In this document: positions 1 to 64,000 of the stretch, in pieces
How the letters are laid out: each line of letters starts with the position of its first letter
Position numbering within the stretch: the first letter of the stretch is position 1
Origin: Trebouxia sp. TZW2008
Lineage: Eukaryota; Chlorophyta; Trebouxiophyceae; Trebouxiales; Trebouxiaceae
Length of the DNA stretch: 64,000 nt
Reading direction: 5' to 3'
NCBI GenBank assembly: GCA_002118135.1
Contig: BDIU01000161.1
Span: forward strand, 1 to 64,000
Program-made: the position numbers and the translations under genes
The notes under the pieces: model-generated
Seen by the model: only the letters and a program-made list of their open reading frames with translations
Databases searched by the model: none
Told to the model about the DNA's origin: nothing

Positions 1-1972
1 ACAGACTTGCTTGAACATGCACATGTACTGGAGTGGTGCAAAACTTTCTGGGGGGACTGTAAAGTCCTTATTTGGCTAGTAGCGTTGGTCGTTGATGCTC
101 CGTGAACACCGCTCTGGTAGCTACAAATCTTCAGTGTCAGTAGCCGTTCAAGCAAGGGCAAGACAGCAGCTTGATGTGGCCATCAGCGTGTCACTAGTTT
201 GCATTGATTGTATGCATGATTGTTTGAGTCGAAACTTGAAGCTCTACATTCCACCTGTATACGTAGTCAACATCAGCCTGTGGACAATTTCAGCAGCAAA
301 TGAATGTTACTCGATAGTATGGCGTCAAAGATGCAAGTCATGTTCATCCCAAAAGCTGACAAGAACAGTAAAGCGCCTTATGCACATACTTAAATGGCCT
401 GTCTCTTCAGCAGACATGTGTGGCAATGATAGCAAACGGGTGCCAGGTCGCAAAACAGGTGCGTGGCCTAGACTGATACTTACTGCAGCTTTGAGTACTT
501 GTGCAAGTCTATATCCAACTGAGAATAACGCAACTTTGATATAATATTCAGTATCCAGCAGTGCTGAGTGCATACCCCAATTCAGGAGAACCTGTGTGCA
601 CAACAGCAGTATTTCTTCTGAACTGTGTACCCTAGGGACAGTTGCAGTCTGCAGGAAGCTTGACCTAGCAGCTTGGCTGCCTTCTGAGGGCATATATATG
701 CCTCTATCACAACAGCACCATTCACTCTGAAATGTGTACCTTGTTGGCCGTAATGGCCATAATGACCAATGTGGGCTGATGAGCTAAGGCATTGTCCCTG
801 CTAGAGTGCGCATCACCAGCTCTGCTTGATCAAGCTGTTTATGCAAGACCTAGAGCAGTGAGGTTGCCAGTACAGGTGCAGCTGGTTTCTGAACTGTGTA
901 CACTGTTGGCAGCAGGAACAGTTGCAGTCTGCAGGAAGCATGACCTTCCAAATTGTAATGACCAATGTGGGCTGATGAGCTGAGGCCTTGTCTCTGCTAA
1001 AGCGTGTATCCCAGGGTCTGCATGGTCGAGCTCTAGGTTGCAAGACCTAGAGCAATGGGGCTGCCGCCACTGGCGTGGGTGCCCGCGTTCACCAGGCTTA
1101 GGTCAGGCAGCAAAAGACCAGCCTTAGGTGTGTTGCAGGCGCCCACAATGTGATTGACACTCCAGGCAAAGCCTCCAAGCTCCAGCTTGTGAATGGCGGC
1201 TCCAGTGTGGAGGAACCCATGAAAAGCATCTGGCAGAAGAGCCTGGTTGCTGGCCCTTGGTACCGAGTGATGCATGGTACTAGTCCAGAACTCCTGATGG
1301 CTGATGCTAGAAAGGTGCTGCAGCCTGAGCCAATACAATGCATGCCTTGCCACTGGCAAATGTCAAGCTGTGCCCAGCAGGACAACTTCTGAGCTATGGC
1401 GACAGGATGTCTGTCTGTAGTGGTGACTGTGCTGCTGAAAGCAGTTGGTACAGACAGCTTCTGAGCTGTGTCAACGTGGTGGCTGCCTACTCGTAGCTGC
1501 GCTATTGAAAGCAGGTGTGCCACCTGCTGTGGCAGCACTTTGTCTGCTTCTACTCTTAGCTGCGCTGTTGAGGGCAGGTAGTACAGATAGCTGATGAGTA
1601 ATGGCAGACTATGCCTTGACCCATGGCATCGGTTTGTCTGCCTCTATTCTTAGCTGTGCTGCTGAGAGCATCTATACAGACAGCTTCTGAGATATGTCAA
1701 CATGATGTCTGCCCTACTCTCAGCTGTGCTGTTGAAAGCAGGTGATACAGACAGCTTCTGAGCTATGTCAACTTAGTGGCGGCCCTGCTGCGCTGCTGCA
1801 GTACAGACAGCTGTTGAGCAGTGGCAGGCTATGGCTTGACTCGTAGCAGCGGTTCCGGCTGCTTCTATTTGTAGCTGTGCTGTTGATGGCTGGCACGCTT
1901 GATTCCAGCTTGACTAGCTTCTGCGCATAACCTGGATCTGGAAAGTGAGCATTGACGGCGCAGCCTGACAGG
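1..1972. other. repeat-rich region downstream of the kinase gene, no confident gene
   Basis: No exon chain could be followed here. The stretch holds diverged duplications. A block near 763-870 recurs near 959-1065, and one near 612-665 recurs near 889-950. From about 1380 to 1880 a motif built around 'acagacagcttctgagc' and 'agctgtgctgttga' recurs at irregular spacing of roughly 80-170 bases. One segment at 1146-1316 on the plus strand looks exon-like: it follows a TTGCAG acceptor, stays open, and ends before AAG|gtgctg, but it matches no family I know. The left part is probably the 3' UTR and downstream flank of the coiled-coil kinase gene. Confidence 0.5.
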
Positions 1973-4900
1973 TCAAGCTGACGCCTGTTTGGCTTGACTA
2001 GGGCATGCATCACAGACTCTGCTGGACCAGTTCTTCTGCTGCATCACTTGGTACAAGGAGCCTGCGACTTCAGAGGCTGATGGTCTGGCTTCAGGCTTTG
2101 AGCGCAGGCATGAGTGAATGACTCTGTGCAGCTCCTTCCCTACTGCTGTCTTGCAGAGGTTTTCAGGGAACTTCACCTGCAGGCCAATAGCATGCGTTCA
2201 GGGTCAATGATATGCTGGAGTTTGCTGCTTACATTCTGTAACAATGACATCTACGGAATCACTGCAGTTTTTAGTGTCTTTGTAAGCTGAACATGCAGGC
2301 TGCTTTAGCGCACATCCTCAGATCTACTCAGTAGCTCACGCATCATATCGCTTGCACAACATGTCAGAGGACCATGTCAGAAACATGCATGCATGCTTCA
2401 CAGTGATGGGTCAAGATGGCTGATAGAGGCGGTCACAGCAGCTTTTCACCTGATCAGCATAATCTGTCTGGCTGGTCAGACAGTCCCTGAGGTACTCAAG
2501 ATGCTTGCGCTGGGCAGGCGCCTTGGTGGCTCTGACTGTGCTGTTGACGTCACTGTCATACGCAGCGCTATCCTGCAGCACTACTTGGGCTGCTGGCATC
2601 TCTCCCCCTGTCGCGTCAAGCATGATCTGACCCAACTGCCAGATGTCTGAGCTGTATTGGGGGTGGTACCAGTCATTCTTCAGAAGGCTTTCAGCCATCT
2701 CAGGGGACTCATAATCCACGCAGGCCCTGCACAGCTTTCTGGATCAGCAATTGCAACAAATAAGGGAAGTCATGCATTGCAACGAGACAACTCTACCAGG
2801 ACTGGGTCAGGATAGCAGTATAAGGAAGCATCTTGTGCTGCTTGACATGATGTGCTCTTAGATGCATTTGCCTCAGTGCAACATACCACTAGCGCACAAT
2901 GAAGCAGACAGGGTCACTCACATGCTGTACTTGATCAGTGTGCAACATGACCAAGACACCACGGAGCAAATCAGGGCACTCACATGCTGTACTTGATCTT
3001 GTTTGGGCGCCCCTCAACCTGAACCTCAACAGCGTTACCGAGGTCAATCTTGACCCAGGCTGAGCCATCCAGGTTTTGCAACACGTTCTGAGCATGGATG
3101 TCCTGGTCGACCATGCCCTTGCTGTGGATGTATGCCAGGCCTGATGCCAGGCCCTGGAACCCCACTACCAGCTCCCTCTTGTACATCCTGCAAGTCCAGT
3201 TGATGTCAAACAATGAATCAGCGGGCTAGACTGACATTGTGAGCCTTGCAAGTATGAGCATGAAAGCCCAGTCCAGGTCATGTCGTAGCCCAAGCCATCA
3301 AGCTGAACTCACTTTGTTTGAGCCTAAGCCATCTGTGCATGGAAGCAAAGCATCAAACTTACAGCTGATATGTGGTACTGGAGGATGCATGCGCCTGTAA
3401 TCAGCCCGCATGATGACACAGATCTGCTGGTGATGTACTGGTGCAATCAGGCTTTCTGCATGCGTGTGCTACTGATGCTACCATTGACCTCATGACATGC
3501 AAAGAGTGATGCAGGCATGAAACGACAGCAGCTCTACCAATCCCTTGAATTATGCAAGCAACGCATCCAGGGTTGATTGACCTCACAAATTGCCTGCCCA
3601 CGCTGAGATAAGTCTGCTGCAAATGCACCATGCAAGCAATGCGACCAGGGTCAGGTAGACTCAAACCTTCCCTGCTCAGGCTGACACAAATCTTTGGCTG
3701 AAACACCATGCAAGAAATGCAACCAGGGTCAATGACACTCACGCTTTGCCTGCCCATGCTGACATCTGACGCACTATGCAGCGAATGCCGTTGGGTTTGT
3801 TCAGACTCACATTTTGCCTCCATCTAGCATGGCCTGCAAGGAGGGTCCCAGCTTTTCCACGGCCATGCAGCCAATGTGTTTACTGTCCTCGTCCTTGCTT
3901 TCCAGGAAAGCAAACACCTTCTCAACATTGGGATGGCTGAGCTGTGATAGGCGCTCAGCTTCTGCATACACCTTGTCGTAGTTGCCTTTCTTGAGTACCA
4001 CGTTGGGGTACAGCTGACTGTCCACGGCCCACACTGTGCCCATTGAGCCTGCTCCCAGCTTCTTGCCCATGACCCACTGGCTTGGGTCCTGCAAATGTCA
4101 ACAAAGCACATTGTCAGCCAGGCCGTTGTCAGCTTCACTGCACCAGTATGTGCATTTGTCAGCAAAGTAGTTGGCTTTGTTACATCAGTATACGCAAGGC
4201 AGAGTGAGCAAGTGATGCGCAAGGCAGAGCACAAACCTTCGTCAAATGCTACAACAATCCTTACTTGGTGTATGCTCATGTGTCACAGCCCACTGCACTG
4301 CTTGCTAGCATGCTAATCTTGGGACAAATGCGGCAGGATGAGCACAGATAAGCATGACACCTCATGATAGCCTGACTGGTATTACATTGATGCAAGCTTG
4401 AAGCACTTACCAGCTGTAGGTGCGGCAAAAGGCTCTTGGACCTTTCCAATTTGCGCTTCAGCTCCCAGTTTGACTTCTTGGCCCATGCAAGCTGCTCTTG
4501 TGCAACAGCCAGCTTGCTAGCCTCTGCGCTCATCTTCTGCTGCTGCTGCTGCTGGACATGAGATATCTCAGGGCTGTTGCACAGGGATGGAGCAGAGCCT
4601 CCAGGGCTGCTGCTCAAAGTGGAGGTTGACTCAGCACTAGTCATGACCTGCATTGCGCAGATGCAGTGTCAGACACTTGCTGCAGATAAGACAATGGGCC
4701 AATCAGCAGTTGCATACAGGTGTTGTACACAGCATGTCAGTGCGCAACAAGAGGAATGGCAGGAGCGAAAAATTGTGGATGACAGCGTGCAGAAAAAGAA
4801 AAGTCTACGCCGTTAGGCGTCATAGCGGGAGCCTCTGTCTAAAGAGGCAGCCCAGGAACAGCGTGCAAGTAAGCATTGAGAGGACGGCAGGGCTTGCAAA

Positions 4901-7900
4901 CGCATGACGCCAAATTGATAGGACTTTGAGCTTATGATAGCCCACAGGCTTCATACAGAAATGTGCTGTTTGTGAGCAGGGACCAGTGCTTGCACGGGGC
5001 AAGATGTACCTGAGGGCGTGGCTCTCTCAGCAGCATTGGCGACGGGGGGCAGCTCACTGCAGCTGTATCTGCTCTGCCCGGGGGGCTTGCATCAGCCTTG
5101 GCAGCAGCAATCTGTAATCACACATCAGAAGTCAGAAGCCGCCAGATGTGTAAGTGCTCATGCATACACTTGGTGTAGTTGCGCCTGCCACTGCTCAGCT
5201 TTGCTCTGCCTACTCTGCCATGCAAATGCTCCTGCCAAGCTGCAAAGCGAAGGCATGCATTTCCAGCAATTTTGAAGTAATCTATAACAAACACTGACAG
5301 GTGTGGCCAGGTGAAAGCTGTTGGATGGGTGATAGCTTGCATACCTGTGTGCGCTTGTCACTTGAAGGCACCTTTGCAGTCTTTGCGGTCATAGGTTGAG
5401 CATTGGCAGCCTGAAGAGCAGCAGCCTTCCTTGCCTTCTTCTTCTGCTTCTTGGTCAACTCAGTCTGAGCGTCTTTGTCCTCCTGCGCATCGTTGACATC
5501 AGCTACTTAGATCAAGCAACTCCTATGCAGTGAGACCAAAAATGGTGCGAATTTTGCAGCACGCAAGACGTTGCTCTGTTGCTATCCTGCGACAATGTTG
5601 AAGATTCAACAAATGATGATGGACATGCTCAATCTAAAGACACATGTGCAGGCATTTCACGTCTGCAGATGCTGACTACTGGCTTGGTCAGCAGATGCTC
5701 AGGAGTGTAGAAAGTCAGTGCCCAAAGAGAGTCGTCACACTCCTGATTGTGCATATCATGAACCTGAAGGCACAAAATCAGCAGATGCATCATGAGCCTG
5801 CAGGATCAAGCTCAGCAGGTATAAATGGCACAATGCATGCCATCAGAATGTGCTGTCCATACATGGAGATATGGAAGCATATGCCTGTGTGTCCTGTGCC
5901 ATCCAAGCAGCAGCTGAAAGCTTTCTTACCTCAGCTACCAGTTCAGCTGCCACTGTGTCTGCTTCCTTTGCCTGCATTTGCCAACCTAGGCCTCAGTGTC
6001 GAATTGGGCAGGCGAGGATTTTCGGGTTCCTAACAGCACTCTGTTTGAGTGCTTGCTGGGAAGTAACAGGCCTCACTCGTGCAAAACAAGCATTGTCATT
6101 CTTAGCTTTGCAATGTGTGCATCAGAGCTTGGCATCTTTTGTTGCTATACGACACATACTTCTCACGGTCATCAGCTGGAAGCAAGTTGCATCACCAGAC
6201 AGCACAATCTGTATAGGCAACCAAAATGAGCAGACTAGATACTGCTGTAATTAGTTGCTGACTAGCTTATGACCCCAGGTAGCTAGAGATTTCGAATGTC
6301 AATGCCTGCATGACAGCAACAGAGCAGATTGCACATTCATGAGACCGTGACAAAGGTCACTGTGTACAAAGAATACCTGCAGCTGGTGGCGTAGATCATT
6401 CACTTCAGCCAACAGCTGTGTCACCCCCAGGTCTGCTTCCTTTGCCTGCATTCATCAAGCTAGACGTCAGTGTCAGAGCATGCAGCAGGCATTACCTTAC
6501 ACAGATCTGACCAGCAGTCCTGTTTTGTGTGCTTGCTGGCAAACCAAGTACGTCACGGCTGCGTCCAAGCCAGTGTCCTAGTGCATATGGCTTTTACACA
6601 TCAGCACACACTGATCAAGCAGCAAAACAGGGGGCCATTACGCCTTGTCAAACCCCTGAACCTTGAAATCAAGGCAAGCATTGTTTGCTCTGATCCTCCT
6701 CAAAGGCAGATTGGGCCAGCGCAGTACACTGGCAACAGTGTCAATGCATGGTGCATTGCATCAAGGCAGACTGTGTACACACTGCACAGTGGCATGAGAC
6801 ACTGTGTACAAGGCATACCTGTAGCTGGTGACGCAGATCTTTGGCCTCAGCCCTGGACTTGGTCAAGCAAGCTGAGACAGCCTTCAAATTCTCCTGCACA
6901 AACTGGGCCTCGCCTTGAACAACCTGTAGATTGACATGTTCAGTCCAGACAGGTCATCAAATGCGACGGACTGAGAATGCAGGACATGCTGAACGCAGAA
7001 CAAGTACAGGACAAATTAAAGATTATGCATGCAAGACAAGGTGGCATGACAAGGCAGTGCCCAGGTGCAATGCACTACAATGCAGTTGCATGTGACGCAT
7101 GTCTAGGTGACAAATGGAAATACCTGAAGCTTGCCAGCAGCATCCTTGCCAGCCTGCTCTTGCTGTGCAGCAAGCTGGGCACTCTTGGTTTCAATATCCT
7201 TTAGCTGCTGCCGCATTGCCTCCAGGGCTGTGTCCTTCGCCTGATGACACGAACAATCAGTCGCCACTGACCTCAGGTCAAGCATGTGAAGCATGTGAGT
7301 GCTTGAATCAAAGAGGCTGTTGCCGTCAGATTGCTGGGTGGCAAAGCAGTTCAGCAGCAGCAAGCTAACATTTTGGACGCCAAACACAAGTGCATGAAAT
7401 AACTGCACACAGTAGGCTCAGCCACTTACTTTGCGCGGCAACATGCTCAAATGCATTTACCAGCTGATATTGATGACAGTCAGAGCCACACGAAAGCGCC
7501 CTAGACGCTGCTTGACTGTACATCTCAGCAAGATGCAGCAATGATTTGTGTCAAAAGCAGGTGGTGACCTGTACCTTGAGCTGAGACTTGAGAGCCTCTT
7601 CATTGGCCCCTGCCTGCTGCAGGCTGGCATCAGACTCAACCACAAGCTGCTGCAGATTCTTCTTGTCTGTCTGCAGCTCCTGTAATGCAAGATGATGACC
7701 CTAAGCAGGAGTGTGTCCAACACCAGCGTGTCAAGCGTGACACTTGCATTGGCTGTGGACTTTCATGCAGAATGCCATGCTGTAGAATATAAGTTGCCTG
7801 AATCAAATTTGTGAGTTGTCCAACAGAGATTGGTCATGCAGCATGAAGCGCACATGCAGCAGCATTAGTGAGATTTTCAAACGGCACACAAGCAGGGGGC

Positions 7901-10900
7901 ATGCCTGGATCTGCGCCGATGTAGACGCTGCTGCCTGCCGCTTCTCATCATGCAGGTCAGCAATCTCACTCTGAAGTCTTTGCTCCAGGTTCTGCTTCTG
8001 CTGCTGTAGTGTAGTCAATTCCTCTTCCTTTGCCTACAGGTCAAGGAAGGCAAGGTTTTTCTTAATCACAAACCTACTCTGTAGAGGCTCCTAACATGAC
8101 TGGAGCATTTGAACTTCCGTCACGCGTCAAGAATTAAACCTGGTCTTGCAGATTGCAGAAAAGGGAGCAAGACTGAGTGGAGCAACTCAAGATCCCACCT
8201 GGAGTGAATGTGTTGCCTCTGAGGCTGCCTGCTGCTTCTCATGCCGCAGATCAGCAATATCCTTCTGAAGTCTCTGTTCCAGCCGCTTCTTCTGCTGCTG
8301 CACAATGGTCAACTCCTTCTCTTTGGCCTGTAGATCAAGAAAGCCAACTCAGACTTTACACCAGGTCTCCGTTTTGCAGGAAAAGAGACCATGATGGAAC
8401 AAGCTCACCTGAAGTGCAGTTGTTGCCTCTGAGGCTGCCTGCTGTTTCTCAGCATGCAGGCCAGCAATCTCCTTGTGAAGTCTCTGCTCCAGGTCCTGCT
8501 CCTGCTGCTGCACAATCGTCAACTCATCCTCCTTTGCCTGCAAATCAAGAAAATCAAATCAGCTGAGTGAGACTCCAGACCAATTGTCTGAATCGCAGCA
8601 ATAGAAACATCCAGCTCAACTAACCAGAAACCTACCTGGAGTGCAGTTGCTGCCTCTGAGGCTGCCTGCTGGTGTGCGTCCTGGAGCTCACGCTTGCTGT
8701 CCTCCACAGCACTGAGTCTGTCCAGCACATCCTGCCTCTGCTGCTGCTCCTGAGCCAGCTCATCCTCCTTTGCCTGCGATAGGAAACAGCTCAGTCTTTC
8801 TGTGCATATGCCCATGACATTCTTCATGCAGAGTGCATTGCAGGCGCTTTGCACGCAGCAGTTGCTGAGCACAAATTTGAGCTGAAGCCACAGGCAACAA
8901 TGTCTTTCAAGACCCAGCTGTTCAAAGTTCAAACGCAAGCACATAATCGACGTACATGATGTAAAGCAGCATCTACAAGCTCCAATGTGGCATAGCAGGA
9001 AGATATTGGTAAACAGCAGTCTTGACTCATTGCTACCATGGTAACGCTGTCACAAAGAATTGCATGAAGCGCTCAATGCAGGGTTCTGTCCAAACACGTA
9101 CTTTGTCACAGGCCATGCAAACTCAGAAGCACACAACAGCATACCTGGAGCTGAGCAGCTGCAGCTCTCGCCGCCTGCTGCTGAGCATTCACTAGCTTGG
9201 TGATGCGGCTCTCCAGACTCTGCTTCTGCTGCTGCACTTCAGTCAGCTTGTCCTCCTTTGCCTGTAGCACAACAACAGCTCAGTGTATTTTGCAAACCTC
9301 TGATGACAGATTCTGCCCTGAATTGCTGCAGCAACAATGATCCAATAATGTCAGGCTACAGCTGCTTTCATCCCTGCATTTTACACCAGCAAGAGCATGA
9401 GGCAGAATCTGTGCCACTCAACTGGCACCACCCACTGCCACAACACTGCAGCTGTCTCATGCTAGCATATGATGTGACTGCCGAACAATTGCATCTGCAT
9501 ATTACATAACAGGGACATGGCAAATACAAGGCATAAAGCAGCATACCTGAAGCTGGGCAGCTGCATCTGTCGCTGCCTCGTCCTTGACAGTCTGCAGCTC
9601 AGTGACGCTGCCCTCCAAGTCCTGCTTCTGTTGCTGCACCTCACCAAGCTCCCTTTCCTTTGCCTGCAGCAGAACAATTGACACTCAGATGCGATCATGG
9701 CATCCAGTCAAGAGGGCATCCTGTCATGCATTATGTATGATGAGGCTGCTGGAACACAGCATTTTCACAGAAATGGATGTTGACAATAGCCCACCAAACA
9801 AGACATCTCAGTGGAATTTGTTGGAGCCATGAAAGCACATGATGCTAAGAGGCTGACACCAACAACAATCAAGAGAGATCCAGGTGGAGTGCTTGTCTCC
9901 AATGTGACACAACTCCTGTCCCAGATTGATGCTCTGAATGTTGAGTCAAGGAGCACTATTTGCGTATGTTAGGTATGAAGCTTGCAGACAAGGCTTCAAA
10001 ACTAAACAGCAGCACACCTGGAGCTGGTCAGCAGCATCTGTGTCTGCCTGCTTCTGGGCATCAACCAGCTTGTTGATGCGGGCCTCCAGACCTTGCTTTT
10101 GCTGCTGCATGTCAGCCAGCTCCTGCTCCTTTGCCTAACACAGAACAACAGCTTGCCCCATGATGCAACAACAATTGGCTTGGCTGAACGCATGAGCTCA
10201 CTGCCAAATTACAAATGCAGTTTGATCTCATGTGAAAAGCAATTTGATCACGCAACAGGCCGCTTCAGCAAGCTTGTTCAACAAGCGTCGACTTGCGCCT
10301 GTTTCAATTCACTGATTAGGCACTGACAAGGGCATCAGGCAGGATATCTGGCATTTCAACACAACTCACTGATACTACTGCAGGTGCATCATGGCCTCTG
10401 ATAAACAATTGCTGCAGATGCAGGTTGTGTGTCAGGGCTATAGCAAACAATACTGTACCTGCAGATCAGCACTTGCATCTGTGAATGCCTGGTCCTTGAG
10501 GGTCTGCAGGTCAGTGATGCGGGTGTCCAGACCTTGCTTCTGGTGCTGTACCTCAACCAGCTCCTTGTTCTTTGCCTGAAGCAGCAGCAATTAATCTGCA
10601 AGTCCCAAGGGGCACAAATTTATTCTGTTATGAATCAATCTACAAAACGTAATTTTCACAACCCTGAACTTTGCACATGGATGCTGACACCCTGCTCTAT
10701 ATATAGATTGCAATGCTGGGTCGTTTAGCAATTGCATAAGCCCGAGCGGGTATCGCTGCAAGGGCACTCAACCAGACCCAAGAGGGGTCTGGAGATCTTT
10801 TGCATTAGGCACAGCGCGTGATGCAGACACATTGGACATATCACTACACAAGAAAAGGCTGATTAGAATAACTGGCATCAGACTGATGCAACTTGTGCCA

Positions 10901-13679
10901 TGCTGCGACGCAATACCAATACTCAGCAGGATGATCACATAGTCTGCAGATCCCAAATTGCAGGCCAGGAATGCAGTGCAAAGCTGCACAGCAGCATAAT
11001 TTAGTTCTGCCTTGCTGTACATCACTTGTTTGAGATCAGTCAAAGATCAAGTACATGCACGCAGCAGCATGAGAAATGGGCAGCATGACAGATGGGTATC
11101 ATGACAACACACCTCAAGCTTGGCAGCTGCAGTGTCAGCTGCCCGCTGCTGGTTCTCCCTCAACTCAGCGATGCGGGTTTCCAGATTGTTCTTCTGCTGC
11201 TGCACCTCAGTCAGCTCCTCCTCCTTGTCCTACAAAAGCCCCACACTTTAGCTAAAATCACAAAAAAGAGGCCACTGCTCAATGCGCAAGTAGCATGTTT
11301 TACTACGGCTTGCAGTGGGTTGCAACACAATCTTGTGCTGGCTCAACACCAACATGAGCGGTCTCTGTTGCTTTGCCTGATGTGAAAGAAAAGATTTGTG
11401 GCAGCTCACTGGCTACATGTGGCAGCATGCAGAGCTGGGCAACTTGGCATGTCACCTTGAGAGTATTTGCTGCTTCTGTTGCAGCCAGCTCACGGGCGCT
11501 TTGCAGGCTGGTGATGTCGGCCTGTGAGGCAGCAAGCCTGTCAACCAGGTCCTGCCTCTGCTGCTGCACCTCAGCCAGCTCCACCTTGTTTGCCTGCACA
11601 GGTTGCAATGCTCAAGAGTGCAGACAAACTTTGCAGGCTGAGACTGAGTATACATGACTCGATGGGTGGAGCATGCAACATAATGTATGGGTACGCCTGC
11701 TGCACGCATGGCTGTGAGCAGCATTGCAAGCACAGCAGCTTTCATGACTATTAACATGTATTGGCACATGTCTGGCAGCTCTTGCAGACCATTTGCGCAA
11801 GATGCGGTTGTTGGGATGGTGCCAGGTTGGTGCTGGTAGGAGAGGTGGACGATGCAGTGCAATTTTCAGATGAAGAATGTGCCTAGCTACAGAATGCATG
11901 AATGGTCGCAATTTGGGGAGTGCCTATGCCATTGAGCATGACAACAGGAGTGTCTGTGGGTAGAAGCAGCCCAGCATATTCACATGTACCCTTACCTGGG
12001 CAAACAAGTGCTAGACATTCTTGACAGCACCATTCAGCCATGCGACGTGTACACGCAGAATGCAGAATATTGCAGAATGGGCAACACACACCTGTAGTGC
12101 ACTGCTGGCAGTCTGGTGGTCATGAGCCAGTTCTTTCTTTAAGCTTGTAACTCTCTCGCTCATCCAAATGACCAGCTCTTGTCCCTCTGCTTCCACGACT
12201 TGCGTCTGCAGTCAAAACACGCAAGTATTTCTCAGCCAGTCTTCGTTTGCAGAAGCTTGCAATTGCAGACAGTCACTTGGTTAAAGCTTGCATGCTTTGC
12301 TTTCAAGAAAGACGAAATGTATACAATAGCTGCATGTTTCCGCCAGACCCAGTAAGGGCGAAGTCAAATGTGGATCTGCAAATACATACGCTTGTGCAAC
12401 ATAAGTGCGGACAATCAAATTGCAAACGGACAAAGTATGTAGCATGGGCATACAAGTTACGGAGCTTGATTCCTACCTGAGCATTTGCAAGCATTTCTGC
12501 TGCAATTGCTTGAACCAGACATTTCTGGAGCTTTGCTGTGGTGTTGGCCTCAGCCTTAAGCTTAGCCTCAGCAGCCTCCCATGATTCCTGAGCCAGCTTC
12601 AGACGAGCCTCCAGGGATGACACTACCTATAGAAAGGTAATCATGATCATGCTTCGGCAACAGAGCCTTTGCATCATCTGCTGTGCTGACACAAAGCAGC
12701 CATATGCAAGAATGTGTGTGACAGGACACGTGCAAAAAGTCTTCAGCTGTCAGATACCTGCTCAGCGCATTCAGCTCAAATGACAACTTGCTAGTTTGGC
12801 TTATCTCCAGCATTGAACTCAAGCACCAACTTCTGAGACCTTGGGTTCAGACAAGACAACATCACTGCAAACATTCTGTGACCCTCCTATTCACACACAC
12901 TCTTATCTTGATTAGACGTCCTGTCTGCTGGAGGGTTTTGGGACATTCTGACAATATGACTAGATCATCTGAACCTTCTGCTTGTTTGCTGTGGACTGGA
13001 ACGATATGATGCACATGAAGCAAACATCTCATGCATGCAGGGTTTGTTGAGCATATCAAAGACTTGCCTACCTCCTTGTGGAAGTCTGCCAGGACAACAT
13101 CTTCCTGTAAAATTGCAGCAGGAAATCTCTGGCTCTGCAAAGACCAATCAATACTTTCAAACATGCGTTGCTTGGCATCGAATTCGAGGCAGAATGAGTT
13201 CGCGGCTTAATAATCAGGCCAACTCCACCCAGCAGTGCCTAAATCCAATTTGCACATGGCAAATTCACAAGGCGCTCCGAAGACAGCAGCAGGGAGCAAA
13301 ATAAACGACATTCCCTGACTCCACGTTTGTGCTATTGATTGCATGACAGAGTAACACTGACGCTGCATCTCAAGACCACTAGTTGCATACCTCATTTTGG
13401 AATGTCTCAGTGACACGCGAGTAGCTCAGCAAATTCCCAGGACGCTCTTGTGTTTGCCTTAAGGCTGTAGGCCGCTGCACAGGGCAACAACCAGGTCTTT
13501 GTCAGTACGCATGAAACCGATAGCAAAGCGTCACGTCAGTGAGTGTCTGTCTGTCTTACCTGACCGCGGTGGAGACAAGACCGCTTCTCTAAATCCTTTC
13601 GCTTAACACCGACAGCTGAAGCTAGTGATGGCAGTGTAGGACCAGCAAACAGGCCAGTCTCATATTCACGGTATTGCAT
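1973..13679 (-). CDS. coiled-coil array protein with C-terminal divergent protein kinase domain
   Basis: This gene was assembled from 27 exons: 13560-13679, 13391-13474, 13072-13134, 12477-12626, 12092-12205, 11456-11593, 11113-11229, 10459-10575, 10018-10134, 9547-9663, 9145-9261, 8636-8773, 8409-8537, 8199-8327, 7905-8033, 7575-7679, 7124-7240, 6819-6923, 6377-6445, 5930-5971, 5345-5482, 5010-5111, 4411-4647, 3811-4088, 2984-3187, 2450-2726, 1973-2176. The first 23 are all phase 0-0, giving about 1218 residues. The middle is a long coiled coil made of repeated exons; a Lys/Ala-rich linker and a Gln run follow. The C-terminal kinase has a GAGSMGTVW P-loop, VVLKK lysine, a VDQDIHAQN catalytic loop and KIDLGN in the DFG position. 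The catalytic Asp is kept but HRD reads DQD, so activity is uncertain. It looks closest to CK1/VRK-type loops. The 5' start is provisional; further exons may lie up to 14053. The orthologue is not recognised. Confidence 0.82.
2909..3770 (-). repeat. donor-side partial exon copies in two kinase-gene introns
   Basis: Downstream of exon 2984-3187, positions 2909-2936 repeat about 28 bases that span its end and donor (2972-2998), with one indel. Downstream of exon 3811-4088, the intron holds three tandem units at about 3550-3625, 3626-3703 and 3704-3770, each 67-78 bases. They copy the region around that exon's donor; one keeps an intact donor-like tcac on the plus strand. The copies carry only the exon's 3' edge plus flanking intron. 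Confidence 0.75.
6377..12626 (-). repeat. array of tandemly duplicated coiled-coil exons
   Basis: Most exons here follow one template. They start with A-K-E-(D/E)-E-L, continue through V-Q-Q-Q-K-Q-x-L-E, and end in A-L-Q or Q-L-Q immediately before the donor. All are phase 0-0. From 5' to 3' the lengths in residues are 46, 39, 39, 39, 39, 39, 46, 43, 43, 43, then the degenerate 35, 39, 35, 23 and 14. The two 46-residue exons (11456-11593 and 8636-8773) resemble each other more than their neighbours, so a block of exons may have been copied. Because exons begin and end in phase 0, any number can be added, lost or skipped without a frameshift. The exons at 12092-12205 and 12477-12626 are coiled coil but more diverged. 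Confidence 0.88.
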
Positions 13680-13789
13680 GCTTGCGCTAACAAACTCTCT
13701 ATCCAGGATACGCTACGCAGACAGCATCTGATCAAAGATGTTGCAACGTTTGCAAGTTGGTCAAACACAGTGGCTGTGTCACTCCGTCA

Positions 13790-14053
13790 GAAGCGCTTGA
13801 CTATTGCTCTTGGTACGCCCGCGGCAAGCAAAGCCCATTGTAGCCTAACCACAAACGCTTCAGCACAACCAATGATGAGGTCTTGATCCTCAAGACGCTG
13901 GTCTCGCTGAAGTAAGTTTGACTTCAGGCTGTGCTGATACGTTGCTCCTCGTTTGTTCATCTTCTTCTCCAAATTCAAGACTTCAGATTTCTGCTGTGCA
14001 GTCAGCTGCCATTTGCAGTGCTTGCGCTCGCATCTGCGCTTCTTTGTGTCCTG
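13790..14053 (-). CDS. probable 5' coding exon of the coiled-coil kinase gene, or an orphan 3' exon
   Basis: The minus strand is open from a good acceptor (gtcacag, near 14054) to a stop near 13790. It encodes a charged, helix-forming segment with K-S-E-V-L-N-L-E-K-K and L-Q-R-D-Q-R-L-E-D-Q-D. One reading makes it the last exon of an unrecognised short gene between SGT1 and the kinase gene. The other splices it from a donor such as GTG|gttagg, near 13838, to an acceptor just upstream of the exon at 13560-13679, where the frame stays open above its ATG (R-I-L-D-R-E-F-V-S-A-S-M). The second reading would extend the coiled-coil protein by at least 80 residues. I cannot decide between them from sequence alone. 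Confidence 0.4.
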
Positions 14054-14735
14054 TGACCAGTTGAAGTCACATTCGCGCTCACATCACAGCGTAATGCGCT
14101 GTTGCAGACGAGTATAGCTGGCATCTTATTTGTAGCGTAGCTGTTGTAATTTATGGGATCCAGACCCTGACACTGAGACGACAGTGATCAGAATGCCCTG
14201 ATATACTTAAGCCCTGATGCAGTGAGGCAGGTATATCAGAGGAGCGCCAAGTTCTAAGCTATAGGCTGTATACTCTAGTACACAGCGCATTATCGTGAGC
14301 AATTAATTTGTTTGCCTAGTATTGAACTTTACCCAGATTTTGTTGCAGCAAGACAGGCCATTGCGGGCAACTACGGCTCGACAGCAAGATGGGACTGCTG
14401 AACTGCATGACGTCTTGTGCACTGAACTAGTCGTATGTACATGCTAAGCACGTACTACATATTTTGCACACTGCATCTGTATCCATTCTGAAAAGTCTTG
14501 CCACCATGGTTGTGCTGAACTGACAAACTTGCTCTGCCACTTGTGACGTTAGATTCTTTGCGCACACGCTTATTCCTTGCCATATCTGCAGTGCAGACCC
14601 GTTAGCACAAAGCAATTATCAGTGAAGGCAGATACAAAAATGAAGATGAAAGCAGTGCGTGAGCAGTGCAGACAAGATTGACAGCAAGATCAGCTGCTTG
14701 CAACACACACTTCATACTATGCACAAGAATTTTGC

Positions 14736-17529
14736 TTACTTTTTAGCTTCCATTCCGGTAGGAGGAGTGCACTCTGTCTTTTTTTTGCCAATGTCCTTCC
14801 AGTTGGTGGACAGCACTGTGCCGTTAGATTCCTACAAATGCAAGACATTGTCAGTATCATTGCCAAGCATTGCAGGTGGAGGTTTGATGTGGATTGCATG
14901 TCATACTTGACGTCAGCAGGCACGTTGAAGCTCTAGCATGACAACAAACGTGTCCGACGTCTGCAAATTGGCCTAAACCCAAAACAGCAAATTGTTTGTT
15001 TGATGGACTGGAGGCCAATTAGGTTTGCGCCCGTTCAAACAATGTGCGTCAAGCAGGTGGAGGTCTGACTCGACGCAGGGGACAATATGCTGCGTGTGAA
15101 AACGGATCTTAAAACCCACATACAATGTGAGGCATGTATGATATTCAACACATGATCTTGCTGTGTGCTAAAGCTTGTGTGCGAAATCTGTTGCCTCAAG
15201 GATAGTCACAACGCAAGATTGCTGAGAGATATGTTTGAGCATGACCTGGAAAGACTTGTTCATTGCACGCCTGGTGTCTTCATCTGCGCCACCATAGATG
15301 TCTTTGAAGAGCTTCTGCAAGGCTGCATCACCTTCGAGCTTCTCATCTTTCTCATCCTTCTTAATGTCACTCTCCAGCTTGTCCCTGTACATTATGAATA
15401 TGTATACATGGCGCTTACCTTCTATACATGACATCACTAGCTAGTGTTCCACATGGGTAAAATGTCTTGACACCAGATATTGGAGCATTTTCGAAGATGC
15501 TGCTGAGTGCATGCTAAAGATTTGCAGCAAAGGTTGCAGGTATGCAGCATTTATGCAGGGCTGCATACCAGTCGACAGCTCGTCTGTTGAAGGAGGAAGG
15601 GTAGGCAGGCTTGGGCTGCTGCACAGGTGGTGGCGCAGCACTGGGAGCCTTGCCATACACGTCTGCCTTCTGGCTGCTCTTCTCTAGCGTTGGCCACTTG
15701 ATGGCATCAGCCTTCTTCAGCCTGATTTCAGTCTTGCTTTTGAGTAGCTCATGCTTGCTTGCTGCTGTGTCCACCTGCAAAGCAAGCAGCTCTCAGCTTT
15801 CCAATGCGAGCAGTGCTCAGCACTTCCAATGCGAGCAATGCTCAGCACTTCCAATGCGAGCAGCGCTCAGCACTTCCAATGCAAGCAGCGCTCAGCACTT
15901 GAGTGGAAATGGCTTGCTGCATGGATAGAGGGCTGGCAAAATGCCCATGGTGCAAGCAGCAAATGGGCGTGGGCTAATGATCTGTTTGCCACATTGCTGT
16001 ACATGCTCCACATATGCTCGTTTGGTTCTGTTGTGAGCAAACATGATGCACCAATAGGCAAGCATTTGGCTGATATGACAAGCAACAGAGCCCTGAGAGG
16101 TCTGACCTGCCCATACAGCTCCACGTCAAGCTCATACTCCTGTTCACCTTCAGCATCTCTGATGACCACACGTAGGTGCTGCTTGTCTATATGAATGTCC
16201 ACTTGCTCTTTGGTCATGTTCTTTGCCAAGACAGCAACCTCTACTACAGTCTGTGTCTGGAACCACTGGTGCCTGCATTTACAAAAACTTTCAGTCCTGC
16301 CAGGAAGCATCACCTGTGCTGCCAGTTGATGAGCGCATAAGCTGAAATTTTGCCATGACATGCATCTGTAGACAAAGCAGGCCGTACATGACACCAGGCA
16401 TGCTTTGGTGATGTGGGTGTGAGCAGAATAAGCAACTGGGGTAATGCAGAGTAACAGTCAGGTGCTGTTGGGTACATGTACATACTGCTAAACAAGCTCA
16501 CAATCAGCAGACCATCAAAGACAAAAGTGTGCATGTCCTGCTGATGCAACATGTGTGGACGTCAAGCATGCTAAGATGCCCATCAGGGGCACACCCACCT
16601 GTATTTAGGCTGGTTGGGGTCTACAGGGGGTGGCATGGATGGTGCATCTGCATCATGTGGGGCCTTGTTTGGGCTTGAGGATGCAGGAGGGAAAGGCGCT
16701 GACTCAGGGGTGGCGGGAGCTGCTGAGCTTGCAAAGCCATTGGCTGATGAGGAGGCTGTGCCCTGCTGCTTGTATGCCTGACCCTCCTGAGAGGCCTCGT
16801 CTGCAAGGGCCAGACATGATCTCAGGTTGAGAGCTAAGGCACTTGAGGTTGCTGTGTGTTTGTGTCAGCGGAAGCTGCTGCAAGCTGTCTGGCAAGACGC
16901 ATTGCTTGAGCACAAGTCTTGGCAACCTGTGCATGAATGTTATGGCCAATCGGCTTACACCCACTAGCCCAGGTGATGCAGAGAGGGAGTGAGTGTGAGG
17001 CTTACCATCCAGCTCTGCATTGCATTTTCGAATCCAGGTCTTGAAGCTGCTGTTCTTGCTGTCAAGGGCCTGACCAGCTTCAAACGCCGCCTTGGCACTT
17101 TCATACTCTTCTAAGTTGAACAAAGCGACCCTGCAGCAAGAGATCAGTGGTCAAAAGTAAATTGGTGTAACTCCTGCTTTTGCAACACAGCGAACAATGA
17201 GGCAACTCAGGCGCTGGCTGGAACTCACCCCTTTCGGTGGTGGTGCCTTCCTGTCTTGGGATCCAGTTCGATAGCTTTGCCAGCGTCGTCAGCTGCATCT
17301 ATGAAATTTTCCAGTTTGATATGGGTTTGTGCCCTTTGCGAGTACAATGCGGCATCTTCTGGACTGGCATCAATGGCCTACGCCGCGTTGACCGGAACGG
17401 TGAGAGCAAACAGAGAGAAGCTGAAGTTGGCACAGCAGGTCTACATACCTGTTTGTAGAGGGCCAGAGCAAGGTCGTAGTCTTCGTCCACGAAAGCGGCA
17501 TTGGCCCTGGCGGCGGCGCTGGTAGCCAT
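14736..17529 (-). CDS. SGT1: SGT1, HSP90 co-chaperone (TPR-CS-SGS)
   Basis: Eight exons give 387 residues: 17449-17529, 17229-17377, 17006-17130, 16599-16800, 16107-16272, 15569-15774, 15246-15384, 14736-14831. An N-terminal TPR region (residues 1-118) includes A-A-A-R-A-N-A-A-F and H-H-R-K-G-V-A-L-F-N-L. A Ser/Pro/Ala-rich linker follows, then the CS domain (about 186-240, with [14 protein letters not shown]) that binds HSP90. The C-terminal SGS domain (about 310-387) has [21 protein letters not shown] and [11 protein letters not shown]. In plants SGT1 works with HSP90 and RAR1 in immune-receptor stability and in SCF ubiquitin ligase function; it is conserved in eukaryotes. The protein ends right after G-M-E-A-K-K, a few residues short of many homologues. 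All phases match and the frame closes. Confidence 0.97.
15792..15900. repeat. 25-bp minisatellite in an SGT1 intron
   Basis: Just over four copies of a 25-base unit (ctcagcacttccaatgcgag plus 'cagtg'-like ending) lie in the intron between the CS exon and the next exon, starting about 17 bases from the acceptor side of exon 15569-15774. The copies differ by only one to three bases each, so the array is young. It sits close to the 3' splice site. Confidence 0.9.
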
Positions 17530-19774
17530 CTGCGTTGAGCAGTCGGGTGCGCAGACTGGTGTGATCGTACTCGGATCAGCAGGAGCCCATGCGCCTTCTA
17601 ACGGTGCCAGAGACTTGACAAAACGCTGCACGGAAATGCAAGGCTCTGCTTTGGGAGAAGCAGCCTTTGCTGCAGCGGTAGAGTGTGTGAGAGCGCTTGT
17701 GCATGTGCCGAGGGAAGCACAGCTCCGACCTATCGAGGAAGGCCAGATCTGGACGAGCCCTTCAGGGCATGTCAGAAATGCCCCTCTGCACTACAACACC
17801 ACAAGTGCTGCCATTGCTTTAACCGCTTGAAGGCTTCGATGCCATGCATGCTGTTTATAGTAATGCGAGTCAATTCACAGGCATGCACGAGGTGACCAAC
17901 AAGGTGCATTCAGAACTATGCCTGATGGCATGCAGTAGAACGCATTTCGTCAGCCCAGCGGCAATTGCGATTGAGATTTTCACGGAGCTTGCACCTTGAG
18001 CGATCGGTATACTAGCTGAAATGTTATACAAGAAGCACGTAGCATCTAGAGCATGGTGTGGGCGGGGCTTCTGCATGTTGCTACAATGTTGTCCAATCTC
18101 AAGAGCAACTTTTAAACATGTATTGCAATGCCCACATGTCCAGCGTGTTGAGAGGGAGTCAGATGCTGCTTCGGCGCAGGCTGTTGATTGCAAAGGTGAA
18201 GTCATGCACGAACCTCTCTTTTGGGCATCACCAGCAAGGTATATGCCACGCATCATATGAGCTAGCGTTTTGCACCCTTGCTGGTTGAACCAGCTAAGTG
18301 GTTGGCAACTTCTCCTGCAAGGTCTGAGGCTGGCCTGCAACGCTTGACCAGCAGATCAGCATGCCCATATTAGTTGCAGACTGTAGTCTCTCTCTCTCCC
18401 CCCAGAGCTTTGCGATAAGCTCTTGCCGTCTTGCATGCTGACACATCTGCTGTGATGGCTCGGCCAGCAGCAACGCAGCAACTAATCAAGCCTGTGTTGC
18501 TGTATGGCCACTGCCAATCAGGCCTGATCCAATGCTGCTTCCTGAAAGGTCAGACTTGCAGCTCAAGTCGAACTGCTGACTTCTGGTTTTGGCATGTCCA
18601 CAAGGCTGACATTCCGTGACAGCCCTCCACCCGCTGAGACCGAAGCTTCCATCATCAGCACATCCCACCTTGCTGGCCCCACAAGGTTGTATAACAGGGT
18701 GCTGCGCGGGCCTTTTTTTCGCACGACCTGCATGGCTGATGGTTTGTTGCCATACTGTGACAACCCAGCAGGCAGCTGTGCAGAATGAGAGACAACGTAC
18801 CCGCATATACACATCAGAACTGTTTTTCTGGCCAACAAGGGTCAGCTGGCAGTTGGCCATGTGTTTTTGGTGAGACAGCCCTATTGATGCGTTGTACCAA
18901 GGGCCAACTGTTAACGGCAAGCCCAGTTGCTGACCAAGCTCTGCATTGTGGCTGGCCTTTTCAAGAGCCAATCTGTGCGCCACATAGTTTTGAGCTTCTG
19001 GAGCAGTTTGCTAAGTAAAGCAAGGCTAGCCCTAGCCAACTTGTCTCTGCCTGCAGCAGCTTATAATTACCTTGAGCAGTGATCAAACACTAAGGCCTCG
19101 TTGACGGCATCAGCCGTGGTCCAGCCAAGTAGACCAACGAGCGCAAGACCTCCTGCGGTTCTGACATGGCTTGTGAGGCGTGTCATCCATTTACACGCAG
19201 GTAGCTTGCAAAGTTGCTGGAACAAGCAGAGGGCACAGGAGAACTGCTGGCGTTAGATAGTGACCTGCTCTGCTCTGCATGAGGGTGGCGTTCGGATCGC
19301 AGTCTCGGGCGGTCCGTGTACTGAACCTGCTGCTACTCCAACCCATTCAGACCTGGAGTTGCTTGCTCTTGGTTCAACGTGTTGTTGCACTCTGACCTGT
19401 TGATCGCATTCGATCTCACACCAACGACATGCTTGAGCGAGTGTCGAGCTGGTTCAGAAGCAACAAAAACCCGTACTGTAGTCAGGGGCTTCATCAGGTT
19501 TGTGGCCTGACAGCAAAGACACCCCATAAACCTCGCACTCTTTTCATGTGCCGCCTGCTCACGAGCTGTGTTGCAGGACTGGACAGCTTTTGTCAACTGC
19601 TTTGTCGACTCCGCACTCGCGAATGGTCCGGCAACTTCAGCTCCTTCAGCAAAGGTGCGCGTCTGATTGCTCTGACACAATTGTCAGCTGCTGGTCATAC
19701 GTGACACATACACAGCTTTCTGAACAGCGATGCAGAGCTGGAGTCAAGCCAAACAGAACTGATGCTTTATACAG
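17530..19774. other. SGT1 promoter side and unresolved 5' part of the phosphatase gene
   Basis: SGT1 starts at 17529 on the minus strand and the phosphatase runs on the plus strand, so this stretch should hold both promoters and the first phosphatase exon or exons, including any targeting peptide. I could not find an exon whose phase joins cleanly to 19775. An open stretch at 19429-19704 has a hydrophobic, Leu/Ser/Cys-rich character, but its natural donor gives the wrong phase. A pyrimidine-rich tract with CCCCCCAG at about 18391-18408 is a candidate acceptor. No other gene is supported. Confidence 0.4.
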
Positions 19775-22700
19775 ATTGACCCAGTGACAACATACTTGCC
19801 AGCAGCTGCCAGGCTAATAGCTATAGGAGATCTGCATGGTGACATGGGCAAAACTAGGAGGGCATTCAAGATTGGCGGTCTTATTGATGACAATGACAGA
19901 TGGACAGGAGGCACCACTACTGCAGTACAGGTGACATCTCTGTGCTGACACGTAAGCATTGCTTGCACGTTGAGTATGTGCAAGCGCCAGCAAACATGAC
20001 TGACAATGCCTGTGACCAAAAGCGGTCGCAGCCGGGAAGCTTGCCAGTCAGCAATGCCAAAGTAAGCGCAATATGCCCTCTTGTTGCGCTAGATCTGGCA
20101 GACTGCAAGCAAGATGCATCAGTGGAATAGTGATGTCTGGGCACAACTTGACGAGAGCATCAGGCTTGCACCCAAACAGCAGTTGCACACTTGTCACCAC
20201 TTCTTCATATCTGTCTCACCTTTACACTTCAGTACGTCGACCATGTGGTCAGTATGTTCTCAGTATCAAAATGTTGAAGCATTGAAAGTGTTCAGGTATC
20301 AAGGGATGACACCCTGTTCAACTGTCCTGTCTGGTGCCCATGTAATTTTCTGCACCACAGCTTGACAATCCAATAAAAATCAACATTCGCTTTTCATGAG
20401 GTGCGGTGAAGGCAGCTTGCTCTGGTATGCAGGTTGGAGATCAGCTTGATAGAGGTGACAATGAGATCCAGATACTGTACTTCCTTGAGCGGCTGCAAAA
20501 AGAAGCTGCTGCAGCTGGCGGTGCCCTTCACATTCTGAATGGGAACCATGAGACCATGAATGTGGGTGGGCGCTTTAGGTATGCCACCACCCCAGGCAGA
20601 ATAGACTTCTTGCGATGGCAGCTGATGCAAAGCATTGGAGCAGGCCTCAAGGTGACTTTGCTGTACAGCAGCTGTGTACAAACAATGCTTTGGTCACCAA
20701 CAAAATTGTGCCAGACTGCCCTTACGTAAGGGCATCACTGCCGGATGCAATGACTAGGTCCCACTTGCAGTGTCATTACATTGAGTATGCCTTTATTGAA
20801 TATGCTTGTTCAGGAGAAGCCACACTATGGTTAAGCAGTATCAGTCCCTATTGCATTTTGGATGTGGTTGATGTTCTGACAGATCTTATAGTCGCGGCAG
20901 CATGTCAGCTGCTCATGAGGCTAAGAAGCATGCTTCTCAGGACAGTGCTGAAGCTCTGCATGTGACTGCAACAATATTTCAGCAGAACATCAGCTGCTGC
21001 AAGGGCTATATACTGCTTCTCAGTACAATGCTGAAGAGTTGTTTCGACTACATTGTAGAAGCATCAACATGAGCTGCTCCTTGGGCTTGACACTGCTGCT
21101 CAATGCACTGTTCAGAGCAGCTGCCATGGTGCATTTGTGCACTGCTGTTTGTGTTAGCACAACATGCTGAACTGGAAGCTGTAAGAGGCCCAGACCTTGA
21201 CATTGGCCACACACTCTGTTCTGTGGATGTTGTAGGCCAAGTGTGGGTGCTTGGATGCGGATAGAGATACAACACCCCCTCTTCAGCTGCCTCCAAACCT
21301 CATGCAAGCTGCCAGCACTGCAAGACTAGCTGCCTTGCAGCCTGGAGGTACACTCAAGCATGTACCATATATGTGCATGAGCTGTACAGCACAGTGCTTA
21401 CATGATAGTTGGGCCTCCGTCCCCTGTATGCTCCAGGATGCCATGGGGCAGAATACATTGCCAAGGTCAAAAGCCGATGCTTGTGACTTGCAAGGTATCA
21501 TGGCATTGTGTCAGCATGCCTGCATCTTGCCTGCTTTCAAAATCTGACTGTTTGTGTGCACATGTCAGGATAGCTGCAAGAGGGCGAGCGTCAACACTGT
21601 GTCTAAATGTCCCCTCCCTGCCTCATACATTCCACAGGGCCTGATGCTGGCAATGACAGCGCAAGACAACCTTGCAGTTAGCTGAGTCTGTTGCATGGCT
21701 ACTGCAGGCAGAGTGGCGCAGCGGTTCTTAGCTAGGCATCACACAGTGCTACAGATTGGCAGCACTGTCTTTGTGCATGGAGGCATTCTGCCATCGCATG
21801 CTGACTACGGCTTGGAGCGCATCAACAGGTGAAATGCACATCTGCTCCATTGACTTGTATCAAGCACACCCTGCTCAAAGCCAATGAGCAGTGAACTGTG
21901 TCACTTAGCATGCGTCAGCTGCCAAGACCAATTGTCAACAACAGCTGTCAGGATTGATTGGGCTGGGGCAATCTTTGTAGGCAGGCAGCTCTGCTCCAGT
22001 GGACATGCAGATATTTGGATGCAATGTACACTGTTTGTCAACAGATGATCCTGTACCAGGCCAAATCCTTTGCCAGTCGCTGAGGACATCCGTGTTGACT
22101 TTTCAAAATTGTCAGAGCTTATATGCTGCGCATGATAAACCAATGGGGTTTGTGTGTGTTTGGCTTGCAGAGGACTCACTGCTCAAGTTTGTCCTTACCG
22201 AAGACTGCATGATTGCAACAAAGTGCATCCCCAGTTAATAGCTGGTACAGAAATTGTTTAATATGATTTCTGATTTGATTGATTTCTGGAGAGAGTCAGC
22301 AGTGGATATTAGGACAGCAGGTACAGCAGGAGCCGGCTTTCCTGAAGGGTTGATCAGCAGTGTATAATTTTGCTGCAGCTCCCCCCTGTGATTTTGCTCT
22401 AGGGAAAACCAGCAGTGGGGCTGCTCAGCTGTGGTTCCATTTTTCCGTATGTCTAGATACAACTCATCCCTCATGCAGGGAAAGCCAGCAGTGGATATCA
22501 GGTCAGCAGCCAAAGCAGGAGCCTGCATTTTTGGGGGGGCGCTCAGCTGTGGTGTGGGCACGAGAATACTCCACAGAAGATGCACGCCGCTGTGACTGCA
22601 ATGCCCTGCAAGAAGCCCTTGCCAAGATCCCTGGCTCAAAGCGCATGGTACGCTGCTTGCCACCACTGACTTGCACTGCAGCCAATTTTTATTCAAGAGC

Positions 22701-23805
22701 ATACTGCCAAAGCATGCATCATCTGCAATGGCAGTCTTGTTGACAGTCTCGCAAAGCAGCAAATTTGCAATGATTGGGATTTTGGCCATTTTCATGTTGA
22801 CCTCACGTCTGAGTCCATATCTGGGTCCATGCTGAGTGCCTTTTGCATGACCTCTTTAGTCCATAGTGTTCTTTCTACCATCTGCTATTCATGCTGACGC
22901 TTGCATGGCAGGTAGTGGGACACACCATACAAGAGCAGGGCATCAACAGCGCATATTCATGTGCGTTGGATTGTTTCAACTATCTTTGCCATCTGCTGTT
23001 CATGTCAATGCTTGCATTGCAGGTAGTTGGACACACCATACAAGAGCAGGGCATCAACAGCGCATGTGCTGAGCGCGTATTCCGCATAGACGTTGGCTTG
23101 TCCAAGGGCTGTGGCAATGGAGAGCCTGAGGTATGCTGTGACCAAAACGCCATCATCATATTGCATCATTTGCTCTCGTCATCTGGTCCATCATGCTGTG
23201 GCAATGAAGGCTGCTGTGACAGACGCACTGTCATTCTCTTACGTCATCTGCTCATGCCACTGATTGCGTCATGCCGTGCTTTTCTTGTGCCCCAGCTTTT
23301 TGTGATCGGCACATCTTCAGGGATCGCTTCTTGAGCTTCCTATGGTGTTGCGCGGCACTGTCAGGTTTTTGGCTGTCATGCTGCGTCTGCTTGTCATTGC
23401 TTGTGACAAGGCTATCTGTGTTGCGAAGCGTACGGCAAGCAAGACTCCGTGATTCACTTGTTCAGTTTGCACAGTAAAGCTTCTCTAGACAAAGCAGTCT
23501 GTCCTGAGGTATCGGAAATACTCAGTGCGTCCATTATCAGGAAGTAACGCCTTGTCAAGCCAACAACATGCAAGATGTGTGCTGCCTTGAATGCACACGC
23601 TACTAGCTGTTGTGACAGTGTGTGCTGTGTTCAGGTATTGGAGATCTTGAATGACTCCACAATCAGGAGGTTGCATGAGCCAAGGGCATTGAATCAGGGT
23701 GAGCCAAAGGCCCCTGACACCCCCCAGGGGGAGAGCATTCAACCCCCTACTACCCACCCCTGGCCAAAAGAGCAGCAGCAGCAGCCGATTGCCGTGAAGG
23801 CATAA
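19775..23805 (+). CDS. SLP: Shewanella-like (SLP) protein phosphatase, 5' incomplete
   Basis: Seven exons give 334 residues: 19775-19930, 20433-20651, 21287-21347, 21708-21828, 22479-22647, 23023-23130, 23635-23805. The PPP-type metallophosphatase motifs appear in order: I-G-D-L-H-G-D, G-D-Q-L-D-R-G, L-N-G-N-H-E, F-V-H-G-G and V-V-G-H-T. The metal ligands expected of the fold are therefore present. Family signatures include R-W-T-G-G in exon 1, A-A-L-Q-P-G-G, Y-G-L-E-R-I-N, A-V-V-W-A-R-E-Y-S, and V-G-L-S-K-G-C-G-N-G. SLPs are bacterial-like phosphatases found in plants, algae and some other eukaryotes, usually in plastid, mitochondrion or cytosol; the location here cannot be predicted because the N terminus is missing. 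The segment between exons 2 and 3 is shorter than I expect, so a small exon may hide between 20652 and 21286. The tail after L-E-I-L-N-D is Pro/Gln-rich. Confidence 0.93.
22912..22954 (+). repeat. acceptor-side partial copy of SLP exon 23023-23130
   Basis: A second TTGCATGGCAG acceptor followed by 43 bases nearly identical to the first 43 bases of exon 23023-23130 (V-V-G-H-T-I-Q-E-Q-G-I-N-S-A) lies 111 bases upstream of it. The similarity extends into the flanking intron (about 22871-22910 against 22982-23020). The copy then runs into intron sequence and has no obvious donor. Confidence 0.93.
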
Positions 23806-23956
23806 GCTGGTTGGAGGGGCGACTCAAACCCAGACTTCATGTTGTCTTTAGCCTACGGGTGCTCACCGCCAGCTACTTGAGCAACAGCAGCAGCCTATTG
23901 CTGTGAATGCATAAGTCAAGTTGGATGGGCGACTCGGAACCCAGACTTCATGTTGT
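23770..23956. repeat. direct repeat spanning the SLP stop codon
   Basis: The segment 23770-23845 holds the last SLP codons, the TAA stop and early 3' UTR. It recurs at 23879-23956 with about 85-90 percent identity by eye. The duplicate keeps the Gln-rich coding-like start, an equivalent stop, and 'cccagacttcatgttgt'. It is the terminal-exon version of the partial exon duplications seen in introns elsewhere in the window. Confidence 0.88.
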
Positions 23957-24458
23957 GCGAGGGGCAATGCAAATCCGTACTGAAACTCAGACTGAAGTCT
24001 CTGCCCTGCAACTGTGAAGTGTTTTCAGGCCCCATGCAGCACAAGGCCTCGAGGTTGACATGTTCAATGATCATAAGTCCTTCGGGACTTGATAACTATG
24101 ATTATAGTAATTGATATTATAGTATGGCGTGATTGTCCTAGCTTTGCAATCATTGAATGCTGCCTGCGAGCATCATGAAATTTTAAACACCAGCGAGACA
24201 CCACAGGCCTTTGTCAGTGACATAAATGAAGCGTCCTGCCTGCACCTGCTGTGCAATCGGCGCAGTTGCTTGCACACAAGGCAGTGGTACAACCTCTTCA
24301 TGTGCAGTGGATGCCTGTGAGGTAGTGATCACGCCTCAAGGTAATTGAAATTGAGTTCATGAAGTTGAGTTTGAAGTTGAGTGTCGCGACAACGCAGATC
24401 GATTGACCGATAAAGGTATGTTTGCAGGAAGCGATCAAGACCACTGCCGACAGCTCGG
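23957..24458. other. intergenic stretch with possible first exon of the next gene
   Basis: Mostly unassigned sequence between SLP and the small plus-strand gene. A short AT-rich tract lies near 24090-24125. A possible first exon ends at 24321 (ATG CCT GTG AG|gtagtg, ATG at about 24310) and would join in phase to an acceptor at about 24428. Confidence 0.35.
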
Positions 24459-24998
24459 ATGATGTTGCATCAGATGGCACAAGTTGCTAGGAGCACGGCC
24501 TCGCGCAGACGGCCAGCCATGGTCCGAGTGCTGGATGACATGTCTATGGGTGACTCGGGCGAGCTGGTGCTAACCGAGCGAGACTTTCCATATCACTATG
24601 TGAACATGGCTCACCCAGAGGATTACAAACCTATGCTGGAGCCTTTGCAGCCAGAGTTGTTTTACAATCGAAGAATAAGCCACTTCAAACTGCTGCTGAG
24701 GGCATCCTTTGCCCTTCCTGACAAGTGTTTTGTCCCGATGACATTCGTCTGCAACAGCGGAGCTCCTGGTGGTTATTACTTCAGTGAACAAGCATTGAAC
24801 ATGTTATCAGATGCGAAGAGGGTGAAAGAGGACGATCTGAACAACCTGTATTTGCAGACAGATCGTGGTAAGTTTGCAGTGACAGATACTCCTCAAAGAC
24901 ATCAGCCTGCCAACATCATAGGCCTCCGTCTTCTCGAGAAGTATGGCTTGATGATATCCGAGGTTCCCAGCTTCCAAAGCAACCTTGAGTCTTTCTAA
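24459..24998 (+). CDS. small protein with retropepsin-like fold signature, catalytic Asp replaced by Asn
   Basis: A 179-residue open frame starts M-M-L-H-Q and ends in E-S-F. Residues about 91-103 read F-V-P-M-T-F-V-C-N-S-G-A-P, which matches the active-site loop of retroviral-type aspartic proteases (hydrophobic run, D-S/T-G-A) except that Asn99 stands where the Asp should be (codon AAC at 24753-24755). Residues 151-168 read A-N-I-I-G-L-R-L-L-E-K-Y-G-L, matching the second conserved element of that fold. This is inference from motifs. An in-frame stretch upstream of the ATG begins after an acceptor-like TTTGCAG at 24422-24428, so one more exon may add M-P-V-R-K-R-S-R-P. A domesticated retroelement protease or a DDI1-like relative are both possible. 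No other pol domains were seen nearby. Confidence 0.6.
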   Translation: MMLHQMAQVARSTASRRRPAMVRVLDDMSMGDSGELVLTERDFPYHYVNMAHPEDYKPMLEPLQPELFYNRRISHFKLLLRASFALPDKCFVPMTFVCNSGAPGGYYFSEQALNMLSDAKRVKEDDLNNLYLQTDRGKFAVTDTPQRHQPANIIGLRLLEKYGLMISEVPSFQSNLESF

Positions 24999-25458
24999 TG
25001 AGGTCAAGACGATGAACTGTCAATGATGCTGTTGTTGCCGATATGATAGGAATTCAGTTTTTACTTCTGAAAATGTCTCAGTTTCATGCCCGCACGTACA
25101 TCAACAGTTCCTGCAGGATGACCAGAGGTCTCTGTAACACTAACAAATCTTATTGCTGTGACATGTGCACCAGAGCTTTATGTTGGGGCAGCGCTTTCAT
25201 GTGCATGTGATCTGTGCCAAGCTTAAGTGTATCGTCTGTGCACATCCTGGGGCCGCCGATACACACACTCATGTCTTCTATATAGTACTTCCATATAATG
25301 AATGGTATCAGTGAACGTTCAAACTGTCCAAAGCGAAACCTCAAGCTTGACACATGTCTGGCCTGCTCACTGCAGCCTGCATTGAATGCTGTACTCATGA
25401 CAAGTCCGGTCAAACCGTGGATGGTCATGGCTGGCAGCATTGCGTCAAGGTGCAGGGA
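24999..25458. other. convergent 3' flank
   Basis: The space between the plus-strand small gene and the minus-strand RRP3 stop. Open frames here are short and overlap on both strands. I see no exon chain, RNA gene or repeat. Confidence 0.5.
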
Positions 25459-28400
25459 TCACGATTTCCTCTGCTTGTTGGGGTTTCTGGCACCAGGCAC
25501 TGCATGTCTCTGAGCGTCGTCATCTGCGTGACCTTTACGCTTGCTGCCTTTGCGTTTCTCTGACTCACGCATCTGCACCATCACACAATCAGACCTGAGC
25601 CCCGTATTGCGGTCTGTGAAAGCAACAGCGCACAAACACAAAGCACCACATGGCATGAAACCTTTGCACTTTGAAACAAATTATGTTGACATTGTACTGT
25701 TCATGTACCCTGAACTATACAATGCAAACAAACTTACATAGGACCCAATGACCTGCATAAACAAGTGATGAAAGCAGACTTCCAAAACCAGGTGTCTAAT
25801 CTGTATGATAACATAGTGACCGTCACTTGGCGTCCTGTATACCGCATGAGCCTGAAAGTACACCACGCTCACCCTGCACAAAGGGCCGCAACCATCACTT
25901 GGCAGTCGAGACAACATATGGGTGTAAGTCACACCACGCTCACCCTGCAACACTGGGGCTGCAACTTGTCATTACTGATTCATTACGTGCATGATTTTCC
26001 TCTAAGTGGACTGACCTGCATGGTGGAGATGCGTTGCGCCTCTCCAACACGTTCCAACAGGAGCAGAACGGCCTCCTGATCTGATGGATACTCCTCCATC
26101 TTATGCCCAGTCAGCGCCTCAATCTTTTGGAACAGCTCAACATCATACTGAGTTACGATTGTCAAGGAGCGCCCAGACCTGCAACACAGTGCACACAAGC
26201 TATTGTCTGTACTGTATACCATCATAAGCTGGTGCCTGTCGGGCTGACCCCTCATTGGTCAAGCTTCTGCTGATTGCTGTTCTCAAAGCAGCAATCCAGG
26301 GCTATTTGTATAAACAGACGTTCCCGTTATGACGCCTAACGGCGAAGAGTTTCTTTCCCCTTTTCTGTTGCCTGTACTACAGGATATGCAGCATGCCTTC
26401 ACGCATCCTAATGATCCCAAACAACATCACTCCATCAAAAATCCATCAACACTTAGCTGCTTTGACAAGATGCTACTGATCATTAAGCAACAGAGATGCT
26501 GACTGAGTATGTTCACTCCCTTGCGCAAACACAAAGGCTGGCCAGGTAAGCACAGAACTTGCTGACTCAGGTCCTGAAGTGAGCACAGTGGCTCGCTTGA
26601 GGCAGCAAGAGGGGACCTAGTAAGCGCTCAGTTTGCTGAAGAAATTGATGTCCAACGGAAGATGATATCAGGTAGATGATCTCAGAGTGAAACGGATTCA
26701 AAATTGATGTGTCAGGGCAGAACAGGTGATGGCATGAAGGCAACAGGAGGCGGTCAGAGAGGAAAAATGGGTGAGTACGCAAAAGACAGAGGAGAAACAA
26801 AAAGCACTGACAGACTGCAGCACACCTGCCAGCTCTGACTTTTCTGCCAACCCTGTGGATCATGACCTTCCAATATACAAGCCAAACTGAGCAAGATACT
26901 TTTCTCAAAGGCGCAAAACAGTGTTGGGCAAGCAGGCAATTTTCCAACACAAGAGTGACAGACGACAGCGCACCTGCCAGCTCTGGCCGTTCTGCCCACT
27001 CTGTGGATGTAGTCCTTGGAGTTGGTGGGAACGTCATAGTTGACCACACAGTCCACTGCAGGAATGTCTAGCCCTCTGCTTGCCACATCTGCATATACAG
27101 CAGCTGATTAATGCTGCTTTTGCCTTTTTGTGCAGCGCATATGCAGCTATGCTCAGTGACATGCTTCACAATGCAAATGGTAGACCAATCCAGCTTCACG
27201 TCGGGCAACGCGTGTCTAAAATTCGAAGCTGGAGCATCAAATACCTTATTGTAATGCTGGACACAAGCTGATTTGCCAAGGCAGGACTTCAGGTGCACAC
27301 ATCTAGCGCATGGGCCAGAGTGTGTACTCTATTATGCTCAGTTATCTTACCTGTAGCAACCAGTATGCTGCGCTCTCCTGCCTTAAATTTGTTGAGGGCG
27401 CCAATGCGCTTGGCCTGAGCCATCTGACCATGAATTGGGATGGCATCAAAGCCCAGGTTACGCAGCATGAGAGCCATTTTGCGAGTGTTGTCACAAGTGC
27501 GTGTGAAGATCATGAAAGTGGCACCAGCCAGCTCTGTCAAGTAAAAGGCCAAGTAGCAGTCCTGCAGCACCACTACACATGTTGGGCTTCTAAACTGCTG
27601 ACAGCCCTGTCAATGCAGAGCTCAGCAGTTTATCCACTGCAGGCTTTTTCAAAAGCTTGTGCAGGGCCCAAGTCTTGAAAAGCGCCCTGGAAAGCTTCCT
27701 TATCGTGCAGGCAGGAGGGTCATGCATGTCCTGAACTGCTGTTTGTCTCGATACAAGTCATGATCTGCTTCATATTGCAGGACAGCTGTGCAGTCTGTGC
27801 ACGCCTTGCACCTGGCAGGTGTTTAGGACGCTATACGTACCTTGTATTTGGCAGGTATGAAGAGGTATTGCTGGCGCAGGGTGTCAACAGTGGAATACTT
27901 GGTGGCCACCTCCACCTTGACAGGGTCCACCAGGCAGGCTCGCTGCAGCTTGGCAACCTTGTTGGTCATAGTGGCACTGAACAGCTGTGTCCTCCTCTCC
28001 TACAGCATGACATACAACATCAGCCCAAAGTGGTTGTCCTAACATAGGCTGTTGTATTGTTCACAGAGTCACTGGAAAAGCCATGCTTGCTGCAGCTGAG
28101 CCATCTTTTCTGATCATCCTCCATTGATGACACGCTTGGGCAGCAGTCCATTGTCCATTGCCAAAGCAAAAGACATGCGGGCTGAGCTTGCTGCATGTTG
28201 ATGGCAATAACAATCACATCAAGTAATACATAGGGTACAAGCTTGCAAAGGTGCTAGGAGCATGTGTGGCCTACCTTGGGGATCGCTTTGAGGATCTGAT
28301 CAATCTCCTGCTCAAAGTCCATGTTCAGCAGCCTGTCAGCTTCATCCAGAACCAAGTGCTTCAACAGCTTCAGACTGAATCCCTACAAATGAACTGATGG

Positions 28401-29614
28401 TCAGTTCTTGCCAGCACACGATGGCAGCAACCTCGGGCTGCAGCAGTGACAAAGATACCCATGATGGTGCTCAAAGACAATCACTTTTAATTTCTTGTAT
28501 TGTAGTCTTACAGTCATACATCGTCGCCTGTTGTTGTAGTCTTACACTGGTGCATCGTAGCCTTGCAAACAAGTGTAGCTTGAGACATGATCTTCACATA
28601 AGCACCCATTAGAGGCAGCAATACGCAAGCCCTCTGCCAACGTGACTGTGTGCTAGTTGACCTGTGAATGAGATCAAGACCTGAGGACAAACAAACAAGG
28701 CATCGCACCAACAAGATATCACACCGACAAGATGTCGGACCAACCAAACCTCACACCAACATGACATTAATGTCATTGCTGGCAGCATGGGCAGCACTGC
28801 TTGTGGTGCACAGTGCTGTAGCTTGTCGGTAAGCAGAAACGATCACCTTGGTGTTAGATAGATGATCCACAACTCTGCCGGGGGTGCCCACAATGACATG
28901 TGGCCGCTTCCCAAGGGCTATAGCTTGAGCCATCATGTCAATACCACCAACAAGCACGGCACACTTCACACCAATGCCCGAGCCAAGCGCTTCAAACTGC
29001 TCTGCAATCTGGATCGCCAGCTCTCTGGTGGGAGATAGAGCCATGGCATAGAGAGCTTGCGGTTTCTTCAACAACCCCTGCAATGTTGCAAATTTGATTC
29101 AGAGACGGCAGGCAGCCAGTGATGAAGAGTCAGAAACAACCATTTGGCAGAACAGCATGGAGAGGCGTTTCTGTAACAACCCAACAATGTAGCAACTTTG
29201 AGCTGCAAAAGTCGCAAGCAGTTGGTTGGATACCATCAGCAGCAGTGGTTTGACGAAATGGCGCTGGACATGCTGTGACAATGCATGTCTTGTGAGGAGG
29301 AGTGTACCTCTAGGATTGGTAGCGCAAAGGCACCAGTCTTGCCAGACCCAGTCTGTGCCAGCCCTATGATGTCACGGTCTGCAACACAAGACCTGTCAGA
29401 TGCAAGCAGACTTCGATTAGCCTTAAAGCCTTGAGTCTATGTGCCTCGCCACAATACCTTGCAGAAGGTGCGGTATGGCCTGAGCTTGAATGCTGCTGGG
29501 AGACTTCCAGCCAAGATTCGCTGCTGCTTCCGCCAGCTGACGGCAGACGCCGAGCTCCTCAAAAGCTGCGATGGCCTTGTCATTTTCTGCTGGTGTGAGA
29601 GGAGCAACAACCAT
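25459..29614 (-). CDS. RRP3: DEAD-box RNA helicase RRP3/DDX47
   Basis: Nine exons give 442 residues: 29458-29614, 29308-29378, 28847-29077, 28275-28382, 27841-27999, 27351-27561, 26974-27088, 26016-26178, 25459-25572. Motifs appear in order: Q-motif region [22 protein letters not shown] (I), P-T-R-E-L-A-I-Q (Ia), T-P-G-R-V-V-D-H-L (Ib), D-E-A-D (II), S-A-T (III), M-I-F-T-R-T (IV), [10 protein letters not shown] (V), [10 protein letters not shown] (VI). The G-G-I-D-M-M-A-Q and [12 protein letters not shown] segments place it in the RRP3/DDX47 group, which acts in the nucleolus in early 18S pre-rRNA processing. The C-terminal tail is Lys/Arg-rich. The ATG at 29614 is chosen because an in-frame stop lies a short way upstream and it precedes the conserved F-E-E-L-G-V. 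It diverges from the Fic gene. Confidence 0.97.
26826..26866 (-). repeat. donor-side partial copy of RRP3 motif VI exon
   Basis: About 108 bases past the donor of exon 26974-27088, on its downstream side, 41 bases repeat its last codons: [11 protein letters not shown] followed by a gtgtgc donor, against [11 protein letters not shown] followed by gtgcgc in the true exon. The upstream half of the exon, including motif V, is not copied. A shorter acceptor-side copy of exon 28847-29077 lies near 29164-29206. Confidence 0.9.
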
Positions 29615-30128
29615 GCAGCTGCGGGTATGTGGTTTGCCAAGCTGCACCAGCTGACGGAGGAAGTGGTCACAAGTCTAGCTAATTTGCTGTCTCAGCAACG
29701 GCTATTTGCGCCGCTAGATAAGTTGCAAGCCGCAGGGAACCGCAGCTTCTGCTGTTTCCGACGTCGTTGTCGGTGGCAAGCGGACTTGAGGAGGCCGCAG
29801 AGGGTAAACGACGGTCCCCAACTGTGCCTGTAGACGCAAAAGATGCGCAATGAACGCCGAAGCTGGAAAGCAGATTTGCGCAGCAATGCTCGCCGAGGAA
29901 GCGCGACAAATGCTGTGCCGCGCGATACACTGGACCGCAGGTATTTAGTCAGCGGTCTTTTAGGTCACGGAAGGGGTCTGTGAAAGAACGCTAAATATAG
30001 CAAAGCTTCTTCTTCTCATGGAGAAGAAGTTTCAGGTCTGACGTCTCGCTGTTGGAAGAATTCCAGTGCCTGACTGCAAGCGACGGCCTCTAGGCCATTC
30101 TGTCTCTGTCGAGGGTGTTTCTGTGAGA
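29615..30128. promoter_or_regulatory. divergent promoter region between RRP3 and Fic
   Basis: About 514 bases separate the start codons of RRP3 (minus) and the Fic gene (plus), so both promoters must lie here. Near 30001-30030 a short palindrome (cttcttctc atgg gagaagaag) could form a hairpin. No TATA box is obvious. Open frames here are short and show no family signature. Confidence 0.5.
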
Positions 30129-31711
30129 ATGGCTACGTCCAGGGTTTCGAGCGAAGTTGACGAGTGGTTCAGAAACGAAACTGTGACTAGGAGGCCACAA
30201 GGTTGGTAGCAGAAGTATCTAGCTTCATGCTGAACTAGGAGGACTGTCTTACAAAGCTTGTTTGCAGGCGCCTCACTGAAGGTTTTTGAGGGTGACTTCA
30301 ACCTTCTGGACTTTTGCCCCACCGATGACCCAGCGTGGAGGCAAGGCACGGCTTTGCCACGCACGAGAGAAATGGTGCACTTGAGGCGGTGGGCGGAGCA
30401 GTACAGCAGCTCCTCTGTAGCAGCTGCGGTCCTGCCCGCCTTTCAAAGGCACCTTGCCGGACGTTCCATCTTTTTTAACAACAAAGCCGAGGTGCTTAGA
30501 CCTGGCTGTTGTCATGATTTGCTGCTCAGCTGTTTGGATCTTATGTTCTGACAGGCTGACATAACTCACTGAAATAGCCCTTAAAGTCATGCTGCACCTG
30601 TAGGGCACAGGGCTAGAGAATGAAGGGGACACACAGAGGCTTCTCATAGAAGCCTGTTTAGATTTGCCCGACAAAAAGAGCAAAGAAGTTTTGCAAATGC
30701 ATGAGGCCATGTGATTCCTACAAAAGACTAGACTTGACAGACTTCAGCAGGGTAGCACGTCAGCTGAGAGCATTCTTATCACTCCAGAAATGGTGTTGAG
30801 AGCCCACACCATTCTCACGACAGACCTTGTTGAGCGGCCTGGGCAGCTACGGGAGGACGACTCATATGCTGGAGTGCCAAGCGGTGGCAAATTTTATTAT
30901 GACCCACCCCATCTGATTCCTTCTAGCTTCAACACAACCTTAGAGCTATACAATGCTTTACTTTCTGATGTGGCTGACAAATGGGACACTTTGCACAGCA
31001 CAACAGCTTTGTACAATCTTGCTGCTCTGCTATTTGTTCAGCTGATAACTGTTCACCCCTTTGATGATGGCAATGGGAGGACGCTTAGGTTATTGGCAAA
31101 CTTTGTATTGAGTGCTATCACACCTTTCCCAATACCAGCATACGTTGAGGATGGCATTAGGACGCGCCGCACCTACATTGATGCTATCATGGCCGCCCGC
31201 AACCTGGCAGACGTCACGCTAACACGAGTCAAACCCCCTGAAGACCTTGCAGCTCTCTTCATTGAGTCGGCTTGGCAAAGCTGGCAGGAGCTGATGACCT
31301 GGGTGGACAGGTACAAATGTTGCTTTACACCTCTTGATGTGCAGTGTACCTTGCATGTCTGCCTAGTCATGCAATGTCATCAGATGTGACGATGCAAAAA
31401 GTCCGGTAGTTTGATTTGACGTGCTGTTTGTTCACTGTTGTCATGCTTGTAGGTCTTCAATCCTAGAGAGTCTACGTGGGAAGTTGTTGGCTAGTACCTT
31501 TTCTCCAAGTCACTACACACGTTTGAAAGATATTGGTTTGTCAGCTCAAGAAAAAGAGGCAGAAATTGCTACCATCCAGCAAGCCATTGATGATGCAAAG
31601 AGGGAAGCCACAGATATCAAGCCTGGCCATGCTCATGATATTGTTGTGAGCCTAGCTAGAAACACTTTTGCAACAGTCACCTTGTTGAAGCCCAGGAATG
31701 CCCATGGGTAA
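30129..31711 (+). CDS. Fic-domain protein (AMP/nucleotidyl transferase)
   Basis: Five exons give 405 residues: 30129-30201, 30268-30491, 30604-30710, 30756-31310, 31453-31711. The catalytic Fic motif reads H-P-F-D-D-G-N-G-R-T-L-R (near residue 234), matching the canonical HPFx(D/E)GNGRxxR with the catalytic His and both Arg. About 135 residues upstream, across the exon 2/3 junction, F-N-N-K-A-E-G fits the position of the inhibitory motif (S/T)xxxE(G/N), with Asn at the first position; this would be an autoinhibited class II Fic protein. A flap-like segment with Y-A-G-V-P-S-G precedes the Fic motif. Fic enzymes transfer AMP or other phosphate-containing groups to target proteins. No membrane or TPR segment was seen, unlike animal FICD. 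Introns throughout make bacterial contamination unlikely. The 3' end could instead splice at CAT GG|gtaagc to 31891 and end in P-L-L-C-I-L. Confidence 0.94.
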
Positions 31712-31934
31712 GCAATTGTGATGGTCTTGTCGATTTACATGTGATAATGAACGCGTCGCGTCCAAGCAACACCAATTATTGATTGGCTTGCCTGGCATGA
31801 TCATACGCCTATCCATTTCGTCTATGCACTAGACTTGTGCAGATTGGCTTATGGGGTGGACATGTTGGTTGCTTGTCTTGCATTTTGCAGACCGCTGCTG
31901 TGCATTCTGTAAGCAGGAGATTGAATGGCAAGAG

Positions 31935-32295
31935 TGTAACGGGTTGATAGCCTTGGAAAGGCGCTCGTTGACACTTAGTGCACAATCCCTTTTGTTACAG
32001 TGGTTTCGGACGCCTGTGCCTGCCGCTCGGCGTAGCGCTTAGGACCTAAGAAAGCCTACTCGCAGGTTCGAGTCTAGCTTTGGGAAAAACAAAAATGGGG
32101 ACCTTTCGTCTCTCAGCCGGAGGCGTTTAGGGGTTCACCGGCGCAGCCTTGCCTACTGGCCGGCCAGTCATCGGCAGCCTTGCCCACTGCGATGCGAACG
32201 CCCGAGATGCGTGCTTGGAGGGGGGGAGAATGTAACGGGTTGATAGCCTTGGAAAGGCGCTCGTTGACACTTAGTGCACAACCCCTTTTGTTACA
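31935..32295. mobile_element. intact TRIM (miniature LTR retrotransposon)
   Basis: A 361-base element has all hallmarks of a non-coding LTR retroelement. Its terminal repeats are 65 bases (31935-31999 and 32231-32295), start TG and end CA with a 6-base inverted end (tgtaac/gttaca), and differ at one base. A 5-base target duplication, aagag, flanks it (31930-31934 and 32296-32300). A primer-binding-like tggtttcgga follows the left repeat at 32001-32010, and a polypurine tract ggagggggggagaa lies directly before the right repeat (32217-32230). The 231-base interior has no open frame of note but includes a GGTTCGAGTCT box near 32065 resembling a tRNA B box. It lies about 220 bases past the Fic stop, probably in its 3' UTR or flank. 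It needs enzymes from another element. Confidence 0.95.
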
Positions 32296-33583
32296 AAGAG
32301 AGGCATCACCAAGAGAGCCTGAGCATCTCATCTGGCGTTCAGCAGGCTGAGCATGACATGTCTGTTGATTTGCTATAGGCAAGCATTAGCTAGGTTGCTT
32401 GTACGAGGTGATCATCCTATGATGTCCCCTCATTCTGGCAGTCCACCTTTGTAGGCTTCATTGTAAAGGCACTGCTCGTGCCTGGCAATCATATTGCCAA
32501 CAAGAGGTTGTTTTCTTTCCGCATCTGCCACCTAACAGGCGCCTCAAGGCTTGAGCAAGAGCAGCATTAATGCTAGGTTATAGTATTGCATGTGTTGCCA
32601 AATTCCCAGCAAAGACAGTGAAGGGGTTATAATGATTATGTCCATTGCAACATTCTTTTGAGCCGTGATGTCACCTCCTTCCCACACTTTAGCTTCAGCT
32701 GACTCTAACGTTGTGCTAAAGTGCGGCAGCAAGTACAACGCTAGGCCACATCATCTGACCTCTTTTTATGGGAACAAAGAACTATGCAAAAAAGGCGCAA
32801 TGGTGTGTAAGACACTTCAATATACACACGTACAAACACTAACCATTGTATACATTAGCCTCAGGCACTCACAGTGCTTATACACATTTGCAAAACATCA
32901 AGTTTTGGCAGTGTTTGCTTGTGTACACACACAGTATTTCAATAACGTGTTCCTTTCTGAGTGAGACCATGAGTGTACACTCTACTTGTACGAAAGCTTA
33001 CAGACAGCATCAACCAACAGTGTGTTCTATACAGCTCACACATGGGCCTAAACTGTTCACTGCCAAATCCAGAAAGACCAGCCTGAACCACACATTAAAT
33101 GCTATCCCGGTGCCTTGTGTCTGCAGCCAGAACACAGACTGACAATTAGTACTAAGCAACACTGCTACCCTGCTGTCGATGACTGCTACAGAAATAGGAA
33201 AAGGTTGTATAGGGAGTCCTTAGCTGCAATGGCACCCTACCGATTCTAGTCATGCATGTGCTTGCATCAAGTCTGTGGCTTGACAATGGAGTGAAGATAA
33301 AGAACAATACTCACCTCCTTGCTGACTCGCATGAGAAGGTTGTACTCGAGTCGAGAAGCATGTCACGTGAGGGTAGTAAACGCACCGAAGATGAACCGAT
33401 TTTGCCGAGACTTCGTCTGCACTGCCGCTTGCATCTTATTCCGTCGAGCGCAAGCCTTTCCTAAGCGCGCACTGCCCGCGACACCTTTTGCTATAGATCA
33501 CTGAGCGCTGTGCTGTGCGAACAAAGCGTTGCCGTTTGCCTGTGGGCGAGACATGCACTGATCACCCCGCGCCTGGAAGCCTG
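32296..33583. other. unassigned stretch upstream of TEX261
   Basis: No supported exon was found in about 1.3 kb. Open frames are short and overlap. Minus-strand bases about 33310-33450 read as a short coding-like stretch with an in-frame stop before a gtgagta donor-like site, but nothing joins to it. The TEX261 promoter and 5' UTR should lie at the right end. Confidence 0.4.
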
Positions 33584-34921
33584 ATGCTAGGTGTTGCCAC
33601 AGTGATTGTGTACTCTGGCGGCTACTTGTTTCTTGTTTTCCTTTCTGTCTGCCTAGGTGAGACACAGCAGGGCTGTACTCGTCTTTACATATGTACGTAT
33701 TGGCGTGCAGTCTTTGAATTCCTACATTGATTTGTGACTCCTCTTGCAGCAACTGGGCTGTACTATCTGGCCGAGCTTGTTGAGGAGTACACCAAACTTG
33801 CCAAAAAAGTCATCACATACACCACGCAAGCGGTCCTGGTCCTGCACGCTTTGGTTCTGGTTGTGGACAGGCTACCTTTCAAATGTGTAACTCCTGGCGT
33901 AGCAGCTCATTTGTGCTATCTGGGACAGCTGCAAAAGTACCCTTTCATGCAGCTTTGGACACCAGTGACAGCAGGCAGCATAGGTCTGTGAGCATCCTTC
34001 CCATTGCATGCTATGCATGCCACCTCTTACATGATAATGCATGGCATGCAACAAGTGTAGGCTGGTGCATTGCGTGCATACGGTGATGCACGTCCTGACC
34101 ATGAAGAAAGAGCTGTTGCTTGCGCAGGCTTCTTCATCTTGAGCAACGTGTTGTGGCTGCTGCATTTCTGGCAGGACTCTTTCCACAGCCTGGAGTACAT
34201 CTTTGGCTTTCTGTTTGTCACAACCTGGATTGTACCCTTCAGCCTGTTCCTGTCTGTTGCTGCCAACGAAAGTGTCTTGCCTGGAGGCGCCAATGCTGGA
34301 ATGACCTTCAGCAGCAGCTCCAGCAACCTTGCAGGTACAGACCGTTTTTATGTTCTGTTTCATTGTGATGCTGCTCAGATAGCTCGATCAGTAGCATCAG
34401 CTTGAATGTCAACTTGCTGCACCGTGCACACTAAGCAGGATGCAATCTTGACAGCAAAATATGAGTAGTCATGTTCACAAATCTACCGGGTGTGGGCGTG
34501 CATCAGTATTGTTTTACATCTAGTGTTTACGCAGTGCCGACTTGTAGTCTCTTTGTAGCTTGCTGTCTTATTGCACAGTTGACCTTTCGGTCTGATTAGT
34601 AGCATCTGTAGCTTTAACCAGTCAACGCTCTCAATCTGCAACTTGAGGGACTGTCAACACAACCAGGGCTCATTGGTCGAATGTGATACATGTGCACTTG
34701 TACTGAGCACTTATACTATATACTTGTACGTGTTTGTGCTAAATGGGCAAAAAGTATGTGGTTGTCATCCAGGCTCTGATGCCAGAAGAAAACCTGGAAA
34801 GTCCAAAAACATTCTCCTTTATTGCTTTGGACTGCTGAAGCGGCAGAGGGATGAAGTCATACTGCCAGAGGTTAACAATTTGATGCCAGGCATGGTCAAG
34901 AGCCAGCAAAATCGATATTGA
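33584..34921 (+). CDS. TEX261: TEX261/SVP26 family ER-Golgi membrane protein
   Basis: Four exons give 220 residues: 33584-33656, 33750-33983, 34128-34334, 34773-34921. Family signatures include T-G-L-Y-Y-L-A-E-L-V-E-E-Y, V-A-A-H-L-C-Y-L, F-F-I-L-S-N-V-L-W-L-L-H-F-W and W-I-V-P-F-S-L-F-L-S-V-A-A-N-E-S-V-L-P. Several hydrophobic membrane segments are spread over the first 160 residues; the C-terminal tail is basic and probably cytosolic. In yeast SVP26 is an adaptor that helps load some Golgi membrane enzymes into COPII vesicles; animal TEX261 is its homologue. The length matches the family. The start ATG is the first one and puts a hydrophobic segment at the N terminus, as in homologues. Exon phases all match. 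Confidence 0.93.
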
Positions 34922-36198
34922 CACACAAGGCCAAATAGCGTCTGGTCACAGTGACATGTTTCATGTACTTGCACAGTTCTGCAGATTTTTAAGTCCTCTC
35001 TGCACTCATGTCTTTCCCTGTTGTTGCCAATAGATTGTCTGTTGCAGTGATCAGCATGTGAGATTTAATGCTGTCAATTTCAGCCTGATGCAGCTGTCAT
35101 GTGAGTGCGATGTCTTGCAGAAATTGCTGGTCCAGCATACATCTCATTGCGCAGGATGCACGCTGTGCTGGCTGCAGTTGGGGCATTTGTGCTCTGCTGT
35201 TGCATACAGCCTAGCTGTACCAAGTTGATAAGCTGCAAGTTCATTGCCAAAGATTTTTCCCTACTGTGAACTTCCAATTTTGGAAATGACATGACATTGT
35301 GCAACAGCAGTCAGCTGAGCGACGCATTGAATACTGCAGACACTAAAGTTTGCAGATACTGTACTGACATGAGCATTGATGATTACACTTTTTCTTTATG
35401 AACCGACACAGGTAGCCACTTGGTACCAGTAGCAAGCTCAATTGTGAATAAGGCTGCGCGCATCATTATTGAGGCACATTGAGGAACAGAGGCAATAAGA
35501 TACTAAATCAAACAAGGGACTGACGCATGCTAAAGGGCCTGATTGCACTGCTCAATCTTGTACACATAATTCCAAAAACAAGGCAAATCAAACAGCAAGC
35601 TACTACCACTGCCTATCTTCAATCTCGTACCAGGTCTTTGAAGCCAGGCACACTATATTTTTTTGTCAGTTGTCAGGCAGATTAACAGCAAATTGCTAGA
35701 TACAAATATATTTTGAGTCAAAATATGGCGCAGCTAAAGTAGGACACGTAATGACCCTAGCAGTTCTGCACATTTCACTTGTATAGTGTGAGGCTGACAC
35801 ACTGCATGACATCAAAGGATGATATTTGACTCAACTCAGCAGCACTTGAACCTGCACTTGAGCATTTTCAGTACCGGTACTGACTATACACAGCGTCCTG
35901 ATGCAGCCATAGTCAAACTGCAGTGTGCTGGCTTCTGCCAAGTGCTTCCCATCTTTCATTAGTTCCTATCTGTCTAGCATGAAATGGCTTTGTTGGTACA
36001 AGCTGTCACAGCTGTGAGAAATCTGGCCGAGCTAGAGGCAACAAACACAACACAGCTTTGCCCTTACTCTTCAGCCTCCTTACTGGCTGCTTGTCAGAGC
36101 TGTTGGAATCTGCTTCACCATCACAAATTGACTGCCCCACTGATGCTTTGTCAGAGCTCCTGCAATCTGGCAAGGCTGACTGTCACGCCAGACGTCTT
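34922..36198. other. convergent 3' flanks of TEX261 and LARP1
   Basis: The two genes end toward each other here. I see no exon chain. AT-richer patches occur near 35380-35400 and 35660-35730. Any UTRs of TEX261 and LARP1 would lie at the two ends. Confidence 0.45.
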
Positions 36199-39100
36199 TC
36201 ACCCTTGCACACTGATTTCCTCACTGCTGTTATTGGACTCAGGAAGCAGAGTTGCTGAGCTGTTGCTGCCGCTGGGAGAAAAGTTGGATGCCTGAGCTGA
36301 CAAGGCCTTTGACCCGCTTGCCTTGTCGCCTTGTAAGCTCTGTTTCAGCGCTGACTGGGGCAAGGAACCATTACTCTGAGGATGACTTGAATCTGCGCCT
36401 CTATTCTCCTGACCCTACGCCATGCTCACACTCTTTGGTGTCAAAATAATACTTATATCACGCAATTACAGCACCACAAGACTTGACGTCAGCATGATAT
36501 TTTGCTGACTTTGTACGAATCAAGCTGTGTGCAATGGCAGCACAGCATGTGCTGCAAGACTTCCAGACCATGCTTGGCTTTATCTGCAACTCTATGCATG
36601 CAACAATACAGGCAAGCTGCATGTATTGTAGGCAGCCACATGTAGAAAAGCAAGCCAGCAGGCCGGGACGACCTTGGAGATGGACCTTGGAGTTGGACGC
36701 TACTGGCTAGATGAGTCACAAAGAATGAGAAACGAGGTCAGCAGCTTACCGAGCTCTTGCCTTCTGCTCTGAAAGCCTCCAAAGTGCGATAGGGGCCTTC
36801 TAGAAGCTCCTTTAGCTGCAGTCGCACAAAAAGGACTCATTGCTTGCAGCTGAACAACACCAACAAGCAGTGAATCACCATACATAATACTCAATGCCCA
36901 ATACGTAATACTCAACACGTAGTATTTGAGAGTATGGATCACCAAGAAGCAGTGCAAACTACGTGATACGCAATACGCGGTGCCAATAAGAGATACCCAA
37001 TACGCAAGTATTTAAGAGTATCATTCACTGGAATGGAGAGTATGGTGATTCACTGCCAACAAGACAACACAGCAGCTGTGCCTTACTTGCGACACTGGAA
37101 CCACATGATGCAACTTGGACCCCAAAAGCTTTGTTGGGGGTGTAGTAGGAATGTACAGTAGTAACGGGCGCAAAAAAGGGCTAAAAAGTGGCCTCAACAG
37201 TGGAGATGTTGACAAGCAGATCATAAGCTCACAAGGTAGTGCCAGTCTCAGATCAGATCTTGGTTGAGAATAGTGTTTCTGCATTGGCTGAAGCCTCAGC
37301 ATTAGCATGGTTTTGCTGACATCACAGACTGTATGCACGATGGAGGAGCAAAATCCCTAGGCTTAACACACGCACATTGCACCAAGACGGGCAATCAGGA
37401 TCACACGGTGCCTCTAGCATTTGGCAAGCTCCCAGCATAGCATGATGGCGTTTGCTTGTTAGACACCCTGCTTGCTACATTTCTTGTTTTGTTTTGTGGA
37501 TAGCTGAGCATGCACCAAAAGGAGCAACTAACGATGGTTTCAAGAACAATGTCAGACCTTTGGATTAATGGCAAGGTTGCTGTCTTTTGGCAAGCCTGAA
37601 TACTGATGGAAGGCCCAGAACTTCTCCAGCGCATATAAGTGACCCTCCTGAAAATCCTGCAGAGGCATTTTCTAAGCATGGTGAAGATGCAGCAGGGCTG
37701 AGCATATACTGTGCAGAAATCACCTTGTCATGCTGTGCAGTGCAGAGACATGAGCCTTCAACAGTACTACAGAGGCATGTGCAGACCACATCTTGGCATG
37801 CTGTGCTATGGTATGGAGTTTAGACAGTGGATGTAAGAACCGCGGTAAACAAGTCAGCGCACTGATAGCAACAACCTGCCCTAATGGTTCTCAGTCTTGC
37901 TCTTGACGCAAATAAATCCAAAAGGCTCAAAGCAATTGCTAACCAGTTGGGAGTGTAGCGTCTTGCACAGCGAAAAGCGATGCACTTTCAGGTGTCAACA
38001 GGCAGTTTCACCACAGAAGTAAAGCACTATAGTTGCGCCTTGCAATGCCATGCAAAACTGCAACTGCAGGTCATACATGCAGCAGCAACTGCGACCAGCA
38101 CGGTGCTATGAAGAGAAGCAGCATGTAAGGATGTTGACAAAGCCATGAGTCATGAGCAGCTTGGCAAGCCCTTGCTCTGGTCAAAACAGCAATTGCTATA
38201 CCTGAAGAGTGCGCGTCTCAAATTCCTCATACACGTCCGGCCTGAAGTTCTTTTCCAAGCCATAGCTGAAAAACCTGCAATGCATTGAAGGGTCAGTAAT
38301 CTCATTACAAGGCACTGCATCATGACATCACATGCAATGATCTTGCAACAGGGTGGCCCCGGCCAACCCCCTCTCTGCATTCTGGCAATGTGCCGCAGAC
38401 ATGTCAGCAGCAATGCTCGCAAAGTCTTGCAGCAACAGGAGAACTCAAAGGCCTGCTTGATTCTGGTCGATTGTTCATCACGGCAAATCAACATACCACT
38501 CCTGATATACTGCAAGAGGTATGCAGCACTGCTGCAAGGACAAGATGAAACTCAGCAAGCTACTTGAGCCTTGCAGCAATGCTGTACAGTGGAGAACAGG
38601 AAGGCCACACCACCTGAATGAGCACTCCACGCAATGGTTGTTGTAGCCAGAGCATGCATCTTCTTGGGCATATCAATTGTTGCTTTCAATGCAATCAATC
38701 AGAGTGCATCTCATTCAGCATTACTGCAAGGTGAAGAGCAACGAAGGCATTGTCACCTGAATAAGCACTCCATGCCATAGTTGTAGCCTGCACGAGCATC
38801 TTCTTGGGCATAGCCAAGAAACTCCTGGTACATGCTGTGGTTGAAGGTGTCCCTCAGGAAGTAGCTCCAGAAGCGGTACAACCTGTTCATCTCGTCAGAC
38901 ACCCCAGGACCTGCACCCATCCCAGCCCTTACGAAACAATCTTGACAGGATTTGAAGAATTGCTGTGGCGTGCATTGCAAGCAATTGTGTTGACAGAAGT
39001 AGCATAATTGTGTGTGGTGAACAGGGTGCCAAGGCAATCAGAAAAGGACAGCATGGATTGTATACACAGAGTCTTGTCTTGTGATGTGGCTCAAGCAGCC

Positions 39101-42100
39101 TTAGAGCAGCCTTGGCTAAGCTAGTTGTCATACGTACCCAAAGATTGCATGCAAGTGTGAAATCTGAACCCTCCAGGTCATGCAACTAGAAAACTCAGGT
39201 GGCATGGACTGGGCGGGCAAAACGTACCATCATGCTTGCGCTTCTTCAGTCAGCAATGCCTATACTGCTCATAGGCCTCCTGCTGAAAGCTGTTCTGCTC
39301 CAGCAAAGGATCATTGACACAACACACAACGACAGCAGCAACGAATACCGGCAAGACATACAATGGCATTGGCGTCAGACACTGACAAGACATAGAAAGG
39401 CATGGCAGTAGACACTGACAAGAGATACGAAAAGCATGCTCACCAACATGCTTGCGCTCTTTCAGACAGCGGCGCCTGTATTGCTCATAGGCCTCCTGCT
39501 GGAAGCCATTCTGCTCCAGCAAGCGGTAGCTGGGGTGCTGCTTGCTGCTGGCTGAGGCTGCACTGCGTCCCATACTGCTGGCACCAGGAGAAGAAGACAG
39601 CACACCTGCACCGATGAAGTCAGTTAAGTGCAACAATAAAGGCAATTGGGTTGCACCGGTTGGGTCGACTGAGACTTTGCCATCATTCTGTGAGGTTGAC
39701 CCAATCAAAAAAATCGTCACAGAAGCGTCTGCCCATATAGTTGCCTTCAGCAAATGCACTATTTTGGGCAGATGATGTTGACCTGGTGCTGGCTGAGGCT
39801 GCACTGCGCCCATGCTGCTGGCACCAGGAGAAGAAGACGACACACCTGCACCGATCAAGTCAGCTGAGCCACTGCGACCATGCTGTAAGCTTATATGGGC
39901 AAATGAGCGACAAGTATCCAGCAGAAAGCTACAGAACTCAAGCTGAGTTGCTGGCTGCGAGAAATAGCACGCCTGCACCTACAAAGTTGGCTAAGTTACA
40001 TCAGTCACGTCATTTGGGCTGCTTTGGGCTGCTTGCTGGCCAACGCTGCACTGCGTACCATGCTGCAGGCTCCAGGAGAAGAAGACAGCACGCCTGCATT
40101 TACAAAGTCAGCTGACTTGCATCGGCCAATTGACCCACTTGGTGCAGCCAGATGAGCTGAGCCACTTCTTTGAAGCCAACTACAACACTTTCTCTAACAT
40201 GAGATAGACATGTGATGTGCTCTGAGGCATGCTGCTGGCCAATGGAGAAATCCAATTGGACGAGTACTGGCTACTCCAGACAGCAGAAAGACAAACAATA
40301 TGCAGAGGAACAGCTCGATTCAGATCAAAGCTTTTGCTACTTGAATGGCCCAGACATGACAAGGGAGGGTCCACAGCCACCGTACAGCATGGCGTTGGGT
40401 CCTGGTGTCAGCAGCAACAATAGCATGTACTGCAACAAGTGCGCTGTGCATGTGAATGCAAAGCAAGTCACAGTGTAAGTTGCCAATGGACCCTCTATCT
40501 TGCTGTGCACGAGATGCATTGGAACACCCATTGACAGCTTACGTCTGACTTGCTTGCGTTCATGCACCCAGCATACTAGTTAAAACACGATGGCATGCAC
40601 CCAGATTGAGAGGCCAATCTGCAAACGTGTTGTGGCCACAACAACATTCTCTGCCCTGCAGACACTTGGACTGCTTATCTCTCATTTGACAGCCAACGTG
40701 GACAATGTTTGCCATTGTATGCTAGATGCTTGAGAAAATTGGTATCATAGGAAATGCTAGGTGCCATTTGCCAGAGCAAACACCAGCTTGACCTCTCATG
40801 CAAACCATATTTGAGCCATGAAAGCAACAGCTAGGCCATTGAACCGTACACGCCAAGCAGCTATGCGTAGGGCACAGGTTACGTAGATTATGCAGCTGAG
40901 GTTGGCTTGATGTGCTTTCAGCACGCACCACAAAATCTCCTTTGATGCTGTTCAAAGCGCGACGTGATGATTCAGCTTGAAGCTGACAAACAGACAGCGA
41001 CACAGGCGTTATGCCAATATGTGCTGTGCGCCCATCAATGCTGTATGCAACCCATTGTTATGTATCATCAGCAGACCAGACTGTGTGTCATACAGACAAG
41101 ACCATGTATCATCAACAGACCAGACCGGACTGTAAATTTGATTGATTAATTGATTGATTGATTGATTGATCAATCGATCGCTTGCTGTATGGAGTTCTAA
41201 GAAGAGTCCTCAGCCCATCAGGTATGCCCCAAGCAGCCCAGCAGAGACAGAAAGTGTCAGTTGACCAAAGCCAGATCCTTCCTAAACTCCAACAAGAGGT
41301 TGTACATGCCCCTGCTCACGTTGCTGACGCAAAAGTGCTGATGCAATGTGGCAGATCCTTGAAAGAATCGCAGGAGCATCTTTGCAGACAGAGTAGGTTT
41401 GCCCGCTATTGAACGTTCCAATGTTTTCGGCCAATTTGCTCCAGTTTGCAGCAGGACTAGCTGTGTGATGGTTTCATTGACTGAGGCCAGTCATTTTGCT
41501 CCAGTTTGCAGCAGGACTAGCTGTGTAATGATGCCATTGACTGGGGCGAGAATCATTGATGGAGTCAAATTACTAGCGTCACTTCCTGTGGTGCCTGTCA
41601 AATGTCTGCATCAATCAAGCTGATTTGGGTTCCCACTGAGATGCGCAATGCATAAGGATATACCTGAAGTGGTGGCGTCTCTGTGGGATGCAAAGCTACT
41701 GCTGGTGCTGGTGGGGGAAGTGCCCATCAAGCCGTTGGGCGGGCTGCTGCCCAACAGCCATCCCACTGAGTTGCCAGGAGGGCTGCTGCCATGCAATGCT
41801 CCAGCATTCCTGCAAAAGATGGCAAGATCATTGTGGCGTTGCATAGGCATGAGCAATCACAGCTTTTCGATAGGGCACACATAGTGATGAGGCCTTGCTA
41901 GAAGGGGAAGTGCCCATCAAGCTGTTGGGCGGGCTGCTGCCTAACAGCCACCCCACTGAATTACCGAAGGGGCTGCTGCCATGCAATGCTCCAGCACTCC
42001 TGCAAGTTGCAACACAGACATCAAGGCATTGCTCAGACATGAGCAAAGCTACTTTTGCAATAAGGCACACATAATGATGCGATGATGCAGTGAGGCAAAA

Positions 42101-45100
42101 CGCCCATCAAGCCATGAAAAGGACTGCTGCCCAACAGCCACCCCACTGAGTTACCAGGGGGGCTGCTGCCATGCGACGCGCCAGCATTCCTGCCAAATCC
42201 AGTGCAAAATGTCTGTGTTGCAGAAACGCAGATTTAAGAATCAGATATACAAGGAGATGTAGGGACCACTGTTGCACTGGTACTTCTGAAAAGGACAACT
42301 TGATGAAAGGACAACTTTCTTGGGCACAGACGCCTGCTGGTGGTGGAAAATGCTGTACGTGTTGCAGCTGCTGAGCCCATGCAGCAAGTCAGGCTGGTGG
42401 CAAAAAGCAAGTAAACCAGCAGCTGTCTCGTTGGTGACACCAAAAGAAGTGGGCTGACTAGGTTCATGCAATCATGAGATCAAGTGGCTGAAAATACAAC
42501 ACCTACTGCAGCCCCTTGCTTCTGTGCTGTGGAGCAAGCTGGCATTTTACAACAAATGGTATGACATCACAAAGAGACGGACCTGTTGCGACCCCTTGAG
42601 CCCATGCTGCGGGGGAGGCTGGCAGGGTAGATCTGGGCTCCCTTGGGGGCCTTAGGGGGCCGCCGGCTGCCCTGACCCTTCTTATCCTGCAAACAGTCTA
42701 TTTTGAGAACAAAGATGTCGAGACAATGAACAAGCCTGCTATTACCCTGCTGATAGATTGGCCACACAAAGTCATGGCTTTCATCATCAAATTGCAAGTA
42801 AGGGTTGATGGTTTCCCCTCAAGCGCAGCATTCCAACACTTGTTGCATGACGCAGCTGCAAGCTGTCATCCAGCTCTGTGGTCATCCGCATGCAAGTGTA
42901 CAAGAAACTATGCCCAAGCTGACATATGCAGATGTGCTCACAGCACTCAGCTGCAAGCTGCTGTGGGACTCAAGATCAGACATGCTCTATGAGTGCTTGA
43001 GCTATCACAGGGACACCAAGATCCCATGGCTGGCTGACTGACGAGTCACGGTAGTCTGTGTCCTCTGATGGCTCAAGCACTTGCACAGCATGCCCAGTCT
43101 CACCTGAGGTGCTGGTGCACAGAACCACTGACTACAGCATACCGATAGAGGACCACACGCTTTCATCAGCTGTCATGAGCAGTACTCACTACAGCTTGAG
43201 GTCAAGGCAAAAGTAGATTGCATAAGGCTGTGACTGGATGCTGTACTTTGGTGGCTTGGAAAGAAAAGACTGCAACGTGGCTGTACTGAGTCACAGGCCA
43301 ACACAGATTGCATTGATCAGGAAGTCGAGAAGTGATCAATGCAAACTGTGTGTATTCTGTCCTTCTATAAATTCGCGCAAGTCAAGGCGACGCAAGGCAG
43401 CCTGGGATGAGATTGTGTTTGCCCTCCAAAACAGCAAAACTGCTCACATGCTTGATACTTGCTCAGATAGATTGCGCATCTTGTACAGTCTGCTGTCAAC
43501 AAGTGGTACATGCAGTGAAGTGCTGTGCCGTACCTGCTCAAAGTTGTGCACACTTGCATGAAGCAGTGCATGCAGACAAAAAGATGAGCACACCCCATCA
43601 AATAATTCAGCACACCTCGTCAAACTGGCGGAGACTTTCAGTGAGGGCTGAGCCAACATGCTGTCCATAATGAGACCTGCCATCCATGCCATTCTTGCGT
43701 GACGGCGTCAGCACAATCAGCTTGGCGAGGTCTCTGTCAGCCATCTCGGCATCATGCCTTGCAACAGCTTCTGCTGCTGACGCCTTGCGCTGATCCTGAT
43801 CCTGCATAGTCACAAATGGTGCTTGTAGCAGTTGTGAAGTACTCCACAAGAGAGTCGTCAATGTCCAACTTTTCTCTTCAAGAAGCCGTCAGTATAAGCA
43901 AAGCTGGCTCCTTGACGCAACTTGCTAGCCTGATAAGTGTCAAACAGCACTGCTTTGCTATGTTGCTGCAAGGCAGCATGTCGAACGATATTGTGTCGCA
44001 CCAGCTTGAGTGTGTAACGCACAACAAATGCATGAGTGAGCAAGCAGCGCTTCTTACTGCAACATGGAAACGGCCTGAAGGTGCATACCCAAAGCAACAC
44101 AGATGCATACAGGGAGCAAACACCCCTCCTGCCAGTGCATGTAGGTATCACTGCCGCAGTCGCTCACAGTGTATATTGATGGTGCTTACCTCATCCATCT
44201 CAAACACGTCCTCGTCATGCTCTTCTTCATGTGCATCAGCAAGCTTGCCGTGCTGCTCAGGCTGACCCCCCTGCGCAGCCCCCCCTGCCGGGCTGGGGCT
44301 GCTGCCAGGATGGCTTGCGCTGCGATCCTGCTTGCTATTGCTTGGCGTCGACGGCGCTGCGTCTGCCGCACCAGCTTCCTGTGTACCTGCTGCTGACTGA
44401 TCCCCTTTGTCACTGCTGGTCACAGCATCAGCCTGAGATACAGTTGCCTCATTGCTGGTGCCTTCACTGCTTTGAGCTTGAGAACTTTGAGCAGTCTCAG
44501 CTCCTGATGGGCCTCTGACTGAGTTGCCTGTGCTGGTCTGATCCATGTCAGCATTGGATGTGACTGATCCAGCAGCAGCAGCATCTGTGAGGCTGGTAGT
44601 TGCAGCGCCTTGCTGCTGTTGAGTGACTATGCGCATGATGTTGCTGCTGGTGTTGCCAGGCATGTGGGGCAGGGCATGTGCGGAAGCGTCCCGCTGCCCT
44701 TCAGGCAGAATCCATTGCTGGTAAGCCTGCCTTGGTCTGATGAACAGATTGTCCCCAGACAACTCCACTGTGGTTGAGTCAGCCAAGGCCTCCATGATCA
44801 TTGCCAAATCAGGCGTCAGCATCCTGACTCTGTTGAAGCTGGCAATGACGTGCAGTGCAATCCAGCCTTCACCGTTCATCTTGCTGCGCAAGAAGACGTC
44901 TTTCACCAGGTTTGCGATGCTGAAGTAGTACTCAATTTGCTGCCGGACCGCCAACAACAGCTGCTCCTGTGAGATGACGGGCAGCCCAGGTACTGCTGCT
45001 GGGATGCCGAATGCTGACGGTGGATAATACACAGAGGCCATTGGGTAATACACCTGCTGCTGAGTCATGCCCTGTGCTGGCATGCCCTGATACTGCTGTT

Positions 45101-47536
45101 GCTGCTGCTGCCTGTAACCAGAAGCAACACCACGCCCCCCTCGACCTCTCCTAGACCCATCACCACGCCCCCCAGACGCCCCTTGAGCTGCAGGCTGGTT
45201 GAGAAAATGACCCTCATACCCACGGCCTTGTCTTTGACCCCCCCGACCCGCAGACCTACCCCCTCTCTGACCCCTATCCAACCCCGTGTTTGCTGCTGTG
45301 CTCCTGTCAGCTGGCAAAGGCCTAGCAGACGGATTTGCTTGTCTGCCTACATTGGCAGAGCCAGAGGCTGTGGGTATTGCCTGTTCAGGCACTGGACCTG
45401 CTTCACTGACTGATGTAACTGACTGACTTGCAATGGCATTTTGGGTGTTGGCATCCTGAGCGCTGCTGGTTTCAGCAGGGTATGATACCAGGGGTAGTGG
45501 CACAGCTTTCACTCGTGGCGGCTGGCGTCTGGGTGCAGCAGCTGTGCTAGACTGAGGCCGCGCAGTGCTCACAACTTTGTTTGGTGCAAGACCAACCTGC
45601 ATGCATCAGACACAGGCATGTCAGCAAGGCTGCTAGAGTGAGTCTCACCAGTGCTCAGGTTGCGCTGCGATGCTGTGTGCAGACTGCAGCGCATAAGTAT
45701 CTGCTGGCAGCCTGTCTGACAGCGCTGTATGTACATGTAAGCAAAGACCCATGTGCTGATATGACGGCGACAGCTTGCACTGCCAGACTTGCCGTACAAC
45801 CAGTGGTGCAGCATCAGATATTCCACAATCATGTGAATTGTTCACGCCCGATGCATGCCTTTTGTGTTGCAGACAGATTGATACAGGACAGCTAAAAGTC
45901 CATATTTGTGCATCCCCCTTACATAAGTTAAATTGAGGATTGGTATACCTGTCTGCATGGCTTTTTGGTACATCGAACCTCAATTTAACTTACATGGGGT
46001 CAATGCTCAAACCTGAATAGTTAGCTGTCCTGTATTGAAGGAAGACAGGCATAAGACAGTGCATGAGCAATGCTTTTGTGCTTCAGCATAGTTTGTCAGT
46101 GTCTCACCTGACCAGCAGAATCAGACCTCACAACAGGCCCAGCTATAGGCTTCTTGGGCACCTTCTGCTCCTTTGCATCCCTCAGTGAGGGCCAGACAGA
46201 GGGTGACCCTTCTGATGCAGCAGCAGAGGCTGCTCCTGATGCCGTAGGCTGCAGATTACATTAGATGGCAAGTGAGCACACGGCGTGTTGCTGCCTAAGC
46301 ATGCCAACTGAGAATTGCCAGTACATGCCAACTGAGAATTGTGATTACAATCAGCAATGAATGGCTGCTCCTGATGCTGACAGCTGCACCACGTACGTGT
46401 CACTGAGAAAATTCTGTGTTCTGTCAAGTTACGCCAAGTGAAGGCGTGGGTACAACTCTACAATGAGCAAATGCTCCTGATGCTGACAGCTGCAGCTTGG
46501 AAATGCAAGTGAGCGTATGGTGTGTTACTGCGAAGGTATCCCTACTAAGGGGTGTGTGCATGTCAGCAATGCATGAACGTTCCTGATGCTGATGGCTGCA
46601 GCATACATATCAAAGTGAGCACAAGCTATCAAAATGTCCATGTATGCCAATTGAGAACTGTGCATACAACTTGAAGATCAATGAATGCAGGTCTGAGCTT
46701 GTGCATGCAACTTAGCAGTCAATGCATGCAAGCCTGAGCTTGCAAAGGGATTACCTTGTTCCAGGCCATCTTGACTGGCTTGGGCGACTCAGCCTGCAGC
46801 ATGCAAAACCATTGCTGAAAGTTGAGTGATGGCTCCAGCAGTTGTTTGCACTGGTTTGGGCTGAAAGCCTGGCATGTTCAGGCACAGCAAGTTCAAAAAA
46901 GCACCTCTGGTTCAGTAGCCCTGCTGGTAGAGGGGTCTGAAGGAGCAGTATCCTCCCGAGACTTGTCTGCTGTGCTGGAAGATGAGTCACTGGGGGGAAC
47001 TGGAGACGTAGACGCTACAGGCGTCGATGGCGCATGCTTGTCGACCTCGCCAGGTTGACTTGAAGGAGACTGACGGTCTGTGCTGATTGACTGCGGTGGC
47101 TTCTTGCTGTCCGGCGTGCTCTGCCGCTGAGACGTGCCTGGCTGAGTATAAGAGGGCAGCGTGGTCTGCGAGTCCTGCTTGTTACTAGCTGCTGAGCCAT
47201 TGCTGGCTGCCTTCTGTGCTGCAGCTTTGCCTGGCTTGGTATTGGCATACTCCTTCTGTTTCGGCTCTGATCGGACAATGGCTGCCCAAGGAGACTTCAG
47301 AGGAGGTGCTTTTGAAGGGGAGCTTGCAGTACTCTGCAGCATGAACGAAACGACGATAGGTTGAACAAAGAGGTGATTGCCAGCTCAACTGCGTCATCAA
47401 AGCGATGCGAAGGTGTTCTCACCGATTTACTGCTGCTGACCTCTGGCTGTTGGGTAGTTGCAGGTGACTGTGCACTATTGTGTGTATTAGGCACAGCGCT
47501 GCTGCTGGTCTCCTCCTTAGCCTTGCTGTCCGCCAT
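36199..47536 (-). CDS. LARP1: LARP1, La-related translational regulator
   Basis: Fourteen exons give 1106 residues: 47423-47536, 46905-47333, 46755-46793, 46108-46248, 44190-45596, 43616-43801, 42583-42686, 41664-41809, 39444-39605, 38757-38910, 38202-38274, 37558-37647, 36750-36815, 36199-36408. The low-complexity N terminus includes K-M-A-W-N-K and an RGG-rich stretch (about 348-398). The La motif (about 449-541) has [14 protein letters not shown] and L-F-I-R-P-R. Then come [12 protein letters not shown], typical of plant LARP1, and the C-terminal DM15 region (about 880-1010: [44 protein letters not shown]). LARP1 binds cap and 5'TOP mRNAs through DM15 and links TOR signalling to ribosomal-protein mRNA translation and stability. 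The last exon is Ser-rich. The frame closes and all phases match; the join between 44190 and 43801 is the least certain. Confidence 0.95.
38614..38672 (-). repeat. donor-side partial copy of a LARP1 DM15 exon
   Basis: Located 84 bases past the donor of exon 38757-38910, this copy repeats its last 59 or so bases: [19 protein letters not shown] against [18 protein letters not shown], followed by a gtggtg donor-like site. The intron flank between is not obviously repeated. It encodes an almost complete but degraded DM15 end. Confidence 0.9.
39228..40110 (-). repeat. partial copies on both sides of LARP1 exon 39444-39605
   Basis: Downstream, 39228-39306 copies the exon's 3' half ([16 protein letters not shown]) with a gtacgt donor; an internal stop has appeared. 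Upstream, acceptor-side copies of the 5' half ([10 protein letters not shown]) lie at 39783-39845 and about 40035-40096, with a shorter trace near 39948-39980. The 39783-39845 copy has TGCAG before it and gtcaac after it, so it could act as a complete exon. Confidence 0.9.
41137..41172. repeat. (ATTG)n microsatellite in a LARP1 intron
   Basis: About eight tandem attg/gatt units with one interruption (attaattg). Next to it, around 41165-41180, the self-complementary gatcaatcgatc occurs. Near 41445-41475 and 41505-41525 a phrase around 'ttgctccagtttgcagcagg' is directly repeated at about 60 bases. Confidence 0.9.
41895..42189 (-). repeat. acceptor-side copies of LARP1 exon 41664-41809
   Basis: Two copies lie upstream of the exon in transcription order, at about 41895-41999 and 42101-42189. 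Both carry the exon's 5' two thirds ([19 protein letters not shown]); the second is shorter and shifted in frame. Period is about 190-200 bases. The copy at 41895-41999 keeps the acceptor and an open frame. Confidence 0.9.
45877..46037. repeat. 160-base imperfect inverted repeat (foldback element) in a LARP1 intron
   Basis: Left arm 45877-45949 and right arm 45967-46037 are reverse complements over about 70 bases, with the best-matching blocks 'taagttaaattgagg' and 'atacaggacagcta' and short mismatched bulges between. The loop is about 17 bases. A transcript of either strand would fold into a long hairpin. It may be a foldback MITE or a small-RNA precursor; no target duplication is clear to me. 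It lies in the intron between exons 46108-46248 and 44190-45596. Confidence 0.85.
46363..46602 (-). repeat. three acceptor-side copies of LARP1 exon 46108-46248
   Basis: Short pieces of the exon start (tcctgatgctgacagctgca on the plus strand, against tcctgatgccgtaggctgca in the true junction) recur at about 46363-46388, 46470-46496 and 46579-46602 with a period near 108 bases. Flanking intron sequence such as 'gtgagcacacggcgtgttgctg' is repeated too, in diverged form. All copies keep the acceptor. Confidence 0.85.
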
Positions 47537-48397
47537 GCTGCTTTTAAGGTGCTTCCTAGCACCGCCGCTTGCAATTGTCACCAGGACAGCAACGTAGCTA
47601 GAGCTCTGAGGGTGACTTGGGATGTCAACTAATCCTCAGACAGACAGCTGAACGAAAATGTCAGGTGGCCAATCACCAGCGCTAATTCGCCCCGCAAAGC
47701 AATGCAGACGCCTGCCAGATGCAGGTGTTGCGTGCCAGCTGCAGAAGGTAGGGCTCACTGACCGCGCTGCAAACAGGATCTGCGACAGGCAAGTCAGCAG
47801 CCGTTCCACCTCGTTTGCTCCGCTGTAAAGCAGACCTAAGATTCTGCCTTCAGGGTTTTCGGAAAGCCAATTGGCTACCCAAATTGCTTATCCCTGTTGT
47901 TCTGTTGATTTGTCATGCCTTTCAGGTGGCCATGCAGCGCCCTACAATGCTGCATTCTGCGCTTCTTGATGTGGCCGTGGGCCACTCAACTGTACTGCTG
48001 GTGCATGTTTGGCATTGAGCAAACAATGTGAAGTGGTAGTGTGGGACGTGGCACCAGCACACATGTTGATAAGGCTTGATCGATCATCATGGTGTGGGAT
48101 GCATGCATCGTATGTATTAGGGGTTTGTGTATTTCACGGCCTCACTGAAGCAAACAGCGAGCTGCAATGTTGTGCCCTTACACAGGACCACAAACCACTT
48201 GACACGCACATGATCATGAGATCAGGGATTGATCCAGGAACAAGATCATTCATCACACAGCACGACACCGCCTGTACACAGCATGCTTGCCTGCAACACC
48301 GTATGAGCTTGAGCTAGCTATAGCAAACAGACACCAGAACTAGATCTACATTACAGGCAGGGGAGTGCAGTACCATCATCATACAAGGAAACAAGTA
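47537..48397. other. LARP1 promoter side and 3' flank of the HARE-HTH gene
   Basis: Both flanking genes run on the minus strand. LARP1 starts at 47536 and the next gene ends at 48398. The 0.86 kb between should hold the LARP1 promoter and the neighbour's 3' UTR. I see no exon, repeat or RNA gene. Confidence 0.45.
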
Positions 48398-51300
48398 CTA
48401 CAAACCACTAGCGGTACCATCTGCCAGCTGCATGTGAGGCTTAGGCAACTGCAGGGGAACCATGTTAGCAGGGATCTTGCCCAGGTCTGCATTGGGAGGC
48501 TGACTCAGGCTCTTCAGTCTGCCGAAGAGGTAGCCAAAGGACTCCTTGAACATGTTGCTGTGCAGCGCACCCTGGTTGTTGTCATCAGCCACACATCCTG
48601 AGCAAATCTGCCAAGCCCTGCACAAGCATACACCTCCTTGAGCGATGTTGCAAAGCTTGCTCGTCAGCGCAGTTTTAGGAACCTGCTTTCAAATCACTAT
48701 CTAAGTAACATCAACCCACATTGGACATTAGGTGCAGGATGTTTGTTAGCATGCTGGGCATGCTCAGATACCTCTGTCAGGCTAAGGTATGAAGGGCTGT
48801 TAGTTTAATGATGTGGGGCAGCAGGTCTGACAGCCAGGCAGGACATGTTGAGGAGCGACGCTTTCAGGACCAAACAAAGTGGTCCTGGTACTTCATGCTC
48901 ATCATGAGTTTGTTGAATGCATGTCCAAATGAGCGACAATGCAAAAGTAATGGTTGCTTCACCAGTGAGCTGCTTTGCAGCAATGCCCAACCCAGCGTGG
49001 CAAAGGTTGAGATGCAGCCCGCTGCTATATTGTCTGCATGCTGTCCAATGGCAACAGTGGAGGTATGTGTAGGGGCGCTGTCAGTAATGCCCTGCCATTG
49101 TCATACATACAATGATGAGGGGGTGGTGGGGGGAGGGGGGTTACCTGATGAGGGCCTAGTGAGCACTGTTGGCATGCTGAGTGCTTATTGACATAGATGC
49201 TGTGTGCATATCACACACACACACAAATAAGCCTGAGGGCATGCAGGAGGGCGCGGGGGGGGGGAGGGGTGGGGGCGAGGAGGGGGTCTGGTACCTGATG
49301 AGAGCCTGGTGGGCACTGTTGGCATGCTCTGGCGCCCCTTCTGCTGCTTCAGCCTGGTACGCCCGGCTCAACAGCAGCCACGCCTTGCCCACCTGTCACC
49401 AGCCACACCATCACTTGTTGAATCGCCTCTTTGGGTAGCAGCTGACTCAAATGTCACAATTGCCTCTGCTCTCATCACCACCACAAAATCTACAATTACT
49501 AATGTTTACAGGGGCAGAATCAGCAAAGTGCACCGTCTAGTCACTATGAAGCTACACCAAACATGCATAATGAAGATGTTGAGCACAAACACGGGCGATT
49601 GTATGTGAGCCCTTGACTTGTGACAATCTTTGGGAGCCCAGCTTTTCATAAAGTGGTTGAGGGAATTTGGAAAAGCCGATCAGGCAAGGACGTCTGTGCA
49701 AACACTACCCAATGCCAAGGCCATGCACATGCAATTTTCTGAAGCATTATTGTTACTGTAAGAATCTGATGTGACTCATGGGGTACGATTGTTTTCTATT
49801 GTACTGAGTATCACCTGGGGATGGCGGCTACCCAGCTGCTGCTCCAGGCGCCTGACACGCGTTTCCAGCTGCCCAACACTGATCATGCCCACACACTCAG
49901 GGCTGCACACCACCACAGACACATAATGAGCACAGATAGACCGGAGCACAGACAGATACAAACATGAACCTGTGCCACAAAGTTGTCAGATCTAGCTGTC
50001 TCACACTGATCATGCGGCTGCATCTTCTGACAGCGGACCTTTGCCACAGATATGTGATCACGCACTCATGTTCAAGGCTGCACACCAGCAAAGACAGACA
50101 CCAGCAAGTACCTTGGCCACAAATTTTTCAAAGTAGCTGCTTAACACGCTGAGCATGGCATCAATCTTAATTCGGTACATCACCAGTTGCAGACACAGAC
50201 AGGCATCATGGCACAGACCATTTCTAGGATCTACCTAATTGAGGTTTGAGCATTGGTCAGGCAAGCCGTACCTGACAGGTGCATGTGCATTGTTGATAGG
50301 AGAGCGCTGAGACAAGCCCAGATCATGGCTGGAAGTACGGGAGGCCTGCAGGGGCAGGTCCAGGGCTCTTGCCCTCAGCCCCAGCCTGGGGGTCCTCTGC
50401 TTGTAAGACAAGTCTGCCCCCTGCCATGCACAAAAGTTTACTTAGTTGGAGCTCGATCGAGACCTCATGACAAACAGAGTCAAATGTCAAGCCAATAAAG
50501 TTGAGGATTCTCTCAGTCACAGATAGTAAAGACAAAACTCAATGACGGAAAGGCGTCACCAGCGCCTCATGATACCATGGGCAATTTCTGAACACTGTAG
50601 GTTTGCATAGCCCATGCTGCTTGCCGGCAGCAGACCTTGAGTCTATGTGCTGATTGCTACTTTGCTGCGACAATAAGCCAGCTTGTTCAAGCAACAGGGA
50701 TGATGTTAGCGTTCAGAGTACAAGCCGCAAAGGATGGATAGTCAGGTAGGTGGGTGGGTGCGTGAGTGAGCGAGCGAGCAGTGAGTGCGCAAGCGATCAG
50801 GATGTCAGAAGTTCGTAGAGATGTAGCCAGGCGTGTGCACCGGCACAGGTCTCACCCTGGGCCTCAGGTCAAAGGCTACAGACTTGTCACGCTGACTGGG
50901 TGAGGGCTCCTGCCCCGCGGGCTTCCAGGCCTGGAATGCTCCTGAGCCTCTAGCGGTCCTAGGCTGCCTAGACTGAAACGACTGCTGCTGCTGCTGCTGG
51001 AGCAACAGCTGCTCGGCAGCTTCCTCTTCCTCTGCTGCCTGCATGACAGAGAAGGTACGTTCACACAATATGATCATAACAATAAACGGTTACATGTACC
51101 AGCACATGTGCTAGGTGTGTGAGGCCCAAGTCCTATCCCGCCAGGCTGGCTTGTACTGGGCATCTCAATTAGGACGGTCAATGTTCAGTATGTGAAAGTC
51201 AGACAAAACAATGTCGTTCCATATCTTCCTAGGCCGAACCGTGTAAATTCACACAATATACAAAAGCGATTGTTGTGAGTGCAAATTCCAGCAGCAGTTT

Positions 51301-54300
51301 TGTGCATCTGATCCAGATTGATAAGTGCACATGGCCTCTTTGTCATCATGACTGTGGTGTCTTACACAGCCAAATTGCCCCTGGTATGGCCACGAAACAG
51401 CAGAACAAGTGTGTTGACACAATATCACCAAAGCGATTGTTGCCAGTGCAAGGTCAGCAGTTTATGCATATGATCCAGATCGATGCATGCACACAACCTT
51501 TGCGTCATCATGACTGTGGTGTCTTACGCAGCCAAACTGCCCCTTGTAAGGCCAAATGATGCAACATTTCATGTGCTGCTGTGCTATGCGAGGCAAGTAC
51601 AAAAGCAGCCATGTGCCAAAAGTTTCAGAGATGCTGAGAAGTGATGAGGAAGGGATTGTATGACAGACTACACATGCAGAACTTACAGGTGATGCTGCCA
51701 CTCTTCACATGCACCTTGAGATCGACAAGGCAAGATTGCACACTTGTTTCCTGTGTTTATGGCTGCGCACAGCAAGGCTGGGTGCAGAACAGGCAGTTTC
51801 AGAGGAGGTAGAACATTCAATACAAGTTGTGCCAAAGTGTGCTGAATGCAGATGCCAAACCTGCAGAAGTTAGTCCGTAGAGATTGTGAGCAGACCTCGG
51901 CCTCAATGCTTGCTGACAGACAGTGAAGAGGCAGAAACCCAAATCAGGCCCCGTGAAACAAACACAGTCAAAAGCAGGACTTGGCCTTACTGCTGACTAA
52001 CACATGATGAAGAGAAACAGGAGCCGTAACACAACATTGTGCAAACAAGGGAGTGAGATCATGCCATACCTGCAGAAGGAGGTCTGTAGGGGTAGTAAGG
52101 GCAGCCTCCCCAGCAGGTGAGGGGCTGTTGCTGGCATGTGCGTCAGGCGAGGGCTGTGCCCAGTTGCCCTGCCCCGGGCCCTGGGCAGGGGGGCTAGTCT
52201 GGGGCTCAGGGGGCCGGGGAGTGGCTAGCGTCTGACCCAGGGCCATGCCCCAGGGGGTGTTGTCTGTGCTGTGGGGGTCTGCCCCAACTGTGCTGGGGGG
52301 GTCCACCCCTACAGGGTAGGCATGCATCTGGTACACTGGCCGCTGAACCTCTGCACCCGCTCCCTACAGAAATTGAGAACCAGTCAGACACATGTGCATT
52401 TGCTTGCAGCAATTTGATTACCTGTCAGTGAAGCATTCGCTTCAAAAGCAATGGTCAATTTTGGACGGTTAAAGTACACTCATCACAAATGTTGACACCC
52501 TTAGCTCGATTGTCATATCTTGGCAGTGAGAACGAGTCACTCCAAGGTGTAGTCATAGTGTGCGCATGCAACCGTGCAAGCTTGCTGCAACGCAGGACCC
52601 ATTCTCAAATAATCTCATCAGACATCAACTCCAATGCTGACAACTGAAACAGCATCTGTCAGTGCGGGGCATGTGCTCAATAGGCCAAATTATCAAGCTG
52701 AAGTATAGCATGTCAACTTCAATAACAGCCAGAACAAGGGTGATTGCACACAACGCACAAGAGCGACATCAGCTAAATGCTGCCAGACAATTTCGCCCGC
52801 TGAGCGGCTGTTGATAATAACAATAACCGAAATCTTGCGCAATGCCCCGGAAGATGAATGATATAATAAATAATAAAGGAGGCATTGCGCAGGGTCTCCC
52901 TTTGACACAAGTTCAGAGCAGCGTACCCCGCCAGGCAGCTTGATTCTGAGGTGCGCCAATTTGGTCTTCTTGTAAGCTGGCTCAGCAGAGCTGCCCTGCC
53001 CCTGGCTATGACCCCCCTGGCTGTAGGGGGCCTGCTGCTGCTCCATCTCATTCATCCCATCCAACTGCAACAATGCAAATCTGCGTGTTGGACAAGTGCA
53101 ACTTGATAGGATATATATATGATTGGACATGACTTTGACCGGCTGTGTGAGCCCTGGCCTTCCCTTTCAACAAATGGTATGAACAAAAAAGCCACCAGCC
53201 CATCCACAATCAAGGTCACAAATCCCACAAGAGATAAGAAGAAGAAGAGTAAAGGATGTGAAGCACAGAGTTTGCTGACTCACCTGGGCGGGAGCTGCGT
53301 CCTGATAGCGGGGCAGGGCACCGCTGAAGGCCCTGGCCTGCCTCTCAGGGCTGGTAGCAGCCTCATGCAGGGCCGCCAGTCCGTCATGCATGGAGGGCAG
53401 GGGGCTAAGGGCTGAAGGCAGGGGGCTGAGGGCAGGGCTGAGGGAGGCCTCTCCACTAGGGCTGGGAGTGCGCACCCTCCGCCTGTTGGGCAGTAGCACT
53501 GGGGAAGACCGCCTGTTCACTGTTGCTTTCTGCAGCAAAAGGTGTAATCAATTTAAGGGGTAGGGCCTTTGTCCACCACCAGGCACAACTGTGTTGAGAA
53601 AGTCCTCTGCATAATGACTGCATGGAGAGCAAGCAGAAAACGCACATCAATTGCTTCTACTGACAGAGACTCTCCGCAGTATACCCCATCGCAAAGACTC
53701 CTATGTTGCTGTCTACAGCAAGCGCTTATGCAAAGCACGCAATGCATGCTGCATCAGCAGCGTGGCACATGCCAATTTTGCAACCATGCGCCAAGTCAAG
53801 AGTATGCCGAGAGGCTGCAGCTTTGATGACTCTGACGGTACAATAATCTCTTGATATGCGGACACTCAATATAAGGACATTATTGATGTGAGGACAATGC
53901 AACTAGGAACCAAGCACTGCATTCTGACTACTGTAGTACTTCTGAGTATGGACAATTTGATGAAAGGCCATTTTTCTTGGGTGACCAGTGCAGTCATTGT
54001 AAAGAGTACATGTACCATGAAACTTGACATGATGCAGTTTGATGATTGAACTGAAAAGAAATTGAATTCCAGTTGAGGCGCATGCAGCATGAAGGGCAGG
54101 CTGACTAACCCTGAATTTGCCATCAGCTGAGCGCGCCGGCCATCGCTGACGGGAGTCAGATTCCTCCTCCCCCTCAAAGTCCTCGTCATAGAAGTACTCT
54201 TCTTCGTACTGTGTCTGGTAGCGCCCACTGCTCTTCTTGGCGCCGCCCCTCTGGGTCTTCATAGGGGACCCCACCTCACAGGCACCTGTGACAACAACCA

Positions 54301-56967
54301 CTTTCAAGCATGAGACTGCAAACGCTTCAAAAATAGCGGTCACAATTGTGTTACAAATGATTCGGGCTTTTGCAACAATTGCTGCATATGTCAACACATA
54401 AGCTAGGTGTGCATTGTCTCAGTCCTGTTGCTGGACCTCTGACACACAGCTTAATAGCTGTGACCTGATTAGCAGCTAGCTGATTAGCCATGCCTTCAGC
54501 CAAATGCCGGCAACTGTCTTTACATGACTACATCGAAACGTTGTCGCTACAAGGGGTTACTTTGCAGTGCAGAACACCGTTCCCACCTTTCTGGTCGTTA
54601 TACCAAGAATGACGTTATAATGGGTGTCGTTATAAAGAGAAATTACTGTACATGATCTCTGGAAAAAGCAAATCATCACGCAGGGTCAGCTTACCACTGA
54701 GGAGCAGGAGGGCTTTGTCGCTCAAGCTGCCCTGGTGGGCATTGCAGACTAAAAAGCTCTGAGGCAACAAAACAATGACGCAATTGCAGAAATAGCTGAC
54801 CACTGAAGAGCAGGGGGGTCCTTGTCATTGAAGCTTTGGTCAGGCTCCGCATTTGCACTCAACAACATAACTGGCAACAAGGTCAGCTAAACATGCCAAA
54901 ATCATCTTTGAGCTGTTCTGCTGCAGTGAAAGGACGTCGGTATTGGCTTACCGCTAAGGAGCAGCAGTGCTTTGTCGCTGAAGCTGCCTTGGCGGGCACT
55001 GCTGATGCGCTGTAGGGGAGGATAGGCCGGGGGGGACTCAGCCTCATAGTAGTCATCCCACTTGCTGTTGGTGGTCTCCTTGAAACGCCGCGGCCTGGGA
55101 GCTGCCTGCATAAGCATCAACCCTTCTTTCATCATCAGCATAATATACATCCTCTCTATGAAGATACAAGTTTGCTGCCAGGTACATACAGAAGCACTTT
55201 GATGGCTGTACCTGAAGTGAGAATCCTGTGGACATTGTGCTGTTGCTGGATAGGTCAGAAAGTGGTCTCCCTCTGACGATGCTTAGCGAGCAGCTGTGCA
55301 GGCACCTCTTTAGAACGTGGTAGGGTTTTGCATCACATGCCTTGACATGCATACCTACTGAGTCATATGCTTGCTAAAGATGCGAATGTAGCAGCTTACA
55401 GGTGAGGAGCATTCCCTGGTGGAGGACTGACCAGGCTTCTTGACTGAATCGGAGATATAGGTCGGATCGAAATATCCCACTGAAAGTATGAAAAGCCCAC
55501 AGACACATATGCGTTGTGTGCAAAAGTGGCAGCTGATAGGTGAGGAGCATTCCCTGGTGGAGGACTGGCCTGGCTTCTTGACTGAACTGGGGTCGTCGGT
55601 GGGATGATATTCTCCCACTAAACATATGAAGAGCCAAACAACAGGTATGCTTTGCTTGTCAACATGGCAGTTTGATGTATGAGCATACCCTGGTGGAGGA
55701 CTGGCGGGGCTTCTTGACTGAGGTGGGCTATTAAGTCATATTTTACCCCTCAAACCAGGACAAAAAGACCAACAGGGAAGCGTACCCTGGTGGAGGACTG
55801 GCAAGGCTTCTTGACCAAGGTGGGGTCATAGGTCAGGTCATATATGCCCCTAAAATCAGAACAAAAGTTCAAACAACAGAAAAGCATACCCTGGTCGAGG
55901 ACTGGCGGGGCTTCTTGACTGAGGTGGGGTCATAGGTGGGGTCGTCTGCCTCCTGGGCCTGGGGCAGGAAGCCCTCATCCTCCCACTCACGCAGCCCAAA
56001 CATGCCCTCCTGCAGACACACTCGCAGTAGTAGAGTCACAGACATGACTGCACAGAAGTAGACCCACAGCAGTAGAGTCATGCAGTACACACAGCGTGAC
56101 ACCAGATCCTCGCTTACTTCCAGCCAATTGCAACACCATTGACACATGTGCTGAATAGCATGCGCATCTGGTCAGCTTTGCATGGCTACACTGCATGTGC
56201 ATATCACAGCATGTGTACAAAGTCGCTTCTGCAGGCACTGCTAGAGTGTCAGGCTAGGGTGCAATACCTGCGGCCTTGTGAATACAGATGTGTGCAGCTT
56301 CCTCTTGACATCTGTATACAGTGCTGACGCCATGGTTGCATCAGGCGTCTTGCCTTGACAGTTTATCAACTCCATCTCCAGAGCCAGTCTGCATGCACCA
56401 CATACACCTCTGAGTCACAGCAGCATTGTGCAAAACTGTCTCCAACAAATGTGTTTTGGTGGCACGGCCATGTTTTGCTGTCACATGGACAGGCATGTAC
56501 ATACCAACATCAACATTGTACAGATATGGGTACAACAAAAGTTTCTTGTGACACAGCCATGCTTTGTTGCTGCAAGCATGTGTCCAAGTACATACTTGGT
56601 GATTTCCCCGGTAGTCATCAAACGCCTCTCACGCCGCAAGACTTCCACTGCTGCTGACTTGAAGATACCACCACCTCCAGCCAACGGCTTGACACCTGCT
56701 GCTAGACTTGTTTTGGATTCTCCCTGCAACAAGTGAACAGTCAGGCACTGCCACCAGGCATGTCTTGTGACACACAGGTTGAGCAGATTGTCGTGGCAAG
56801 AAAGCTGGTGTCTCAGTATGGTAACAAACATGAACGAAACACGATGCAATGCAGCGAGCATCAGATTTGGAAAGAGGGATAAGGAGCAATGCGGACTCAC
56901 CATGGCTGCATTTGCTGCACCCGTGTCTACAGCAGCAACCCGTGCTGCACCACGCCTCTGTGCACCC
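48398..56967 (-). CDS. HARE-HTH domain nuclear protein, 5' end unresolved
   Basis: Exons read as 56901-56967, 56596-56723, 56268-56388, 55890-56009, 55400-55479 (tentative), 55212-55272, 54952-55105, 54110-54285, 53284-53529, 52927-53064, 52070-52363, 50856-51038, 50339-50420 (phase unresolved), 49815-49902, 49295-49392, 48398-48617. The N-terminal part carries I-F-K-S-A-A-V-E-V-L-R-R, M-T-T-G-E-I-T, G-K-T-P-D-A-T-M-A-S-A-L-Y and F-G-L-R-E-W, the signature of the HARE-HTH winged-helix domain (ASXL, HB1, restriction enzymes), thought to read DNA or its modifications in chromatin proteins. The rest is low-complexity: acidic F-Y-D-E-D-F-E-G-E-E-E, Pro/Ser-rich and Gln-rich stretches. A short coiled coil (L-E-T-R-V-R-R-L-E-Q-Q-L) and a TPR-like helix pair lie near the C terminus. 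The orthologue is not recognised. The start codon must lie between 56968 and about 57110. Confidence 0.75.
49145..49180 (-). repeat. donor-side partial copy of HARE-gene exon 49295-49392
   Basis: The last 36 bases of the exon and its donor recur 150 bases downstream (ctgatgagggcctagtgagc against ctgatgagagcctggtgggc on the plus strand). The purine-rich g-tract around 49115-49140 also recurs near 49250-49288, so the repeat unit includes intron as well. Confidence 0.88.
54695..54850 (-). repeat. two donor-side copies of HARE-gene exon 54952-55105
   Basis: Copies at 54695-54748 and 54800-54850 repeat the exon's last 50 or so bases (S-D-K-A-L-L-L-L-S). The first keeps a gtaagc donor identical to that of the true exon. 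The second is more diverged (gtcagc). Spacing is about 105-150 bases. Confidence 0.88.
55400..55850 (-). repeat. four donor-side copies of HARE-gene exon 55890-56009
   Basis: The exon's 3' part (S-V-K-K-P-R-Q-S-S-T-R) recurs at about 55785-55850, 55686-55735, 55549-55620 and 55413-55470. The two nearest copies keep a donor (gtacgc, gtatgc). In the two farthest the donor has become gaatgc, and both have gained about 20 further shared bases. The last copy has a CTTTCAG acceptor before it and gtaagc after it, defining a possible exon at 55400-55479. Confidence 0.9.
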
Positions 56968-57539
56968 CTGCACCATCAAGCAATGAGATTGAATGAAGAT
57001 TCAGGTAGGGTCTCGGGACACAGGCCTGGCCAGCCATATGCGCTTGACTGACATTGTAAACGAGACGACGACGAGGTGCAGTGACGGGCAACTAAAACCG
57101 GATCGCACCGACGAGACATGCCGACAGCCTCCCCCCACAGGGGACTAGCTGTACTTGTTACCCAGGAACGTCTGAGTTTGGCTCGTTCTGAGCGACGCAG
57201 TTGAGATGTTGATGTCCAGACCTATTGGGGTTGCGCAGGGCGTCGCCCCCCCCAACAAACCCAAACTTCTTACGGCAGCTGCGCACAGGCCTGAAGCAGG
57301 CACAAGCAGTACCGTTTGCAAACTTGCGCAATTGAGCAGGCTGTGCTTGAGCGCTATGGCGTGCTGCAGAAAGACTTTCACTCATTGCCGGTCAAACCAA
57401 TTCATTCGTTATCGCCTCTGCAAGGCCATTGGGAATCTGAATCAGCAAAGCAGGGTTGCATACCAATTCGGAAGTGGCTTTGCTCTTTCCTCTAGCAAGC
57501 CGCCGTGAGATTGCATCCGGCGCTGCGTAGCTTGGCAGG
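56968..57539. promoter_or_regulatory. divergent promoter region of the HARE-HTH gene and RPS4
   Basis: RPS4 starts at 57540 on the plus strand and the HARE gene reads away on the minus strand, so both promoters lie in this 0.57 kb. A candidate first exon of the HARE gene (ATG near 57119, ending at GGCCT|gtgtcc) would fit in phase, but the donor is weak. Short open frames at 57158-57385 and 57206-57508 overlap on opposite strands and look like chance. Confidence 0.45.
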
Positions 57540-59179
57540 ATGGCTCGTGGACCCAAGAAGCATCTCAAGAGGCTCAATGCCCCGTCTCACTGGATGCTCG
57601 ACAAGCTTGGGGGCGTCTTTGTAAGCAGCCGTCACAATGCCCTTTTGTCAGTCTATTCTGGTTCTTGGCAATAAACCTCGGCTTTGCAGCATAGCAATCT
57701 CACGATGCTTGCGCATGCCTTAAGGAATCCTCCGAGCTTCACGTCCTGATTTGCCTGGCTTGCTACTTGCAGGCCCCCAAGCCATCACCAGGTCCTCACA
57801 AGTCAAGAGAGTGCCTGCCCCTTACAGTCTTGTTGAGGAATCGACTCAAGTGAGCACAATTTCAAAGACTTACACTACTGTCTGGCTTGCTGACAGGGAG
57901 CATTGCTTTGCTTACAGCATGCCTTGAAGCAGTGCTGACAGATCTCATTCTGCTTCAGGTACGCCTTGACTGGTCGGGAAGTCAAGGCCATTCTCATGCA
58001 AAGGCATGTGAAGGTCGATGGCAAAGTCAGGACAGACCCCACCTACCCAGCTGGCTTCATGGATGTCATTGAAATTGAAAAGACAAACGAGAACTTCAGA
58101 CTGGTGTATGACACAAAGGGCCGCTTTGTCCCTCACAGAGTCAGCAAGGAGGAGGCAAATTACAAGCTATGCAAAGTCAAGCGTCAGCAGTTTGGCAAGT
58201 CTGCTGTGCCATACATTGCCACACATGATGGACGCACTATCAGATACCCAGACCCTGACATCAAGGTGAAATACACTTCTTATCAGCACCCCAGTCTGGG
58301 CTGCATTGTTGTGCTACATACAGAGGTCTGCTTCCTGCAATACAGCTGCAGTTTGCTTGGTGTCTGTGGCAGTCGGTAAATGTCATACAGCAGCCCTGTC
58401 TTTCTTCATGCTCTCCTGACACTGGGACCAGAATAGACTCCATTTGAGCAGCCCATGCAAAGCAGGCAATATCAAGCAGCCCCTTCACCTGTCACGATTC
58501 ATGCATAGGCCTGCTTCTGCGGCATGGCTGTTTGCTGGTTGGGTGTTTGCTGCAACACATGTTGATGCTCATGCTGCATGCGTGGGTTTGCTTCTGCAAT
58601 GTGGCTGCTGTCTGCTTGATGTGTGCTGTCATCAACGTTGCTTGTTGGTGCTGCAGGTCAATGACACCATCATGCTTGACATTGACACTGGCAAGCCAAA
58701 GCAGATCTTCAAGTTTGAGCTAGGGAACATCTGCATGGTGACAGGCGGTGCCAACAATGGGTATGCCATAGCAAACATTGATATCATGACATCAGTTGGC
58801 TGCAGCATCAGTGGGAAACTATTTGCACGCAGACAGTCTGCTTCTGACCAGCAGGATGACTGCTCTGATGCGTTGCGTCATTTGGTGTATTGCATGAGCA
58901 GACTGTTGCATAGACCGTGAGAAATTGAAATGCAAACATACTGTCAATTGCAGGCGTGTTGGCATCATGACAAAGAGGGAGAAGCACAAGGGATCCTTTG
59001 ATATCATTGAGCTAAAGGACACCAGCGACAACACCTTTGTCACACGACAGCATAATGTGTTTGTCATTGGTGACAAGAACAACCCCCACATCTCATTGCC
59101 CAAGGGCAAGGGTGTCCGCAAAACCATTCTGCAGGAGCAGGAAAACACATACAAGGGCGAGTCCAAGCTTGCTGCATAG
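57540..59179 (+). CDS. RPS4: 40S ribosomal protein S4 (eS4)
   Basis: Five exons give 264 residues: 57540-57620, 57773-57849, 57959-58265, 58657-58760, 58954-59179. The protein begins [12 protein letters not shown] and carries the usual eS4 segments: [46 protein letters not shown] and the C-terminal P-K-G-K-G-V-R. It is a core small-subunit protein with S4-like and KOW-type domains. Length equals that of plant and animal homologues. Phases match and the frame closes at TAG. It is the best-anchored gene here and useful for placing the species. Confidence 0.99.
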
Positions 59180-59634
59180 GGCGCTGGCATTGATTTTCTC
59201 TGTGTCTAGTCAGACTATATTTGTGACTATACCCATGTAAGATCTTTGCCGAAAAATTTGCCTAGATCATGGATGCATCTGCTGCAAGCATTTGGCAATG
59301 ACACAATCTGAGCGGACTCAATTCTTCAAGTCATGTCTATCAAAATGCCTATGAGCAACAAAGCCCTGGCTGCGTGTCTTAGCGCCATGTAGAGTGGCAT
59401 TTGATCTTCGGCCAGTCCACTTGACGGTGCAGCAGCTATACAAAAGCTCCTCGTAGAGACAGCTGACCACAAATTTTGGTCACAGTCTGGTGTTGCACCA
59501 TTCCGTGCCGGACAGGCATTCCAAGGTACTTTGTCAAGTATACAGCACTGTCTGTACCCACTTCTATGCTGTTGCCAAAGTGCTTAAACAGAGGCATCTA
59601 TAACTGGTGAGATCACAGAAAACAGGGCTCTCAT
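59180..59634. other. convergent 3' flanks of RPS4 and CEP70
   Basis: The two genes end toward each other with 455 bases between stop codons. No exon, RNA gene or repeat is seen. Confidence 0.5.
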
Positions 59635-62600
59635 CTATAACACAAGCTTGTTTACAGCAGGCACAATGTCGTCCAGTCCCTTCACCTTGAGCAGCTCATA
59701 CAGTTGCCCTGCGATGCCCTGATACTTTGGCAACACTTCATCCAAGCGCTTCAGGCGGGCCATGATCTTCTCTGTCTGAGGAATCACCTGTAATGCATCG
59801 AATGATAATCTAATCAATACCAAGCACATCTCCATGTCTGACAGAAACAAATCAAAATTGCCTAAGTGGCTCAAGCTTCACAGACAGCACAACCCAGGTT
59901 GTTTGTCTGAGCGTCCAAGGCTATCTTTGCACATGTACCTGATCGGTTTTGGCCACTCCAAGGAGATCTAGCAGCTTCTCGACCACCTGCGTCTGCTCTG
60001 AATCTTCCATGTCTGTCGACTTGTGCGTAGCATCAGCTTTTGGTGAGGGACTTGCAGCCTGAGCCTGTGATTTGCCTTGTGCTGCTTGACCTGCAAGCAC
60101 AGTTGTTCAACACCTTGCAAATCACAGCAGTTTTCATCATTTGCATGCAGATGCATGGACATTTTCAGCTCAGGCAGATCGACTGCTCTCTGCACCGCAG
60201 CATCAAAGCCAGCAATGCTGAACAAAGCACCTGATGGCTTGCTTGCCACCCGTATCTCTACTTCTGGCCAGTTGCCATGAGCCTTTTTGTGCTTAGACTG
60301 TGGTTCTGCATTCTCTTTGCCCCTCTTTGCAGGATTGCTCAGATAGTCCTGTTGCAAGTCCAAAGCTTTGCCATGCCTGCAACACAGCCCCATAGTGCTC
60401 ATTCACTGAGGCAGTCTTGGCTTGAAGGCACAACAACTTGGTGAATGTTGCAGTTGAAGCTTGCACTCGACTTTCAAAACGCTGTGGATGTTTGTCCTTG
60501 GTCTCAATGCAGGCTATTTTCACAGCGGCACATTGTCACAGGTTTTGCCATCACAATTCAGCCAAAGTGTCTTGGTCACTACAAAGGGGAACGCTGGTCT
60601 GACAGCAGCGGATGTACTGACCACCGGCATTGTTGACTTCAATAAAGTGTAGCAGGGACATACTGGTTCAACACTGGACAAGTGCATGAGCAGCAGATAT
60701 GCTGACCTGTCCAAGAGGTGCCTGATGCGCTGCAAGCAGGCTGCAACAGTGCAGTCTGATGTCAGGCCCAACAGGTCTCCCAGAGACTTCTTGAAGTTGA
60801 CAACCTCTGTGTAGGCCACATACACCTGTGCAAGCACTATATCATGTCACCCCACATTTGCCGGACTTTGGACGTCACAAACGACAACTGAAGACACACA
60901 GCGCAGCACAGCTGCACTTGTATGTCAGGCCATTTTTCTAATAACAACGCTTGTGATGTTCAACAATACAGAAGAGCCTCTTGCTAATCCTGCTGGAGGC
61001 AAAACGTCACACATCTGCCTGGTCAAACAACTGCTAGATGCTTGGCAAGTGCAACAAAAGAAGGACATGACACTGACATAGGCCAGAGCTTTGCACCAAC
61101 TGGGCGGTGCTGACTGGAGTTGCATGGTGCATAGCATGCACCACCCCCTTGAGCCTTTTGTGAGTGGGCAAGCGGCAGTTATATATTGACCTGATTGAGG
61201 GTAGGCAGGACTCCTTCCAGCTTGGGACAGTCAAACAGATGCTCAAAGTGCGCTGACTGTCGACTGGCAGCAATGTGCAATAATAACAGGTGGTCACCTG
61301 GTTGAGGGTGGGTAGCACTCCTTCTAGCCTTGGGCAGTCAAAGAGATGCTGAAACTGCGCCACAATGCGGTGCAGCAGCACGTCAGGCTGTGCTGCCACA
61401 ACTCCTTCAGCAGCAGCTATGGTGTCGGCTGCAGCCAGGCTGTTGCGCTCATACTCCACCAAGTGGTGCACTGCTGGCACAAGCTCCTCTAGCCCAATCT
61501 GCATGCAGACATGCCTCAGCTTCAGACAGCTTTGCTTTTACTGCAGATGCTTCCAAGTCATCAACAGAGGCTGCGTTTGTCTGTTTATTGATGCGGTTTG
61601 TGACCAGCTTTGAATTATTCCTGCAGTGCTGGTCATGGTTACAGTTTGGCCAGCTTGGGAAGCACGCTACGTCAGACCCCAATTTGCATGTACAACGTGT
61701 GCTATTCTGGTGCCTCGCGCTTTAGGCACCTTGATGTGTAGCTTACATACCAAGGGATTGCTCTGCAAGAGTTTTGCACGCAGCATGCTGTGCATTGATG
61801 CTGCCATCATTCTGAAAGCCTATGCAGAGCAGAGCAGGCTGTACTCATACTGCACAGGCATCAGTATGTAACTGTTGTAGCAGCAGTGGTCTGCAGAGCC
61901 AAATGCACATCATGCAAAGGCAGAGACAGCATAATGCTTACGCCAGAGTTGTGCTACTGGCTGGCATGCAGCGTCATCTGCAAGAACAAGCCAACGGTGC
62001 ATCGAGACATTCAGGTGAAGCTGTCAACTGCAGCTGTCAGCAGGGCTCACATGCTCTGCTTTGGCTTGAGAGTGACCAGGACGGGTGTTGAGCAGATGCA
62101 GCACAGCCTGCTGGATGCGCTGAGCCTGGTCCAGCCCCCCCAGAGCCGTCACCCAGGCTTGAAGCACATCTGGCACTCTGGCAGGGTCTTGCTGCGAATG
62201 CTGCTCTGGCACAAACTTTTGCCCTTTGTGGTAGACTGCCTGTGTGAGATGCAGACAAGGTTGGCAGGCAGCTGTTCAGCAGCAAATCAGCGCTGATGAT
62301 AGTTGCAGTGGCAGTACAAGGCCACACAGCTTGGCAAATCTGATGAAGAATGCAAAAATGTGTAAGGACACCACAGCGAAAGACTATGAGCAAAGCTGAG
62401 TCACCTCACAGACTTCTCCGACAAAGCGCTCCAGGCGAGGCAGGCTGGCAATGACGCGAAGCAGCTTACTGACAGCAGCAGGCAGGCTGGTGGGGTCCGT
62501 CACCTCCAGGCTGATGCACACATCCTGCATGACTGTACAGGCTCATGGGGTGTACAAGGAATGCAATGCTGAGCCTGCACTTGAAAATATCTGGCTGACA

Positions 62601-64000
62601 CAGGCTGGCATTGACGCAAAGCACACCAGCAGGTGAGCTGGTGAGGTCTGTCACCTCCAGACTTACACACACACATCCTGCGGAAGGATACAGGCTTGTG
62701 ACAAGTTGTGCACTGCTGGGTTGTCAAGTCTTCAGAGTCAGATGCACTCTCGCTTTGCCCTATTTGTGATAGCAGAATGACAGCATAAAGACAGCATGTG
62801 AAACTGGAACAAAGATGCATTGCTTCTTCCTTGTGTTTAGCACATCAGAAAGCATGTGACCTGAACAAGGTCAATGAGCACATCTGTGGGGATGCGCTCC
62901 ACCAGGTTGAGCCCAAGGCGGTGTAGCTCCCGGTCGCGGCGCATGCGCTCACGGGTGGTCAGAGGTGCATTGCCCACTGCCTTGCTGCCCAGTTCTAGCT
63001 CGCCGCCTTCAGCAGCTGCTCCTGCCCTGCAGGGCAGTACAAGGCTGACATGTGTGGGCAAGTGCTTGCGTAGCTTATGCAGACAGCAGCCTGCATGGGG
63101 TCCAGCCAAATTTTGCTCTGAAGAACAGTAACATGGTCCTATCATCCTCACAACAAGGTGGCACAAATCAGACACTCAGAAGGTATGAGCAGGTGAAATC
63201 TCAGATTTTGGCGTGCTATATATCAGGCAGGCAAGCAAACAAGCAAGCAATGACTGTGTTGTTCAAGCAGACAGCAGAATCTACAAACTGGGCTGTTCAA
63301 TTCAGCTGAGCAGAGCTATGAAAAGATCAGCTGAGCGCAGCACTCAGGTAGCTGAGCAAACAAGTCAAGGTGCAGGACACACTCTGGTGCTTGAAGCTTG
63401 GCCTCATTGAGGCGGCGCTCCAGGATGTCCATTTGGCGCTGCAGGGACTTGTACTGCTTGGCGGTGGGGCGGGCGTCCAGCTCCAGAATGAGGGATGCGT
63501 TTTCTTCTGCCAGCACATCTGCCTTGTGCTCAGCCTGAGCCTGCCGTCTAGCTGTGCCCCTGCAGTCATATATACATGCTTGGCAGGGCGGAAGTGAGCT
63601 GCTGTTGATGCTACAGACAAGATGCTGCAATGCACATTGAAACTTAAGTTTGCGCTTGCCTTTGAGTTGGGCCCCTGCAGGTATAGCTTCTGTGAACCAT
63701 GCTTTCTTGCGTCTTTTGGATTCATGCTTGGCAGTGGGGCAGGCATGCAGCTCTAGAACAAGGAATACCTTCTCTTCTGCCAGCACATCTGCCTAGTGCT
63801 CAGCCTGAGCTTGCTATTGAGCTGTGCCCCAGCAGGCATCGTTTCTTGCGGCGTCAGATTTGGCGTGTGATACTGAGCAAATGCTGGTGCTGTAGGCAAG
63901 ATGCCGCAGTCACTATGTGTCTTGTGCCTTCATGTTCAGCTTCTGCAGACTAGACAGCAGACGAAGGCTGGCCTGACCTGGCAGCTTCAGCAGCAGAGGT
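59635..64000 (-). CDS. CEP70: CEP70-like centrosomal protein, 5' end beyond the window
   Basis: Ten exons lie in the window: 63978-64000 (cut by the edge), 63383-63559, 62861-63026, 62405-62524, 62051-62239, 61298-61498, 60707-60825, 60114-60376, 59939-60090, 59635-59787. The nine complete ones code for 512 residues in matching phase. A coiled-coil segment with L-E-L-D-A-R-P-T-A-K-Q-Y-K-S-L-Q-R-Q comes first. The C-terminal half has H-L-F-D-C-P-R-L-E-G-V-L-P-T-L-N-Q, and the protein ends with Y-E-L-L-K-V-K-G-L-D-D-I-V-P-A-V-N-K-L. This ending and the A-R-P-T element are characteristic of CEP70, a centrosome and basal-body protein. Assignment rests on remembered family motifs, not an alignment. 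A low-complexity Lys/Gln segment lies near the C terminus. Confidence 0.85.
61191..61252 (-). repeat. donor-side partial copy of CEP70 exon 61298-61498
   Basis: About 62 bases repeating the last codons of the exon lie 45 bases past its donor. They remain open and read H-L-F-D-C-P-K-L-E-G-V-L-P-T-L-N-Q, differing at one residue from the true exon, and are followed by a gtcaat donor-like site. It is the best-preserved copy in the window. Confidence 0.92.
62601..62677 (-). repeat. acceptor-side partial copy of CEP70 exon 62405-62524
   Basis: Upstream of the exon, 77 bases repeat its 5' part (D-V-C-V-S-L-E-V-T-D-L-T-S against D-V-C-I-S-L-E-V-T-D-P-T-S) after a CCGCAG acceptor. Separation is about 153 bases. 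Confidence 0.9.
63635..63829 (-). repeat. acceptor-side copies of CEP70 exon 63383-63559
   Basis: The segment 63727-63829 repeats the exon's 5' part (Q-A-Q-A-E-H, D-V-L-A-E-E) but has gained in-frame stops and a changed acceptor. A shorter copy of the acceptor and first codons lies at about 63640-63680. Both are upstream of the true exon in transcription order. Confidence 0.88.

Follow-up and report, generated by a model that had tools for sequence, protein, structure and literature searches.

Intronic copies of exon ends in the lichen alga Trebouxia: probable remnants of short, mostly ancient tandem duplications

Internal duplication of genes with creation of introns was reportedly described by Gao and Lynch in 2009. 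Trebouxia, a lichen alga, resembles that case in having short tandem duplications inside genes, some of them across splice junctions, but differs from it in that the duplications are old, near-randomly placed remnants with no sign of new introns. A report on potato RdRp describes a tandem duplication over intron-exon structure that copied the acceptor, the branch site and part of the exon and from which a new intron arose, and a second duplication, of 83 bp, inside an intron (PMC4974935). The Trebouxia duplications likewise cross intron-exon structure, but, unlike the potato event, which gave a new intron, they produce copies that leave with the old one (PMC4974935). In systems of the rad27/FEN1 type, tandem-duplication insertions between short direct repeats are described when Okazaki-fragment processing is faulty; the likeness is one of analogy only, what we have in Trebouxia being tandem remnants read in the DNA and a fall in unit length seen above 200 bp (PMC5677150). 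Small segmental duplications of Drosophila (83.4% of one set <500 bp, partly tandem) are polymorphic and mostly young, whereas those of Trebouxia are old (PMC6380325). In the main texts of two Trebouxia genome papers, as far as a word search shows, tandem duplication is unmentioned (PMC12712428 and PMC11523091).

The window, the whole stretch of DNA in which the copies were noticed, is 64,000 nucleotides long and comes from a draft assembly of 527 contigs. An initial annotation had listed 16 exon ends with copies in the flanking introns, and we aligned each end to the intron on its own side and, as a null, to 200 randomly placed stretches of the window that matched it in length and lay more than 5 kb off. 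The claim is borne out: at 14 of the 16 junctions the intronic copy outscores every null placement (0/200), and the other two, LARP1 46108 (best copy score 96) and kinase 3811 (78), give 1/200 and 2/200. So is the claim of several copies at one junction, seen at HARE 55890 (n = 4), LARP1 41664 (n = 2) and LARP1 46108 (n = 3). We also judge correct its caution that upstream or downstream geometry is no proof of mechanism. In the HMM gene model, 15 of the 16 listed coordinates are exon boundaries (39444 appears twice in the list); at CEP70 61298 alone the model reads on into the copy. Homologues match the exons better than the copies: LARP1 exon 41659-41811 is 83-86% identical to four orthologues and its copies 76-78% and 65-68%, and orthologue P0211 matches HARE exon 54952 at 92% and the copy at 74%. 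The copies are collected in the table.

Copies of exon ends in the window (coordinates of the window; null, random placements scoring at least as well)
Feature	Position	Strand	Alignment and remarks
Kinase exon 2984 3' end + donor, intronic copy	2909..2936	-	score 119, null 0/200
78-bp array reaching ~11 nt into 3' end of kinase exon 3811	3546..3821	-	banded self-alignment score 377; weak as exon copy, null 2/200
Acceptor + 5' part of exon 23023, copy upstream; gene named SLP in the initial annotation	22897..22965	+	score 270, null 0/200; 91% over 77 nt
RRP3/DDX47 exon 26974 3' end + donor, copy	26811..26869	-	score 187, null 0/200; missing from mRNA-like protein P0001
RRP3 acceptor + 5' part of exon 28847-29077, copy	29155..29195	-	score 95, null 0/200; AG lost
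LARP1 exon 38757 3' end + donor, copy	38600..38676	-	score 202, null 0/200
LARP1 exon 39444 3' end + donor, copy; 35-bp nested array fills gap to exon	39226..39306	-	score 297, null 0/200
LARP1 exon 39444 5' part, two copies (39774-39811, 40015-40060)	39774..40060	-	scores 124, 110; best null 0/200; tested against model boundary 39557 only
LARP1 acceptor + 5' part of exon 41664-41809, two copies	41920..42197	-	scores 340, 314; best null 0/200
LARP1 acceptor + 5' part of exon 46108-46248, three short copies	46363..46608	-	best score 96, null 1/200
HARE-gene exon 49295 3' end + donor, copy	49133..49178	-	score 170, null 0/200
HARE-gene exon 54952 3' end + donor, two copies	54689..54859	-	scores 219, 110; best null 0/200
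HARE-gene exon 55890 3' end + donor, four-copy array	55404..55843	-	scores 195-257; best null 0/200; GT in two, GA in two
Exon 61298 3' end + donor, copy; gene named CEP70 in the initial annotation	61187..61253	-	score 227, null 0/200
CEP70 acceptor + 5' part of exon 62405-62524, copy	62605..62692	-	score 200, null 0/200
CEP70 acceptor + 5' part of exon 63383-63559, two copies	63645..63839	-	scores 315, 97; best null 0/200

Introns were aligned to their flanking exons, with other introns as the control, for 386 of 550 introns, the rest having a flank <30 nt on either exon, a length <60 or an N inside. Copies of a flanking exon end are present in 33 of the 386 (8.5%); at a score of at least 90 there are 20 donor and 18 acceptor sides with copies, against 1 in 1,151 per side in the control. 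The frequency is far above the control but lower than had been implied. Local pairs were called by banded self-alignment, pairs containing N being dropped. Within 1.5 kb, 227 pairs are direct and 20 inverted in the 264 kb surveyed, with four pairs at offsets of 4-5.5 kb; in a second sample (50 kb) the contrast is weaker, at 37 local versus 6 far pairs. Detectable local duplicates take up roughly a sixth of the sampled bases, and short duplication is therefore a major influence on how genes are built in Trebouxia. We considered a dispersed, introner-type element as the source of the pairs and rejected it, since in a genome search that scored best candidates only, three of three arrays, that of LARP1 at 41920..42197 among them, had no match elsewhere. 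One pair consists of the LTRs of a small retroelement.

The special tie to introns and junctions that the initial annotation suggested is not supported. Duplicates cover 17.3% of intron, 18.7% of exon and 17.4% of intergenic sequence, and longer introns are no more heavily covered than shorter ones. We compared the counts with expectations from gene models moved at random relative to the duplicate pairs. Junction-intron pairs at offsets of at most 500 number 51, against 45.0±5.7 with 5.7-11.7 kb of the window omitted and 47.9±5.8 with it included; at all offsets there are 63 against 64.2±6.6, and clusters spanning exon and intron number 80 against 80.2±4.7. Two counts speak against random placement, namely exon-exon pairs at all offsets (99 against 83.2±8.3) and exon-only clusters (10 against 5.3±2.1). 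For both of these, depletion is expected under purifying selection, but false exon calls inflate them; exons were called by an HMM gene model trained on this DNA alone, which mistook several copies for exons.

The copies are old. Their divergence is K2P 0.33-0.35, most of them being 10-35% diverged with indels, and ts/tv is 0.80-1.04. Repeat-induced C-to-T mutation, a candidate cause of the scarcity of young copies, is ruled out by this ratio. Of 138 pairs that are intron-only or have one exonic copy, 4 reach an identity of 90%, and one of the four is the retroelement LTR pair; pairs of period <40 were excluded here and from the frame and retention counts. The proposal that introns grow here by local duplication stands as regards local duplication, but the growth is at best historical because only these 4 of 138 pairs are <10% diverged. 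Frameshifts are present in 29 of 62 copies, with 22 stops in 1,402 codons, and differences by codon position are 0.19, 0.18 and 0.27. The copies are non-coding and behave as neutral copies of constrained exons.

We suggest that the copies most probably stem from short direct tandem duplications, largely independent of gene structure and mostly ancient, of which those that cross a junction leave decaying copies in introns. Duplications with units mostly of 40-200 bp would have struck the genome, for the most part long ago, largely regardless of gene structure. Where a unit spanned an exon-intron junction, one junction copy would keep working and the other would become intronic, drifting neutrally, with its splice site persisting until mutation removed it. 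Further rounds, some nested in the first, would give the multi-copy arrays. The cause may be replication slippage or misjoined Okazaki-type flaps. Local tandem duplication in repeated rounds, leaving copies of splice sites in introns, as first proposed, is supported by the data.

A different reading, which we regard as rather unlikely, is that duplication or retention is tied to splice junctions and that the copies are decoy or alternative sites under selection. With both samples pooled, 24 of 31 donor copies still have their GT and 33 of 42 acceptor copies their AG, so that 57 of 73 retain the dinucleotide against 48.8 expected (p 0.028); a broader count, in which the copies are not independent, gives GT in 44 of 82 against 43% and AG in 61 of 81 against 57%. 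Splice sites in the copies are thus retained slightly above background, a point against the explanation favoured above. The size-binned placement test also gives this reading an excess of pairs with one exonic copy at 140-199 bp (29 against 20.8±3.5, P 0.013). This excess and three other departures from the shifted models count against the favoured explanation: a deficit of exon-free pairs at 140-199 bp (7 against 13.8±3.0, P 0.017) and, at 200-700 bp, 16 pairs with both copies exonic where 8.9 are expected (P 0.002) and 4 with one exonic copy where 10.1 are expected (P 0.011). All four P values come from 12 cells and are uncorrected, and the size bins were picked post hoc. Against the tie stand the lack of overall enrichment of junction copies when the models are shifted, the frameshifts, and the HARE array at 55404..55843, in which GT, read directly from the sequence, is gone from two of four copies. 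The retention of usable splice sites claimed earlier is therefore partial, and a pool of alternative sites finds no support, given the frameshifts and RRP3, the sole gene with an mRNA-like protein, whose product P0001 fits the exons and omits the copy. A related proposal, a long episode of direct duplication in units of nucleosome or Okazaki-fragment size (~140-200 bp), with junction-bearing duplicates preferentially kept so that introns hold lasting second-choice splice sites, seems to us unlikely, if marginally less so.

The copies might instead be complete alternatives to their exons, tandem exon duplication having yielded mutually exclusive exons. Some copies retain splice sites and frame, and the kinase region holds a gene with repeated coiled-coil exons; the copies in the window are, however, partial (one exon end), and close to half of the sampled copies are frameshifted. 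The copied LARP1 segment is single in three of the four orthologues, P0124 having a second weak partial match, and the HARE 55890 array is absent from both P0211 and P0212. We consider this origin improbable. Rogers-type intron gain, in which the introns themselves are born from tandemly duplicated exon segments, would also place exon-end copies in introns, and the mechanism is documented elsewhere (PMC4974935 and PMC3443670). An alignment spanning the junctions at intron-length offset (score at least 125) occurs in 3 of 526 introns, against 1-17 at eight shifted offsets; the signature is no commoner than chance among these introns, and we hold such an origin to be very improbable. The draft state of the assembly brings in misassembly or collapsed haplotypes, but copies that differ by 10-35%, with indels, do not have haplotypes or mis-joins as their source, and near-identical pairs are few; this is the least credible of the explanations.

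Returning to short tandem duplication largely independent of gene structure, unit lengths outside the window are concentrated at 140-200 bp, with an apparent steep fall above 200 bp that makes a replication-linked origin testable; the retroelement LTR pair was removed from this survey, as from the size-binned test. No significant bimodality was detected in the length distribution (Silverman p 0.143 and 0.127). Among 62 pairs with identity of at least 0.78 and period 60-600, length/period is at least 0.9 in 26, 0.6-0.9 in 11 and <0.6 in 25. Spaced pairs with an identity of 78% or more number 33; in favour of repeated tandem rounds, a third copy is present in 15 of them and a nested gap repeat in 8 (23 of 33 together). 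Counting against a tandem origin, the gap is unrelated in 10 of the 33, one of them the LTR pair, and spaced pairs are sharp-edged, with flank scores equal to the control.

Such copies mislead gene finders, and the HMM used here is an example. LARP1 orthologue alignments run across the model acceptor at 39557, so the true acceptor of LARP1 exon 39444 lies further upstream.

The initial annotation described partial exon ends, with their splice sites, as duplicated into their own introns at 16 junctions, and these copies are present. At 14 of the 16, the own-intron copy was unmatched in any of 200 null placements; of the remaining junctions, one was matched at 1/200 and exon 3811 at 2/200. Comparison of introns with their flanking exons bore this out: among 386 introns with usable flanks (out of 550 predicted), 33 carried an own-intron copy scoring at least 90, found for 20 exon ends on the donor side and 18 on the acceptor side. 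Length-matched introns from other stretches gave 1/1,151 on each side, and searching the own intron with the reverse complement gave 0/386 and 2/386.

The assembly holding the window comprises 68.5 Mb in 527 contigs. Exons were called with a gene HMM, for which the training set was the window together with 20 randomly drawn 10-kb stretches. It predicts 567 exons with a median length of 118 nt and introns with a median of 262 nt, and its consensus is CAG|GTAAG for donors and TGCAG|G for acceptors. It places exon boundaries at 15 of the 16 junctions, and homologues agree with the modelled exons of RRP3, LARP1 and HARE. Its weakness is that some copies are themselves called as exons (see table), and these false exons inflate the class in which both copies are exonic. 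The LARP1 and HARE names are backed by Pfam domains of the matching proteins, RPS4 is named from recognition of its protein, and kinase, SLP and CEP70 are names from the initial annotation. The RRP3/DDX47 helicase matches the homologous protein P0001 at 100%, Trebouxia sp. C0005, C0009 and C0010 at 95-96%, and the next named alga at 84%; the host is thus a lichen alga of the genus Trebouxia.

Features located in the window and corrections to gene models
Feature	Position	Observation
Kinase-region gene	5700-11700	About 10 repeated coiled-coil exons, spacing 210-654 bp; whole-exon duplication kept in predicted protein
Minisatellite	15733-15972	25-bp unit
RRP3, true last exon	25462-25578	Located with P0001; missed by HMM
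RRP3, copy	26826-26852	Called as exon by HMM
Retroelement	31935-32295	Contains an HMM exon, probably a false call
LARP1, exon 39444	39442-39711	Orthologues align across predicted acceptor 39557, so exon longer than modelled and HMM acceptor too far in
HARE, copy	55432-55617	Called as exon by HMM
Copy with read-through	61097-61498	Called as exon by HMM

Orthologues distinguish exon from copy. Four LARP1 orthologues match the exon at 83-86% versus 76-78% and 65-68% for its two copies; the orthologue P0124 matches part of the copied segment a second time, weakly. In two Trebouxia orthologues of HARE, the sequence of exon 55890 is followed directly by that of exon 54952, and P0001 skips the RRP3 copy; P0001 is mRNA-like, because its source contig, at 2.6 kb, is shorter than the 4.15-kb RRP3 gene.

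Over 264 kb, we counted 227 direct local pairs of similar segments (offset 20-1520, score at least 125), against 20 local inverted pairs and 4 in the far control (offset 4000-5500). BLAST pairs under 1.5 kb were 184 direct versus 5 inverted, and a separate 50-kb sample gave a weaker contrast of 37 local versus 6 far pairs. Pairs occupy 17.7% of bases, compared to 0.5% for the far control, evenly over introns, exons and intergenic DNA. For three arrays, a search scoring only the best candidates found no match elsewhere in the genome.

The frequency of junction copies, which the initial annotation had singled out as unusual, is about that of random placement in a gene-dense, intron-rich genome. 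When gene models were slid round each stretch and pairs recounted, junction-intron pairs numbered 63 (expected 64.2+-6.6) over the full offset range and 51 (expected 47.9+-5.8) at offsets up to 500, or 51 (expected 45.0+-5.7) once the coiled-coil gene was removed; clusters touching both exon and intron numbered 80 against 80.2+-4.7. Duplicate coverage showed no relation to intron length (rho -0.03, p 0.51); it is highest, at 0.31, in the shortest fifth of introns, perhaps reflecting false short introns inside arrays. An intron gained by tandem duplication would be marked by a repeat offset that matches its length; such offsets were no commoner than shifted ones.

Several results count against random placement. 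Exonic classes are expected to be depleted because of purifying selection, and the counts are 99 exon-exon pairs at all offsets against 83.2+-8.3, 10 exon-only clusters against 5.3+-2.1, and 9 pairs entirely within a single exon against 6.6+-2.6. False exon calls and true repeated exons may account for these counts. Splitting pair classes by unit length into 12 cells, chosen after the fact, gave for units of 140-199 bp 29 pairs in which a single copy is exonic, with 20.8+-3.5 expected (P 0.013), and 7 exon-free pairs, with 13.8+-3.0 expected (P 0.017), and for units of 200-700 bp 16 exon-exon pairs against 8.9 (P 0.002) and 4 one-exon pairs against 10.1 (P 0.011). The exon-exon value alone stays significant after correction over the 12 cells. 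Copies that contain exon sequence are expected to diverge more slowly and to remain recognisable for longer, a bias in the same direction as the unit-length excess.

Most copies are old. Among 138 pairs from both samples with zero or one exonic copy and a period of at least 40, only four reach 90% identity, one being the LTR pair of the retroelement; mean K2P is 0.33-0.35 and ts/tv 0.80-1.04. Pair numbers climb with divergence up to the detection limit, which a constant rate does not give, and duplication was therefore probably stronger formerly than now. Assembly collapse of near-identical copies could conceal the youngest only. Differences per codon position (0.190, 0.177, 0.272), frameshifts in 29/62 copies and stops in 22/1,402 codons agree with an exon under constraint whose copy evolves neutrally.

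Splice dinucleotides are kept in 24/31 donor and 33/42 acceptor copies, against 97/167 and 246/351 where these dinucleotides occur at other places in the exonic part (combined p 0.028). A broader count, in which copies are non-independent, gave GT in 44/82 versus 1,872/4,329 (p 0.04) and AG in 61/81 versus 3,844/6,728 (p 0.0006). Retention above background is suggestive only, as HMM exon calls could bias these counts. In the HARE array, GA replaces the donor GT in two of four copies.

Direct orientation and short distance favour slippage or the misjoining of flaps over transposition as the process by which the copies would have arisen. In 33 spaced pairs of at least 78% identity, the gap holds a third copy in 15, a nested repeat in 8 and unrelated sequence in 10, one of these being the LTR pair. 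These gap contents, with the sharp edges of spaced pairs, indicate that repeated rounds explain most, though not all, of them. Unit lengths, taken one per cluster, number 39 at 150-199 bp versus 10 at 200-249 (p 4e-5, with bins set post hoc). Across 140 non-overlapping clusters, units of 140-199 bp make up 35/81 in sampled stretches L009-L028, 14/24 in L029-L033 but only 9/35 in the window; by age, they make up 30/57 at identity of at least 0.78, 20/49 at 0.70-0.78 and 8/34 below 0.70. The preference is clear in one-exon pairs (33/62) and weak in intron-only pairs (9/40), and Tandem Repeats Finder places 16/61 arrays at 140-199 and 3/61 at 200 or above. The unit length may have a replication or nucleosome origin.

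Titles and abstract openings of the literature found on intron gain by tandem duplication do not mention partial exon copies in Trebouxia introns, and a set-word text search did not return 'tandem' from the Trebouxia genome papers PMC12712428 and PMC11523091 or the Asterochloris paper; neither is proof of absence.

The window's retroelement is small (361 bp) and of LTR type, with two 65-bp terminal repeats (TGTAAC...GTTACA) that differ once, a tract rich in purines ahead of the second, and AAGAG flanking the element on either side. The terminal repeat has at least 41 genome-wide matches, including the window's two, and repeat pairs 200-330 bp apart occur on at least six other contigs. Over positions 1-64000, CpG stands at 0.39 of expectation and TG and CA at 1.6, as if CpG had been methylated and then lost.
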